Assembly (NCBI GenBank): GCA_030765065.1
Contig: CM060990.1
Coordinates: 499,896,190 to 499,960,189 of the forward strand
DNA: 64,000 nt
Origin: Deroplatys truncata
Taxonomy: Eukaryota; Arthropoda; Insecta; Mantodea; Mantidae
Reading direction: 5' to 3'
Positions 1-64,000 of the stretch are shown piece by piece. The first letter of the stretch is position 1, and every line of letters starts with the position of its first letter. The position numbers and the translations under genes were made by a program. The notes under the pieces are model-generated. The model was not told the DNA's origin. It searched no databases and was given only the letters and a program-made list of their open reading frames with translations.

Positions 1-121
1 ATTAATGATTAAAGGCCTGAATGAGAACCAAGGAGCTGTGAAAACCTTAAAATGGCTTTTCATGGATATAATGCTTGCTAGGAAATAGAGAAATGCTTTC
101 CCGAAGAACGGAACCGAAAAA

Positions 122-200
122 GTGGCTTCTGGCCGAGTGGGGTATTTATGCTGGAATGTGTTGAAGCAAAGGTTAGCTTCGGAGGTTCGAATCTAATACA
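122..200 (+). repeat. tRNA-like SINE head or tRNA pseudogene
   Basis: An A-box-like TGGCCGAGTGG lies at 130-140 and a B-box-like GGTTCGAATCT at 184-194. Their spacing suits a serine/leucine-type tRNA. The following sequence is T-rich and shows no CCA or clear acceptor pairing, so a SINE head or decayed tRNA is more likely than a working tRNA gene. The rest of 1-560 is AT-rich, with only a random-looking 74-aa open frame at 209-433. Confidence 0.45.
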
Positions 201-564
201 GCATCAAATTGTTTAATTCTTCTTCTTTCTCCTTGTGGTTATTTTCTGTGTTTTGGTATACTAATTTATTTATTTTTCTTATTGGCTCTCCTGTCAGCCA
301 AAGACACAAGAATTACAATCAGATACTTGTGTATCATGTTTACCCTAATAAACTGTACCGTATCTGGTGTTGTAAACCGTGTTACGTAGTTAGCTTTCAT
401 TCTTTTGGGCGCATATCGACGATATTGAATTAATAGCTTTTTGTTTCATGTTTAAACGTTATGTTTCACTTACAAAGGAGTTATAAATGTGCTAAGTTCA
501 CGGGTAACCAGAATAATAGATTGTTAAAGATCGTGGATTTAATCAATGAAGTAAATGTTCAAAA

Positions 565-1576
565 CTGAAGACCCCCCTTCATTAATACCCATTTGTGTAC
601 CTTGCCGGAGAGACCTTCCTGCATGTTGTAACATGCGCGGTTTAATCTGCCTGCATTCTTCACGTATGAGTGCCCATAGATGATTTGGGCTTTGCGGTTC
701 TTGAGCATAGACCCGTTCCTTTAAATGACCCCACAGAAATAAATCCAGTGGGGTGAGATCAGGCGATCTAGAGGGCCATGCGAATGGACAACCTCGGCCA
801 ATCCATTTTTGCGGAATGTTCTATGTAAGTGATTCCTTTCAAACAGTGACAAGTGTGGTGGAGCTCCATCCTGTTGGCACAATTTCTAGGAGCAATGGCA
901 GCTCTTCTTACAGAAATGCAAAGTACCGTAGTCCTGTGACTTTCCCTTCAAAAACGTACGGCTCAATTAGCTGGTCGTCTAATATTCCGCACAAGACATT
1001 GATGCACCACTGTACCTGGAATGCAGCTTTTCTCATCCAGCGAGGATTGTCTATACTCCAGTAGTGCATATTATGGCAGTTAACGGTTCCGTTATTGTGA
1101 AATGCGGCTTCATCACTGATGAGGGCACTTCCTAAAAGCTCTGCATCCATTTGCGCTCGCTGCTGTAGCCACTGTGCATATATCACACGCGCTTGAAATT
1201 CGCGTCCGCGCACAGTCTGGTGTAGTTGTAGATGTTACGGATGATATTCAGTACGGTGCAATATGCGCATCACTGAGAACCGACTTTTGTACCGATCTTG
1301 TGCTATGGCCCTGGAACTGGTATGTGGATTGTTTTCTATTGTGTTTCGCACAGCTTCTTGTTTGCCTCCAGAGGTTATTGGAGCATCGCGAGCAGGTGGT
1401 GCTCTTCCAAATGATCCTGTTTCACGAAGGCGTCTTTCAACCCTTCGAAAAGTGTCTGCAGTAAGTGCCCTCCTTCCTGGAAACCGTTCTTCATACAGGC
1501 GCTTTGCTGACAGTGCATAACATCTTGTTTCTCCATAGATTAACAGCATGTCAACATACTCTTTGTTTGTATACAT
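565..1576 (-). pseudogene. DUF4817-type mariner-like transposase, broken
   Basis: Read on the minus strand from the ATG at 1576, the first 113 residues match the N-terminal helix-turn-helix domain (DUF4817) of insect mariner-like transposases: start MYTNKEYVDMLLIYGE, then an R-rich linker. A stop at 1235 ends this frame. Downstream, in other frames, come a DDE-like stretch with the triad region 'LISDEAAFHNNG' (about 1115), 'WSIDNPRWM', a 'QDGAPPH'-type segment (about 865) and 'RSPDLTPLDLFLWGHLK' (about 765-715). The reading ends near 565. At least one stop and two frameshifts make it inactive. The intact family is usually 300-400 aa, so nearly the whole gene is represented. Terminal inverted repeats were not resolved. 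Its 5' side runs into a MITE-like hairpin at 1664. Confidence 0.85.
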
Positions 1577-1663
1577 TATGACAGCAGCCGTGTCTGGTAG
1601 AAAGGTTTCGGATACTAAGTAGATAATGGGTAGAGAATTATTTATTCACGCCAGGCATTGAAG

Positions 1664-1935
1664 AAGGCGTAAGTAAATGTCCTTAGTCGTTTTTTTATTT
1701 GGAGGACGTTGTGATGGGCATTTTAGGGTGAATTTAAATTGACCCTAATTGTAAGTTCCCATTAAAAATGAAATTTACCCTAAAATGACCATCATAACGT
1801 CCTCCAAACAAAACACGACTAATGGCATTTATTTTCCCCCATAATATCAAGCAACGTTTATTAAAGGCATTTCTTTCTACAACGCTTAGTTTTGTAGATA
1901 TTGTACAGTCTCAAATTAAAGGGATCACCCTGTGT
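1664..1935. mobile_element. Foldback MITE, truncated copy
   Basis: A self-complementary segment: a TTTGGAGGACGTTGTGATGG-type arm near 1696-1715 pairs with its complement near 1791-1810 around a small centre. The outer right arm ('CTTTCTACAACGCTTAGTTTTG', about 1873, then 'GATCACCCTG') matches the same family at 13104-13462 and 35033-35402. The outer left arm is missing, cut off near 1660 next to the transposase pseudogene. No coding capacity. Confidence 0.75.
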
Positions 1936-2024
1936 GTATATGTTATTGTGTACAAATAAAAACTATAACAATGAAATGAAGCAGACCCAGTTGTGCTCCT
2001 CAAAGAAAGTTAAATTTTTAATTA

Positions 2025-2445
2025 TTGCAACAGTTGATCCATGAGTAGGCGATTCTTAATGCGAGTTTTGCAGCTGGACCTCTTTCCAAGAGAATAGTGG
2101 ACTGCCCTTTGAAAATAGCCTTGGTTATTGTAGGACTTTTCCGTCTGTGTAGAATGGAACTTATGCCTATTTCTCTATGTAATTGAGTATTTTGAACTAT
2201 GGTGCGTTGGTTGAAATGCGCAATATTCTATTTTGGGACGACTGCATACGTTTAATTTCAGTTGAAGCGGCTCCACCCCAAACAGGATAAGCATAAAGAA
2301 GCAAAGGTCGAGGAAGCGATGTGTAAAGTGGGAGGTACTGTTTCAGCTTTAATGAAGATTTTCGGTTTAGTAGTGGATGGAGTTTTACCAGTATAAGTAA
2401 TTTAAGATAGGTAAAGTATGGTCCACGACTAAACATAACGCAGTT
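2025..2445 (-). pseudogene. Jockey-like non-LTR retrotransposon, 3' end of RT ORF
   Basis: Minus-strand translation from 2436 gives an open 79-aa stretch with 'LHPLLNRKSSLKLKQ', 'YAYPVWGGAA' and 'QNRILRISTNAP'. These are characteristic of the C-terminal part of reverse transcriptase ORFs in the Jockey group. After a frameshift near 2200 the homology continues ('LHREIGISS') to about 2030. Only the last 130 or so residues remain, as expected for a 5'-truncated copy. No poly(A) tail or target duplication was identified. Confidence 0.75.
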
Positions 2446-2780
2446 TAATGATATTAATCGTGTTTACACCCGATACTCGAAGTCGGTGTTTAAGTCAAGC
2501 CGGGTGATAAATTGCTTTAGAATATCCTTGAAACTACTTCGCTAGCATAGAAATATCAACTTTCAGCATATCGTTATCAGCGTTTTCAAGATTTAGTGGC
2601 ATAAAATATTTCAAATCTCTAAGTAATCATTTGGCAGTGCGACAGTGAACATCGATTAACTCCTTGTCACATTATGTATGATACTGTAGACCTAACTCTT
2701 CTGCTCTGGTATTCTAATGCATAACACAAACGAAGATTTTACGCAGGTGATGGCTTCAATTCTTGTCATGCAGTTAAATT
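2446..2780. other. AT-rich intergenic stretch, nothing recognised
   Basis: No open frame of note, no repeat homology elsewhere in the window and no RNA gene was seen here. Confidence 0.5.
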
Positions 2781-2808
2781 CTTACTTTCTCTACCACGTA
2801 GCTAGCAG

Positions 2809-3194
2809 TTGACCGACCGGAATGACTCAGGTGGCAACGTCTATGGCCCGCATTCAGGAGATCGTGGGTTCGACTCCCGCGGCCGACCTTACTAACCCAT
2901 GGATTTTTTCGGGGGTTTCCCCGGGTCGCTAGGCGAATACTGGGAAGGTTCATTACATCCCCTAAAATTACCTGTCTCTACACTTCACCGATGTGCAAGC
3001 CTGTAGGTGGAGAGGAGCCGATTGCACCAGCTGCTACCCGTGTAAAGGATAGCAACCCTTCCTTCTGGCCAGTCGTTTCTCCTGGTCGGGCCGCCCTCTG
3101 TCTTTTCTCACCTCACACCCCTCTCAAGGGGGCACCCTTTCAGAGGCATAGACACAATGGATCCTGTAGATCGAGGCGCCCCCTCCGCACTTGT
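2809..3194 (+). mobile_element. tRNA-derived SINE
   Basis: The head has A-box-like TGACTCAGGTGGC and a good B box, GGGTTCGACTCCC. The body contains 'CATGGATTTTTTCGGGGGTT' followed by CCCCGGGTCGC and AGGCGAATACTGGGAAGG, shared with the copies at 23775, 56430 and 58420. The 8-bp flanks GCTAGCAG (2801-2808) and GCTAGTAG (3195-3202) form a target duplication with one mismatch. The host site is the hairpin part of the dispersed 120-bp unit: its two halves resume on either side of the SINE. Confidence 0.82.
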
Positions 3195-3700
3195 GCTAGT
3201 AGGTAGAGAAGGTATTGCATTCCATCCAAAAATTCGATACCGAAATTTCACTCGAAATACATGTTTTGAGGCCCCTCTGAATCCCAAAAAATCAAATTTA
3301 GAAAAAAACGTTTGTGTTTGGATCTGCGTGTCTTGCGTGTGTCTTTGAACAGCATAACTCAAAAACGGAAATTTGTACAAACACTAAATTTCGAATTTAA
3401 GTTCAGTGCCTTCCAAAGATGCGATACGACGATTTTCAAGAAAGCACCTCAACCCAAACTACACTTTACACGGAATACATTTCGAAAACTTTTAATTTTC
3501 TAAAAAATGGCTCTAACAGTTATGATTAAAGTACCATATATTAACCATATTTGCATGAAAAATAAAATGTATACCTTGAATTTTCCGGCAACAGCCTTTG
3601 AAGTTCTCTTCATTCGGAAGACATTTTGTACAATCTTGTATAACTGGTAAACATTAAGCGATAGATGAAAACGTACTCCATAAAACATTTATATCTACTT
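3195..3700 (-). repeat. Dispersed copy of the 59-kb hairpin repeat, inverted
   Basis: The reverse complement of 3203-3660 lines up with 59395-59740: same order of 'TTTTTGAGTTATGCT', 'GACACAC', 'GGGATTCAGAGG', 'CTCAAAACATGTATTTC' and 'GGATGGAATGCAATAC'. One satellite unit (3203-3290) is attached to its leader (3300-3660). The matching outer hairpin half lies at 2781-2800, beyond the inserted SINE. Open frames of 60-90 aa here are chance. Confidence 0.7.
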
Positions 3701-4575
3701 AAAACACACAATTATTTCAAATAAAATATTGTGGCATCAGCCATTTCTGAGATATCCGTATTCAATGGTTCGAATTGTTTAATACTTAGCCATTCCTTTA
3801 AAATCTAGTCGATTTTCATCTGTTTCTCGTGATGTCACAGAAAGAGTTTAGAATTTTAAGGCAAGCGTGTAGCGCCTAGTTCTAAAAGATTTGACTATCA
3901 CTGTTCCCTTTGTATCTATAATGAAATGTGTCACAAGCTATTTCCGGAAAGCTTTATCTCCGGAAGTATATAGAAAATATTCGCAAAGAATAATATCTGT
4001 ACCCACTAATATGCGATCGAGGGTAAAGAAAGTCATGTGAATGTAACACGTAACATTTTTTTTAATATGAAAAATCCTGTGGTAGCATTACTCAAGAACA
4101 TGATACCAATTGGTAAGTACTACAACAACTACTACCATTTCCTTGCTTAGAGTCTGCGACGTTATTTTTTAGTGGTTCGACTCCAAGTAATGTAACTAAT
4201 TATGGAGCCGTCAAATTAAGAGTCTCGTGTGTTCGCCGAAGCGGACGTTCTCTACGAAGTGGTGGAAGAATCGTTCTCCGTTGACTGTTATTTTCATTCT
4301 TCTGTTCGCCACGCTATTGTCGGAACCTACTTATTATTTGGTATGAGACTGGGTATGGAGATCTCAAAACGCAGTGGTACGTAAGAAAGAATATAGTTGG
4401 AGACACGAATTGAATTTATATGAAGTACTCAATTATGATGAAATTATGCTGAGAACAAAATGTTTAATTCTGTGATGTTAACAATACTTTGTTACTTTTG
4501 TTACTCTGACGCATTTCCACTATGATGAGATTAATTATTGTCGGTGAAGATTTTAATTATTTAATGTTTCCTAAC
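3701..4575. other. Unassigned AT-rich flank left of element 1
   Basis: No coding or repeat signal was recognised. Near 4165 and 3765 there are single B-box-like GGTTCGA motifs without a matching A box. The target duplication of element 1 begins at 4576. Confidence 0.5.
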
Positions 4576-4581
4576 ACTGAA
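4576..4581 (+). repeat. Target site duplication of element 1, left
   Basis: ACTGAA abuts the first base of the palindrome and is repeated in direct orientation at 23205-23210, immediately after its last base. Confidence 0.85.
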
Positions 4582-5330
4582 AGTAGCAATAGAATAGCGA
4601 CTTGAGCGCAGTAGAGAGATGCCGACAAGCGATAAAGTTCTTTGTTCTACGCCGACAAGCCCCGCCCCCTCCCTTTGTGTGCTCACATGCCGCCAGGTCT
4701 CGTGTCGTTAGGCCCCGCCCCCTCTCGCTTTGTGTGCTCACCTAATGCCGGCAGTATCTGTGCTAACAGGTTCTACCCCCTCCCCCATGCGTTCTACTGT
4801 GGCGTCATGACTTGATGGAATTGTTTTCTCGAGTCCTGCCGCCCCTCGGCAAATTAATTAGGTAATGTTCGTCAAACATTTTTTTTATGATTACTAAGGT
4901 CTGCAGATTGCATCCTCGAGCAATTAAGTTTTTTGATTAATGAATTGTTGACTGGAGCTTGAGTATAAGTAGTCTGCTCACGGTAACAGTCTGTCATGTA
5001 ATGAAACACTGCAGCCTTCTTGTATCTGGGGAAATCGCTTGTCCATTAGCTGAACATGTTAGACGCTTTCAACACATTAATAGGCTTTTAAGTTTACATT
5101 CCGGATCTGTTTACATACATTAGCGATCAACGACATACTTCCGTCTGGAGGTAACGGTGACACACATTAGCTGACCCGTTAGACGCTTTCACTACATTAG
5201 CGAACAATGTCAGTAATTGTTTTCCTAAGTGCTCTGCCCAACACTCAACACTTCAGATTTTAGCGATGGAAATGATATAACAAGCAGCAGCTTCTCCAAC
5301 GAGTTCCAAGTTGACCAGGATGCCCGGGTT
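4582..5330. repeat. Element 1 left terminal segment with GC boxes
   Basis: Non-satellite terminal part of the arm. It holds two GC-box-like CCCCGCCCCCT motifs (4660-4670 and 4713-4723), each followed by CTTTGTGTGCTCAC. A TATA-like TATAAG lies at 4964. A duplicated motif, CATTAGCTGA then GTTAGACGCTTTC, occurs at about 5046 and 5164. The arrangement could be an inward-facing promoter, but this is inference. Its GC-rich character contrasts with the AT-rich remainder. Confidence 0.6.
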
Positions 5331-7611
5331 CGAATTACAAATTCAGCTTCTAATAACTCAGAGACTAATTACGATAAAGACATCAAATAAAGTTTATTAC
5401 ATTAATGTCATTAGATAGTTTCTTGTGAATGTATATTTGGGTACATGGTGTCCAGGGTTCGAATACCGATAAAATGTAATTTAATTATAAATTTAATAAC
5501 TCCTAAACTAATTAAGATAAAGACGCCAAATAAACTTTATTGCCTTTATTTTATTAGGTAGTATCTTGTGGATGTGTAATTAGATACCTGACGTTCTGGG
5601 TTCGAGTCTAATGTTTAAATCGTCATTATCTCAGAAACTAAGAGAGGTAGAGGAATTGACCAAAGTATGATTGATAGCTCCTATAAGGGGTAATTAATAC
5701 TGTATATAATTTTCAATCAGTTGTCCTTACTTCGAATCCCGATCTTTCAATCACTTACTTATTTTTTCTCTATACTCTAGAATATGTCACTTAGATTGAT
5801 GCTGTAACTGCATACACAACCTTTAAACATATCAAACTAATATTGTAAATAATTTTGTTTCTGGTGTCCAGGGTTCGAATACCGATAAAATGTAATTTAA
5901 TTATAAATTTAATAACTTCTAAACTAATTAAGATAAAGACGCCAAATAAACTTTATTGCCTTTATATTATTAGGTACTATCTTGTGGATGTGTAATTAGA
6001 TACCTGACGTTCTGGGTTCGATCCGAATTTTAAATCGTCATTATCTCAGAAACTCAGAGAGGTAGACGAGTGAACCAAAGCATGATTGATAGCTCCTATA
6101 AGGGGTAATTAATACTGTATATAATTTTCAATCAGTTGTCCTTACTTCGAATCCCGATCTTTCAATCACATACTTATTTTTCTCTATACTCTAGAATATA
6201 TCACTTAGATTGATGCTGTAACTGTATACAGCACCTTTAAACATGTCAAACTAATATTGTAAATAATTTTGTTTCTGGTGTCCAGGGTTCGAATACCGAT
6301 AAAATGTAGTTTAATTATAAATTTAATAACTTCTAAACTAATTAAGATAAAGACGCCAAATAAACTTTATTGCCTTTATGTTATTAGGTATTATCTTGTG
6401 GATGTGTAATTAGATACCTGACGTTCTGGGTTCGAGCCTAATTTTAAATCGTCATTATCTCAGAAACTAAGAGAGGTAGACGAGTGAACCAAAGCATGAT
6501 TGATAGCTCCTATGAGGGGTAATTAATACTGTATATAATTTTCAATCAGTTGTCCTTACTTCGAATCCCGATCTTTCAATCACATACTTATTTTTCTCTA
6601 TACTCTAGAATATATCACTTAGATTGATGCTGTAACTGCATACAGCACCTTTAAACATATCAAACTAATATTGTAAATAATTTTGTTTCTGGTGTCCAGG
6701 GTTCGAATACCGATAAAATATAGTTTAATTATAAATTTAATAACTTCTAAACTAATTAAGATAAAGACGCCAAATAAACTTTATTGCCTTTATGTTATTA
6801 GGTATTATCTTGTGGATGTGTAATTAGATACCTGACGTTCTGGGTTCGAGCCTAATTTTAAATCGTCATTATCTCAGAAACTAAGAGAGGTAGACGAGTG
6901 AACCAAAGCATGATTGATAGCTCCTATGAGGGGTAATTAATACCGTATATAATTTTCAATCAGTTGTCCTTACTTCGAATCCCGATCTATCAATCACTTA
7001 CTTATTTTTCTCTATACTCTAGAATATATCACTTAGATTGATGCTGTAACTGCATACAGCACCTTTAAACATATCAAACTAATATTGTAAATAATTTTGT
7101 TTCTGGTGTCCAGGGTTCGAATACCGATAAAATGTAATTTAATTATAAATTTAATAACTCCTAAACTAATTAAGATAAAGACGCCAAATAAACTTTATTG
7201 CGTTTATGTTACTAGGTAGTATCTTGTGGATGTGTAATTAGATACCTGACGTTCTGGGTTCGAGCCTAATGTTTAAATCGTCATTATCTCAGAAACTAAG
7301 AGAGGTAGAGGAATTGACCAAAGCATGATTGATAGCTCCTATTAGGGGCAATTAATACTGTATATAATTTTCAATCAGCTGTCCTTACTTCGAATCCCGA
7401 TCTTTCAATCACTTACTTATTTTTCTCTATACTCTAGAATATATCACTTAGATTGATGCTGTAAATGCATACAGCACCCTTAAACATATCAAACTAATAT
7501 TGTAAATAATATTGGTTCTGGTGTCCAGGGTTCGAATACCGATAAAATGTAATTTAATTATAAATTTAATAACTCCTAAACTAATTAAGATAAAGACACC
7601 AAATAAACTTT
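5331..7611. repeat. 414-bp tandem array, left arm (about 6 units)
   Basis: Units are marked by GGTGTCCAGGGTTCGAATAC at about 5448, 5863, 6276, 6690, 7105 and 7519, a period of 412-415 bp. Each unit carries three tRNA B-box-like motifs: GGTTCGAATACC, GGTTCGAGCCT and CTTCGAATCCC. No A boxes and no coding frame. The array ends abruptly at 'AAATAAACTT', where the purine-rich minisatellite begins. Confidence 0.85.
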
Positions 7612-8228
7612 TATAGGGGAAAGGATGCTCTCCTGAAACATTAGGTCTCTAGATAGAAGTATTTATAGGGGAGAGATAGGGAATACCAGGGCTGATGCTA
7701 GGCTAGTCAGATGCTAAAGGAGGGAGGGATATGCTTTATACGAGAGAGATAGGGAACACAAGGAAAGATGCTATACTAAACAGGACTTGAAGGGTAGAAT
7801 ATGAGCGATATAGCAAACCGAGGAGAGGTATTAGGATAGGAGTTTTGAATGATGGAGTACGCGTTTATATGCGAGAGATAGGGAATACGAGGTTCGATGC
7901 TAGGCTAGACGGTGTTGAATGAGGGAATGCATCTTATATGAGAGAGGTAGGGGAATATGATGAGAAGTGCTAGGCTAGTCGGGAAGGTCTGAATGAGAGA
8001 GTATACGTCTATATGGGAAAATATAGGGAAAACGAAGGTAGGTGCTAGGTTGAGAGAGTCTTCAAGGAGGAAAATGCATTTATATGAGAGCGTTAGGGCA
8101 TACGAGGAGAGGTGCTAGTCTAGACATGGTTTGAGGATTAGAGTATACGTTTATATGGGAGAAATATGGAAAACGGGAGAGATACAAGGATAGACAGAGA
8201 TTGAAGGAGGAGGAATGTAGGTTTATAC
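7612..8228. repeat. Purine-rich ~70-bp minisatellite, element 1 left arm
   Basis: Imperfect tandem units of the type GAGAGATAGGGAATACGAGG, then GAGGTGCTAGGCTAGACAGG, then TTGAAGGAGGGAATGCG, then TTTATATGG. The same unit fills the outer arms of elements 2 and 3, which is the clearest sequence link between the three. Confidence 0.8.
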
Positions 8229-8390
8229 TGTAATATAGAGAGTAATTCGATTATAAAACTTTTCTCATCCAGCCTTACAACACTTTTATATACTTATTTT
8301 CTAAACCTTACAAACTTTATATTTGTTAAACAGTAGTGCGCGAGACGGAGAGGGACAAACAGTATATCGGTTTACAGTGAAGTATACATC
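8229..8390. repeat. Family-conserved arm block, element 1 left
   Basis: Begins 'TAATATAGAGAGTAATTCGA', then TTCTCATCCAGCCTTACAAC, 'CTTACAAACTTTATAT', 'GAGACGGAGAGGGACAAA' and 'GGTTTACAGTGAAG'. The same succession occurs in both arms of elements 2 and 3, while the sequence around it differs. A shared functional or ancestral arm sequence is inferred. Confidence 0.8.
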
Positions 8391-8762
8391 CTAACCTATT
8401 CCCACCTTGTTTGTTCTGGATCTTCTCATTGTCTATCATCTAACGTAAACACGTAACAAGACGTAACACAGGAAATCATACATATGGCACATTAAAAAAA
8501 TAAAGGTATATATAATGAAACATAAACAAGTAGACAGAGGGTCGTCGATACATAGAAAACCAGGAGTTGTATGTACTGAGACCATAGATTAGTATAGGCA
8601 AACAACAAAGAAGTGAATTTATAGTGTAAATAGCCAAATATTTTCAAATATTATTATAGTCTAAAAGTATATAACTTAATTATGTATCGAGTATTGAGAA
8701 ATAAACGTTATTCATTATTCACTAATCTCAGATCACTGCAATTGTATTGAATCAATTCACAA
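8391..8762. repeat. Arm segment with a few GTAACA motifs, no gene
   Basis: It contains 'AACACGTAACAAGACGTAAC' near 8447, which resembles the unit amplified in element 2. The remainder is AT-rich and unassigned. Its inverted counterpart is 17783-18154. Confidence 0.55.
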
Positions 8763-9062
8763 TTGCTAATGCCATTCAACTTTCATTCGTCTCTGATACA
8801 TAAACAAATTGCAAAATGGAGAAGGACGAAAGTAATAAAAAGACTCAGGCAGCAAATTTTAAGAAAGAAGAGAAAGATATATGACCGACATTGTTTTGGA
8901 ACACAAATTAGTCTTGAAAATAAAATGACTGATAGCTCTGCTAAGCGTAAGGAAGAGACATGGAAATAAATTGCAAATGAATACAATTCTAGGTTGGAAA
9001 AGAAGATAAACAACATTCATGTAAACCAATTTTTAAAAATCAGTTTAACTGAATACATGTAA
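8763..9062 (+). pseudogene. Myb/SANT-like DNA-binding protein remnant, left arm
   Basis: A basic ORF of 68 aa is followed, after one in-frame TAA, by about 30 more residues to the stop at 9062. The C-terminal part of the first ORF and the continuation ('KMTDSSAKRKEETWK', stop, 'IANEYNSR') match the last helix region of Myb/SANT-like (Myb_DNA-bind_5) domains common in insect transposon and host proteins. The N-terminal helix is weak. The same stop is present in the mirror copy, so the lesion predates or was copied during arm formation. It is probably non-functional unless the stop is read through. Confidence 0.5.
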
Positions 9063-9100
9063 AAAAACATATCACTTTACAAAAAGTAATGCAGACAACA

Positions 9101-9106
9101 TTTATT
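9101..9106 (-). terminator. Polyadenylation signal, left arm cassette
   Basis: TTTATT on the plus strand, reading AATAAA on the minus strand, downstream of the 9159-9368 ORF. Mirror of 17439-17444. Confidence 0.45.
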
Positions 9107-9158
9107 TTTTATAAACATTATCCTATTACATTACTTTACAAAAAACCATACATATTTC

Positions 9159-9368
9159 CTAAAGGCAAAGGTGATAGTCTAGACATTCTAAACACTCAGT
9201 TATATAATCATATACATCACACAGAAAGAGACCTGCATTATCAGTAAAAAAACTAAACATCTCAACAATGTCTGAATGATGTATTTTATAAGTACAAGTT
9301 TTTTGATATTTCAAAGTTCCTGTTAACCATGGCAGTAATTGATTAACACAATTTCTCGATCCTGTCAT
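9159..9368 (-). CDS. Small ORF (69 aa) overlapping zinc-finger ORF, left arm
   Basis: The predicted peptide starts MTGSRNCVNQLLPWLTG and ends with a cysteine/leucine-rich tail. No family was recognised. Its start codon overlaps the stop of the preceding 155-aa ORF by ATGA, an arrangement that can allow reinitiation. The peptide is identical in the two arms. A polyadenylation-type AATAAA lies about 52 bp beyond its stop. It could instead be 3' UTR of the zinc-finger transcript. Confidence 0.4.
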   Translation of the reverse strand: MTGSRNCVNQLLPWLTGTLKYQKTCTYKIHHSDIVEMFSFFTDNAGLFLCDVYDYITECLECLDYHLCL

Positions 9369-9832
9369 GCTATAACTTTAGATGCTTTCAGCTTACTTAT
9401 AATTTCCTCAATCTCTTGTGTGTGACTATTATTACCAGCATCCCTCGACGCAATTAGTAACCTCAATATATTTACTAGTCTATTCGGATTTTCAAGCGTT
9501 GATATCACTGAATCATCATCATCTGAAGATTTCATATTCTTGCAACTTCCGATGTATCCAGATTTTTCACCAACAGTAGTCTCCAGTGAAGGACAGAGGC
9601 TTGATCCGGTATAACATTCCCCTCTATACATCTTCGGATCTTCAAGTGCAGGTGAGAGAGTCGATTCAGTATAACATGTTGCTCTATGAAACTTAAATCT
9701 TGACAAAGAACGATTCTTAAAAATCCGCCCGCATACACAGCATCTAATAACGCGTTTTCCTCCATGTGTAATGTATGAAAAATCGTGTTTCTCATTCGTC
9801 AGTTGCACAGATTTTCCCGGGCAGTAGTTCAT
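9365..9832 (-). CDS. C2HC zinc-finger protein, 155 aa, left arm
   Basis: An open frame from the ATG at 9832 to a stop at 9365. Residues about 31-53 carry 'RCCVCGRIFKNRSLSRFKFH' and then RATC, a C-x2-C-x14-H-x3-C arrangement with the phenylalanine and leucine spacing of zinc-finger domains. The middle is rich in S/T/C/Y with an acidic 'SSDDDDS' stretch. The C-terminus ('EIEEIISKLKASKVIA') is probably helical. A nucleic-acid-binding role is inferred. The frame stays open in both arms with one amino-acid difference, unlike the decayed polB genes nearby, which hints at recent copying or constraint. I do not recognise a named family beyond the zinc finger. Confidence 0.6.
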   Translation of the reverse strand: MNYCPGKSVQLTNEKHDFSYITHGGKRVIRCCVCGRIFKNRSLSRFKFHRATCYTESTLSPALEDPKMYRGECYTGSSLCPSLETTVGEKSGYIGSCKNMKSSDDDDSVISTLENPNRLVNILRLLIASRDAGNNSHTQEIEEIISKLKASKVIA

Positions 9833-10404
9833 GCTAAAACTAAAAGAAATTAAATGAATACGTGAATGCTAACGCTCGAAGGAATTAAAGCGAATGAATG
9901 AATTCATAACACGCACCTATGTATATATCCAGGATGAGGACGACGGAGGGAATTGCGATCAATGCATAGCAGGGAGAAAGGATACTCTCTTGAAACATTA
10001 GTCATCTAGACAACTATTGTTCACGGAGCCTGTAGACGTCAGGTTGAATGGGACAGACCTCAGGTTCAAATCTTTAAGGGCACGGACCCAGCCTTTTGCC
10101 TGTCATGTATACTAAACCATCCTAACAGCGTAACATTACGTTACAACGACACGTAACCAGAACATGGCGAAGGCGAGCATGGAAAAAAGGATGCTCTCTG
10201 GGAACATTACTGGAAAAGGATGCTCTCTGGAAACACTAGTCATCCACACAACGGGTTGTCCCTAACATTTCCAGATTTCGGGTCGTTCAACATCGTGACG
10301 CGCCCCTGTCATCTACATTTCAACGAAATTTTACCTCCTGAATTAAAGTTTGGTGATCTGTATAGACATGTACAACATGCATTACGCTATGTAACAGACT
10401 CATC
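9833..10404. repeat. Arm spacer with repeated GGATRCTCTC motif, left
   Basis: Contains three copies of an AAAGGATGCTCTCTGGAAAC-type motif (about 9976, 10185, 10214), also found once at 7620 at the minisatellite edge. A GTAACATTACGTTACAACG segment lies near 10129, and a tRNA B-box-like GGTTCAAATC near 10063. No gene. The mirror is 16141-16712. Confidence 0.55.
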
Positions 10405-13103
10405 ACGTTATGTAACAACACGATCACGCTAGGTAACAACATGTTCACGCTATGTAACAACAGGATCACGCTATGTAACAACATGATCACGCTATGTAAC
10501 AACATGATCACGCCATGTAACAACATGATCACGCTATGTAACAACATGATCACGCTATGTAACAACATGATCACGCTATGTAACAACATGACCACGCTAT
10601 GTAACAAAACGATCAAGCTATGTAACAACTGATCACGCTATGTAACAACATGATCATGCTATGTAACAACCTGAGCACGCTATGTAACAACATGATCACG
10701 CTATGTAACAAACTGAGTACGCTATGTAACAACATGATCACGCCATGTAACAACTGATCACGCTATGTAACAACATGCTCAAGCTATGTAACAACTGATC
10801 ACGCTATGTAACAACATGATCACGCTATGTAACAACCTGAGCACGCTATGTAACAATCTGATCACGTTATGTAACAACTGATCACGCTATGTAACAACAT
10901 GATCACGCTATGTAACAACATGATCACGCTATGTAACAACATGATCACGCTATGTAACAACATGTTCACGCTATGTAACAACATGACCACGCTATGTAAC
11001 AAAACGATCACGCTATGTAACAACACGATCACGCTATGTACAACACGATCACGCAATGTAACAACTGATCACGCTATGTAACAACCTGATCAAGCTATGT
11101 AACAACTGATCACGCTATGTAACAACATGATCACGCTATGTAACAACCTGAGCACGCTATGTAACAACATGATCACGCTATGTAACAACCTGAGTACGCT
11201 ATGTAACAACATGATCACGCCATGTAACAACTGATCACGCTATGTAACATCATGCTCAAGCTATGTAACAACTGATCACGCTATGTAACAACACGATCAC
11301 GCTATGTAACAACCTGATCAAGCTATGTAACAACATGATCACGCTATGTAACAACCTGAGTACGCTATGTAACAACATGATCACGCCATGTAACAACTGA
11401 TCACGCTATGTAACAACATGCTCAAGCTATGTAACAACATGTTCACGCTATGTAACAACATGATCACGCTATGTAACAACATGTTCACGCTATGTAACAA
11501 CATGATCACGCTATGTAACAACATGACCACACTATGTAACAACATGATCATGCTATGTAACAAAACGATCAAGCTATGTAACAACATGATCACGCTATGT
11601 AACAAAACGATCAAGCTATGTAACAACCTGAGCACGCTATGTAACAACCTGATCAAGCTATGTAACAACTGATCACGCTATGTAACAACCTGAGCACGCT
11701 ATGTAACAACCTGATCACGCTATGTAACAACTGATCACGCTATGTAACAACATGCTCAAGCTATGTAACAACATGATCACGCTATGTAACAACATGTTCA
11801 CGCTATGTAACAACATGTTCACGCTATGTAACAACATGATCACGCTATGTAACAACATGACCACACTATGTAACAACATGATCATGCTATGTAACAAAAC
11901 GATCAAGCTATGTAACAACATGATCACGCTATGTAACAAAACGATCAAGCTATGTAACAACCTGAGCACGCTATGTAACAACATGTTCACGCTATGTAAC
12001 AACATGATCACGTTATGTAACAACATGATCACGCTATGTAACAACATGATCACGCCATGCAACAAAACGTTCAAGCTATGTAACAACCTGAGCACGCTAT
12101 GTAACAACATGTTCACGCTATGTAACAACATGAACACGCTATGTAACAATACGATCACGCTATGTAACAATCTGATTACGCTATGTAACAACTGATCACG
12201 CTATGTAACAACATGATGACGCTATGTAACAACCTGAGCACGTTATGTAACAACATGACTACGCTATGTAACAAAACGATCACGCTATGTAACAACTGAT
12301 CACGCTATGTAACAACCTGAGCACGCTATGTAACAACATGACCACGCTATGTAACAAAACGATCACGCTATGTAACAACTGATCACGCTATGTAACAACC
12401 TGAGCACGCTATGTAACAACCTGAGCACGCTATGTAACAATACGATCATGCTATGTAACAACCTGATCACGCTATGTAACAACATGATCACGCCATGTAA
12501 CAACCTGAGCACGCTATGTAACAACATGATCACGCTATGTAACAACATGAACACGCTATGTAACAATACGATCACGCTATGTAACAATCTGATTACTATG
12601 TAACAACGGATCACGCTATGTAACAACATGATCACGCTATGTAACAACCTGAGCACGCTATGTAACATCATGATCACGCTATGTAACAACCTGATCACGC
12701 TATGTAACAACATGCTCACGCTATGTAACAACTGATCACGCTATGTAACAACATGATCACGCTATGTAACAACCTGAGCACGCTATGTAACAACATGATC
12801 ACGCTATGTAACAACATGTTCACGCTATGTAACAACACGATCACGCTATGTAACAACACGATCACGCTATGTAACAACATGGACACGCTATGTAACAACA
12901 TGAACACGCTATGTAACAATACGATCAAGCTATGTAACAACCTGAGCACGCTATGTAACAACATGATCACGCTATGTAACAACATGAACACTCTATGTAA
13001 CAACCTGAGCATGCTATGTAACAACATGATGACGCTATGTAACAACCTAATCACGCTATGTAACATGAACACGCTATGTAACAACATGATCACGCTATGT
13101 AAA
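10405..13103. repeat. 21-bp satellite array, element 1 left arm
   Basis: About 2.7 kb of head-to-tail units with core ATCACGCTATGTAACAAC, mostly 21 bp with some 19-20-bp variants. Because 21 is a multiple of three, long periodic 'LCNNMIT' or 'LLHSVIM' frames appear on both strands; they are not genes. Variants such as GAGCACG, GTTCACG and ACCACG are interspersed without the unique spacers that a CRISPR would have. Confidence 0.9.
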
Positions 13104-13462
13104 TAGGGTGGACCATTTAAGTTGAGGCTATACAATATATCCAAAACTAAGCGTTGTAGAAAGAAATGTCTTTAAAAAAACTTGATTGATATTATGGCGA
13201 AAATAAATGCTGCTAGTCGTGTTTCGTTTGGAGGCCGTTATGAGGGTCATTTTGGGTCAATTTATTCTTTTAAATGGGAACCTACAATTAGGGTCCCATT
13301 TAAAAAGACCCTGAAATGACTCTCACTACGTCCTCCAAACGAAATACGACTAGCAGCATTTACTTTCGCCATAATATCAATCAAGTTTTATTAAAGACAT
13401 TTCTTTCTACAACGCTTAGTTTTGGATATATTGTATAGCCTCAACTTAAATGGTCCACCCTA
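13104..13462. mobile_element. Palindromic MITE at the centre of element 1
   Basis: A roughly 357-bp hairpin sequence begins TAGGGTGGACCATTTAAG and ends with its complement. The inner arms CGTTTGGAGG and CCTCCAAACG flank the centre at about 13283. It is flanked by satellite on both sides, with TA at each edge. The same family occurs at 35033-35402 and, truncated, at 1664. Symmetry of the whole 18.6-kb element passes through the middle of this MITE. Confidence 0.85.
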
Positions 13463-16140
13463 TTTACATAGCGTGATCATGTTGTTACATAGCGTTATCA
13501 TGTTACATAGCGTGATTAGGTTGTTACATAGCGTCATCATGTTGTTACATAGCATGCTCAGGTTGTTACATAGAGTGTTCATGTTCTTACATAGCGTGAT
13601 CATGTTGTTACATAGCGTGCTCAGGTTGTTACATAGCTTGATCGTATTGTTACATAGCGTGTTCATGTTGTTACATAGCGTGTCCATGTTGTTACATAGC
13701 GTGATCGTGTTGTTACATAGCGTGATCGTGTTGTTACATAGCGTGAACATGTTGTTACATAGCGTGATCATGTTGTTACATAGCGTGCTCAGGTTGTTAC
13801 ATAGCGTGATCATGTTGTTACATAGCGTGATCAGTTGTTACATAGCGTGAGCATGTTGTTACATAGCGTGATCAGGTTGTTACATAGCGTGATCATGATG
13901 TTACATAGCGTGCTCAGGTTGTTACATAGCGTGATCATGTTGTTACATAGCGTGATCCGTTGTTACATAGTAATCAGATTGTTACATAGCGTGATCGTAT
14001 TGTTACATAGCGTGTTCATGTTGTTACATAGCGTGATCATGTTGTTACATAGCGTGCTCAGGTTGTTACATGGCGTGATCATGTTGTTACATAGCGTGAT
14101 CAGGTTGTTACATAGCATGATCGTATTGTTACATAGCGTGCTCAGGTTGTTACATAGCGTGCTCAGGTTGTTACATAGCGTGATCAGTTGTTACATAGCG
14201 TGATCGTTTTGTTACATAGCGTGGTCATGTTGTTACATAGCGTGCTCAGGTTGTTACATAGCGTGATCAGTTGTTACATAGCGTGATCGTTTTGTTACAT
14301 AGCGTAGTCATGTTGTTACATAACGTGCTCAGGTTGTTACATAGCGTCATCATGTTGTTACATAGCGTGATCAGTTGTTACATAGCGTAATCAGATTGTT
14401 ACATAGCGTGATCGTATTGTTACATAGCGTGTTCATGTTGTTACATAGCGTGAACATGTTGTTACATAGCGTGCTCAGGTTGTTACATAGCTTGATCGTT
14501 TTGTTGCATGGCGTGATCATGTTGTTACATAGCGTGATCATGTTGTTACATAACGTGATCATGTTGTTACATAGCGTGAACATGTTGTTACATAGCGTGC
14601 TCAGGTTGTTACATAGCTTGATCGTTTTGTTACATAGCGTGATCATGTTGTTACATAGCTTGATCGTTTTGTTACATAGCATGATCATGTTGTTACATAG
14701 TGTGGTCATGTTGTTACATAGCGTGATCATGTTGTTACATAGCGTGAACATGTTGTTACATAGCGTGAACATGTTGTTACATAGCGTGATCATGTTGTTA
14801 CATAGCTTGAGCATGTTGTTACATAGCGTGATCAGTTGTTACATAGCGTGATCAGGTTGTTACATAGCGTGCTCAGGTTGTTACATAGCGTGATCAGTTG
14901 TTACATAGCTTGATCAGGTTGTTACATAGCGTGCTCAGGTTGTTACATAGCTTGATCGTTTTGTTACATAGCGTGATCATGTTGTTACATAGCTTGATCG
15001 TTTTGTTACATAGCATGATCATGTTGTTACATAGTGTGGTCATGTTGTTACATAGCGTGATCATGTTGTTACATAGCGTGAACATGTTGTTACATAGCGT
15101 GATCATGTTGTTACATAGCGTGAACATGTTGTTACATAGCTTGAGCATGTTGTTACATAGCGTGATCAGTTGTTACATGGCGTGATCATGTTGTTACATA
15201 GCGTGATCATGTTGTTACATAGCTTGATCAGGTTGTTACATAGCGTGATCGTGTTGTTACATAGCGTGATCAGTTGTTACATAGCTTGAGCATGATGTTA
15301 CATAGCGTGATCAGTTGTTACATGGCGTGATCATGTTGTTACATAGCGTACTCAGGTTGTTACATAGCGTGATCATGTTGTTACATAGCGTGCTCAGGTT
15401 GTTACATAGCGTGATCATGTTGTTACATAGCGTGATCAGTTGTTACATAGCTTGATCAGGTTGTTACATAGCGTGATCAGTTGTTACATTGCGTGATCGT
15501 GTTGTACATAGCGTGATCGTGTTGTTACATAGCGTGATCGTTTTGTTACATAGCGTGGTCATGTTGTTACATAGCGTGAACATGTTGTTACATAGCGTGA
15601 TCATGTTGTTACATAGCGTAATCATGTTGTTACATAGCGTGATCATGTTGTTACATAGCGTGATCAGTTGTTACATAACGTGATCAGATTGTTACATAGC
15701 GTGCTCAGGTTGTTACATAGCGTGATCATGTTGTTACATAGCGTGATCAGTTGTTACATAGCTTGAGCATGTTGTTACATAGCGTGATCAGTTGTTACAT
15801 GGCGTGATCATGTTGTTACATAGCGTACTCAGTTTGTTACATAGCGTGATCATGTTGTTACATAGCGTGCTCAGGTTGTTACATAGCATGATCATGTTGT
15901 TACATAGCGTGATCAGTTGTTACATAGCTTGATCGTTTTGTTACATAGCGTGGTCATGTTGTTACATAGCGTGATCATGTTGTTACATAGCGTGATCATG
16001 TTGTTACATAGCGTGATCATGTTGTTACATGGCGTGATCATGTTGTTACATAGCGTGATCATGTTGTTACATAGCGTGATCCTGTTGTTACATAGCGTGA
16101 ACATGTTGTTACCTAGCGTGATCGTGTTGTTACATAACGT
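13463..16140. repeat. 21-bp satellite array, element 1 right arm
   Basis: Inverted counterpart of 10405-13103, with nearly the same order of variant units. Small differences are seen, for example CGTTATCATG near 13490 where the mirror of the left arm predicts CGTGTTCATG. Confidence 0.9.
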
Positions 16141-16712
16141 GATGAGTCTGTTACATAGCGTAATGCATGTTGTACATGTCTATACAGATCACCAAACTTT
16201 AATTCAGGAGGTAAAATTTCGTTGAAATGTAGATGACAGGGGCGCGTCACGATGTTGAACGACCCGAAATCTGGAAATGTTAGGGACAACCCGTTGTGTG
16301 GATGACTAGTGTTTCCAGAGAGCATCCTTTTCCAGTAATGTTCCCAGAGAGCATCCTTTTTTCCATGCTCGCCTTCGCCATGTTCTGGTTACGTGTCGTT
16401 GTAACGTAATGTTACGCTGTTAGGATGGTTTAGTATACATGACAGGCAAAAGGCTGGGTCCGTGCCCTTAAAGATTTGAACCTGAGGTCTGTCCCATTCA
16501 ACCTGACGTCTACAGGCTCCGTGAACAATAGTTGTCTAGATGACTAATGTTTCAAGAGAGTATCCTTTCTCCCTGCTATGCATTGATCGCAATTCCCTCC
16601 GTCGTCCTCATCCTGGATATATACATAGGTGCGTGTTATGAATTCATTCATTCGCTTTAATTCCTTCGAGCGTTAGCATTCACGTATTCATTTAATTTCT
16701 TTTAGTTTTAGC

Positions 16713-17180
16713 ATGAACTACTGCCCGGGAAAATCTGTGCAACTGACGAATGAGAAACACGATTTTTCATACATTACACATGGAGGAAAACGCGTTATTA
16801 GATGCTGTGTATGCGGGCGGATTTTTAAGAATCGTTCTTTGTCAAGATTTAAGTTTCATAGAGCAACATGTTATACTGAATCGACTCTCTCACCTGCACT
16901 TGAAGATCCGAAGATGTATAGAGGGGAATGTTATACCGGATCAAGCCTCTGTCCTTCACTGGAGACTACTGTTGGTGAAAAATCTGGATACATCGGAAGT
17001 TGCAAGAATATGAAATCTTCAGATGATGATGATTCAGTGATATCAACGCTTGAAAATCCGAATAGACTAGTAAATATATTGAGGTTACTAATTGCGTCGA
17101 GGGATGCTGGTAATAATAGTCACACACAAGAGATTGAGGATATTATAAGTAAGCTGAAAGCATCTAAAGTTATAGCATGA
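16713..17180 (+). CDS. C2HC zinc-finger protein, 155 aa, right arm
   Basis: Mirror copy of 9365-9832, differing by Asp for Glu near residue 143 (EIEDII instead of EIEEII). The start ATG at 16713 is preceded by a T-rich leader ('TTTAATTTCTTTTAGTTTTA'), and the TTTTAG there could also be read as a splice acceptor. The same zinc-binding C2HC cluster is present. It is followed by the overlapping 69-aa ORF and AATAAA at 17439-17444, so a single short transcription unit is plausible. The two arms would then produce two convergent copies of the same mRNA pointing away from the centre. Confidence 0.6.
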   Translation: MNYCPGKSVQLTNEKHDFSYITHGGKRVIRCCVCGRIFKNRSLSRFKFHRATCYTESTLSPALEDPKMYRGECYTGSSLCPSLETTVGEKSGYIGSCKNMKSSDDDDSVISTLENPNRLVNILRLLIASRDAGNNSHTQEIEDIISKLKASKVIA

Positions 17181-17386
17181 CAGGATCGAGAAATTGTGTT
17201 AATCAATTACTGCCATGGTTAACAGGAACTTTGAAATATCAAAAAACTTGTACTTATAAAATACATCATTCAGACATTGTTGAGATGTTTAGTTTTTTTA
17301 CTGATAATGCAGGTCTCTTTCTGTGTGATGTATATGATTATATAACTGAGTGTTTAGAATGTCTAGACTATCACCTTTGCCTTTAG
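17177..17386 (+). CDS. Small ORF (69 aa) overlapping zinc-finger ORF, right arm
   Basis: Identical peptide to 9159-9368, starting within the ATGA overlap at 17177-17180. It contains a Leu/Phe-rich stretch ('MFSFFTDNAGLFLCDVYDY') but no recognised domain. Whether it is translated is unknown. Confidence 0.4.
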   Translation: MTGSRNCVNQLLPWLTGTLKYQKTCTYKIHHSDIVEMFSFFTDNAGLFLCDVYDYITECLECLDYHLCL

Positions 17387-17438
17387 GAAATATGTATGGT
17401 TTTTTGCAAAGTAATGTAATAGGATAATGTTTATAAAA

Positions 17439-17444
17439 AATAAA
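17439..17444 (+). terminator. Polyadenylation signal AATAAA, right arm cassette
   Basis: AATAAA 52 bp after the 69-aa ORF stop, followed by a GT-rich stretch (ATGTTGTCTGC). The mirror signal lies at about 9101-9106 on the minus strand. Confidence 0.45.
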
Positions 17445-17482
17445 TGTTGTCTGCATTACTTTTTGTAAAGTGATATGTTTTT

Positions 17483-17782
17483 TTACATGTATTCAGTTAA
17501 ACTGATTTTTAAAAATTGGTTTACATGAATGTTGTTTATCTTCTTTTCCAACCTAGAATTGTATTCATTTGCAATTTATTTCCATGTCTCTTCCTTACGC
17601 TTAGCAGAGCTATCAGTCATTTTATTTTCAAGACTAATTTGTGTTCCAAAACAATGTCGGTCATATATCTTTCTCTTCTTTCTTAAAATTTGCTGCCTGA
17701 GTCTTTTTATTACTTTCGTCCTTCTCCATTTTGCAATTTGTTTATGTATCAGAGACGAATGAAAGTTGAATGGCATTAGCAA
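17483..17782 (-). pseudogene. Myb/SANT-like DNA-binding protein remnant, right arm
   Basis: Mirror copy of 8763-9062 on the opposite strand, with identical predicted peptide and identical internal stop. It lies tail-to-tail with the zinc-finger cassette ending at 17386. Confidence 0.5.
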
Positions 17783-18154
17783 TTGTGAATTGATTCAATA
17801 CAATTGCAGTGATCTGAGATTAGTGAATAATGAATAACGTTTATTTCTCAATACTCGATACATAATTAAGTTATATACTTTTAGACTATAATAATATTTG
17901 AAAATATTTGGCTATTTACACTATAAATTCACTTCTTTGTTGTTTGCCTATACTAATCTATGGTCTCAGTACATACAACTCCTGGTTTTCTATGTATCGA
18001 CGACCCTCTGTCTACTTGTTTATGTTTCATTATATACCTTTATTTTTTTAATGTGCCATATGTATGATTTCCTGTGTTACGTCTTGTTACGTGTTTACGT
18101 TAGATGATAGACAATGAGAAGATCCAGAACAAACAAGGTGGGAATAGGTTAGGA

Positions 18155-18316
18155 TGTATACTTCACTGTAAACCGATATACTGTTTGTCCCTCTCCGTCT
18201 CGCGCACTACTGTTTAACAAATATAAAGTTTGTAAGGTTTAGAAAATAAGTATATAAAAGTGTTGTAAGGCTGGATGAGAAAAGTTTTATAATCGAATTA
18301 CTCTCTATATTACAGT
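18155..18316. repeat. Family-conserved arm block, element 1 right
   Basis: Inverted copy of 8229-8390, with TTTGTCCCTCTCCGTCTC and TTACTCTCTATATTACAG. Confidence 0.8.
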
Positions 18317-18931
18317 ATAAACCTACATTCCTCCTCCTTCAATCTCTGTCTATCCTTGTATCTCTCCCGTTTTCCATATTTCTCCCATATAAACGTATAC
18401 TCTAATCCTCAAACCATGTCTAGACTAGCACCTCTCCTCGTATGCCCTAACGCTCTCATATAAATGCATTTTCCTCCTTGAAGACTCTCTCAACCTAGCA
18501 CCTACCTTCGTTTTCCCTATATTTTCCCATATAGACGTATACTCTCTCATTCAGACCTTCCCGACTAGCCTAGCACTTCTCCTCATATTCCCCTACCTCT
18601 CTCATATAAGATGCATTCCCTCATTCAACACCGTCTAGCCTAGCATCGAACCTCGTATTCCCTATCTCTCGCATATAAACGCGTACTCCATCATTCAAAA
18701 CTCCTATCCTAATACCTCTCCTCGGTTTGCTATATCGCTCATATTCTACCCTTCAAGTCCTGTTTAGTATAGCATCTTTCCTTGTGTTCCCTATCTCTCT
18801 CGTATAAAGCATATCCCTCCCTCCTTTAGCATCTGACTAGCCTAGCATCAGCCCTGGTATTCCCTATCTCTCCCCTATAAATACTTCTATCTAGAGACCT
18901 AATGTTTCAGGAGAGCATCCTTTCCCCTATA
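18317..18931. repeat. Purine-rich ~70-bp minisatellite, element 1 right arm
   Basis: Reverse complement of 7612-8228, pyrimidine-rich on the plus strand ('CTATCTCTCCCCTATAAATA'). The unit order is conserved between arms. Confidence 0.8.
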
Positions 18932-21900
18932 AAAGTTTATTTGGTGTCTTTATCTTAATTAGTTTAGGAGTTATTAAATTTATAATTAAATTACATTTTA
19001 TCGGTATTCGAACCCTGGACACCAGAACCAATATTATTTACAATATTAGTTTGATATGTTTAAGGGTGCTGTATGCATTTACAGCATCAATCTAAGTGAT
19101 ATATTCTAGAGTATAGAGAAAAATAAGTATGTGATTGAAAGATCGGGATTCGAAGTAAGGACAGCTGATTGAAAATTATATACAGTATTAATTGCCCTCA
19201 TAGGAGCTATCAATCATGCTTTGGTCAATTCCTCTACCTCTCTTAGTTTCTGAGATAATGACGATTTAAACATTAGGCTCGAACCCAGAACGTCAGGTAT
19301 CTAATTACACATCCACAAGATACTACCTAGTAACATAAACGCAATAAAGTTTATTTGGCGTCTTTATCTTAATTAGTTTAGGAGTTATTAAATTTATAAT
19401 TAAATTACATTTTATCGGTATTCGAACCCTGGACACCAGAAACAAAATTATTTACAATATTAGTTTGATATGTTTAAAGGTGCTGTATGCAGTTACAGCA
19501 TCAATCTAAGTGATATATTCTAGAGTATAGAGAAAAATAAGTATGTGATTGAAAGATCGGGATTCGAAGTAAGGACAACTGATTGAAAATTATATACAGT
19601 ATTAATTACCCCTCATAGGAGCTATCAATCATGCTTTGGTTCACTCGTCTACCTCTCTTAGTTTCTGAGATAATGACGATTTAAAATTAGGCTCGAACCC
19701 AGAACGTCAGGTATCTAATTACACATCCACAAGATAATACCTAATAACATAAAGGCAATAAAGTTTATTTGGCGTCTTTATCTTAATTAGTTTAGAAGTT
19801 ATTAAATTTATAATTAAACTATATTTTATCGGTATTCGAACCCTGGACACCAGAAACAAAATTATTTACAATATTAGTTTGATATGTTTAAAGGTGCTGT
19901 ATGCAGTTACAGCATCAATCTAAGTGATATATTCTAGAGTATAGAGAAAAATAAGTATGTGATTGAAAGATCGGGATTCGAAGTAAGGACAACTGATTGA
20001 AAATTATATACAGTATTAATTACCCCTCATAGGAGCTATCAATCATGCTTTGGTTCACTCGTCTACCTCTCTTAGTTTCTGAGATAATGACGATTTAAAA
20101 TTAGGCTCGAACCCAGAACGTCAGGTATCTAATTACACATCCACAAGATAATACCTAATAACATAAAGGCAATAAAGTTTATTTGGCGTCTTTATCTTAA
20201 TTAGTTTAGAAGTTATTAAATTTATAATTAAACTACATTTTATCGGTATTCGAACCCTGGACACCAGAAACAAAATTATTTACAATATTAGTTTGACATG
20301 TTTAAAGGTGCTGTATACAGTTACAGCATCAATCTAAGTGATATATTCTAGAGTATAGAGAAAAATAAGTATGTGATTGAAAGATCGGGATTCGAAGTAA
20401 GGACAACTGATTGAAAATTATATACAGTATTAATTACCCCTTATAGGAGCTATCAATCATGCTTTGGTTCACTCGTCTACCTCTCTGAGTTTCTGAGATA
20501 ATGACGATTTAAAATTAGGATCGAACCCAGAACGTCAGGTATCTAATTACACATCCACAAGATAGTACCTAATAATATAAAGGCAATAAAGTTTATTTGG
20601 CGTCTTTATCTTAATTAGTTTAGAAGTTATTAAATTTATAATTAAATTACATTTTATCGGTATTCGAACCCTGGACACCAGAAACAAAATTATTTACAAT
20701 ATTAGTTTGATATGTTTAAAGGTTGTGTATGCAGTTACAGCATCAATCTAAGTGACATATTCTAGAGTATAGAGAAAAAATAAGTAAGTGATTGAAAGAT
20801 CGGGATTCGAAGTAAGGACAACTGATTGAAAATTATATACAGTATTAATTACCCCTTATAGGAGCTATCAATCATGCTTTGGTCAATTCCTCTACCTCTC
20901 TTAGTTTCTGAGATAATGACGATTTAAACATTAGACTCGAACCCAGAACGTCAGGTATCTAATTACACATCCACAAGATAATACCTAATAACATAAAGGC
21001 AATAAAGTTTATTTGGCGTCTTTATCTTAATTAGTTTAGAAGTTATTAAATTTATAATTAAACTATATTTTATCGGTATTCGAACCCTGGACACCAGAAA
21101 CAAAATTATTTACAATATTAGTTTGATATGTTTAAAGGTGCTGTATGCAGTTACAGCATCAATCTAAGTGATATATTCTAGAGTATAGAGAAAAATAAGT
21201 ATGTGATTGAAAGATCGGGATTCGAAGTAAGGACAACTGATTGAAAATTATATACAGTATTAATTACCCCTCATAGGAGCTATCAATCATGCTTTGGTTC
21301 ACTCGTCTACCTCTCTTAGTTTCTGAGATAATGACGATTTAAAATTAGGCTCGAACCCAGAACGTCAGGTATCTAATTACACATCCACAAGATAATACCT
21401 AATAACATAAAGGCAATAAAGTTTATTTGGCGTCTTTATCTTAATTAGTTTAGAAGTTATTAAATTTATAATTAAACTACATTTTATCGGTATTCGAACC
21501 CTGGACACCAGAAACAAAATTATTTACAATATTAGTTTGACATGTTTAAAGGTGCTGTATACAGTTACAGCATCAATCTAAGTGATATATTCTAGAGTAT
21601 AGAGAAAAATAAGTATGTGATTGAAAGATCGGGATTCGAAGTAAGGACAACTGATTGAAAATTATATACAGTATTAATTACCCCTTATAGGAGCTATCAA
21701 TCATGCTTTGGTTCACTCGTCTACCTCTCTGAGTTTCTGAGATAATGACGATTTAAAATTAGGATCGAACCCAGAACGTCAGGTATCTAATTACACATCC
21801 ACAAGATAGTACCTAATAATATAAAGGCAATAAAGTTTATTTGGCGTCTTTATCTTAATTAGTTTAGAAGTTATTAAATTTATAATTAAATTACATTTTA

Positions 21901-22454
21901 TCGGTATTCGAACCCTGGACACCAGAAACAAAATTATTTACAATATTAGTTTGATATGTTTAAAGGTTGTGTATGCAGTTACAGCATCAATCTAAGTGAC
22001 ATATTCTAGAGTATAGAGAAAAAATAAGTAAGTGATTGAAAGATCGGGATTCGAAGTAAGGACAACTGATTGAAAATTATATACGGTATTAATTACCCAT
22101 CATAGGAGCTATCAATCATGCTTTGGTCAATTCCTCTACCTCTCTTAGTTTCTGAGATAATGACGATTTAAACATTAGACTCGAACCCAGAACGTCAGGT
22201 ATCTAATTACACATCCACAAGATACTACCTAATAAAATAAAGGCAATAAAGTTTATTTGGCGTCTTTATCTTAATTAGTTTAGGAGTTATTAAATTTATA
22301 ATTAAATTACATTTTATCGGTATTCGAACCCTGGACACCATGTACCCAAATATACATTCACAAGAAACTATCTAATGACATTAATGTAATAAACTTTATT
22401 TGATGTCTTTATCGTAATTAGTCTCTGAGTTATTAGAAGCTGAATTTGTAATTC
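18932..22454. repeat. 414-bp tandem array, right arm (about 9 units)
   Basis: The inverted counterpart of the left array. Nine markers CCCTGGACACC lie between about 19013 and 22332 with a mean period of 415 bp. Variant-bearing units recur as a block. 'GCTGTATACAGTTACAGC' occurs near 20308 and 21556, and 'GGTTGTGTATGCAGTT' near 20721 and 21964. This indicates a 1.24-kb three-unit duplication specific to this arm. Confidence 0.85.
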
Positions 22455-23204
22455 GAACCCGGGCATCCTGGTCAACTTGGAACTCGTTGGAGAAGCTGCT
22501 GCTTGTTATATCATTTCCATCGCTAAAATCTGAAGTGTTGAGTGTTGGGCAGAGCACTTAGGAAAACAATTACTGACATTGTTCGCTAATGTAGTGAAAG
22601 CGTCTAACGGGTCAGCTAATGTGTGTCACCGTTACCTCCAGACGGAAGTATGTCGTTGATCGCTAATGTATGTAAACAGATCCGGAATGTAAACTTAAAA
22701 GCCTATTAATGTGTTGAAAGCGTCTAACATGTTCAGCTAATGGACAAGCGATTTCCCCAGATACAAGAAGGCTGCAGTGTTTCATTACATGACAGACTGT
22801 TACCGTGAGCAGACTACTTATACTCAAGCTCCAGTCAACAATTCATTAATCAAAAAACTTAATTGCTCGAGGATGCAATCTGCAGACCTTAGTAATCATA
22901 AAAAAAATGTTTGACGAACATTACCTAATTAATTTGCCGAGGGGCGGCAGGACTCGAGAAAACAATTCCATCAAGTCATGACGCCACAGTAGAACGCATG
23001 GGGGAGGGGGTAGAACCTGTTAGCACAGATACTGCCGGCATTAGGTGAGCACACAAAGCGAGAGGGGGCGGGGCCTAACGACACGAGACCTGGCGGCATG
23101 TGAGCACACAAAGGGAGGGGGCGGGGCTTGTCGGCGTAGAACAAAGAACTTTATCGCTTGTCGGCATCTCTCTACTGCGCTCAAGTCGCTATTCTATTGC
23201 TACT
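22455..23204. repeat. Element 1 right terminal segment with GC boxes
   Basis: Reverse complement of 4582-5330, with the GC boxes at about 23063-23073 and 23116-23126 and the duplicated GTTAGACGCTTTC motif. Few or no differences from the left copy were seen. Confidence 0.6.
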
Positions 23205-23210
23205 ACTGAA
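23205..23210 (+). repeat. Target site duplication of element 1, right
   Basis: ACTGAA, identical to 4576-4581. The sequence beyond it (GTTAAACTTC) does not pair with the left flank. Confidence 0.85.
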
Positions 23211-23774
23211 GTTAAACTTCATTAAATCACTTTCACACGACTTGAATAATACTCGTGCACACGATTTCATATCTTCGTTGTTAATGCTTTGTCAGTTTGG
23301 TGAGAATTTTTGCTAATAAGTTATACAGGTTCGTCACAACGAAATTCACTAGGCGACTGAAAGTAGTGTTTGTTTTTGCCGCAGCTTATACATTCTGTGT
23401 CCCCGGTGGTTTGAATTTTATCAGGAATTTTCTTATTGGCTCGTTGGATCCGCCAGTTGCAAAATTAAGAAGATGTGGGGAGCGTTTTCAATTTACTGAT
23501 TCGTTCTCTCTGAATCACGTGCTATAATACAATGCAGGATTCCTTTGTCTCGAGTTTATTTGGGGATGCTTTGAGAGTCTGTGAAATATGTCTCTCTTAT
23601 TCTATGCCTTAAACATATATCTTTGTTTGCACCAAAAATTATGTCTTTTTATAAACAAAATGTAGACTCGCTTTTGAATGTGTCCTGGCTACTTTGTGCG
23701 CAAAAGTGGAAATATCATGTGTCTTGCATATTCATAAAGTATATATAAAGATATTTTAAACAAAATAAAGACCA
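23211..23774. other. Interval between element 1 and SINE
   Basis: One random-looking 76-aa open frame (23297-23527) has no recognised motif. A 28-bp sequence at 23639-23666 is repeated in inverted orientation at 24343-24370. Confidence 0.4.
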
Positions 23775-24342
23775 ATCGGGATGGCTCAGGCGGTTATGTG
23801 TGTGGCCCGTTATCTGGAGGTCCCGAGATCGATCCCCAGCGACCGCCCACTCTGTCTCATGGGTTTTTCGTATTTTTTTCGGGTTGCCAGGCAAATGATA
23901 GGGTGGTTCATCTTCTACCACCACTCTCCTTCCTCTCATTTCATGTACCCATCATCTTCCTTGTCATTTGTTTCAGGGTTGTAGGACCAGGTGACGGTTT
24001 TGGTGGGTTACGGCTGGAAGGTGGCTTGCGCTCTGTAAAGAGTTCTTCCCTGGCGTCGCTGCGGTACCGCTCAGTTAGGACTCTCCTCAGCGTAAGGCTC
24101 CGCTCCGGGGGACCCTGGAGGTTGGTGGCTTGTGGGCATGTACCGTGCGGCGTCGGGTGTGTTCTATCTGGAAACGTTAGGGACCCCGTCCATGCTTTCC
24201 CCCGTGTCATCCGGATCTGGTCGCCCTTCGGGTCTCTCCCCACATCCCTCCCTCCCAGGGGTCACGTTGGAAGCATAATGGACCTACTGGCCTGCGCGCG
24301 TTGCTCAGCTCCGGTTCCGGGGACCTCTACGTGATACGTACC
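23775..24342 (+). mobile_element. tRNA-derived SINE, long variant
   Basis: The head has A-box-like TGGCTCAGGCGG and B-box-like GAGATCGATCCC. The body 'CATGGGTTTTTCG' ... 'GGGTTGCCAGGCAAATGATA' is related to the SINE at 2809. It has a GC-rich 3' region (about 24000-24330) matching the reverse-strand copies at 56430 and 58420. Open frames of up to 178 aa across it are by-products of its GC content. Confidence 0.78.
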
Positions 24343-24370
24343 TCTACATTTTGTTTATAAAAAAACATAA

Positions 24371-24686
24371 CTTTACCGTGATATCGCTATAATTAATACA
24401 ATAAAGACATGATTATAAACATGATAGTATACTCATTAAATATCGTAAGTGCCCCTATGAATGTTGAGACCACTTTAATAAGTTAATATTTTCGAAGCAT
24501 TCATACTTCCTATTTCTGTAACCATATTTCTGACCATTTTTTTATGTTTGGGTAGAGTCGATCCTCCCTAGTTACTAAGTTAAATAACCTGAGTCATTTC
24601 TGTTTAAACTGGTTTTCTGGGTAAATGTGTATTTTTAAACGTCACTGCCTCGGAATATACCTGGTTCTTACTTTGGACATGGTTTG
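24371..24686. other. AT-rich flank left of element 2, nothing recognised
   Basis: No coding or repeat signal seen. It ends at the target duplication AAAATT (24687-24692). Confidence 0.45.
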
Positions 24687-24715
24687 AAAATTATTAGAAT
24701 ATATAGGGGGGAGCT

Positions 24716-25885
24716 GGGGCACTTTTGCGTTTATATGGGAAAGAATAGGGAAAACGAAGGTAGATGCGACGGTTCAAGGAGGAAAATGTGTTTATACGGG
24801 GAAGATAGGTACTACGGGGACAGATCCGAGGTAGAGCAGGGGTTGAAGGAGTGAGGATATCCTTTATATGTGAAGTTGGGGAATACGAGGAGAAGTGCTA
24901 GACAGATGCTGAAGGAGGGTGCGATACGCTTTATACGGGAGAGATAGGAAATACGAGAAGAAATGCTAGACTAGACAGGGCTTAAAAGGTAGAATATGAC
25001 TTATATGGGAGAGATAGCAAACCGGGAAGAGGTGTTTGGCTAGGAGGGTTTGAATGACAGAGTATGCGTTTATATGAGGAGACGAGGAAAACGATGGGAG
25101 TAGCTAGGTTGGAGGAGCATTCAAGGAGGAAAATACGTTTATATGAGAGATAGGGAAGACCAGGGCCGATGCTAGGCTATACAGGGTCTGGAGGAGGGGA
25201 ATGCGCTTTGTACGGGAGGTAGGGAATACGAGGAGAAGTGCTAGGCTAGACAGAGTTTGAGGTGTGGAGTAGGTGTTTATATCGGAAAGATAGGAAAAAC
25301 TATAACATATGATAGGCTAGTTAGATGCTGAAGGAGGGAATATGGAATTATATATAGGAGAGATAGGGAATGCGGGAAGAGGTATAGACTAGACAGAGCT
25401 TGAAGGGTATAATATGTATTTTATATGAGAGAGCTAGCAAACCGAGGAGAGGGATTAGGCTAGGAGGGTTTGAATGATAGAGTGTAGGTTTATATGGAGA
25501 GACGAGGGCAGATTCTAGGTTGAGAGAACCTTCAAGGAGGAAAATCCGTTTACATGGGAGAGATAGGGAAAACGAGGGGAGTTCCGAGGTAGAGCAGGGG
25601 TTGAAGGAGGGGAACTCCCTTTACGTGTTAGAGGTAGGGAATCCGAGAAGCGGTAGTTAGACAGAGGTTAAGGAGTAGGGTATACGTGTATGTGGGGAAG
25701 ATATGGAAAACGGAGAGAGAACCTGTGTTAGGAGAGAGTTGAAGGAGTGCAATGCGCTTCATCTGAGAGAGGTAGGGAATACGAGGAGAGGTGCTAATCC
25801 AGACAGAGGTTGAGGAGTAGTATATGCGTTTGTATGGGAAAATATAGGGAAACGGGAAGAGAGGCAGGGAGGTTAGTGTTGCTGT
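24716..25885. repeat. Purine-rich minisatellite, element 2 left arm
   Basis: About 16 imperfect ~70-bp units of the GGGAGAGATAGGGAAWACG type ending with TTTATATGG. Same family as 7612-8228 and 37090-38130. Confidence 0.8.
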
Positions 25886-26306
25886 ATGTGTAATGTCCAT
25901 CCATGCGTAACATAATTTAGACTCATTGACTTCAAGATTTAAAAGCTAACAAAGCCTATATTGCGTTCTAACGTCCCGGCAGCGTGCCTCTAAAAGGTTG
26001 GAGCTGGTCGTCGATCGAAGTATCCCGCCGCATGTATTTTGATTGATTAATGTAATTAAACGCTGATCGTCGATCGATGAATACAATTACTCCAACTAAG
26101 CAATGTTTATTATTACAGTATGAAGAGTGATTAGGATAGTATCGTATATATGTAGGGTAAACCGGTTAGTATCACAAGTGTTCATGGTAATTCAGAGCAG
26201 CGATTCGTGCCAGAGGTATTTACGCCAATTTCCATATGTTTTGAGTAGTATGTCGGGTATTTAAGTCATTTTAATAGCTAATTCTGGTAACATCACAGGA
26301 ATTCAC
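25886..26306. other. Unique arm segment of element 2
   Basis: No gene. It carries single copies of a motif ('TTAGTATCACAAGTG', 'GGTAATTCAGAGC') that is amplified into an array in element 3 (38515-39057). The inverted copy lies at about 33129-33549. Confidence 0.5.
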
Positions 26307-26470
26307 GGTAATATAGAGAGTAATTAGATTACAAACATTTCTCATCCAACGTTAGAATACTTTTATATACCTTTTTTCTAAATCTTACAAACGTTTTATA
26401 CGTTAAAAAGTTAGTGAGTGAGACGGAGAGGGATAAATTGCATTTTAGTTTACAGTGAAGGTATATAGAA
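26307..26470. repeat. Family-conserved arm block, element 2 left
   Basis: Starts GGTAATATAGAGAGTAATTA, then TTTCTCATCCAACGTTAGAA and GAGACGGAGAGGGATAAA. Homologous to 8229-8390 and 39059-39205. Confidence 0.8.
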
Positions 26471-26559
26471 GTATTCTAAACTACACCCACACCGAACGCC
26501 CCAACCTATCCCTAAGTTGACTTCTCATTGTCTATTCAATCCTATCATCGTCTAACCTA

Positions 26560-27170
26560 ATCAACGTAACAGGACGTAACACCACGTAACATAACGACGT
26601 AACGCAATTAGCAAACGTAACCACGCAACAGGACGTAACACTGCGAAACATAACCACGTAACACAACGTAACGTAGGTAACAAACGTAACCACGTAACAG
26701 GACGTAACAACACGTAACATAGCCACGTAACACAACGTAACATAAGCACGTAACACAGCGTAACACCGCGTTACCATTAAACGTAACCAGCGTAACAAGA
26801 CGTCACACTACTTTACATAACAACGTAACCACGTGAAAAGACGTAACATCACGTAAAAGGATATAACATCACGTAACATAACCACGTAACAAGACGTCAC
26901 ACTACGTAACATAGCCATGTAACCACGTGACAAAACGTAACATCACGAAACAAGACGTAACGTAAGCACATAACCACGTAGCACGACCTAACACCACGTA
27001 ACCAACGTGACATCTCGTAACATAAGTGCGTAGCACCACGTAACATAAGCACGTAACCACGTAAACCATGTAACCACGTATAATAACCACCTAACATGAC
27101 GTAACACCCTGTGACATGACGTAACCGGAAACGTAACAAGACGTAACAACACCTAATCTCCATAACCAGA
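26560..27170. repeat. Short GTAACA satellite, element 2 left arm
   Basis: Irregular 10-17-bp units of the form ACGTAACA plus 2-9 bases ('ACCACGTAACATAACCACG'). They produce meaningless Y/V/T-rich frames ('CYVVMLR') on the minus strand. The motif core GTAACA is shared with the 21-bp satellite of element 1. Confidence 0.8.
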
Positions 27171-27470
27171 GATAACCTCGAGTTTCTTTTAGTGAAATTG
27201 CGGCGTTTTTTCAGGTTTTATTATTTAAGAGTCTTAATTGAAAAGTTTTACATCAACATACCTTTATTTTAGTTCGCTGTAGGCGCCTCTTCCCTTTAGC
27301 TAGGCTTGAGTCTAGCACTAGGATTGCTCCTAATGTCAGGGTTAACGCCTCCCCGTCCATCTTCTTATTCTTTTTTATTCATCAGGTGTCTGCAAGGTGT
27401 ATACACATCACATGGACAAACTTCCATTTTTGAATTGTAGACTCACGGAGAAAATCTTCATCCTTGACTT
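27171..27470. repeat. Arm segment between satellite and polB, element 2 left
   Basis: Non-coding DNA containing CATACCTTTATTTTAGTTCG and AAAATCTTCATCC. It is shared with element 3 at 39212-39480 and, inverted, with 31930-32230 and 42670-42910. Confidence 0.6.
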
Positions 27471-27478
27471 ACATTCTC

Positions 27479-28970
27479 TTAAGCGGTGTTTGTAATACTG
27501 TAATTCCCATATGCATATGTCATTAATCCATCCACGGCAATAACTCTTTTGTTATCAAACGGAGTCAATGTGATTTTATTTACTTGCACTGTGCTAACAG
27601 CATGATTCCCGGACAGGATCAGATTCATGGCCGTTCTGATGATTGCACGGGCGTTAGGACAGTTTATATATCGGTCAAATGTAATGTACTGCTTCATTTA
27701 CTACGTTTTATGCCTTTAATGTTTTTATAAGCGAACCTTGAATATCTAAGGCGTACATCTTTGGTCGTAGTCCAACAAAGCGTAGAATGATTTTGCTATT
27801 AGCCTCATCATTAAATTTTCCGAACACCTTTTTGTTCTGAGTGGAGTCACATATATGGTTGACAGGATAATCAGCTGTATCCGGATGTTCGACAAAACGT
27901 AGCTTCTCCTGGTACATATCTTCAGTTTTCACACGATGAATAAACGAATCAGTGTGCATATACATAAGCTTCAAGTTTTCAGCCCCATAATATGGTAATA
28001 ACACATCATAATGATACTGATACATTAATATCTTGGAGATGTCCGAACACTCATACTGATGTATATACGCTTGTTGAATACAATCTGTCGTGAGGCCATA
28101 TGTACAACAGCTAGATTAGAAGCATACATCGTCCTATGAATAAACGTAGGCTTGGCGATCAACTTTTCCAGGATCTTGTCATTTGTAACCAGTCGTATAT
28201 CCATACGATTACGCAGGTTCTCCATAGCTTTTCCAAACATGGCGTAGTTAATCAGTTTGTAGAGGTCCTTTTCGAAGTCATTTGAAGCCTCTTGTTGCAG
28301 CCTATTGTTAAATTCAACATAAGGTTTTAACCACTGTGACTGTCGGAATTGTAGCACACGATGGATTTTTGTTACTCGTAGTCCATGATTAAGAGCCCGC
28401 TTCAAAGCCATGCAATGTACTACATACTTCTTTCGAGGTCCAAGATGGGTATCACTTTCTTTGTACTCGAGTCCTTAGCATTCATACACTCCGGCAGGAA
28501 AGGCAGGTCGTTGTGTAGATCTTGACGTTCTGCAGGATATTCGATGTCAACTTCTAATACATATCAATGAGGATCATCTTCTTGTAGTCTTTCTAAGTCG
28601 ATTTTTTCAGATGACACCAACTCGAATCCACCATAAGGGAGGGCGTGGGCACTTGGCACAACCATATTCGTTATTGGTGTCCTCATGTGTAATAAATTGG
28701 GTTGGTCTCGACGGATCATACTTCTCCATGTAGGCGTGGTTTTTTTCGGCATACCGGTGGGAAACCGGTGCAGGCTTTTCTTGCTTCAACAGATGGAGGC
28801 AGGGGAATGTAGCTACTTCCTCGTAACGGATTGTACATGTTAATGCGATGGCGAATACCTTCTACAGCAGGCAGAGCCCAGTTACTGTCCTTAAGTTGTG
28901 ATTCCTCCATTTCAGTAACCAACGTCTTCATTTTCGTTTCCAGCAGAGAGTCCAGATCCTGCATTAACAT
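27479..28970 (-). pseudogene. polB: Family B DNA polymerase, internally deleted copy (left arm)
   Basis: Minus-strand fragments from 28970 down: an N-terminal piece (to 'EARKA', about 28780), then directly a palm-domain piece (28790-28412), the motif B piece (28411-28025), the motif C piece (28025-27708) and the C-terminus (27697-27479). The exonuclease and endonuclease VII-like middle is missing. Motif B reads KLINYAMFGKAMENLRN. Motif C reads MHTDS, where DTDS is expected, so a catalytic aspartate is histidine. Frameshifts separate the pieces. It mirrors the right-arm copy and shares its lesions. Confidence 0.8.
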
Positions 28971-29042
28971 CCAGAATAAATTGATGAGCTATGCTTTATG
29001 TAATCTGTATTAGCAAAATTTGTCTGCATCAAGCCTCAACGC

Positions 29043-31921
29043 GTGAGCAAATACGAGCAACTTCAAAATAAATATGACCTCATCTGCGTTTCTTATGCAA
29101 TTCCGGTTTCTCAAATATCTAATTTTCAGAAGCTTAACAGCATCTCTATCAACGTCTTCGGCCTGGATAAGAAGCATGAAGTGTATCCAATAAAGGTCGC
29201 TGAGACTGAACTACCTGAACACCGTGTCCTCCTACTATTGAGTGACGGTACTGGAACACATCACTACGTTTATATAAAGAATTTTGAAAAACTTATTCGA
29301 CGTCAGAAAAGTGTGCATAATGAACGTGTTTATACCTGTAAGCGTTCATTCACACATTTTGATGACCGTAATGGACGCAGTAGACTGAAAAGGACTACAA
29401 AAACATGCTGCCATCTGTTGTCAACACGGTATTGCAAGTGTTACGCCTACCAAGGAGAAATCCATTGTACAGTTTAAAATTTTTGAAAGGATGTTGAAAC
29501 TACATTACGTTATCTATGCAGACTTTGAAAGCATTCTCGCCCCATGCCATACATGTATTCTCAATCCTGAAACTTCATATTCAACCGCTTATCAGCAGCA
29601 TGTACTCATGAGTTTCTGCGTTTACGTTAAACCGTCATCCGACGTTGAACATGTGGAAAATGGTATTCCTAAGCATCCCTATGTATATCGTGGTGTTGAT
29701 GCTGCTCAGAAGTTTATGCAATACCTGTCGTTCCTTGCAAAGGAAATTATTAATATATACAAATCTGCCATCCCTCTGAAACTTACAGATCAACAGCAGA
29801 AGGATTTCAACGCCTCTACAGCATGCTACTTGTGTGGAAAAACCTTTACTGAAGAGAACTACAAAGTACGCGACCATGATCATATCAGTGGTGAATATCG
29901 TGGAAGTATACATAATGAATGTAATTTAGCCTGCAAAACACCTAAATATATTCCAGTCTTCAAGCATAACCTCAGTGGGTATGACTCACACTTCATTGTT
30001 AAGGAGTTGGAATGTACAAGTGAGCGGGTGGAAGTAATTTCTAACTCTGAAGAAAGCTATATATCATTCTCCGAATATGTAGGAGATATAAAGCTTCGGT
30101 TTGTGGATAAATTGCGGTTCCTCAGTACAAGCTTGAATAAGCTGGTGAATAATCTAACATCGTACCCTGAAACAATGAAGAACTTTGGAGAAGAAAAGTT
30201 GAAGTTGCTGACTCATAGGGGGTATTTCCTTATGAATAAGGAAATACCCCCTATGTACCCATCACGTCATGGGGTGTTTTGAACGAAACCTGCTTGCCTC
30301 CTAAGGACTCCTGCTACAATAGATTAAATGAAGAAGAAATTAGTAATGCTGACTACGATCATACTAGAAATCTATGGGAGCTGCTTAATGTAAGAAAACT
30401 GGGCGAGTGCAGCGACCTCTACTTAATCTCGGATGTACTTCTTCTAGCCGATGTCTTTGAGACATTTAGAGATGAAGCTCTCCAAACACACAAAGTCGAC
30501 CCTGCCCATTATTTCAACTCTCCAGAACTAACATGGGAGGCCATGTTGCTGTATACTGGAATTCAGCTGGAACTGTTACAGGATTATGATCAATTACTCA
30601 TGATGGAATCCGGTATAAGAGGAGGTTTATGTCCAGTTTCCCACCGGCATGACGAAGTAAACATCGCCTACATGGAGAAGTATGATCCATCGAGACCAAT
30701 CCAATTTATTACATATGAGGACGCCAATAACCAATATGGTTGGGCCATGTGCCACGCCCCCCTTTTTGGTGCATTTAAGTGGGTGTCATCTGGAAAAATC
30801 GACTTAGAAAGACCACAAGAAAATGATTCTCATGGATATATATTAGAAGTTGACATCGAACATCCTGCAGAACTTCACGATCTACACAACGACCTGCCTT
30901 TCCTGCCGGAGTGTATGAATGCTAAGGACTCGAGTACAAAGAAAGTGATACCCATCTTGGACCTCGAAAGAAGTATGTAGTACATTGCATGGCTTTGAAG
31001 CGGGCTCTTAATCATGGACTACGAGTAACAAAAATCCATCGTGTGCTACAATTCCGACAGTCACAGTGGTTAAAACCTTATGTTGAATTTAACAATAGAC
31101 TGCGACAAGAGGCTTCAAATGACTTCGAAAAGGACCTCTACAAACTGATTAACTACGCCATGTTTGGAAAAGCTATGGAGAACCTGCGTAATCGTATGGA
31201 TATACGACTGGTTACAAATGACAAGATCCTGGAAAAGTTGATCGCCAAGCCTACGTTTATTCATAGGACGATGTATGCTTCTAATCTAGCTGTTGTACAT
31301 ATGGCCTCACGACAGATTGTATTCAACAAGCGTATATACATCAGTATGAGTGTTCGGACATCTCCAAGATATTAATGTATCAGTATCATTATGATGTGTT
31401 ATTACCATATTATGGGGCTGAAACCTTGAAGCTTATGTATATGCACACTGATTCGTTTATTCATCGTGTGAAAACTGAAGATATGTACCAGGAGAAGCTA
31501 CGTTTTGTCGAACATCTGGATACAGCTGATTATCCTGTCAACCATATATGTGACTCCACTCAGAACAAAAAGGTGTTCGGAAAATTTAATGATGAGGCTA
31601 ATAGCAAAATCATTCTACGCTTTGTTGGACTACGACCTAAGATGTACGCCTTAGATATTCAAGGTTCGCTTATAAAAACATTAAAGGCATAAAACGTAGT
31701 AAATGAAGCAGTACATTACATTTGACCGATATATAAACTGTCCTAAAACCCGTGCAATCATCAGAACGCCCATGAATCTGATCCTGTCCGGGAATCATGC
31801 TGTTAGCACAGTGCAAGTGAATAAAATCACATTGACTCCGTTTGATGGCAAAAGAGTTATTGCCGAGGATGTAATAACAACATATGCATACGGGCATTAC
31901 GGCAGTATAAACAGCGCATAA
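29043..31921 (+). pseudogene. polB: Family B DNA polymerase with endonuclease VII-like domain, broken
   Basis: Six open pieces in changing frames, listed in order. 29043-29477 is the N-terminal region. 29491-30282 has exonuclease motif I (YADFES), an HNH endonuclease VII-like module (CYLCG, DHDHISGEYRG, HNECNL) and exonuclease II (HNLSGYDSHF). 30279-30980 has exonuclease III (YLISDVLLLADVFE) and motif A (EDANNQYGWAM). 30989-31375 has motif B (NYAMFGKAMENLRNR). 31375-31692 has motif C, mutated to MHTDS. 31703-31921 is the C-terminus. The combined length of about 950 residues suits viral and Polinton-type (DNA_pol_B_2) enzymes, which replicate linear DNA from a protein primer. At least five frameshifts and the lost aspartate make it inactive. 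From about 30613 on it lies within the arm; upstream is single-copy. Confidence 0.88.
30214..30255. repeat. 42-nt perfect hairpin inside polB
   Basis: CATAGGGGGTATTTCCTTAT, two bases GA, then its exact complement, ending at 30255. Element 3 has no such hairpin at the homologous place (about 41010-41035). It replaces codons that read a 'KGVFPYD'-type motif there. Confidence 0.9.
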
Positions 31922-32239
31922 GAGAATGTAAGTCAAGAAAGAAGATTTTCTCCGTGAGTCTACAATTTAAAAAATGGAAGTTTGTCCATGTGATGTGTAT
32001 ACACCTGGTAGACACTTGATGAATAAAGAAGAATAAGAAGATGGAAGGGGAGGCGTTAAGCCTGCCATTAGGAGCAATCGTAGTGCTGTCTCTAGCCTAG
32101 ATAAATGGGAGAGGCGCCTACATCGAACTAAAATGAAGGATGTTGATGAAAAACTTTTCAATTAAGACTCTCAAATAATAAAACCTGAATAAAACGCCGC
32201 AATTTCACTAAAAGAAACTCGAGGTTATCTCTGGTTAGG
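31922..32239. repeat. Arm segment between polB and satellite, element 2 right
   Basis: Non-coding, inverted copy of 27171-27470. Confidence 0.55.
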
Positions 32240-32880
32240 GGATTAGATGGTGTAACGTCTTGTTACGTTTCTGGTTACGTCATGTCACAATGTGTTACGT
32301 AATATTACGTGGTTACGATAAGTGGTTACATGGTTGCTACATGTTGTTAGGTCTTGTTACGTGGTTACGTGCTTGTGTTACATGGTGCTACGTGCTTATG
32401 CTACGCGATGTTACGTTGGTTACGTGATGTTGCGTCGTGTTACGTAGTTATGTGCTTATGTTACATGGTGTTACGTATTGTTACATGATGTTATGTCTTG
32501 TCACGTGGTTACGTGGCTATGTTACGTAGTGTGACGTCTTGTTATGTGGTTATGTTACGCAGTGTTACACCTTGTTACGTGAAATTGCCGCTAGTCACGT
32601 GGTTACGTGGCTATGTTTCGTAGTGTGACGTCTTGTTACGCTGGTTACGTTTACTGGTTATGCGGTGTTACGCTGTGTTACGTGGTTACGTGCTTATGTT
32701 ACGTTGTTTTACGTGGCTATGTTACGTGGTGTTACGCCTTGTTACGTGGTTGCGCTTGGAGCCTACGTTACGTCTTGTTACGTGGTTATGTTACGCAGTG
32801 TTACGTCCTGTTGCGTGGTTACGTTACGTCTTGTTACGTGGTTATGTTACGTGGTGTTACGTCTTGTTACGTTGATTAGG
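32240..32880. repeat. Short TGTTACG satellite, element 2 right arm
   Basis: Inverted counterpart of 26560-27170. Unit order is less well preserved than in the rest of the arm, as expected of rapid satellite turnover. Confidence 0.8.
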
Positions 32881-32959
32881 TTAGACGATGATATGATTGA
32901 ATAGACAATGAGAAATCAAAGTAGGAATAGGTTAGGCGTTCGTTGCGGGTTTAGCTTAG

Positions 32960-33128
32960 AATACTTCTATATACCTTCACTGTAAACTAAAATGCAATTT
33001 ATCCCTCTCCGTCTCACTCACTAACTGTTTAACGTATAAAACGTTTGTAATATTTAGAAAAAAGGTATATAAAAGTATTCTAACGTTGGATGAGAAATGT
33101 TTGTAATCTAATTACTCTCTATATTACC
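32960..33128. repeat. Family-conserved arm block, element 2 right
   Basis: Inverted copy of 26307-26470, containing TTTATCCCTCTCCGTCTC and AATTACTCTCTATATTACC. Confidence 0.8.
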
Positions 33129-33549
33129 GTGAATTCCTGTGATGTTACCAGAATTACCTATTAAAGTGACTTAAATACCCGACATACTACCCAAAATAAA
33201 TGAAAATTGGCGTAATCACTGCTCTGAATTACCATGAACGCTTGTGATACTAACCGGTTTACCCTGCATATATACGATACTATCCGAATTACTCTTCATA
33301 CTGTAACAATAAAAGATGCTTAATTGGAGTAATTGTATTCATCGATCGACAACAGCATTTAATTACGTTAATCAATCAAAATACATGCGGCGGGATACTT
33401 CGATTGACGACCAGCGTCCAACCCTTTAGAGGCACGATGCCGGGATGCTAGAACGCAATATAACCTTTGTTAGCTTTTAAATCTTGAAGTCAATGGGTCT
33501 AAATGGTGTTATGCATGGATAGACATTGCACATACATCAACACTAACCT

Positions 33550-34775
33550 CCCTGCCTCTCTTCCCGTTTTCATATATTTTCCCATACAAACGCATACTCT
33601 ACTTCTCAAACTCTGTCTGGATTAGTACCTCTCCTCCTATTCCCTACCTCTCTCATATAAAGCGCACTACCCTACTTCAGCTCTCTCCTACCATAGGTTC
33701 TCTCTCCGTTTTCCATATCTTCCCCACATACACGTATACCCTACTCCTTAACCTCTGTCTAACTACCGCTTCTCGGATTCCCTACCTCTAACACGTAAAG
33801 GGAGTTCCCCTCCTTCAACCCCTGCTCTACCTCGGAACTCCCCTCGTTTTCCCTATCTCTCCCATGTAAACGGATTTTCCTCCTTGAAGGTTCTCTCAAC
33901 CTAGAATCTGCCCTCGTCTCTCCATATAAACCTACACTCTATCATTCAAACCCTCCTAGCCTAATCCCTCTCCTCGGTTTGCTAGCTCTCTCATATAAAA
34001 TACATATTATACCCTTCAAGCTCTGTCTAGTCTATACCTCTTCCCGCATTCCCTATCTCTCCTATATATAATTCCATATTCCCTCCTTCAGCATCTAACT
34101 AGCCTATCATATGTTATAGTTTTTCCTATCTTTCCGATATAAACACCTACTCCACACCTCAAACTCTGTCTAGCCTAGCACTTCTCCTCGTATTCCCTAC
34201 CTCCCGTACAAAGCGCATTCCCCTCCTCCAGACCCTGTATAGCCTAGCATCGGCCCTGGTCTTCCCTATCTCTCATATAAACGTATTTTCCTCCTTGAAT
34301 GCTCCTCCAACCTAGCCACTCCCATCGTTTTCCTCGTCTCCTCATATAAACGCATACTCTGTCATTCAAACCCTCCTAACCAAACACCTCTTCCCGGTTT
34401 GCTATCTCTCCCATATAAGTCATATTCTACCTTTTAAGCCCTGTCTAGTCTAGCATTTCTTCTCGTATTTCCTATCTCTCCCGTATAAAGCGTATCGCAC
34501 CCTCCTTCAGCATCTGTCTAGCCTATTATCTCTTCACGTTTTCCCTATCTTTCCCATATAAACGCATACTCCACACCTCAAACTCTGTCTAGCACTTCTC
34601 CTGGTACTCCCCACCTTCACATATAAAGCATATCCCCCCTCCTCCAACTCCTACTCTACCTCGGATCTGTCCCCGTAGTCCCTATCTTCCCGGTATAACT
34701 CACGTTCCTCCTTGAACCGTCGCATCTACCCTCGTTTTCCTTATCCTCTCCGATATAAACGCAAAAGTGGCCCAG
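33550..34775. repeat. Purine-rich minisatellite, element 2 right arm
   Basis: Inverted counterpart of 24716-25885, with the same unit order and scattered substitutions. Confidence 0.8.
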
Positions 34776-34801
34776 CTCCCCCTATATAACCTACTAACAT
34801 T

Positions 34802-35032
34802 GTACTGTTACCCCCACAGTTGTATTAGTAAAGTGAAGATTATTTTGGATCCCTTACTATTTACGCTTCTTATTCATACTATCATTCATCAATTTGATGT
34901 TATTCATTCAACAATATGGTATATATTTCTCAGCCATTCTGCCTTTCGTACTCCATGATTAATTCATTCTACAAACATGTTATCTAATATTCCTTTATAC
35001 TTGGGTAATGTAAATTAAAGAAACTATATATA
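34802..35032. other. Interval between element 2 and MITE
   Basis: AT-rich; nothing recognised. Confidence 0.4.
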
Positions 35033-35402
35033 TGGTGGACCACTTATGTTGAGATTGCGCAATATCACCAACGCTCCAAAACTAAGCGTTGAAGAAAGGA
35101 ATGACTTTAATAAAAGTTGCTTGATATTATAGGAGAAAGTAAATGCCATTAGTCATGTTCTGTTTGAAGGACGTTATGATGACCATTTCAGCATCAGTTT
35201 AATAGTTTGAAATGGAACCTATTAGGGTCAATTTAAATTTACCATAAAATGACCATCACAACGTTGTCCAAATAAAACACCACTAATGGCACTTACTTTC
35301 CCCTATAATATCAAGCAACTTTTGTTCAGGACATTCCTTTCTACAACACTTAGTTTTGGAGATATGGTACAGTCTTAATAGTCTCTAAATAGTCAACCTT
35401 GT
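35033..35402. mobile_element. Foldback MITE, full-length copy
   Basis: About 370-bp imperfect hairpin. The left arm has 'GGTGGACCACTTATGTTGAG', then CCAAAACTAAGCGTTG, TTGCTTGATATTAT and GTTTGAAGGACGTTATGA. The right arm repeats these inverted, ending TAGTCAACCTTGTG. Same family as 13104-13462 and 1664-1935. No coding capacity. Confidence 0.82.
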
Positions 35403-35579
35403 GTATTCCTTCTGAATTTTACATTTGCTTAAATGGACACAGTATTATTATCTTATGGTAGCGACCAATAACGTTGTTAGTTTATGGATCTTCTAGCTCA
35501 TATGTATCTGTCGAAAATAGCTTTGATATCCTATATGTACCTTTAAAATAGACCATAAGTCGCTGCACCACTTCCTTTA

Positions 35580-37071
35580 TTTTACTCGACGGAGATATAC
35601 TTCATAGCACTAGATTTCCTTTCTTTATCGTCCACACTTTCCCTTTATTCTTTGCGTGATATCTTTCTTTGCGTCGTTTTGCTGCTCTAGCCATATTTTT
35701 TCGAGCTACCTCATACATTTGTTTGGCTTCTATTTGGGTGTCGTCTGTAGGAATAACATTGGGTATGCTTGTACTCAAAGTATTGATTTCCTGTCCCATA
35801 GCTAACTCGATTGGTTTAAATCCAGTAATTATATTTATAATGTCGTTTAGAATCTGTTCAAAAGCAGGTAAATGCTTGACCCAGGTAGAGTGTTTATGAT
35901 TTGCTGAAATTTTTAAATAAATTCCTATTTCTTTGATAGCACGTTCGCTGGGATTACTCTGAGGGTGATATTGAGAACAAAAATAATGGCTGATATTCTT
36001 CTCGCTTAAAGGTTCTTCTAAAGTTTTACCTGTAAATGCTGTCGAATCATCTGTAACGTTTGATTTAATTTGTCCTTTGAACAATATAATTTTGCAGTAA
36101 TATGAGTGAACAAGTTTTAGAATTAACTTTTTATTGGTTATATTCTGTGAATTTTGAAAATGTGTAATATAGAACTAAGATATATCTCCAAATTGAGCTT
36201 TTGGTAGTTAACCATGTATATCTATACAGATTAACTCCCTAGATTCATTTCTCAGAATTGAATTAGTATCATACCAAAATTTGATATTTAAGTGTTTACA
36301 CTTTTGACACATTTCACAACACGAAACTAAATTTCTAACATTTTCTCTGCCTTTCGAGATGTATATGCTTTCCATTATCATACTTGTCACCTTATCAATT
36401 CCTGAATACAAAATTTCTATGGATTTAAGTATTATTACTTCTCATGTTTTTGTTTCCCGACCATGCTTTACTTCAGCCATTCAACACTAATTAAATACTA
36501 TAAAAATTGAATACTAATCCATTGGATATGGAGATGCTGTGTTGCAATTCTGACTAACTTTAGGAACCGTTTCAAAATACTTGCACAGCATATTATCATC
36601 TCTATGATACCTTGACATTTCTTTAAATTCCCTTTACATTGTTTTACTCATTTTAACATCCATTTTGAGGATTCTAACCTCTCTTCTTGGTTCCTCGATG
36701 GTTTCTGGGTTTCATTTCTGGAAATTTAGTCGTGTAGATTGCTGAATGTGTTCTGTGAGCCTGGAATGTGTATGATTTCAATGTTGCAATTCGGATAATG
36801 TGTATATATCGTGACAATTTTTAAGACTTGCATCTCTGAATGAAGGTAAGACGGATTTGATGGGCATATATGATGACTTTGTTGAGATATACATAGTATG
36901 TTTTTATTTTGCTTAAAGCGAAGAGTATAGCGTCAAATTCTGATTCAGTTACCGGTGAATACCTTTCAGCAATATTTAAACCGCTTGAGCTGTGGCAATG
37001 ACACGAAATTTCCCTTCTGTGTGATATTGACCAAAAATTGCGCTACAGCCACCCGTTGAGGATTCTACATA
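35580..37071 (-). pseudogene. Ty3/gypsy pol, RNase H and integrase part (copy A, 3' portion)
   Basis: Continuation of the pol fragment at 46005-46400 on the other side of element 3. Reading the minus strand: RNase H from 37071 ('STGGCSAIFGQYHTEG', 'AERYSPVTESEFDAI') to about 36850. A poorly preserved connector follows. Then comes the integrase zinc-binding region (36411-36208, 'CCEMCQKCK'). The catalytic-core end and C-terminal region (36084-35602) include 'YHPQSNPSERAIKEIG', whose glutamate is the third DDE residue, and a basic 'AKRRKERYHAKNKGKV' tail. Stops and frameshifts divide the pieces. Confidence 0.85.
37066..37071 (+). repeat. Target site duplication of element 3, left
   Basis: TACATA, identical to 45999-46004. 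Host reading frame continuity confirms it (see element 3). Confidence 0.88.
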
Positions 37072-37089
37072 AATAGGTATATATAGAGA

Positions 37090-38130
37090 ATTCTGACACC
37101 GTTTTTTGGGCATATATGGGAAAGGATAGGGAAAACGCGACTAGATGGGACGATTCAAGGAGGAAAATGAGTTTATATGGGAGAGATAGGGAATACGACG
37201 ACCGATACTATGCTAGACAGGGTTGAACGAGGGAGGGCGTTTATATGGAAGAGATAGTGGAGAGGTGTTAGGCTAGACAGAGATTGAAGAGTAGAGTATG
37301 AGTTATATGAGAGGTATAGTAAATCGAGGAGAGATATTAGGCTAGGAGTGTTTTAGTATGTGTTTATAAGGAGAGACGAGAAAACAGAGAGATGTCATGC
37401 TAGGATAGACAGGTGTTAAAGTTAGGTTTATATAGGTTAGATAGGAAACCAAGGAGAGATACTCAGCTAGAGAGGGGCAGGAGGGAATGCGCTTTATGAG
37501 AGGTAGGGGATACGGGGAGTGGTGTTAGGCTAGAAAGAGGATAAGAGTAGAGAATGCATTTATATGTATGAGTGGTATAGGAACAGGAGGAGAGGTATTA
37601 GGCTAAGGAGGTTGAGTATGCGTTTATAGGGAGAGACGAGAAAACGGAGAGATCATCAGCTAGACAGGGGGCAGGAGGGGAATGCGCTTTATGAGAGGTA
37701 GCGGACACGGAGAGACATGTTAGACTAGACAGAGGTTTAGAGTAGAGTATGCGTTTATATGTATGAGAGCTACAGGAACAGGAGGAGAGGTATTAGGCTA
37801 AGGAGGTTGAGTATGCGTTTATAAAGAGAGACGAGAAAACAAAGATCATATGCTAGGATAGACAGGTGTTAAAGGTAGAATGTGTTTTATATAGGTTAGA
37901 TAGGAACCCAAGGAGAGATACTCAGCTAGACAGGGGGTAGGAGGTGAATGCGCTTTATGAGAGGTAAGGGGTACGGGGGAGATGCTAGACTAGACAGAGG
38001 TTGAGAGTAGAGAATGCGTTTGTATGTATGAGAGGTGTATGTAAACGAGGAGAGCTGATAGGCTAGACAAATACTGAAGGAGTAGGAATATGAGCTTATA
38101 TACCGGAGAGATAGGAGGTGTTAAACTTTG
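37090..38130. repeat. Purine-rich minisatellite, element 3 left arm
   Basis: Imperfect ~70-bp units (GGGAGAGATAGGGAATACG, AGGCTAGACAGAG, GCGTTTATATG). A ~270-bp higher-order block containing GAGACGAGAAAACGGAGAGA is repeated two to three times. Confidence 0.78.
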
Positions 38131-38221
38131 AAAGCGACTTTAGACGAGATCGTCACGGAAAGATGTTTCCTAACAATGCTGGAACATTAATTCTAGACAG
38201 CTGTAGCACGTAACCCTCACA

Positions 38222-38510
38222 TGCTAAAAAGATGACCCACACACGGAATAAAGTGACCCACTCACGGAAAAAGGTGACACACTCACGGAAAAAAGTGACC
38301 CGTTAAGGGAAAAAAGGTCACACACTCACGCAAAAGGTGACCCACTAAGGGAAAAAGCTGACTCACTCACGGAAAAAAGGTGACCCACTCACATAAAAAG
38401 GTGACCTACTCACGCAAAAGGTGACCCACTCAGGGAAATATGTGACCCACTCACGTAAAAAGGTGACCCACTCACGCAAAAATGTGACCCACTCACGCTA
38501 AAAGGTAAGT
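38222..38510. repeat. 21-bp satellite, element 3 left arm
   Basis: About 13 units of AAAAAGGTGACCCACTCACG with 19-22-bp spacing. Right-arm counterpart at 43395-43560 has only about 8 units. The sequence is unrelated to the element 1 satellite although the unit length is the same. Confidence 0.85.
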
Positions 38511-38514
38511 AATT

Positions 38515-39057
38515 CAGCTACTATCACAGGAGAATAAATTCCAGGGGCAGGGAGTATCTTAGCTGTATATGATTTCACATGCAATTCAGCTAGTATCATG
38601 AGCATTTAAGCTAATTCAGCTAGCATCACAGGAGGGTATATTCCAGAGGCTGACTGCATCACAGCTGTGTATGATTTCACAGGTAATTCAGATAGTATCG
38701 TAGGTATTTGGGCTAATTCAAGTATCATAGGTGCTTAGAGTAACTCAGTTAATACCACAGGAAGCTAGATTCCAGGGGCAGGGCGTATTATAGCTGTATA
38801 TGTTTTCACAGGCTATTCAGTTAGTATCGGTGGCATTTTAGCTAATTCAGCTAGTATCACAGGACGCTGACTGCATCATAACTGTGTATGATTTCACAGG
38901 TAATTCAGATAGTATCGTAGGTCTTTGGGCTGATTCAAGTATCATAGTGCTTAGGGTAACTCAGCTAGTATCCCAGGGTAGGACAGATTCCATGGTTTAG
39001 CGTGTGTATAGTTCCGTATGATTTCACAGGTAATTCAGATAGTATTGCAGGTATTCA
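38515..39057. repeat. AATTCAGCTAGTATCACAGG array, element 3 left arm
   Basis: Repeats of TAATTCAGNTAGTATCACAGG-type motifs, with a larger unit including CCAGGGGCAGGGAG and GTATATGATTTCACAGG. The inverted version is at 43064-43395. Confidence 0.75.
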
Positions 39058-39058
39058 T

Positions 39059-39205
39059 GGTAATATAGAGAGTAATTAGATTATAAACATTTCTCATCAA
39101 ACGTTACAACACTTGATATACATTTTTTCTAAATCTTACAAACCTTTTATATGTTAAACAGTTAGTGTGCGAGGTGTAGAGGGATAAACTGCATATCGGT
39201 TAACA
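39059..39205. repeat. Family-conserved arm block, element 3 left
   Basis: Starts GGTAATATAGAGAGTAATTA, then TTTCTCATCAAACGTTACAA and TAGAGGGATAAACTGC. Homologous to blocks in elements 1 and 2. Confidence 0.78.
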
Positions 39206-39529
39206 AATTGAAAAGCTTTGGGTCAACATACCTTTATTTTAGTTCGTTGTAGGTGTCTCTCCCCTTTTATCTAGGCTTGAGACTAGCACTGGGATTGCTC
39301 CTAATCCCAGGGTTACCACCTTCCCTTCCATCTTCTTCTTTCTTCATCAGGCGTCTGCTAGTTGCATAAACAGCATACGGATAAACTTAATTTTTTAAGA
39401 TTGTAGACTCACGAGAAAATCTTCATCTTCGACTTACATTCTCTTAAGCACTGTTTGTAATACTGTAATGTCCATACGCATATGTAGTTAAAATTAATCT
39501 GCTGGCTGAGTATCGACTAGTTAACAGTA

Positions 39530-42500
39530 TTGGAAACCTGTGACAAAACATTTAAAACACGGAATCAACCTGTTTACCTAGAAACTGGTATGGAGTCAAC
39601 GATGGAAGCGAAATTCAAGAAATTGGTGACTGAAATGGAGGAATCTCAGCTTAAGGGTAGCAACTGGGCTTTGCTTGCTGTAGAACGAGTTCGACTTCGT
39701 ATCCACAAGTACAATCCGTTACGAGGAAGTAGCTACCTACTACTACCGCCATCTGTTGAAGCAAGGAAAGCCTGAGTAAACATCCAGAACTCTAGGGATG
39801 AGAAATGTTTCATGTACTCTATATTAACTAAATTCATAGGGAAGAATGCACAGCGTGTGAACAAATACAAAAAACTTCAAGATAAGTACGACTTCAGCTG
39901 TGTTTCCTACCCTACTCCACTTTCTCAAATACCTAAATTTGAGAACCTTAACAAGATGTCTATCAACGTTATCGGGCTGGATGAGAAGCATGAAGAGTAT
40001 CCAATAAAGGTTACTAGCACTGAACTACCTGAACATCGTGACCTGCTACTATTGAGTGACAGTTGTGGAAAACATCACTATGTATATATAAAGAATTTTG
40101 AGAAACTCGTTCGACGTCAGAAAACTAAACGTAATAGACGTGTTTATACCTGCAAGCGCTGGTTTACACATTTTGATGATCAGACCGGGCGAAGTGGACT
40201 AGAAAAACTAGAAGAACATGCATCCATCTGTAATCAACATGGTGTCACGAGGGTAGTTATGCCTATAAATGATAAATCAATTGTTATGTTTAAAAATGTT
40301 GAGAGGATGTTAAAACTGCCTTATGTCATCTATGCTGATTTTGAGAGTAATGCGTATACCCAATCCTGAAACTTCCTATACAATCCCTTATCAAGAGCAT
40401 ACGCCAATGAGCTTCTGTGTTTACGTGAAGCCTACATCCAGTGTTGAACATATTGAAACTGGTCTTGCTAAGCAACCTCATGTATATCGCGGTGCTGATG
40501 CTGTTCAGAAGTTTATGGAATACCTGTCGTTCATTGCAAAGGAAATTAATAATGTATACAAATCTGTCAAGCCTTTGAAACTTACGGATCAACAGCAAAG
40601 GTATTTTGAGTCTTCTACGCCATGCTACTTGTGTGGAAAACCTTTTACAGAAGAGAACTACAAAGTACGCGACCATGATCACATCAGCGGCGAATATCGT
40701 GGAAGTCTACACAATGAATGCAATTTAGCCTGCAAAAGAACTAAGTATATTCCCGTCTTCATGCATAACCTTAGCGGATATGACTCTCATTTCATTGTTA
40801 AGGAGTTGGGGTGTACAAGTGAATGTGTGCAGGTAATTCCTAACTCTGAAGAAAGCTATATCTCATTCACCAAGTATGTAGGAGATATAAAGCTTCGGTT
40901 TATGGATAGCTTTCAATTCCTCAGTACAAGCTTGGATAAGTTGATAAAAAATCTAACCTCATATCCTGACACTAGAGTACTTCGGAGAAGACAAATTGAA
41001 GTTGATGACTCGTAAGGGAGTATTTCCATATGATTTTGTCACGTCATGGAATGTTTTGCCACCCAAGGACTCCTACAATAGGTTAAATGAAAAAGAAATT
41101 AGCGTGCTGACTGCGATCATCCTAGAAATCTATGGGAGCTGTTTAATGTGAGAAACCTAGGAGAGTACAGCGATCTCTACTTAACTTCAGATGTGCTTCT
41201 TCTAGCTGATGTCTTTGAGACGTTCAGAAAGCAAACCCTCAAAACACACAAAGTTGATCCTGCACATTATTTTACCTCTCTAGGACTTACATGGGATGCC
41301 ATGTTACTGTATACTGGAATTAAGCTGGAGCTGTTACAAGATTATGATCAACTACTCATGGTGGAATCAGGCATAAGAGGAGGTTTATGTCAAGTTTCTC
41401 ATCGGTATGCAGAGGCTAATAACACTTGTATGCAGAAATGTTATCCGTCGAGACCAACCCAATTTATCACATACAAGGACGCCGATAATCAGAATGGGTG
41501 GGCAATGTGTCACGCCATTTCGTTTGGTGGATTTCAGTGGGTTTCTCCTGAAGAAATCAACTTAGAAAGACTACAAGAAGATGATCCTCATGGCTACATA
41601 TTAGAAGTCGACATCGGGTATCCTGCAGAACTTCACGATCTACACAACGATCTACCTTTCCTGTCTGAGTGTATGAAACCATTGGAAGCATCTACAAAGA
41701 AACCGATACCTCATCTTGGACCCCGAAAGAAGTATGTAGTGCATTACATGGCTTTGAAGCAGGCTCTTAGTCATGGACTACGACTAAAAAAACCCATCGT
41801 GTGCTAAAATTCCGACAGTCTCGGTGGTTGAAACCTTATGTGGAATTTAACAACAGGCTACGACTTCAAGCTGCAAATGACTTCGAGAAGGATCTCTACA
41901 AGATCTTTAACAACGCCATGTTTGGAAAAAAACTATGGAGAACCCGCGTAACCGTGTGGATATACGACTGGTGACAAATGAGAAGACTCTGGAAAAGTTG
42001 ATCGCCAAGCTACGTTTATTGATAGGACGATATATGCTGCTAATCTAGCTGCTGTACATATGGCCTCTCATCAGATTGTGTTCAACAAGCCTATATACAT
42101 TGAAATGAGTGTGTTGGACATCTCCAAGACATCAATGTACCGGTATCACTATGATGTGTTGTTACCGTATTATGGAGCTGAAAACCTGAAGCTTATGTAT
42201 ATGGACACTGATTCATTCATTCATCGAGTGAGAACTGAGGATGTGTACCAGGACCAGCTACGTTTTCTCGAGCACCTAGATACATCTGATTATCCCACAC
42301 GTCATATCTGCTATTCAGCTCTAAACAAGAAGGTGTTGGGAAAATTTAAAGATAAGGCTAACGGTAAAATCATCCAGCGCTTTGTCGGACTACGACCAAT
42401 GCACTAGATATCCACGGCTCAATGATAAAAAATTAAAGGTATAAAACGTAGCGCTATTAAGCAGCACATTGCGTTTGACAGCTATGCAGGCTGTCTTAAA

Positions 42501-42675
42501 TCCTGTGAAATCATCAGAACGCACATGAATCTAATCCTATCACGAAAACATGCTGTTATCACAGTGCAAGTGAATAAAATTACATTGAATCCCTTTAATG
42601 ATAAAAGAGTTATTGCTGAGAATGGAATAACTACCTATGTGTATGGACATTACAGTATTACAAACAGTGCTTAAG
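39530..42675 (+). pseudogene. polB: Family B DNA polymerase with endonuclease VII-like domain, broken (element 3)
   Basis: Order of pieces: N-terminal region (39530-39775, 'TEMEESQLKGSNWALLAVE'); 39812-40369 ending in exonuclease I (YADFES); 40323-41015 with the HNH module (CYLCG, DHDHISGEYRG, HNECNL) and exonuclease II (HNLSGYDSHF); 41148-41807 with exonuclease III (YLTSDVLLLADVFE); a frame-shifted motif B stretch (about 41880-41960, NNAMFGK); 42060-42407 with intact motif C (MYMDTDSF); and a C-terminal tail to 42675. It resembles the element 2 gene closely along its length. Unlike element 2, the motif C aspartates are present. Several frameshifts and stops still make it a pseudogene. Its 3' end lies inside the right arm. 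Confidence 0.88.
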
Positions 42676-42914
42676 AGAATGTAAGTCGAAGATGAAGATT
42701 TTCTCGTTAGTCTACAATCTTAAAAAATGAAGTTTGTCCGTGTGCTCTGTATGCAACTAGCAGACGCCTGATGAAGAAAGAAGAAGATGGAAGGGAAGGT
42801 GGTAACCCTGCCATTAGGAGCAATCCCAGTGCTAGTCTCAAGCCTAGATAAAAGGGGAGAGACACCTACAACGAACTAAAATAAAGGTATGTTGACCCAA
42901 AGCTTTTCAATTTG

Positions 42915-43063
42915 TAAACCGATATGCAGTTTATCCCTCTACACCTCGCACACTAACTGTTTAACATATAAAAAAGCTTGTAGGATTTAGAAAAAAAGTA
43001 TATCAAGTGTTGTAACGTTGGATGAGAAATTTTTACAATCTAATTACTCTGTATATTACCATG
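42915..43063. repeat. Family-conserved arm block, element 3 right
   Basis: Inverted copy of 39059-39205, with AACGTTGGATGAGAAATTTT and AATTACTCTGTATATTACC. Confidence 0.78.
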
Positions 43064-43395
43064 AATACCTGCAATACTATCTGAATTACCTGTGAAATCA
43101 TATGGAACTATACACACGCTAAACCATGGAATCTGTCCTACCCTGGGATACTAGCTGAGTTACTCTAAGCACCTATGATACTTGAATCAGCCCAAAGACC
43201 TACGATACTATCTGAATTACCTGTGAAATCATACACAGCTATGATGCAGTCAGCCTCTGGAATATACCCTCCTGTGATACTAGCTAAATTAGCTTAAATG
43301 CTCATTATACTAGCTGAATTGCATGTGAAATCATATACAGCAGAGATACTCCCTGCCCCTGGAATCTATTCTCCTGTGATACTAGCGGAATTACT
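43064..43395. repeat. AATTCAG-type array, element 3 right arm
   Basis: Inverted counterpart of 38515-39057, shorter by about 200 bp. Confidence 0.7.
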
Positions 43396-43560
43396 TACCT
43401 TTTGCGTGAGTGGGTCACCTGTTTGCGTGAGTGGGTCACCTTTTGCGTGAGTGGGTGACCTTTTTACCCTTAACGGGTCACCTTTTTCCGTGAGTGGGTC
43501 ACCTTTTTCCGTGAGTGGATCACATTTGTTCGTGAGTGGGTCATCTTTTTAGCATGAGAG
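43396..43560. repeat. 21-bp satellite, element 3 right arm
   Basis: About 8 units of GCGTGAGTGGGTCACCTTTT, the inverted form of 38222-38510. Confidence 0.82.
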
Positions 43561-43664
43561 GGTTACGTGCCACAGCTGTCTAGAATTAGTGTTCCAGCAT
43601 TGTTAGTAAACATCTTTGCGTGACGATCTCTTCTAAAGTCGCTTTCAAAGTCTAGCACCTCCCC

Positions 43665-44416
43665 TCCTATTCCTATCTCTCCGGTATATAAGCTCATATT
43701 TCTACTCCTTCAGTATCTGTCTAGCCTATCAGCTCTCCTCGTTTTCTTATACCTCTCATACATACAAACGCATTCTCTACTCTCAACCTCTGTCTAGTCT
43801 AGCATCTCTCCCCGTATCCCTTACCTCTCATAAAGCGCATTCCCCTCCTACACCCTGTCTAGCTGAGTATCTCCCCTTGGGTTCCTATCTAACCTATATA
43901 AAACACATTCTACATGTCTATCCTAGCATATGATCTCTTTGTTTTCTCGTCTCTCCTTATAAACGCATACTCAACCTGCTTAGCCTAATACCTCTCCTCC
44001 TGTTCCTGTACCTCTCATACATATAGACGCATAGTCTACTCTAAACCTCTGTCTAGTCTAACATCTCTCTCCGTATCCCCTACCTTCTCATAAAGCGCAT
44101 TCCCCTCCTGCCCCTCTCTAGCTGATGATCTCTCCGTTTTCTCGTCTCTCTCTACAAACGCATACTCAACCTCCTTAGCCTAATACCTCTCCTCCTGTTC
44201 CTATACCACTCATACTTATAAATGCATTCTCTACTCTAAACCTCTGTCTAGCCTAACACCACTCCCCGTATCCCCTACCTCTCATAAAGTGCATTCCCTC
44301 CTGCCCCTCTAGCTGAGTATCTCTCCTTGGTTTCCTATCTAACCTATATAAACTTAACTTTAACATCTGTCTATCCTAGCATGGGATCTCTCTCGGTTTT
44401 TTCTTCTCTCCTTATA
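43665..44416. repeat. Minisatellite, element 3 right arm, inner part
   Basis: Inverted counterpart of 37090-38130. It is interrupted by the mariner at 44417 and resumes at 45708-45960. Confidence 0.75.
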
Positions 44417-45705
44417 CGAGGGGCATTATTTATATTTTGAGTCTAATAATTAAAACAAAGTAATTTCTGATTGAAAACTGCTTTATTGTTTTTCAAAACA
44501 TTCTCCTTTATGATCAATACACTTTTGCAGTCATTTGAACCATTTGTCAAAGCATTTACTCCAGTCTTCTTGAGACACCTCCAAAACAATGTTTTTGAAG
44601 GCATCAACGGCTTCTTCTGCCAACGAAAATCGTTCTCCACGCAATTTATTCTTGATTTTCGGGAACAAAAAGAAGTCATTGGGTGCCAAATCAGGACTGA
44701 ATGGCGGATAACCCATCAATTCGACTTTTTGAGCCTTCAAATACTCTGTTGTTAGACGAGATATGTGTGTGCTCGCATTGTCTTGATCAAGAACGATCCT
44801 ATGGTTCTTGTTGGTTTTCCTTACTTCACTGAAGACTGCCGGCAAACAAATGGTTGTTTACCATTTGGCATTGACCGTTTTACGTTCCTTTAAAGGCACT
44901 GTTGCAATATGGCCGGTTTTGCTGAAAAAGCAGGCGACCATTTGCTTCGAAGTGCTTCGAGCGCGAACAACTTTTGGTGGATTTGCTTCATCTTTAAACA
45001 CCCATACAGTCGACTGCTGTTTACGTTCCGGCTCATATGCATAGACCCATGATTCGTCACCAGTTACAATCTTATATACGTCTTTTGAGGCATCGCCGTT
45101 GTATTTCGTGAGCATTTTTGTACACCAATCCACATGAGCATCTTTTTGAGATTGCTTCAAATTATGTGGGATCCAACGAGAGCAAACCTTTTTCACGGCT
45201 AAATAATCATGCAATATTTTATATACTGGTGGAACTAATATCTAGGGTTGCCTCAATCTCACAATTTGTCGTATGACGATCTTTCATTATTAGTTTTTGC
45301 ACAACATCAATGTTTTCTGGCACAACAACTGATTTTGGACGACCTTCACGAACTTCATCATTGAGCGAACGGCGGCCACGATTAAATTCGTTATACCAGC
45401 GTTTCACAGTGGCAAAGGATGGAGCTTTATCGCCAAATGTGGAAGTTAATTGATCAATGCACTCTTGTCTTGATAATCCACGTCGAATGTCGTAATAAAT
45501 CATTGCACGAACATTTTCACGTGTTAATTCCATGTTTTTGTTGACACACCATTTTCAAGTTAGTGTAAACAAAACAAATAACGCTCTATTGACAAAATGT
45601 TTGAAGTAGATTGTGGTAAAAAATGTCAAAATTTCCATTGGAAACGTTAGATGGCACCTACAACATTAGGGTTGACAAGGCTCAAAATATAAATAGTGCA
45701 CCTCG
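44417..45705 (-). mobile_element. Mariner transposon, 1289 bp
   Basis: Imperfect terminal inverted repeats: CGAGGGGCATTATTTATATT on the left and, inverted, CGAGGTGCACTATTTATATT on the right. TA dinucleotides sit at 44415-44416 and 45706-45707. The minisatellite sequence on either side joins smoothly (CTCTCCTTATAAAC), so this is a clean insertion younger than element 3. Confidence 0.93.
44531..45533 (-). pseudogene. Mariner transposase, frameshifted and nonsense-mutated
   Basis: The minus-strand gene of about 334 codons is the usual mariner length. The N-terminal paired HTH region (45533-45219) starts MELTRENVRAMIYYDI. A frameshift near 45215-45225 moves to the next piece (45214-44858) with the first catalytic aspartate in 'VTGDESWVYAYEPE'. 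A TAA at 44858-44860 then interrupts it. The last piece (44845-44531) has 'LDQDNASTH' with the second aspartate and 'YPPFSPDLAPNDFFLFP' with the third (D34D-type spacing). With only two clear lesions the copy is relatively young. Confidence 0.92.
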
Positions 45706-45998
45706 TAAACACATCCTAAACCACTCCTAGCCTAATACCTCTCCTCGATTTGCTATACCTCTCATATAACCCATACTCTACTCCTCAACCTCTGTCTAGC
45801 CAAACACCTCTCCACTATCTCTTCCATATAAACGCCCTCTCTCGTTCAACCCTATCTAGCATAGTATCGGTCGTCGTTTCCCTATCTATCCCATATAAAC
45901 CCATTTTCCTCCTTGAACCGTCCCATCTAGTCTCGTTTTCCCTATCATTTCCCATATATGCCCAAAAACTGTGCCAGAACCCTCTATATATACCTACT

Positions 45999-46004
45999 TA
46001 CATA
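45999..46004 (+). repeat. Target site duplication of element 3, right
   Basis: TACATA immediately after the last base of the inverted repeat. Confidence 0.88.
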
Positions 46005-46400
46005 TATTACATAAGTCTAGTTGGCATGTGGGTGTTCGAGAACTATTGTATTTCCGAGCAAATTGTGGACTTCCTCGTAACATGCTTGTGTCTCTGAATT
46101 CCATTTCCACTTGCTATTCCTTTTTAGCAATTCCCTCAGAAGAGCGACTTCTTGTGCGTAGCGTGGTATAAATCTACTTATCTAAGTCAACATCTAACGA
46201 AGTTGCTTTATGTGTCTCGGCGCTGGAATATTCTATATAGCACCAATTCTGCTGCTATCTGGTATCATTCCATTCTCGTCTATGATAAACCGTAAGAAAC
46301 CTACTTCTTTAACACAAAAATTTGATTTATTAATGTTTACCATAAATCCTTAAATATATCTCGTAATTTTGATAGTGCGAAGTTCAAATGTTAAATATGT
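46005..46400 (-). pseudogene. Ty3/gypsy pol, end of RT and start of RNase H (copy A, 5' portion)
   Basis: Minus-strand translation shows 'GFMVNINKSNFCVKEVGFLR' near 46340-46280, then 'IDENGMIPDSSRIGAI' and 'PAPRHIKQLR'. This is the RT thumb and connection typical of gypsy elements. An RNase H start follows, running into the element 3 insertion at 46004. Internal stops are present. The gene continues at 37071. Confidence 0.85.
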
Positions 46401-46510
46401 GATAAGATGTAGTGAAACGTAAGGAGTATATGTGGGTAATGAGTTTTGTATCTGTCCTGCTGTCATTATTAGTTAGACTTTCTCACAGATCGCACTAAAT
46501 TATAAGTCAC

Positions 46511-47088
46511 TTTGCTTTGAGATGTACACTATTGCCTTTATCTGCAATACGTCCCCTCTGGCCCCAATAATGTAGATATAATGAGAACTACCAGTACCAG
46601 AGGTTGTGGAATTTGGGTGGTGAACAGAAACACAAGATATAAATTTAATTTCTAGGCATTTAATATCATCTAAAATTAGTAACACTTCTCAGTCGGGAAA
46701 TAATATTCTGTAACTGAATTAACTAGCATGCTACAGTTTTTGAAACTGATAGTAAATTGTTTCTATCACTTTTTTCACTTCCTTGATATGACTATGCCTT
46801 TTAAACTCTTTGACACTTCACCTTGGCTTTTCATTGCACACCTTTTATACAAAATGTTACTTGATGTGCATTGAAAACTAATTCGTTAATGCAATCAAAG
46901 TTCCTTGCATGCTTTACTAAGTTAAATTTTAATTCACTCTGTCAACGGCTTTGTACATTGACTATTCTGAAGTAGCACTCCAGCATTTACTATCACCAAA
47001 ATATAATTTAAATGGAATTTGTTTACCTGATTATATCACGGCACGACGGTCTAGGTGGTGTCCAAGATAAAGCCAGCGCGTGGTCCTC
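46511..47088. repeat. 580-bp direct repeat, copy 1
   Basis: Matches 49908-50490 in the same orientation over its length ('CTTTGCTTTGAGATGTAC', 'TAATATCATCTAA', 'GACTATTCTG', 'GGTCTAGGTGGTGT'). Short minus-strand frames (46685-46500, 50178-49981) share 'ILDDIKCL' and 'CVSVH', suggesting a decayed retroelement coding or leader region of unknown type. Confidence 0.7.
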
Positions 47089-47090
47089 GT

Positions 47091-47829
47091 ACTAACGATG
47101 TCCTTATAGCGTCGCTGCTTAATTCTACGTCGCATGAACATTTAACTATTTGTTGGAGAAAGCAAAAGTTTCCGCCAAGAAGTATGTAGTTCTACTGGTG
47201 GAACTTCTAGTAGATTCTTCTTTCGAAATGCTAGGCATAATTAGCTAGCCTGGCCAGACGTAGTTGCAGCGATGACAAAATATCAACAACTGCTAAATTA
47301 TTTGCTTAGTCAACTCTACTGCTTTGTGACAACTAGGTGATGATTACAGCTATGTACTCTGTCGTTTTAAAACTTTCTATCATGTGAAGTAACATGTAGC
47401 TATAACTGTTCTGTTACAAAGGCGTATGAATACTTTTTGGCTTTGCGATGTTCTAGAGCTTTCTACCATACGACTGTTCTGCTTCGAAAGCATATAAAGA
47501 CTTCTTTACTGTCCGCCGTTCTAGGGTGTTCTACCACCCAACTGTTTTGTTTAGAAGATATGTGAAGACTTGTTGCCTGTCCTTCCTTCTACAGTGTTTT
47601 AGCATATGTATTTATCTACGCTGGCCACAGCGAGTTAATTTTGTTCAGTGCAAATATCCCTTCGCGTGGCAGGTCGCGTGTTTTTGGCGTTGCAAATGTC
47701 AGTGGTGGCACCTGTCCGTCGTACATGTTGCCACATGAACATAGAATACGGAGTAATGGCGTCTTCTTTTACGATGATTTAATCACATGATGCATGGCTT
47801 ACTAAAGTGGCGTTAAAGTAATCGCCTCA
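47091..47829. repeat. LTR-like ~740-bp repeat, copy 1
   Basis: Begins TGGTCCTCGT and ends CGCCTCA. It matches 62039-62747 throughout ('TTCTACGTCGCA', 'GTATGTAGTTCTACTGGTGG', 'GCGTGGCAGGTCGCGTG'). The TG...CA ends and the position beside gypsy pol pieces in both places suggest a long terminal repeat. The orientation would be minus, but no primer-binding site was identified. Confidence 0.5.
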
Positions 47830-48502
47830 GACAGCATCCGTTTGGAAACTTTTTTTTTAAAATTTTGACTTTTTTCCCTTTCTATTTGTACTTTATTCGT
47901 TATTGTCGGTTATGATATAGCAGGAGAGAACGAACCACGAAGAGGAATAAAGATCTGAAGATGTTAAATGGCTAGCCGAAAGTATTCGTCTTACGAGGCG
48001 TTAATCAGAAATAAAATCGCTGAACTGATCCTGGGCTACATAAGAAGGGTCAGAGGACTAAACAATGACACTCACTCCTAACTAGCATAAAACAATATAA
48101 AACACGCAATAAAATTAAACAACAATAAACCAACTTAACACTGGATTCCACAGATACCCATACCGGCTTGTGCTGTGAAACATGCACAAGTATCTCTTTG
48201 CCGGTGTCTACGTTGTGCAGGTCCACTGAAACCTTTGAACGAAATCTAACAATAATGAAAGGATCTTAAAATCTGGGAGCAAGCTTAGCTGAGTAATGTT
48301 TCGCTGCTTTACTTTGGGGATCCTTTAGTAACAAGGCCTTCTGTCCGATTTGAAAGTTAGGATCAATACGGTGCTTATATTAATACTGAGCATATCTGTT
48401 ATGAGCCCTCATTAAATTATTGTGCACACGCCTGCAGATGCGTTAATATCCCGATCATGTGGATTATCATGCAAAATATCTTACAAACCCATTACTTTAG
48501 AG
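47830..48502. other. No gene recognised
   Basis: Non-coding. A part near 48060-48470 might derive from a retroelement on the minus strand, but no motif supports it. Confidence 0.4.
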
Positions 48503-48860
48503 TAGAGGAAGCCATATGAGTGTGAATAGAAGAATAATGATGCACGAAAACACTGTAAATGTTAAAAAGAGCGTGTAGAGAGGACTGTGTGAAAACGAGT
48601 GATTAGAGAAAGCCACATAAGTGTGAATGGAAGAAGAATGATGCACGAAAACACTATTAATGTTAAAAAGAGAGAACTGTGTGATGTAGAGTGTGTGGAG
48701 GAACTCATGTGAGTGTGAATGGAAGAAGAATGATGCACGAAAACTCTGTGAATGTGAAAAAGAGCGTGTATAGAAGGCTGTGTGAAGAGGAGTGAGTAGA
48801 GGAAGCCATGTGCGTGTGAATGGATGAAGAATGATACACGAAAACACTGTGAATGTGTTC
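48503..48860. repeat. Tandem repeat, ~4 units of about 90-110 bp
   Basis: Units share GAGGAAGCCATRTGAGTGTG, AATGATGCACGAAAACACTG and AAAAAGAGCGTGTA. The 121-aa frame on the minus strand is a by-product. Confidence 0.8.
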
Positions 48861-48917
48861 ACAAAACCGATTATAGCTATCTGTCTGAGGAGAGAAAGTT
48901 AAGTGAATGTAATGCAT

Positions 48918-49324
48918 TAGGTCCTAAGAAATATTCCAGACGCGAAACAAGCTCTGCATTTTTGTTTTTTTTAAAAAATTAATTTATTAGATAATTGATT
49001 TTAAAGAAATGAAATTCAGATGAAAATATGATTCCCATGCACAGATTCGTCTTTCAAACACTGTATCGTTTAAACAAAATTAAATACACTGTAAAAGCCA
49101 ACACACTGTTTTCATTGATATGTAAAAACTCACTCACCTCGCATTTTTAAATGATGAATGTCGTGTAGAAAACAAAAGCATACTTTAGTTGAATTACACT
49201 CAACACAAAGATTTTTAGAATGTTAATTAATTACGAGTTATCACACGAATAATGGCTCTATCAGGCCACAACAAGCTGTTTAAATGGCATCCTAAAGCAG
49301 CTTACGGCGGATGCGCGCCTTTGT
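48918..49324. other. AT-rich, nothing recognised
   Basis: No repeat or coding motif. Confidence 0.35.
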
Positions 49325-49447
49325 GGGGACAACAAAACAAGATTAATTACAATCAGATCATGATAATAGCAAACAGGGTGAACAGTATAACAATGGCAAT
49401 GTCAAATGTCATCTTTTGTTCGACAAAACAATACAACATTTATGAGA
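49325..49447 (+). repeat. ~120-bp direct repeat, copy 1
   Basis: GGACAACAAAACAAGATTAA ... TCTTTTGTTCGACAAAACAA, matching 49657-49770 with substitutions. Confidence 0.7.
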
Positions 49448-49656
49448 AACAGGTGTTCTCTGGAATGCAGGTGTGGGGCTTTTTCTTTGGGTAAACACAA
49501 TGAAGAGTGAAATGAGGTATTCATTAGCATCTGTAAGTGTGTCAGAAACCGCCTGATGGTATTCTAAATGGAATACCAATCCTAGCAAGACTCGTGTGAA
49601 CCAAAAATACCCCAAATCCAGTATAAAAAATATCCCACACGAATGAATAGACCATT

Positions 49657-49770
49657 CAGAGGACAACAAAGCAAGTTTAATTATACTCTGATCATGATAA
49701 TAGCAAGCAGGTTGAACAGCAAAACACATGGTAATCCCAACTGTCATCTTCTGTTCGACAAAACAATAAA
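49657..49770 (+). repeat. ~120-bp direct repeat, copy 2
   Basis: GGACAACAAAGCAAGTTTAA ... TCTTCTGTTCGACAAAACAA; see 49325-49447. The shared TTCGACAAAACAATA end could be an LTR or leader remnant. Confidence 0.7.
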
Positions 49771-49907
49771 AAGATGTATGACCTCTATTGCTGCCATTGA
49801 CATGAAGGGGGGCAGAATGATTAATTTATGGGCATTCTATGCAAATTTTGTGCTTCAGAGCAAAATTGAATATGCACCTCTGGTATAGTCCCCTTAAACA
49901 TCCCTAC

Positions 49908-50490
49908 TCACCTTGCTTTGAGATGTACGCTATGATTTTTATCTGCAACCTCAGTACACGTCCCCTCTTGCCCCAATAATCTAGATATAATGAGAACTGC
50001 TTCTACCAGAGTTTGTGAAATTTGAGCTGTGAACAGAAACACAAGGTAGAAATTTAATCTTTAGACATTTAATATCATCTAATATTACATAACATTCCTC
50101 AATCGGGAAACAATATTTTTCTACTGAATTAACTAGCATGCATAACTTGTTATACTGATAGAACATTGTTTCTATCACTTTCTTTAATTTATTGATATGA
50201 CTATGTCTTTTGAAGCCCTTGACAATTCACTCTAACCTTTTGTTGCGCACCTTTTATACAAAATATTACTTCTGTGCAATGCAAACTAATTCTTTAAATA
50301 CAATCAAAAGTCTTTGCATGCTTTACTAAGTATAATTTTAATTCATTCTACCAACGATTTTGTACACCGACTATTCTGCGGTAGCTTTAGAACATTTATT
50401 ATCACCAAAATATAATTTAAATGGAACTTGTTTACTCGATTATATGCCGGCACTCCGGTCTAGGTGGTGTGCAAGACAAAACCAGCTCGT
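49908..50490. repeat. 580-bp direct repeat, copy 2
   Basis: Second copy of 46511-47088. Homology ends at CGTGGTC, the point where the LTR-like repeat starts in copy 1. Confidence 0.7.
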
Positions 50491-50514
50491 GGTCTGAAAC
50501 GGGTAATGCCTACC

Positions 50515-50690
50515 ACCTCGCGTTTGTTATCAGTTGATAGCCCCTGTTATCACGTTCAATTTGACGTTTTATGTTCATGCAGTTTTTATTAATCATTTAT
50601 GTGTAACTATTATTTTTTGTAATATGTATTTTTTGTATAGAAACATGTTCCTGGTAAGGTGAATGTGACAGACCAGAATTTGTTCTTTTG
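50515..50690 (+). repeat. ~175-bp direct repeat flanking gypsy copy B, left
   Basis: 'GTTATCAGTTGATAGCC', 'CTGTTATCACGTTCAATTTG', 'GAAACATGTTCCTGG' and 'GTGACAGACCAGAA' recur at 53345-53515 in the same order. It brackets the pol fragment like a partial LTR, but the RT is already truncated at this edge. Confidence 0.6.
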
Positions 50691-52680
50691 ATAATTGGCA
50701 AAGATTTCGAGGAATACCTGCGTCACCTATACTACATTTTGTCTAAATTACGCGAGAGCAACACGACTGTGAATCTGCAAAACTCACAATTTTGTGCCAA
50801 AAGTTCCGAATGAAAATACCGCCTCCGACAAATGTTAAACAAGTGCATTCGCTACTTGACAATCTAAACTTTCAGAGCAAGTTTATTCCAAAATGTGCCA
50901 TAGAGATAGCCCTAATTAGGGATTTCTTTGAAAAAGGGAAAAAATGTCGCTCGGAAGCCAAAAACTATGAAGCTGTTGAAAAAGTTAGAATTATTCGGCA
51001 AGTTCATACTATTAGAAATACCCAAGAACGGGTTGCCTTACGAAATTTATGTTGATGCCTCATGCCAGGAATACGGCTGCTTGCTAGGTCAAAGAGAAGA
51101 GAGCGTCATTAGCACAGCTTTACGCTGGTTAAGCTCTATAGTGAAAAACGTATATATGAGCTGAAGGTAGTGGACGTGTATTACGCGCTACAAAAATCCA
51201 AACAATACATATACCGTCACAAAATCACTATTTTCACTGATCACGTGAGCATACCATGCAGAATTGCAAGCTAACAAGCAACAAAATATCTCGCTACATT
51301 CATGAGGTTCTCTCCTCCGATCTGGAAATTAAGTATATTCCCAGCAAGGAGAAATTTCTAGTGACCTGCCCTCGAGGTTAAATCACGAACTTAAAATTCC
51401 AGAATGCAGTGAGCGGCCGAAAAGGGAAGTTTCCTAATGCAGATAAATATACGTATGGACGAACAGCTTGCTGCGGATTTGAAGAACATCGGCGAAAGGC
51501 AGAAGCAAGGTAGAAAATTAATAGGTCTGATAAATAAAGCGCCCAATGTTTCGGAAAATATAAAAGGAACCACAGGTCCGATGAACGGGATACTATACAG
51601 ATTATCCGCCAGAGATGCACAAAACTGGAAAACCTTAGTGCCACAAAGTCTCGAAAGAAAACTAATCGAAGCTAATCACCTTTCATTGGCACATTCTGGT
51701 ACCATATAACTAATATATAACCTATACATTCCGCGATTGAGACGCAAGGTGAGAAGAATAATCGACGCATGCGACTAGGTGAAAAGCGAAGCCCTTAAAC
51801 GTCGCTTACGAATACCAGACTTACGCCATTTTGAGGGACAAACCCAGGACGCTCGTAGTAATGCGCTGTCACGGAGAGATTCCCGTGGGAGAATTCGGCT
51901 TCAGATGCGTTTTGGCGATGCTGAACGTATTTTCTAAATTCGTCAAAATTTACCCGGTACGCAAGATATCTAGTGCTTTGTGCCTAAATAAAATTTTAAA
52001 CCACTACGTACCCGAGCAAGGGAAAATAGACGCCGTACTAACAGACAACGCACTGATTTTTAGAAGCAGGAGACTTTGAAGGAAAATCAAATAAAACTAC
52101 ATCATTGTTCACGTTACGCCCCCAGAGCAACTCCTGCGAAAGGGTCCTGCTGACGTTTCAGTTTTTTGGAGGGTATTATGTAATGGCCGCCTGCTAGTTG
52201 GGTCGATTCTAGAGGGGCCATATAGAAAATCATCAATTATTCTGTAAACCCTACGACGAGATTCAAGCCTATCGACTTACGGAAAGGAGATTAATGGAGA
52301 AGCAAGGTAAAAACATCCCCGAGGTCATCCAAAACCAGAATCAAAAGGATCCGTCGGAAGCGGAAATTTTGGTAGAGGCGAAGTCAGGGATGAACGCTAA
52401 AGCCCGAAAAAGAAAGCGATTCCACCGAAGCCGCAAGAGGAAGAAATGGAGCATAAACATCGGCGACTTAGTGCTTGCAATAGACAAAGGGAAGCCCATC
52501 ACCTTGAAGAGGCATATTTTTGGATGCACCACTTGTACAGAGGACCCTTCGTTATCTAAAAGAATTCAGCACAGACACTTATGAACTGGTGGATCGAGAA
52601 TGTAAGAAGGTTATTGGACGTTACCATAAACAGCTACTTTGTCCATATAAACAGCTGACAGAAGAAGACGAGATAAAAGG
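50691..52680 (+). pseudogene. Ty3/gypsy pol, RT end to integrase (copy B)
   Basis: Begins within RT just after the catalytic YxDD ('IIGKDFEEYLRHLYYILSKL'). It continues through the RT thumb (50792-51000) and RNase H ('LPYEIYVDASCQEYGCLLGQ', 51020-51130). The integrase H2C2 zone follows (51437-51709, 'LIEANHLSLAHSGTI'), then the integrase core (51900-52080, 'VLTDNALIF' with the second catalytic Asp) and a basic C-terminus (52294-52584). Many frameshifts and stops divide it. More diverged than copy A, so probably older. Confidence 0.83.
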
Positions 52681-53344
52681 ATGAGGATAGGAATTTGTTC
52701 CGACGTTTTCTGGGGTATAAAGCTTGTGAACAAAATTGTGTAGTTTTCACATTTATCTAGTTGCGAATTTTCATGGTGAAGGTTACTAGTTTTGTTTTTA
52801 AAGTTATTGTCGTGTTCATCTTGTATTTGTGTACATAAGATTATTTCGTCATTTCCATATTGTGTGAGCCACGACGAGACTGAAGCTTCGTGTGTCAATT
52901 ATGTGGGAAAAAGCAATGCCCGAGGTGCAGTGACCAGTTGCAGTGAAGTGTATACCTGCCTGAAAAGGGTAACTCAGGTCAGTGTGTCGAAGCTGAAAGA
53001 GCTGTGTGGAGTCCCTTCCGCACATGTGTGTGACGTAGTTATCGTAACTTTGAAAGGGAGGGTGAACCAACAAACCCATTCCGGACCCTAAATACGCAGG
53101 AAGGATGTAAACAAAGAAAGGGAAAGTAAAATGTTAGGAGCGTCTTCCTTAAGAAATGTAAATATAGCCTCTTACAGTGACATGTCATTTATGTTAGCAT
53201 GATGTGTAACTGTTCTAATATGTCTAATGGTTAAGAGTTGGAATTATGGCCAAAATCAGAGGAAAGAATCGTAGGAAGAAAAATAGATTCATTTGTCTAC
53301 TGAATCTTTTTGTCTTACAACGAGTGGGGCATTTTAAAACTGGA
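52681..53344. other. Non-coding, possible retroelement 3' region
   Basis: A 99-aa frame (52792-53091) shows no recognised motif. Its position between pol and the right direct repeat would suit a 3' untranslated or envelope-like remnant, but nothing in the sequence shows this. Confidence 0.35.
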
Positions 53345-53515
53345 TATGAGTACGCCTGGTGTTTGGTATCAGTTAATAGCCTCTGTTATCACGTTCGATT
53401 TGGCATATACGTATATGTAGGTTTTAATAATTATTTATGCCTAAATATTATTTTTATAATATAAATTTTTCTGTATGGAAACACGTCCCTGGCAAGGAGA
53501 GTGTGATAGACTAGA
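53345..53515 (+). repeat. ~175-bp direct repeat flanking gypsy copy B, right
   Basis: Counterpart of 50515-50690. Confidence 0.6.
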
Positions 53516-54784
53516 AATTGCACATATTGGGGAAAAGCAGCACACTTTATTACTCTGTTTGTTTGCAGTCCTTTATTAAATAGCAGGAGGGTACAATTCG
53601 TTTATGTGTTTGTTGGCAACAACTCACGTTTCCGAGGTCAGTGGAAAAGAAGAAAATTCGTGCGTAAAATCCCGCGTGACGATTCAGCCTATCCTGTACA
53701 GAAATGAAAACCCACCCTTTGAGGCCCACGAAGAGATAGTCAATAAGGAGTTTTTGGCATGGTGGCCCAAGACTAACGTATGTAGAGTATAAAACATCAT
53801 CAAAATTTAGGTGAGGCACCCAGTCTTCGTAATGTACACGACGCGAAATCCGCGGCTCTCGCCTGGAGGGTTTGCCCGAAAAAATACATCACACAAATAA
53901 AGATAATTCCGCCGATGCGAATGTGAATCAAAATAATGAAAGTGACGAGGCACTGTATCTGGTTGAACAAATGTAAGTCGTTGCCGACGTTTCATTCCGG
54001 CAAAAAAAAGAATTTGGCCGCGTCGCGAAGAGGTAAGTATTTGCTACCGTGATAAGAATCGCGCGAGTATAGCAGTCGTAGAATGAGGGGGGCAGTGATT
54101 GCGTTACTAATATGCTTGACATTATATCGGTACAGTGGGTTTCAAATGTTTTCCGATGGGCCAAGGGTATAGAGGAAGAGGGGGAAGAAATTTCTTCTCG
54201 ACTAGTCATGCCTGGCTATAGCCAACAGTAAATGCCGGTCGTCTCAAAGGTCACATTTACTTCTGTGCATTCAGCGAGCTGACTCTAAGAAGAAAGAAGA
54301 CGAAACTAAATACTCTTCTCTTTACTAGAACTATTCAAGCGAAATAAATTAACATATTCTTTGCATAATATGCTGTTTAAAAATCAGATATTGCACTGTT
54401 TATGCGTGTGCTACACAAGTTTAAGATTCAGTAATTTCCTTGAGAAACAAGGTTCGCATAATGCATATCTTGTTTTTAACGTTTGTTGCTAGTAATAAAT
54501 AATAATATTAATAATAGTAGTTTCATAATTATGCCCAATATAACGTTTTACGCGTACTCCGATGGTATATATTACCTTGAATATAAGTTTGCTTTGCTTT
54601 TTGTCATAGATATTGATCACGACGTTTAGCGCTAAGTGTGTAGTTCCATACCGTTGGCACATTCAGTTCTGATAATATCCAAGTAATGTTTTAAAAATAT
54701 GGCAGCAAAAGTAATATTAATGTCAAACTGTTGAAGCAGTTTGGGAACAATTAAGTACAACATTAAATTTTCTTCAAAATGATA
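53516..54784. other. No gene or known repeat recognised
   Basis: Several 60-90-aa frames on both strands lack motifs. A TAATAATATTAATAATAG microsatellite lies near 54500. Confidence 0.4.
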
Positions 54785-55170
54785 CATATTTTGAAGAGGT
54801 TATTGTCTTTAGGAGTTTATTTATTCAGCTCCACGTATGGACGTCAATTTGAAGAAAGTGTTCTGTTGTTGAAGTTTGCACTACACTTTGGGCGTTAATT
54901 TGAAGTAGATATTGTCTTTGCGTTGGAGTTTTGTTTGTTTATTTATTTAGACTCACGCTTGGGAAGCCAACTTGAAGAAGATAGTGTTCTGTTGTTGTAG
55001 TTTATTGTTGAATTGTTGTTTCTTTATTTATTTCCACACTTGGGAAACCAATTTAAAGTTGTTGTTTACGTAATTTAGCATCATGCTATGGGCGTTCATT
55101 TGAAGTGGATTGTTTCTTACGTAATATGCTGCTACGTATGTAACACCGATTTGAAGATGTATTTTTTGTT
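54785..55170 (+). repeat. Degenerate tandem repeat, ~60 bp
   Basis: Recurrent ACTTGGGAARCCAATTTGAA, then GAAGATAGTGTTCTGTTGTTG and TTTATTTATTTA, about six times with much variation. Confidence 0.6.
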
Positions 55171-56429
55171 ATTACACTCCAGGTTTAAAAAAAGTATTTA
55201 ACTTTGTTATTAAACTGGTTCTATAGATATTATTTATGTTTGTTTTTGCCTCGGCTGCTTCAGTATTATTTTAGAGTCATGTATCTCTTAGACAGGGCGT
55301 GGTACGACAAGAATGTAGGCATACACAGATTTTAAGTTTAAATTAACTTCTTTTTTTATTAATCCTTGACACAAATTAAATAGCACTACACTGATATTAA
55401 GAGCTGTGAGATTCTTTAATTTAATACTTGTGCTTTGTTAACGCATATACTTAATTTTCGTTTCACACAAATACGTAACATTTCTCTAGAGAACACATCT
55501 TCCATCCGGTCACTACCAAGGTCTGCCAGCAACTGAACGTATTTCAACCGTATAAACTTTTAACTTTTTGTATTTCAAGTCTCTGATTGGCTAATCCTAG
55601 TCGAATAGAATACATGCATTTAATTAAAGCTTTTTCTGGCTGTTGATTGGCTAATTTTAAACTGTCACAAAATTTACGTTATTGCTGCCCTAATCATGAC
55701 TAGTAGAATTCAAACTCTCAAACTCATTATTGCCTCAAGGTTACCTCATTGTTACCTCATTGTTAGCAACTTTAAACTTATTATTCTCACAGTTTTTACA
55801 CTATTAAACTACGTAAATGCATTCACATAACATTATTAAACATGTTTTACAATAATATAAGCATTTGCAATGACTGTTACATACATTTTTTTTTACAAAT
55901 TACTACATACATATTGCTTCAAGGCGGGCTGTTATTGAATTTACATATTATATAATTCAATTGAAACTATTCAAGTATTAAAATACTGCCTCAATTTTGC
56001 GTTTGTTACTGAAAAACGAATAAAGGTTGTTTTATTTGAAACATAATTCCCCTTACACGCACACTCACAAGCGAAAAGAAGAAAAACCGTGGCAGTCGTA
56101 TAGTGAACGTAGAGTAAAACCACTATTTAGGTATTGTATGCAAAATGTTAATAGATACGAGGAAACAACGTTTAGCGCAAAATATGCAGTTTCTATATAG
56201 CTGTTTTATTCGGTTAGGATAACATATAAGCTAAATTTTCAAAATAATGACCCGAAGTGTTAATGCAGATAGGTTGATGTGCTTTTGTTGCAATTGGTTC
56301 ATTTGAAAGCACTCTATTCTGAAAACTAAATTGCTTTCAAGTTACTAATCTGAAGATGCCCCCATACACAAAAGAAGCGTTTGTATTACGATTCACGTTC
56401 TGAATTCCTAAAATGCTTCTCTTCTCTGG
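55171..56429. other. AT-rich, nothing recognised
   Basis: No coding frame with a motif and no repeat match elsewhere in the window. Confidence 0.4.
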
Positions 56430-57003
56430 TCTAGAATGGAATGGAATGTGCAACGAAGGGGACTCTACCCCGATCCAGTGAATGAGGATATTGTGCTTGT
56501 GCCCCTCGAGGGTGCGCTCCCGGGAGTGAGGGACGAGGTGAGAGACACCGAGTGGCTGGAACCAGGAGTGACGGCACAGCAATGACAAAGTTCCTAAAAT
56601 TTCCAGATTGAGACGCCCTGACAGTTGGGCAGGCAAACCGGGGATCCCACCCCAAGCAGAGGGTCCAACGCCCCCAAGAAGCGGTCCTTATACCCTGGCA
56701 ACCAGCCGAAGACCGAGAGACGGATAAGGTTCCACAGAGAGCATCCCTTTTCTGTGCCATGCCGCACCGGAATACCATCGCCGACACTTCCAACCCTGAA
56801 AAAGACCTATCGGGGTTAAGGATGAATGAAATGAGGAATGGAACGATATTCGGGGCTGAGAGAAATCATATCAGCATTCGCCGGACGACCCGGGAAAACT
56901 CTCGAAAAAAAACCAGTGGGTCAGATTGGGCGGTAGCCGGGAACCGAACTAGCGATCTCTCGAATGTGAGTCGCACGCGTTACCGCGGCGCCACCTGGAC
57001 GTA
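56430..57003 (-). mobile_element. tRNA-derived SINE, reverse copy
   Basis: On the minus strand the head is at the right end: GGTGGCGCCGCGGTAACGCG (A-box region) and GTTCGGTTCCCGGC (B-box region). The shared body follows ('TCGAGAGTTTTCCCGGGTCG'), and then the GC-rich tail region. Frames of 80-120 aa across it are spurious. Same family as 58420-58957. Confidence 0.8.
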
Positions 57004-57404
57004 AACTGGAAGATCCGTAGTTCAAATCTCGGCTATGACATTGAATTTTTCAATCTGATTCTATCTTTCCAACCTTGTCCTACTCACGGCTTGAGTGAAA
57101 GAGTCTTCTTGTTAATTGAGATGAAACTGCAATTACAAACTTCGTTGTAAGTATAAGAAGAATGCAGCAGCTCAAAGGATAGTCCGATTTTTATGTGGTG
57201 TCTTTGAAACTCCACGCTCTTTGCAGTACCACGAGAAGTATGATTAGGAAGAATTATATTTAAATATAGATTAAATTATTATTTTAAATTGAACAAACTA
57301 ACGTGTTGCATTCACATGACTTTCTCTTTTCACCATTCAACAAATTCCTTTTTCTAAATCTCATTTTCCTGTATACTTCTTATAATCCAGATAAACTTGC
57401 AGAT
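57004..57404. other. AT-rich with a B-box-like fragment
   Basis: AGTTCAAATCTCGG near 57020 looks like the remnant of another tRNA-derived element. Otherwise nothing. Confidence 0.35.
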
Positions 57405-57632
57405 CACATTTAGCTCATCTGTGTGGTGTGGGGGTCCGCCTCACATTCAAGAGGTCCCGAGTTAGAATCTCGGTTAAAGTGAATTTTCTTCCAGGGTTTC
57501 CTCTTATCCTGAGAGAATGAATGTCAGATTCTAATTTCTAGGGACCTCGGGCCCATTTGAGCATCATTTTAACCATTTCGTTCATTCACCGTCGAAATGT
57601 CCTACCGGGTTAAAGGACTTTAATTGAATACC
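57405..57632 (+). mobile_element. Short tRNA-derived SINE, different family
   Basis: A-box-like TGTGGTGTGGGGGTCCG, B-box-like GAGTTAGAATCTC, a body with CCAGGGTTTCCTC and a tail CCGGGTTAAAGGACTTTAAT. The body is shorter and differs from the 2809-type SINE. Confidence 0.65.
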
Positions 57633-58405
57633 AAAAGAAAAAGTTCACATTTACACGTTTCGTTGTAGTATATGTAGATAAAGCGATAGTCACATTTTCA
57701 AAACGCATGCCACTACGTGATGCTTTGAAGTTCCATGTTGTTGTATGACCGCGACAAAAACAAAACGAATACAGACTTCGCAGTTACAAAAAGTATTCAA
57801 GACAATAACAAAAATGTTTGGGAATTAGTTAATCTCATAAAATATATGTATAACAAACTGCGTGCTTTAACGGGGTCTGCATTTCATGTTTAGCAAAACG
57901 TTTTCCAATGCTTTACAGTTTACCAATTATACAAAAGTTATTCAGAATGAAGAAGGCTTTAGAGGCTCTTCTCAGTCAGTTCAAAATATATATTTCGTTT
58001 GTCATGAAAATATTTTAAACAGTGAGTATTTTAATCAAAATCGTTAGAGCCGTTTTTAAGAAAATACATTTCGAAAAATTTTCCATGTAAAGGGTTGTTA
58101 AGGATCTTGAAAATCCTTGTCACAACTTTGAAAGATGCTAAACTTAAATATCAAGTTTGGTATTTAACCGACTTTTCGCTTTGTATTCATGTTGTTCACA
58201 GAGACGCAGGCATATGGAACTTTTTGCCTAATATATGCGTTGCATTCGCATGACTTTCTCTACTCACTCTTCTTACAAAGCTTATTTTGCACCTATGTCA
58301 TGTTAATACCCATAAACCTTCATCACTTATTTTCACAATTCGTTGTAGGTATAACCAGAACATATTAAGCTAAAGCGATAGCCAAATCTCTCAAAGTTGA
58401 TCGCT
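57633..58405 (+). repeat. Dispersed repeat leader (partial) and flank
   Basis: 58010-58215 ('AGTATTTTAATCAAAATCGT', 'TTTCGAAAAATTTTCC', 'TCAAGTTTGGTATTTAACC') matches 59385-59560 and the inverse of 3300-3660. No satellite units follow here. The remainder is unassigned. Confidence 0.6.
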
Positions 58406-58419
58406 ACGTGATAGCTTTG

Positions 58420-58957
58420 GATTGGTTGCCTACGGAGGGCATTGATCCACACAGTGGATATTGTGCCTACGCCCCATAAGGGGGCGTCTCCGGGAGGCAG
58501 GATGAGGCGAGACAAGACACCGGGCGTCCGGAACCAGGAAAAACGGCACAGGAATGGCAGGGTCCCTAAGTTTTCAGATAGAAACTCCACGTCAGACGGA
58601 CAGGCAGACCGGGGACTCCACCCAGCACAGAGGGTGTCCAACGCCCCTCAAGGAAGTTAGGATATTCCCGACAATCAGCCGAAAGCTGAGGGACGGAGAA
58701 AGTCACAAAAAACATCCTTTTCCCTTGTCACACTGCACCGAAACACCATCGCCGACACTTCCAACCCTGAAAGAGACCAACCGATGAAAGATGAAGGGAA
58801 AGTAGAATGGAGATGAAATGGAGGTCCAGAATTCGGGGATGTGAGAATCCTTCCCAGCAATCGCCTGGCGGCCCGGGAAAACTCCCCGAAAAAATCTATG
58901 GGTCAGGAAGGTCGGCCAGAGGAATCCAATCCACGACCTCCCGTATGTGCGCCACAG
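58420..58957 (-). mobile_element. tRNA-derived SINE with 14-bp target duplication
   Basis: Reverse-strand copy bounded by ACGTGATAGCTTTG at 58406-58419 and again at 58958-58971. The body contains ATAGATTTTTTCGGGGAG read in reverse, as in the other copies. The tRNA head, at the right end, has decayed A/B boxes. The sharp duplication suggests this is among the younger insertions. Confidence 0.88.
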
Positions 58958-58993
58958 ACGTGATAGCTTTGAAATTCTGTTCTCTTTGTATGA

Positions 58994-58998
58994 ACACG

Positions 58999-59029
<31 letters not shown>

Positions 59030-59046
59030 AACAAGGAAAGAAAGAA
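58994..59046 (+). repeat. (GAAA)n microsatellite
   Basis: Nine or more GAAA units with a few interruptions. Confidence 0.95.
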
Positions 59047-59215
59047 AAACAGGATCTGTTTGCAGTTGAGAGAAGTATAAAGTATTTGAAAATTCAAACT
59101 AATAACAGAGAAACTTTCAAAATAGGTAAAATATAAGTTATTTGACATAAATAAAAATGTTATTTAATATAAATTTTGTCTTTAACAAAATGCACAGTTG
59201 TTGTGCGCTAAGATT

Positions 59216-59216
59216 T

Positions 59217-59273
<57 letters not shown>
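59216..59273 (+). repeat. (TCTG)n(TC)n microsatellite
   Basis: Four TCTG units grading into about 20 TC units. Confidence 0.95.
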
Positions 59274-59276
<3 letters not shown>

Positions 59277-59384
59277 GATTTACTAATTATCAAAAGTCAT
59301 TGACAATAAAGACTAATTTACAGACTATTCCTAGAAAATAAAAGATATACACTCTATTATCCTGGACATAGCTTAAACATAGGT

Positions 59385-59571
59385 ATTTTAATCACAATCC
59401 TTAGTCATTTTTGAAAGAATAAAACATTTCGAAAAATGTCCAATGTAAAGGCTAGTTTGGAGTGGAGGATTTTCTTTAAAATCTCAGTGTCGCATTCTTG
59501 GAAGAAGTTGAACTTAAGCACCAAGTTCGGTTTTTAACCAACCTTTTGCTTTTGAGTTATGCTATTCGTGG

Positions 59572-59603
<32 letters not shown>

Positions 59604-59624
59604 ATTTGGACCATTTTCTAAAAA
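59385..59624 (+). repeat. Leader of the 120-bp hairpin satellite
   Basis: Homologous to 58010-58215 and to the inverse of 3300-3660. It includes a (CA)n tract at 59573-59598. Confidence 0.7.
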
Positions 59625-60965
59625 TAAGTTCATTGGATTCAGGGGTCACAAACGTAATTTCTGGTGAAATTACGACATTGAATTTTCAGATGGAACACAA
59701 TACTTTCTCTACTTACTGTAGCTACGTAGCAGAGAAAGTAAAAATGCTTACTTTGGATTCAGGGGTCTCAAAACGTGTATTTCCGTTGAATCTCGCTATT
59801 CAACTTTCGGGTGGAATGCAATACTTTCTCTACTTACTCTAACTACGTAGTAGAGAAAGTAAAATGCTTACTTTGGATTCAGGGGTCCCAAAGCGTGTAT
59901 TTCCGTTGAATATCTTTAGTCAATTTTTGGTTGGAATACAATACTTGCTCCATTTACTGTAACTACGTAGTATATAAAGTAAAAATGTTTTCTTTGGATC
60001 CAGGGAGTCTAAAAACGTGTATATCCGGTGAATCTCGTTATACAGTTTTTGGGTGGATAAAAATACTTTCTCTACCTCCTGTAGCTACGTAGTAGAGAAA
60101 GTAAAAACGCTTTGTTTGGTTTCAGGGAGTCTGAAAACGAGTATTTCCGTTCCGAGTATTAATCTTGTTATTCAATTTTGGGTGGAATACAATACTTGCT
60201 CCACTTACTGTAACTACTTGATGGAGAAAATAAAAATGCTTTCTTTGGATTCAGGCAGTCTCAAACCGAGTATTTCCGGTGAATATCGTTGTATTTTTGG
60301 GTGGAATACAATACTTTCTCTACCTCGTGTAACTACGTAGTAGAGAAATTAAAAATGCTTCTTTTATATTCAGGGGTATCAAAACGCGTATTTCCTGTGA
60401 ATTTCTTTATTGAATTTTTGTGTGGAATACAATGCTTTCTTTACCTCCTGTAGCTATGTAGTAGAGAAGGTAATAATGCTTTCTTTGGATTCAGGGGGTC
60501 TCAAAGCGTGTATTTCCAGTGAATCTCTTTATTGAACTATTGGATGAAATACTATACTTTCTCTACTTCTGTAACTACGTAGTAGAGAAAGTGAAAATGA
60601 TTTCTTTGGATTCAGGGAGTCTCAAAGCGTGCATTTCCGGTAAATCCCGCTATTAAATTTTTGGGTGGATACAATAGTTCCTCTACTTACTGTAAGTGCG
60701 TATTAGGGAAAGTAAAACTGCTTTCTTTGAATTCAATGGTGCTCAAAACGTGTGTTTCCGGTGAATATTGTTATTGAATTTTTGGGTGGAATACAATACT
60801 TCCTCTGCTTACTGTAAGTGCGTAGTAGGAAAAATAAAAATGCTTTCTTTGGATTAAGTGGGTCTCAAAAGGTGTATTTCCGGTGAATCTCGTTGTTTAA
60901 TTTTTGGGTGGAGTACAACGCTTTCCCTACTTATTATAGGTAAATAGCAGAGACTGTAGAAATAT
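59625..60965 (+). repeat. ~120-bp satellite array, about 11 units, each with a hairpin
   Basis: Each unit runs TTTGGATTCAGGGGTCTCAA, ACGTGTATTTCCGGTGAAT, TTTTTGGGTGGAATACAATA, then ACTTTCTCTACT and, after ~14 bases, AGTAGAGAAAGT. The last two form a 12-bp perfect inverted repeat in the best units (for example 59826-59862). The 114- and 95-aa frames inside are by-products. Confidence 0.88.
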
Positions 60966-61550
60966 GAGTTGTGGAATAGATAAGCGGCTGTTTGTCGTTA
61001 CGGCATCTTGCATGCAACCAAATAGGGAAAAGTGTAACTTAGACTGTAACTTTAAATAATTTCTGGCCTAAATTGTTGTCACGATGCACGCAAAAACCAT
61101 CTTCATAAGGACATTATGAAAATAAAGAACATACGTTAGTTGATAATGGGTAGAGAAAGCAGTAAACATTGAAACCCAAACCACTTTGTTTTAACACTTG
61201 CTTGTTATACAATAATATGATGCCTCTAATTCCTAAAAATTAGTTTTTATACTGCTTATGTCGCTGTGTTGTAATGTTATTGCTGTTTTCTTTTCACAGT
61301 TATTACATTCTTACAGCCAAGTCTAAGGGAAATGTGTTGGATCGATATTTTGCTTAGCCTGTTACATCCCTTAACCTTCATTGTAGAGCAGGTATGAGCT
61401 AAGATACCTGGCATAACCTCTCGATGAGCACCCCGCATGCCCCGCTGCCGGTGGAACGGAAAACATTTGGAGCTGTCTGTACATGGAATTCGTTGTGAGT
61501 GCGCCAAGGTAACTTTCGCGCCAAACTACTGCATATATCTACATGTTATA
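60966..61550. other. No gene recognised
   Basis: Non-coding, no repeat match apart from 'ATAATGGGTAGAGAA' near 61145, also seen near 1623. Confidence 0.4.
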
Positions 61551-61603
61551 TATACATACATACATACATACATACATACATACATACATACATACATACA
61601 TAC
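61551..61603 (+). repeat. (CATA)n microsatellite
   Basis: About 13 uninterrupted CATA units. Confidence 0.95.
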
Positions 61604-62038
61604 ACGTGCACTAAGCATTAAAGAAGTTGAGTGTTAGGCAATATCGTGCCAGTAACATCAATTAGGCAAAGTGAAGTGTTATTTTTTTCTTCTGATAAAG
61701 AAATCTAGTATCAGTGAGTCCCGCAAATTTTATTTCCTACACGCCTCTACCACGAACCTCTAGGCCCGAGGTCTTCGGCCTTTTGGTGTTAAAAACTCCA
61801 ACCAGCTTCCCACCCTCAACGCTGAGAAAACTAAAATAGCCCGGCAAAGAAACACTTAAGTGGCGTAACAACTATGGCGGGGCGCGTGTCACCATCGACG
61901 CATCGGAGACGCGCGCAGAAGCAGAACCCGCCCGGGAACCTCACAACGGACACAAAGGAGCGTCCGGCAGTTGCCTCCCATTCCCCTGATCGACGAGAGA
62001 CGGATCATCTGTAAACCCAGCCGCGCAAGGACCGCATC
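61604..62038. other. GC-richer non-coding segment
   Basis: 61860-62038 is clearly richer in GC than its surroundings ('GACGCGCGCAGAAGCAGAAC'). No reading frame or RNA signature was recognised. It abuts the LTR-like repeat and may belong to the same retroelement. Confidence 0.35.
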
Positions 62039-62747
62039 TGGTCCTCGTGCAAACGATGTCCCTGTAGCGCCGCTGTTTCATTCTACGTCGCAGGAACATT
62101 TAACTACTTGTTGGAGAAAGCCAAAGTCTCCGCCAAGAAGTATGTAGTTCTACTGGTGGAACTTCTAGCAGGTTTTTCTTTCGAAATGCTAGGCACAATT
62201 ACCTAGCCTAGCCAGACGTAGTTGCAGCGATGACAACATTATTAACGACTGCTAAATTACTTGCGTAGTTAACTCTGCTGCTTTGTGATGACTAGGTGAT
62301 CTTTACGGTTATTTGCTCTGTCGTTCTAAAACTTTATATCATGCAAAGTAACACGTAGCTATAACTGCTCTGTTACAAAGGCTTATGAATACGGGTTGGA
62401 TATGCGGTGTTCTAGAGCTTTCTATCATGCACTGTTATGTTTTGAAGGCATATAAAGACGTCTTTCCTGTCCGACGTTCTTAGAGTGTTCTACCACTTAA
62501 CTATTCTGTTTAGAAGACTTGCTGCCTCTCCGCCGTTCTAGAGTGTCCTACCATATCTGTTTATCTAGACTGGCTATAGCGAGTTAATATTGTTTAGTGC
62601 AAATATCCCTCCGCGTGGCAGGTCGCGTGTATTTCACGTAGCAACTGTCAATGACGACACCTTTCGGTCGCGCCTGTTGCCACATGATTACGATGATTTA
62701 ATTACATGGTGCATGGCTTACAAAATGGCACTAAAATAATCGCCACA
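62039..62747. repeat. LTR-like ~710-bp repeat, copy 2
   Basis: Begins TGGTCCTCGT and ends CGCCACA. Matches 47091-47829. It joins directly to the truncated RT of gypsy copy C at 62747. Confidence 0.5.
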
Positions 62748-63897
62748 AATGTTGCTTGAAATTTTCTGGGAAAATGAGAAACTCATCTGTGTAATTAAGC
62801 AAAGGGTTATGCTTGGTTTCTTTAAACACCTCGTTTAATGCTCGTAAAAATCCACGTGAGGAGTTTCGAAGTCCGAACCTATGTGTTTAAATCGAAATAC
62901 CTTGCACTATAAAGGGAGAGTAATCCCTTACCCTTTCATCCAAAGGTATCTGTCAATAGCTATTTGCCAAGTCTATCGAAGAAATAAGTTTGCCTTTCGA
63001 GAGCTTGGAAATAGTCTCGTTTACGCTTTCATTCTGGAAGTGATCAGGTTTAATGCATTTGTTTAATTGACGAGCTTCGTGAGTAGCGCTTAATTTAGCT
63101 GTACCATACTTAATGGTCCAGCAGAGAACTGAAATTTGGGATGAGTTTCTTTCTTGAATGATGTCATTATATATCATCCCTTGTATGACAGTATTAGCCT
63201 GGTCTCGTAAGCCAGTTGGAATTCTGTTGTAGCCCTGGTAAAATGGTTTAATTTGTTCCACTTCAAACGTATGCGTGTAGACTGAGCATTTCCCTGGGAT
63301 TTCTGAGAATACTGGTGAATTATTTTGGAATAAATCTACCAAATCCTGTCTTTGTTTATAAGTTAAGTTATACGGTTCATCACAACTTTAAGCAAATCTA
63401 TCCTCCTGGTTCCTTTTAACGGTGCCTGCCTTAACGTTTGATTGACATCTTTGTTTAAAAAACAGGTTTTTCCCTATTGTAACCTTCTTCCCCACTACTA
63501 TAAGTGATTTTACTTAAGCACGGTTGTCATTAACACTTATTTGCTAAAGAAAGCATTCAGTCTCCATTATCTCTTCTGCTTGCGTGGTCAGCCTAATTGA
63601 CTCAATGATGGGAATCTTGACAGCTTTGTCATCTTTTGTGAGCTGTATAAGATTGTTTTCGAAATCACTGTGGACGTTATACTCTTCAGGAACGTCACAT
63701 TCTAATTTAAAATAATTGTTTAGATTACTTACAACAATAAATATGCTTTCAAGGTTTTCTGAACCAATTTGGAATTCCAATAGGCACTGTTTCTTTATAA
63801 TTTGTGCGGAATTACCAATTGCGACTTTATCCGTTTTCGCGAAGTTCTTCATCTTATTTTCTTTTTTATAAGTAACGCATATAAATTTAGTGAGCAT
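62748..63897 (-). pseudogene. Ty3/gypsy pol, protease-linked region to RT (copy C)
   Basis: Minus strand. 63897-63544 is an open 117-aa region resembling the segment after a retroviral-type protease, with no active-site DTG visible. 63342-62953 is the RT N-terminus ('QGYNRIPTGLRDQANTVIQG', 'ARQLNKCIKPDHFQNE', 'KGKLISSIDLANSY' with the first catalytic Asp). After frameshifts, 62890-62748 gives 'FGLRNSSRGFLRALNEVFKE' and 'NYTDEFLIF', the YxDD box altered to YTDE. RT stops abruptly at the LTR-like repeat, so RNase H and integrase are absent. The element continues beyond the right edge of the window. Confidence 0.85.
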
Positions 63898-64000
63898 ACA
63901 CTACAAGAGGCGACTGTCAGTAGAAGTAATAATAGCTTTCTTACCAATCATTATTGGTATGTAAGGTGTATCTAATTCAGTTTGCCCTGTTTTATTAACT

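What the first reader, a model, noticed from the sequence alone, without database searches (positions are those of the whole stretch)
4576..46004. Three elements form one family with 6-bp duplications, AGTAG ends, and polB as the only recognisable replication gene
Seen: element ends AGTAGCAATAG (1), AGTAGGTTATATAG (2, right) and AGTAGGTATATATAG (3, right). Flanks are ACTGAA/ACTGAA, AAAATT/AACATT and TACATA/TACATA. A shared 70-bp minisatellite and a roughly 165-bp conserved block occur in all six arms. Elements 2 and 3 carry polB with an endonuclease VII-like insert. Known: polB plus 6-bp duplication fits the Polinton/Maverick lineage. Inferred: a distinct reduced lineage in which giant satellite-filled arms replaced the usual gene set and integration is supplied in trans.
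Basis: partly seen in the sequence, partly recalled or inferred. Interest (0 to 1): 0.95.

Follow-up and report, generated by a model that had tools for sequence, protein, structure and literature searches.

The report
Giant palindromic mobile elements with polymerase
These are jumping elements of about 17 to 20 thousand bases built as one huge inverted repeat; the best-kept kind carries a DNA polymerase gene in each half and none of the genes its viral relatives use to insert or pack themselves, so it probably borrows insertion from full relatives in the same genome.

Summary
The surrounding 4.29-Gb genome explains it. Well-kept copies of the polB family are 17-20-kb inverted repeats with an intact 1,225-codon PolB frame in each arm, read outwards, and no other plausible gene in the copy scanned. 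All 73 close polB pairs found in capped lists are divergent. Exact 6-bp duplications flank 11 of 12 polB-type and 9 of 10 element-1-type end pairs. In five paired copies the two arms are closer to each other than to any other copy (clear in three, weak in two), so arms are homogenised around replication or insertion. PolB is under purifying selection and groups with insect adintovirus-type PolBs. None of 150 polB hits lies within 30 kb of 112 scored integrase hits, but a Polinton with intact integrase, the same AGTAG start and a matching 6-bp flank is present. Elements 2 and 3 are old copies whose centres were deleted; element 1 belongs to a second young palindrome family without polB, with an axis of its own. 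Best reading: a palindromic, integrase-less branch of the Polinton/adintovirus lineage that copies itself through hairpins (inferred) and is inserted by Polinton integrase in trans (inferred).

The parts
4576..4581 (.). target duplication ACTGAA, left of element 1
4582..23204 (.). element 1: palindrome without polB, arms 8.7 and 9.9 kb (7.8 kb aligned at 99.3%)
23205..23210 (.). target duplication ACTGAA, right of element 1
4582..4665 (+). element 1 end, similar to the ~99-bp centre of A-type polB palindromes
5446..7611 (+). 414-bp tandem array, left arm (83-84% to the array beside the centre of A-type polB palindromes)
18932..22340 (-). 414-bp tandem array, right arm
9365..9868 (-). orphan 167-aa ORF (zinc-finger-like by eye), left arm, read outwards like polB
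16677..17180 (+). the same 167-aa ORF, right arm
10368..13102 (+). 21-bp satellite, left arm
13464..16177 (-). 21-bp satellite, right arm
13253..13313 (.). axis of element 1, inside a hairpin-forming dispersed repeat also found at 1666-1931 and 35027-35378
24687..24692 (.). target duplication AAAATT, left of element 2
24693..34795 (.). element 2: old polB palindrome, arms 92.6% identical, centre deleted
34796..34801 (.). target duplication AACATT, right of element 2 (5 of 6)
28960..31900 (+). element 2 right-arm polB, broken by frameshifts and stops, 5' end missing (end approximate)
27236..28765 (-). element 2 left arm: inverted 3' part of the second polB plus downstream arm
28771..28958 (-). 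element 2 left arm: inverted 5' remnant of the second polB
37066..37071 (.). target duplication TACATA, left of element 3
37072..45998 (.). element 3: old polB palindrome, arms ~92% identical over most of their length, centre and left polB deleted (junction 39487-39490)
45999..46004 (.). target duplication TACATA, right of element 3
39487..42650 (+). element 3 polB, broken, 5' end missing, with endonuclease VII insert (end approximate)
8230..8376 (-). 165-bp block, element 1 left arm
18167..18313 (+). 165-bp block, element 1 right arm
26292..26454 (-). 165-bp block, element 2 left arm
32981..33143 (+). 165-bp block, element 2 right arm
39042..39205 (-). 165-bp block, element 3 left arm
42913..43077 (+). 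165-bp block, element 3 right arm

Best explanation
A palindromic, integrase-less branch of the Polinton/adintovirus lineage. SHOWN: well-kept copies are 17-20-kb inverted repeats with AGTAG...CTACT ends and 6-bp duplications; each arm of the best-kept copies holds an intact PolB frame read outwards; the copy scanned has no other plausible gene; PolB is under purifying selection and keeps its exo and pol catalytic residues; the two arms of a copy are homogenised around replication or insertion; palindromes exist around at least two clearly different axes (polB family and element 1); a Polinton with intact integrase, the same AGTAG start and a 6-bp flank match lives in the same genome. INFERRED: PolB copies the element from its AGTAG ends, probably protein-primed; each displaced strand is self-complementary and snaps back into a hairpin of nearly 9 kb whose two sides are copied and repaired against each other, so arms stay alike and new palindromes can form where a hairpin primes; the double-stranded form is inserted by Polinton integrase acting in trans. 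Element 1 would be a further dependant that borrows both polymerase and integrase. Elements 2 and 3 are old copies whose palindrome centre was deleted, leaving one broken polB.
For: 59 of 59 close polB pairs divergent, modal spacing 8,714-8,720 bp (hits, 150 scored of 16,735 candidates); 14 of 14 further pairs divergent. Copy A: arms 99.8% identical; copy B: 99.9% over 8.7 kb; AGTAG ends, duplications GACAAT and GTGCCC. 6-bp duplications in 11 of 12 end pairs (copy B is one of them), 9 of 10 in the element-1 family, and in the 20.1-kb C11 copy, whose inner arms match at 98.3% over 1.7 kb around a 514-bp unpaired centre. Arms closer to each other than to any other copy in 5 of 5: within-copy differences 1, 3, 3, 9, 0 per ~3.7 kb; nearest other copy 4-5 (A, B), 44 (C, E), 87 (D); split support 0.996 and 1.000 for C and D, E identical, only 0.867 and 0.741 for A and B. 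dN/dS 0.05-0.36 in 10 of 10 chosen, non-independent comparisons. Catalytic residues invariant in 19 rows. 0 of 150 polB hits within 30 kb of the 112 integrase hits scored (of 11,715 candidates); nearest 713 kb. Polinton: integrase with rve and chromodomain, AGTAG start, GTTAAC/GTTAAC, 17.25 kb.
Against: Trans integration is untested: Polinton and palindrome ends share AGTAG plus an A/T-rich stretch, little else. Protein priming is inferred from the family. Host gene conversion between arms could also keep them alike, although elements 2 and 3 have arms diverged 7-8% over most of their length (12% in one satellite stretch). The C11 subfamily has a 514-bp centre that is not palindromic and, like the A centre, in part resembles element 1's end region, so its axis need not be an independent origin. 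Two of the centres read pair imperfectly. 32 of 150 polB hits, 7 of 35 further hits and 8 of 40 ends were single and not followed. 1 of 12 end pairs lacked the duplication and 1 of 10 matched 5 of 6. No extrachromosomal hairpin has been seen.
Confidence: 0.6

Rival explanations
1. The palindromes spread as satellites of virus particles: replicated by their own PolB but packed in Polinton or adintovirus capsids, with the satellite arrays as stuffer that keeps the genome at the size the capsid holds.
For: Sizes lie near Polinton size: A-type polB palindromes 17.20-17.71 kb (16 of 16 end pairs formed from 40 listed ends, one of them the pair without duplication), element-1 type 17.02-17.06 kb in 7 of 17 pairs, one Polinton copy 17.25 kb.
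Against: The C11 polB copy is 20.1 kb, element-1 copies reach 19.6 kb and one is 10.2 kb; only one Polinton was measured end to end. No particle or packaging signal was tested.
Confidence: 0.2
2. The palindromes are made by the host: single units inserted, then inverted duplication and arm-to-arm gene conversion (as in sex-chromosome palindromes) made and maintain them.
For: Arms are nearly identical; long palindromes are known to convert (recalled). Single polB hits and single ends exist and were not followed.
Against: Both outer ends are true element ends with the duplication directly outside, so the palindrome was complete at insertion in those copies; old relics have arms diverged 7-8%, so conversion after insertion is weak.
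Confidence: 0.08
3. The elements insert themselves: the endonuclease VII-type (HNH) insert of PolB, or a cryptic small protein, makes the 6-bp staggered cut.
For: PolB is the only recognised gene and carries a conserved nuclease motif.
Against: The insert's cysteines and histidines are invariant in all 19 aligned PolBs, including an adintovirus PolB; a 38%-identical relative sits beside its own rve integrase in a viral contig, so the insert does not replace integrase there. Element 1 has no polB yet its family has the same 6-bp duplication.
Confidence: 0.1
4. Assembly artefact (fold-back reads).
For: Perfect long palindromes are a known artefact type (recalled).
Against: The two flanks of a copy are different sequences joined by a 6-bp duplication; arms differ by a few bases and centres are asymmetric; decayed palindromes with diverged arms exist in the window.
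Confidence: 0.02

Closest known systems
Polinton/Maverick transposons
   Same: 6-bp target duplication, AGT-starting ends, inverted terminal repeats, family B polymerase of the Polinton/adintovirus group (definition from passages of PMC8097293)
   Different: No integrase, ATPase, protease or capsid gene in the copy scanned; nearly the whole element is one inverted repeat; polB in two divergent copies; much of the rest is tandem repeat
Adintoviruses
   Same: PolB of the same family: 46% to Ladona dragonfly adintovirus PolB; hits of that PolB in this genome are 47-48%
   Different: Adintoviruses are defined by hexon and integrase as well (passages of PMC11071296); neither was found here
Foldback elements (Drosophila FB, Tetris)
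   Same: Long inverted repeats filled with tandem repeats; link to satellites (Tetris PMC4079207: search listing only)
   Different: FB elements make 9-bp duplications (recalled) and are not known to me to carry a DNA polymerase; here 6 bp and PolB
Palindromic defective genomes of protein-primed or hairpin viruses (adenovirus left-end inverted duplications, self-complementary parvovirus genomes; recalled)
   Same: Snap-back replication makes self-complementary genomes
   Different: Those are short-lived by-products; these are heritable, high-copy genomic families with an intact polymerase gene
Bidnaviruses
   Same: Carry an adintovirus-type PolB (passage of PMC11071296)
   Different: Also carry parvovirus-type NS1 and capsid genes; none found here

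Membership tests
Polinton/Maverick | 6-bp target duplication | tested here: met
   11 of 12 polB-type end pairs, 9 of 10 element-1-type pairs, C11 copy
Polinton/Maverick | AGT-type ends and terminal inverted repeats | tested here: met
   AGTAG at the young ends read; arms are inverted repeats
Polinton/Maverick | protein-primed family B DNA polymerase | tested here: inconclusive
   PolB of the lineage with catalytic residues kept; priming itself not testable; absent in element 1
Polinton/Maverick | rve-type integrase in the element | tested here: not met
   Left arm of copy A has no such ORF; 0 of 150 polB hits within 30 kb of the 112 integrase hits scored, a capped list
Polinton/Maverick | packaging ATPase, protease, capsid proteins | tested here: not met
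   Only other ORFs of at least 100 aa inside the left arm of copy A: 110 aa in the minisatellite, 154 aa antisense to polB; other copies not scanned for ORFs
Adintovirus | PolB of the adintovirus group | tested here: met
   Tree of 38 rows: palindrome PolB nested among insect and unnamed rows, Ladona adintovirus PolB further out in the same tree; OTU-like N-terminus not tested
Adintovirus | hexon and chromodomain integrase | tested here: not met
   same limits as above
Foldback transposons | long inverted repeats with internal tandem repeats | tested here: met
Foldback transposons | 9-bp target duplication (recalled) | tested here: not met
   6 bp; 0 of 12 and 0 of 10 pairs match over 7 or 8
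Bidnavirus | PolB together with NS1 helicase and parvovirus capsid | tested here: not met
   No further plausible ORF in the left arm of copy A

The most novel reading that the evidence does not exclude
A further way of life for DNA transposons: an obligately palindromic, hairpin-replicating element that carries only its own replicative polymerase, in two divergent copies, rebuilds one arm from the other each time it moves, and takes its integrase from only distantly related Polintons; with element 1 as a second-level dependant that borrows both polymerase and integrase, giving a three-tier chain of dependence within one genome.
Probability: 0.4. Interest if true: 0.92.

Novelty: new variant of a known kind. 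Interest (0 to 1): 0.82.

Why it matters
Long perfect palindromes are normally unstable in genomes (recalled), yet here many copies of 17-20 kb persist and spread. If the arms of a copy are made identical around insertion, arm divergence dates each insertion, and comparing arms tests hairpin replication from sequence alone. The system separates two functions that Polintons keep together (copying in cis, inserting in trans) and shows a source of dispersed satellite arrays. If integrase is truly supplied by Polintons, one genome holds full, polymerase-only and gene-poor members of one dependence chain, which makes the question of how Polintons, viruses and their satellites grade into each other testable.

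Tried and rejected
Rejected or weakened: (1) Reduced Polinton with arms around one polB: well-kept copies have two polBs. (2) Origin from the Polinton read here: its polB is ~26% identical over 180 aa and its fetched flanking stretches share no DNA with copy A at blastn E 1e-3. (3) A strict packaging size: weakened by the 20.1-kb copy. (4) A full element with the closest PolB in this genome: the 35 scored hits (27,901 candidates) of the Ladona PolB gave 14 divergent pairs and 7 singles; singles were not followed. (5) Relatives in IMG/VR: none with the single protein; two with the alignment, 36-38%, without long inverted repeats in the parts held. (6) Element-1 ORF: none of 12 candidates scored, no PHROG, only sub-threshold Pfam hits. 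(7) PDB: no hit for PolB or the Polinton capsid-like ORF; the protease-like ORF had a weak hit to a viral cysteine protease, E 0.0038; capsid and protease names for the Polinton are mostly by eye (31 homologues of the capsid-like ORF carry no telling name). (8) Rfam: nothing. (9) First duplication count was 0 of 12 because the query began one base inside the end; corrected. (10) Of 10 centres fetched, 6 showed a complete AGTAG-loop-CTACT (97-100 bp; 5 with exactly matching side-arms), a seventh a truncated form; one held the loop motif without a closing end and two missed it. (11) I first took the C11 centre, and that of C8:55.2M, for independent palindrome axes by eye; a self-comparison showed the fetched 301-base midpoints are not palindromic, and a 4-kb fetch showed C11 inner arms 98.3% identical around a 514-bp unpaired centre, part of which resembles element 1's end region. 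The claim of three axes was cut to two, and confidence lowered from 0.62 to 0.60. Literature: listings showed no palindromic polB transposon; of PMC8097293 and PMC11071296 only passages were read.


Full report
WHAT THE WINDOW SHOWS. Element 1 (4582-23204) is flanked by ACTGAA on both sides and has the same AGTAGCAATAG end on both sides. It is one palindrome: 7.8 kb of its arms align at 99.3%; the right arm is longer by about three copies of the 414-bp repeat. Element 2 (24693-34795; AAAATT/AACATT) has arms 92.6% identical; element 3 (37072-45998; TACATA/TACATA) 91.6-92.6% in its main stretches and 87.9% in one satellite stretch. The 165-bp block hits six places, one per arm, and the ~70-bp minisatellite is in all six arms. 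Pfam finds Endonuclease_7 over its cut-off in a piece of each polB and DNA_pol_B_2 over its cut-off in element 3, just under it in element 2.

THE GENOME. The window lies in a 4.29-Gb assembly. A 234-aa piece of element 3 PolB gave 150 scored hits (16,735 candidates), nearly all 91% identical, with open frames up to 1,225 codons. Of these 150 hits, 118 form 59 close pairs, all minus-then-plus, so divergent, with modal spacing 8,714-8,720 bp; 32 are single. The Ladona adintovirus PolB found 35 scored hits (27,901 candidates) of further subfamilies: 14 divergent pairs, spaced 7.7-7.8 kb (2) or 12.2-12.7 kb (12), and 7 singles. The lists are capped, so counts are lower bounds.

INTACT ANATOMY. 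Two copies, A and B, were read in pieces. Arms are 99.8% (A) and 99.9% (B) identical, and all four polB frames are 1,225 codons. From the end inwards an arm of A has AGTAGGATATATAG, the 69-bp minisatellite, a 21-bp array, 98-, 120- and 144-bp arrays, the 165-bp block, polB with its 5' end towards the centre, a 417-bp array, and a centre of about 99 bp. Inside the left arm of A the only other ORFs of 100 aa or more are one of 110 aa in the minisatellite and one of 154 aa antisense to polB. Other copies were not scanned for ORFs.

INSERTION. Exact 6-bp duplications flank 11 of 12 tested end pairs; matches over 7 or 8 bases occur in 0 of 12; mismatched pairs match in 1 of 132. The failing pair seems rearranged: its left flank matches the right flank of an end 75 kb away, and its right flank is the same as that of a further copy. 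Forty of 40 scored terminal 405-bp matches are 100% identical (1,616 candidates), so the family is young; 32 of them form 16 pairs of 17.20-17.71 kb, 8 are single. The element-1 family behaves alike: 40 of 40 scored ends at (rounded) 100% (1,855 candidates), 9 of 10 exact 6-bp duplications, the tenth 5 of 6, and 17 pairs of 10.2-19.6 kb, 7 of them between 17.02 and 17.06 kb. A copy of another polB subfamily, C11, is 20.1 kb with AGTAGGATATATAG at its left end, the corresponding CTACT end on the right and TATATC on both sides.

ARMS ARE COPIED FROM EACH OTHER. In about 3.7 kb of arm, five paired copies differ between their own arms by 1, 3, 3, 9 and 0 bases. The nearest other copy is 4-5 away for A and B, 44 for C and E, and 87 for D (13 young arms plus element 3; element 2 was left out). 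The split is strong for C and D, E's arms are identical, and it is weak for A and B. The centres fit: side-arms read AGTAGAGATAATATG, AGTAGAAATAGAAT(G) or AGTAGCCTTATTATG in different copies, each with its own exact complement on the other side (5 of the 6 complete centres), while the ~60-bp loop between is conserved; one more and one pair with a mismatch. Old relics have diverged arms, so conversion after insertion is weak; I place homogenisation around replication and insertion.

AXES. The A centre resembles the first ~85 bp of element 1's ends. The C11 copy has inner arms 98.3% identical over 1.7 kb around a 514-bp unpaired centre; these inner arms share no DNA with the right arm of A, but part of the centre resembles element 1's end region at 81%, so this centre is different but perhaps not independent of A's. 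Element 1's own axis lies in a dispersed repeat that is itself a hairpin and occurs outside the elements at 1666-1931 and 35027-35378. So palindromes formed at least twice, once in a hairpin-forming repeat, which fits snap-back priming.

ELEMENTS 2 AND 3 ARE RELICS. Aligned to the A arm, element 3 jumps from position 5561 of the left arm to 2371 of the right arm with about 4 bases shared at the junction: the centre and the left polB are gone. Element 2 lost its centre (2473 left, 2659 right) and 1.7 kb of its left polB, but keeps inverted pieces of it. Their single polB is decay, not design.

POLB. The exo and polymerase acidic residues are invariant in a 19-row alignment and present in copy A, as are cysteines and histidines of the endonuclease VII insert (motif roles recalled). 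Against this, Pfam's DNA_pol_B_2 does not reach E 0.1 on the intact frame. Ten chosen comparisons of open frames between copies give dN/dS of 0.05-0.36 (585-1,025 codons, not independent). Relatives: Hylaeus 67% (over 56% of the query), Rhodnius 56%, Halyomorpha 52%, Ladona adintovirus 46% (best 120 of 1,892 listed). The tree of 38 rows nests the palindrome PolB among insect and unnamed rows, sister to Hylaeus (100/100), with the Ladona adintovirus further out.

WHO INSERTS THEM. None of 150 polB hits lies within 30 kb of any of the 112 Polinton-type integrase hits scored (11,715 candidates); the nearest is 713 kb. The same genome carries Polintons: the copy on C3 has an integrase with rve and chromodomain, further ORFs that look like capsid and protease by eye (weak or no support), a terminal repeat of about 146 bp, AGTAGTATATACC ends and GTTAAC on both sides; length 17.25 kb. 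Its polB is far from the palindrome's. In a 17.4-kb viral contig a 38%-identical PolB relative sits beside an rve integrase and no long inverted repeat was seen in the 15.6 kb held, so PolBs of this class can be linked to integrase. Trans integration is the most likely reading, but it is inferred.

ELEMENT 1. A second palindrome family, polB-less, with a 167-aa orphan ORF in the place and direction of polB. The 150 scored genomic hits of that ORF (7,117 candidates) are 97-100% identical, 146 of 150 without stops, and the list is dominated by divergent pairs (pairs not counted). It shares the 414-bp repeat (83-84%), the 165-bp block (88%) and the minisatellite with polB palindromes. Its ends correspond to their centre. 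It would need both polymerase and integrase from others.

MECHANISM AND CERTAINTY. Shown: anatomy, duplications, arm homogenisation, two axes, selection on PolB, no integrase found nearby, a Polinton with integrase. Inferred: protein priming, the hairpin intermediate, trans integration, dependence of element 1. Sizes near 17 kb suggest a packaging limit, but the 20.1-kb copy weakens this.

NOVELTY. By lineage it is a variant of a known kind: defining Polinton features (integrase, capsid set) were tested and not met, so I do not file it as a Polinton, only as derived from that lineage. The listings of nine literature searches show no such element, but most subscription papers and the repeat databases were not searchable.

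Noticed in passing
window 35602-36174 (-): Fragment resembling a retroelement integrase (sub-threshold rve hit) between elements 2 and 3; outside the elements, so not their integrase.
   Followed up: partly
window 1666-1931, 35027-35378 and 13105-13466: Dispersed hairpin-forming repeat (miniature-transposon-like by eye); element 1's palindrome axis lies inside one copy.
   Followed up: partly
G000 C9:228309908-228385536 and C9:125234716: One palindrome end pair without duplication; its flanks match those of ends 75 kb and about 103 Mb away, suggesting recombination between copies or a nested insertion.
   Followed up: partly
G000, e.g. L003-L006: Many near-identical intact Polinton polB (1,281-codon) and integrase (363-aa) frames in the capped lists, so Polintons look recently active in this genome.
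   Followed up: partly
window 5446-7611 and 18932-22340: The 414-bp unit holds GGTTCGAATACC, like a tRNA-gene B box (motif recalled); Rfam gave no hit in 5000-7700.
   Followed up: partly
window 9365-9868 and 16677-17180: Orphan 167-aa ORF of element 1, without stops in 146 of 150 scored genomic copies; function unknown, zinc-finger-like by eye.
   Followed up: partly
window 59629-60933: 121-bp tandem array of about 11 copies outside the elements.
   Followed up: no
L083, L084, L085, L088 centres: A conserved ~60-bp loop at the palindrome centre that in element 1 sits at the ends: possible replication origin or hairpin signal. Two copies whose polB hits score differently (L083, L088) share the same centre side-arms, which hints at recombination between copies.
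   Followed up: partly
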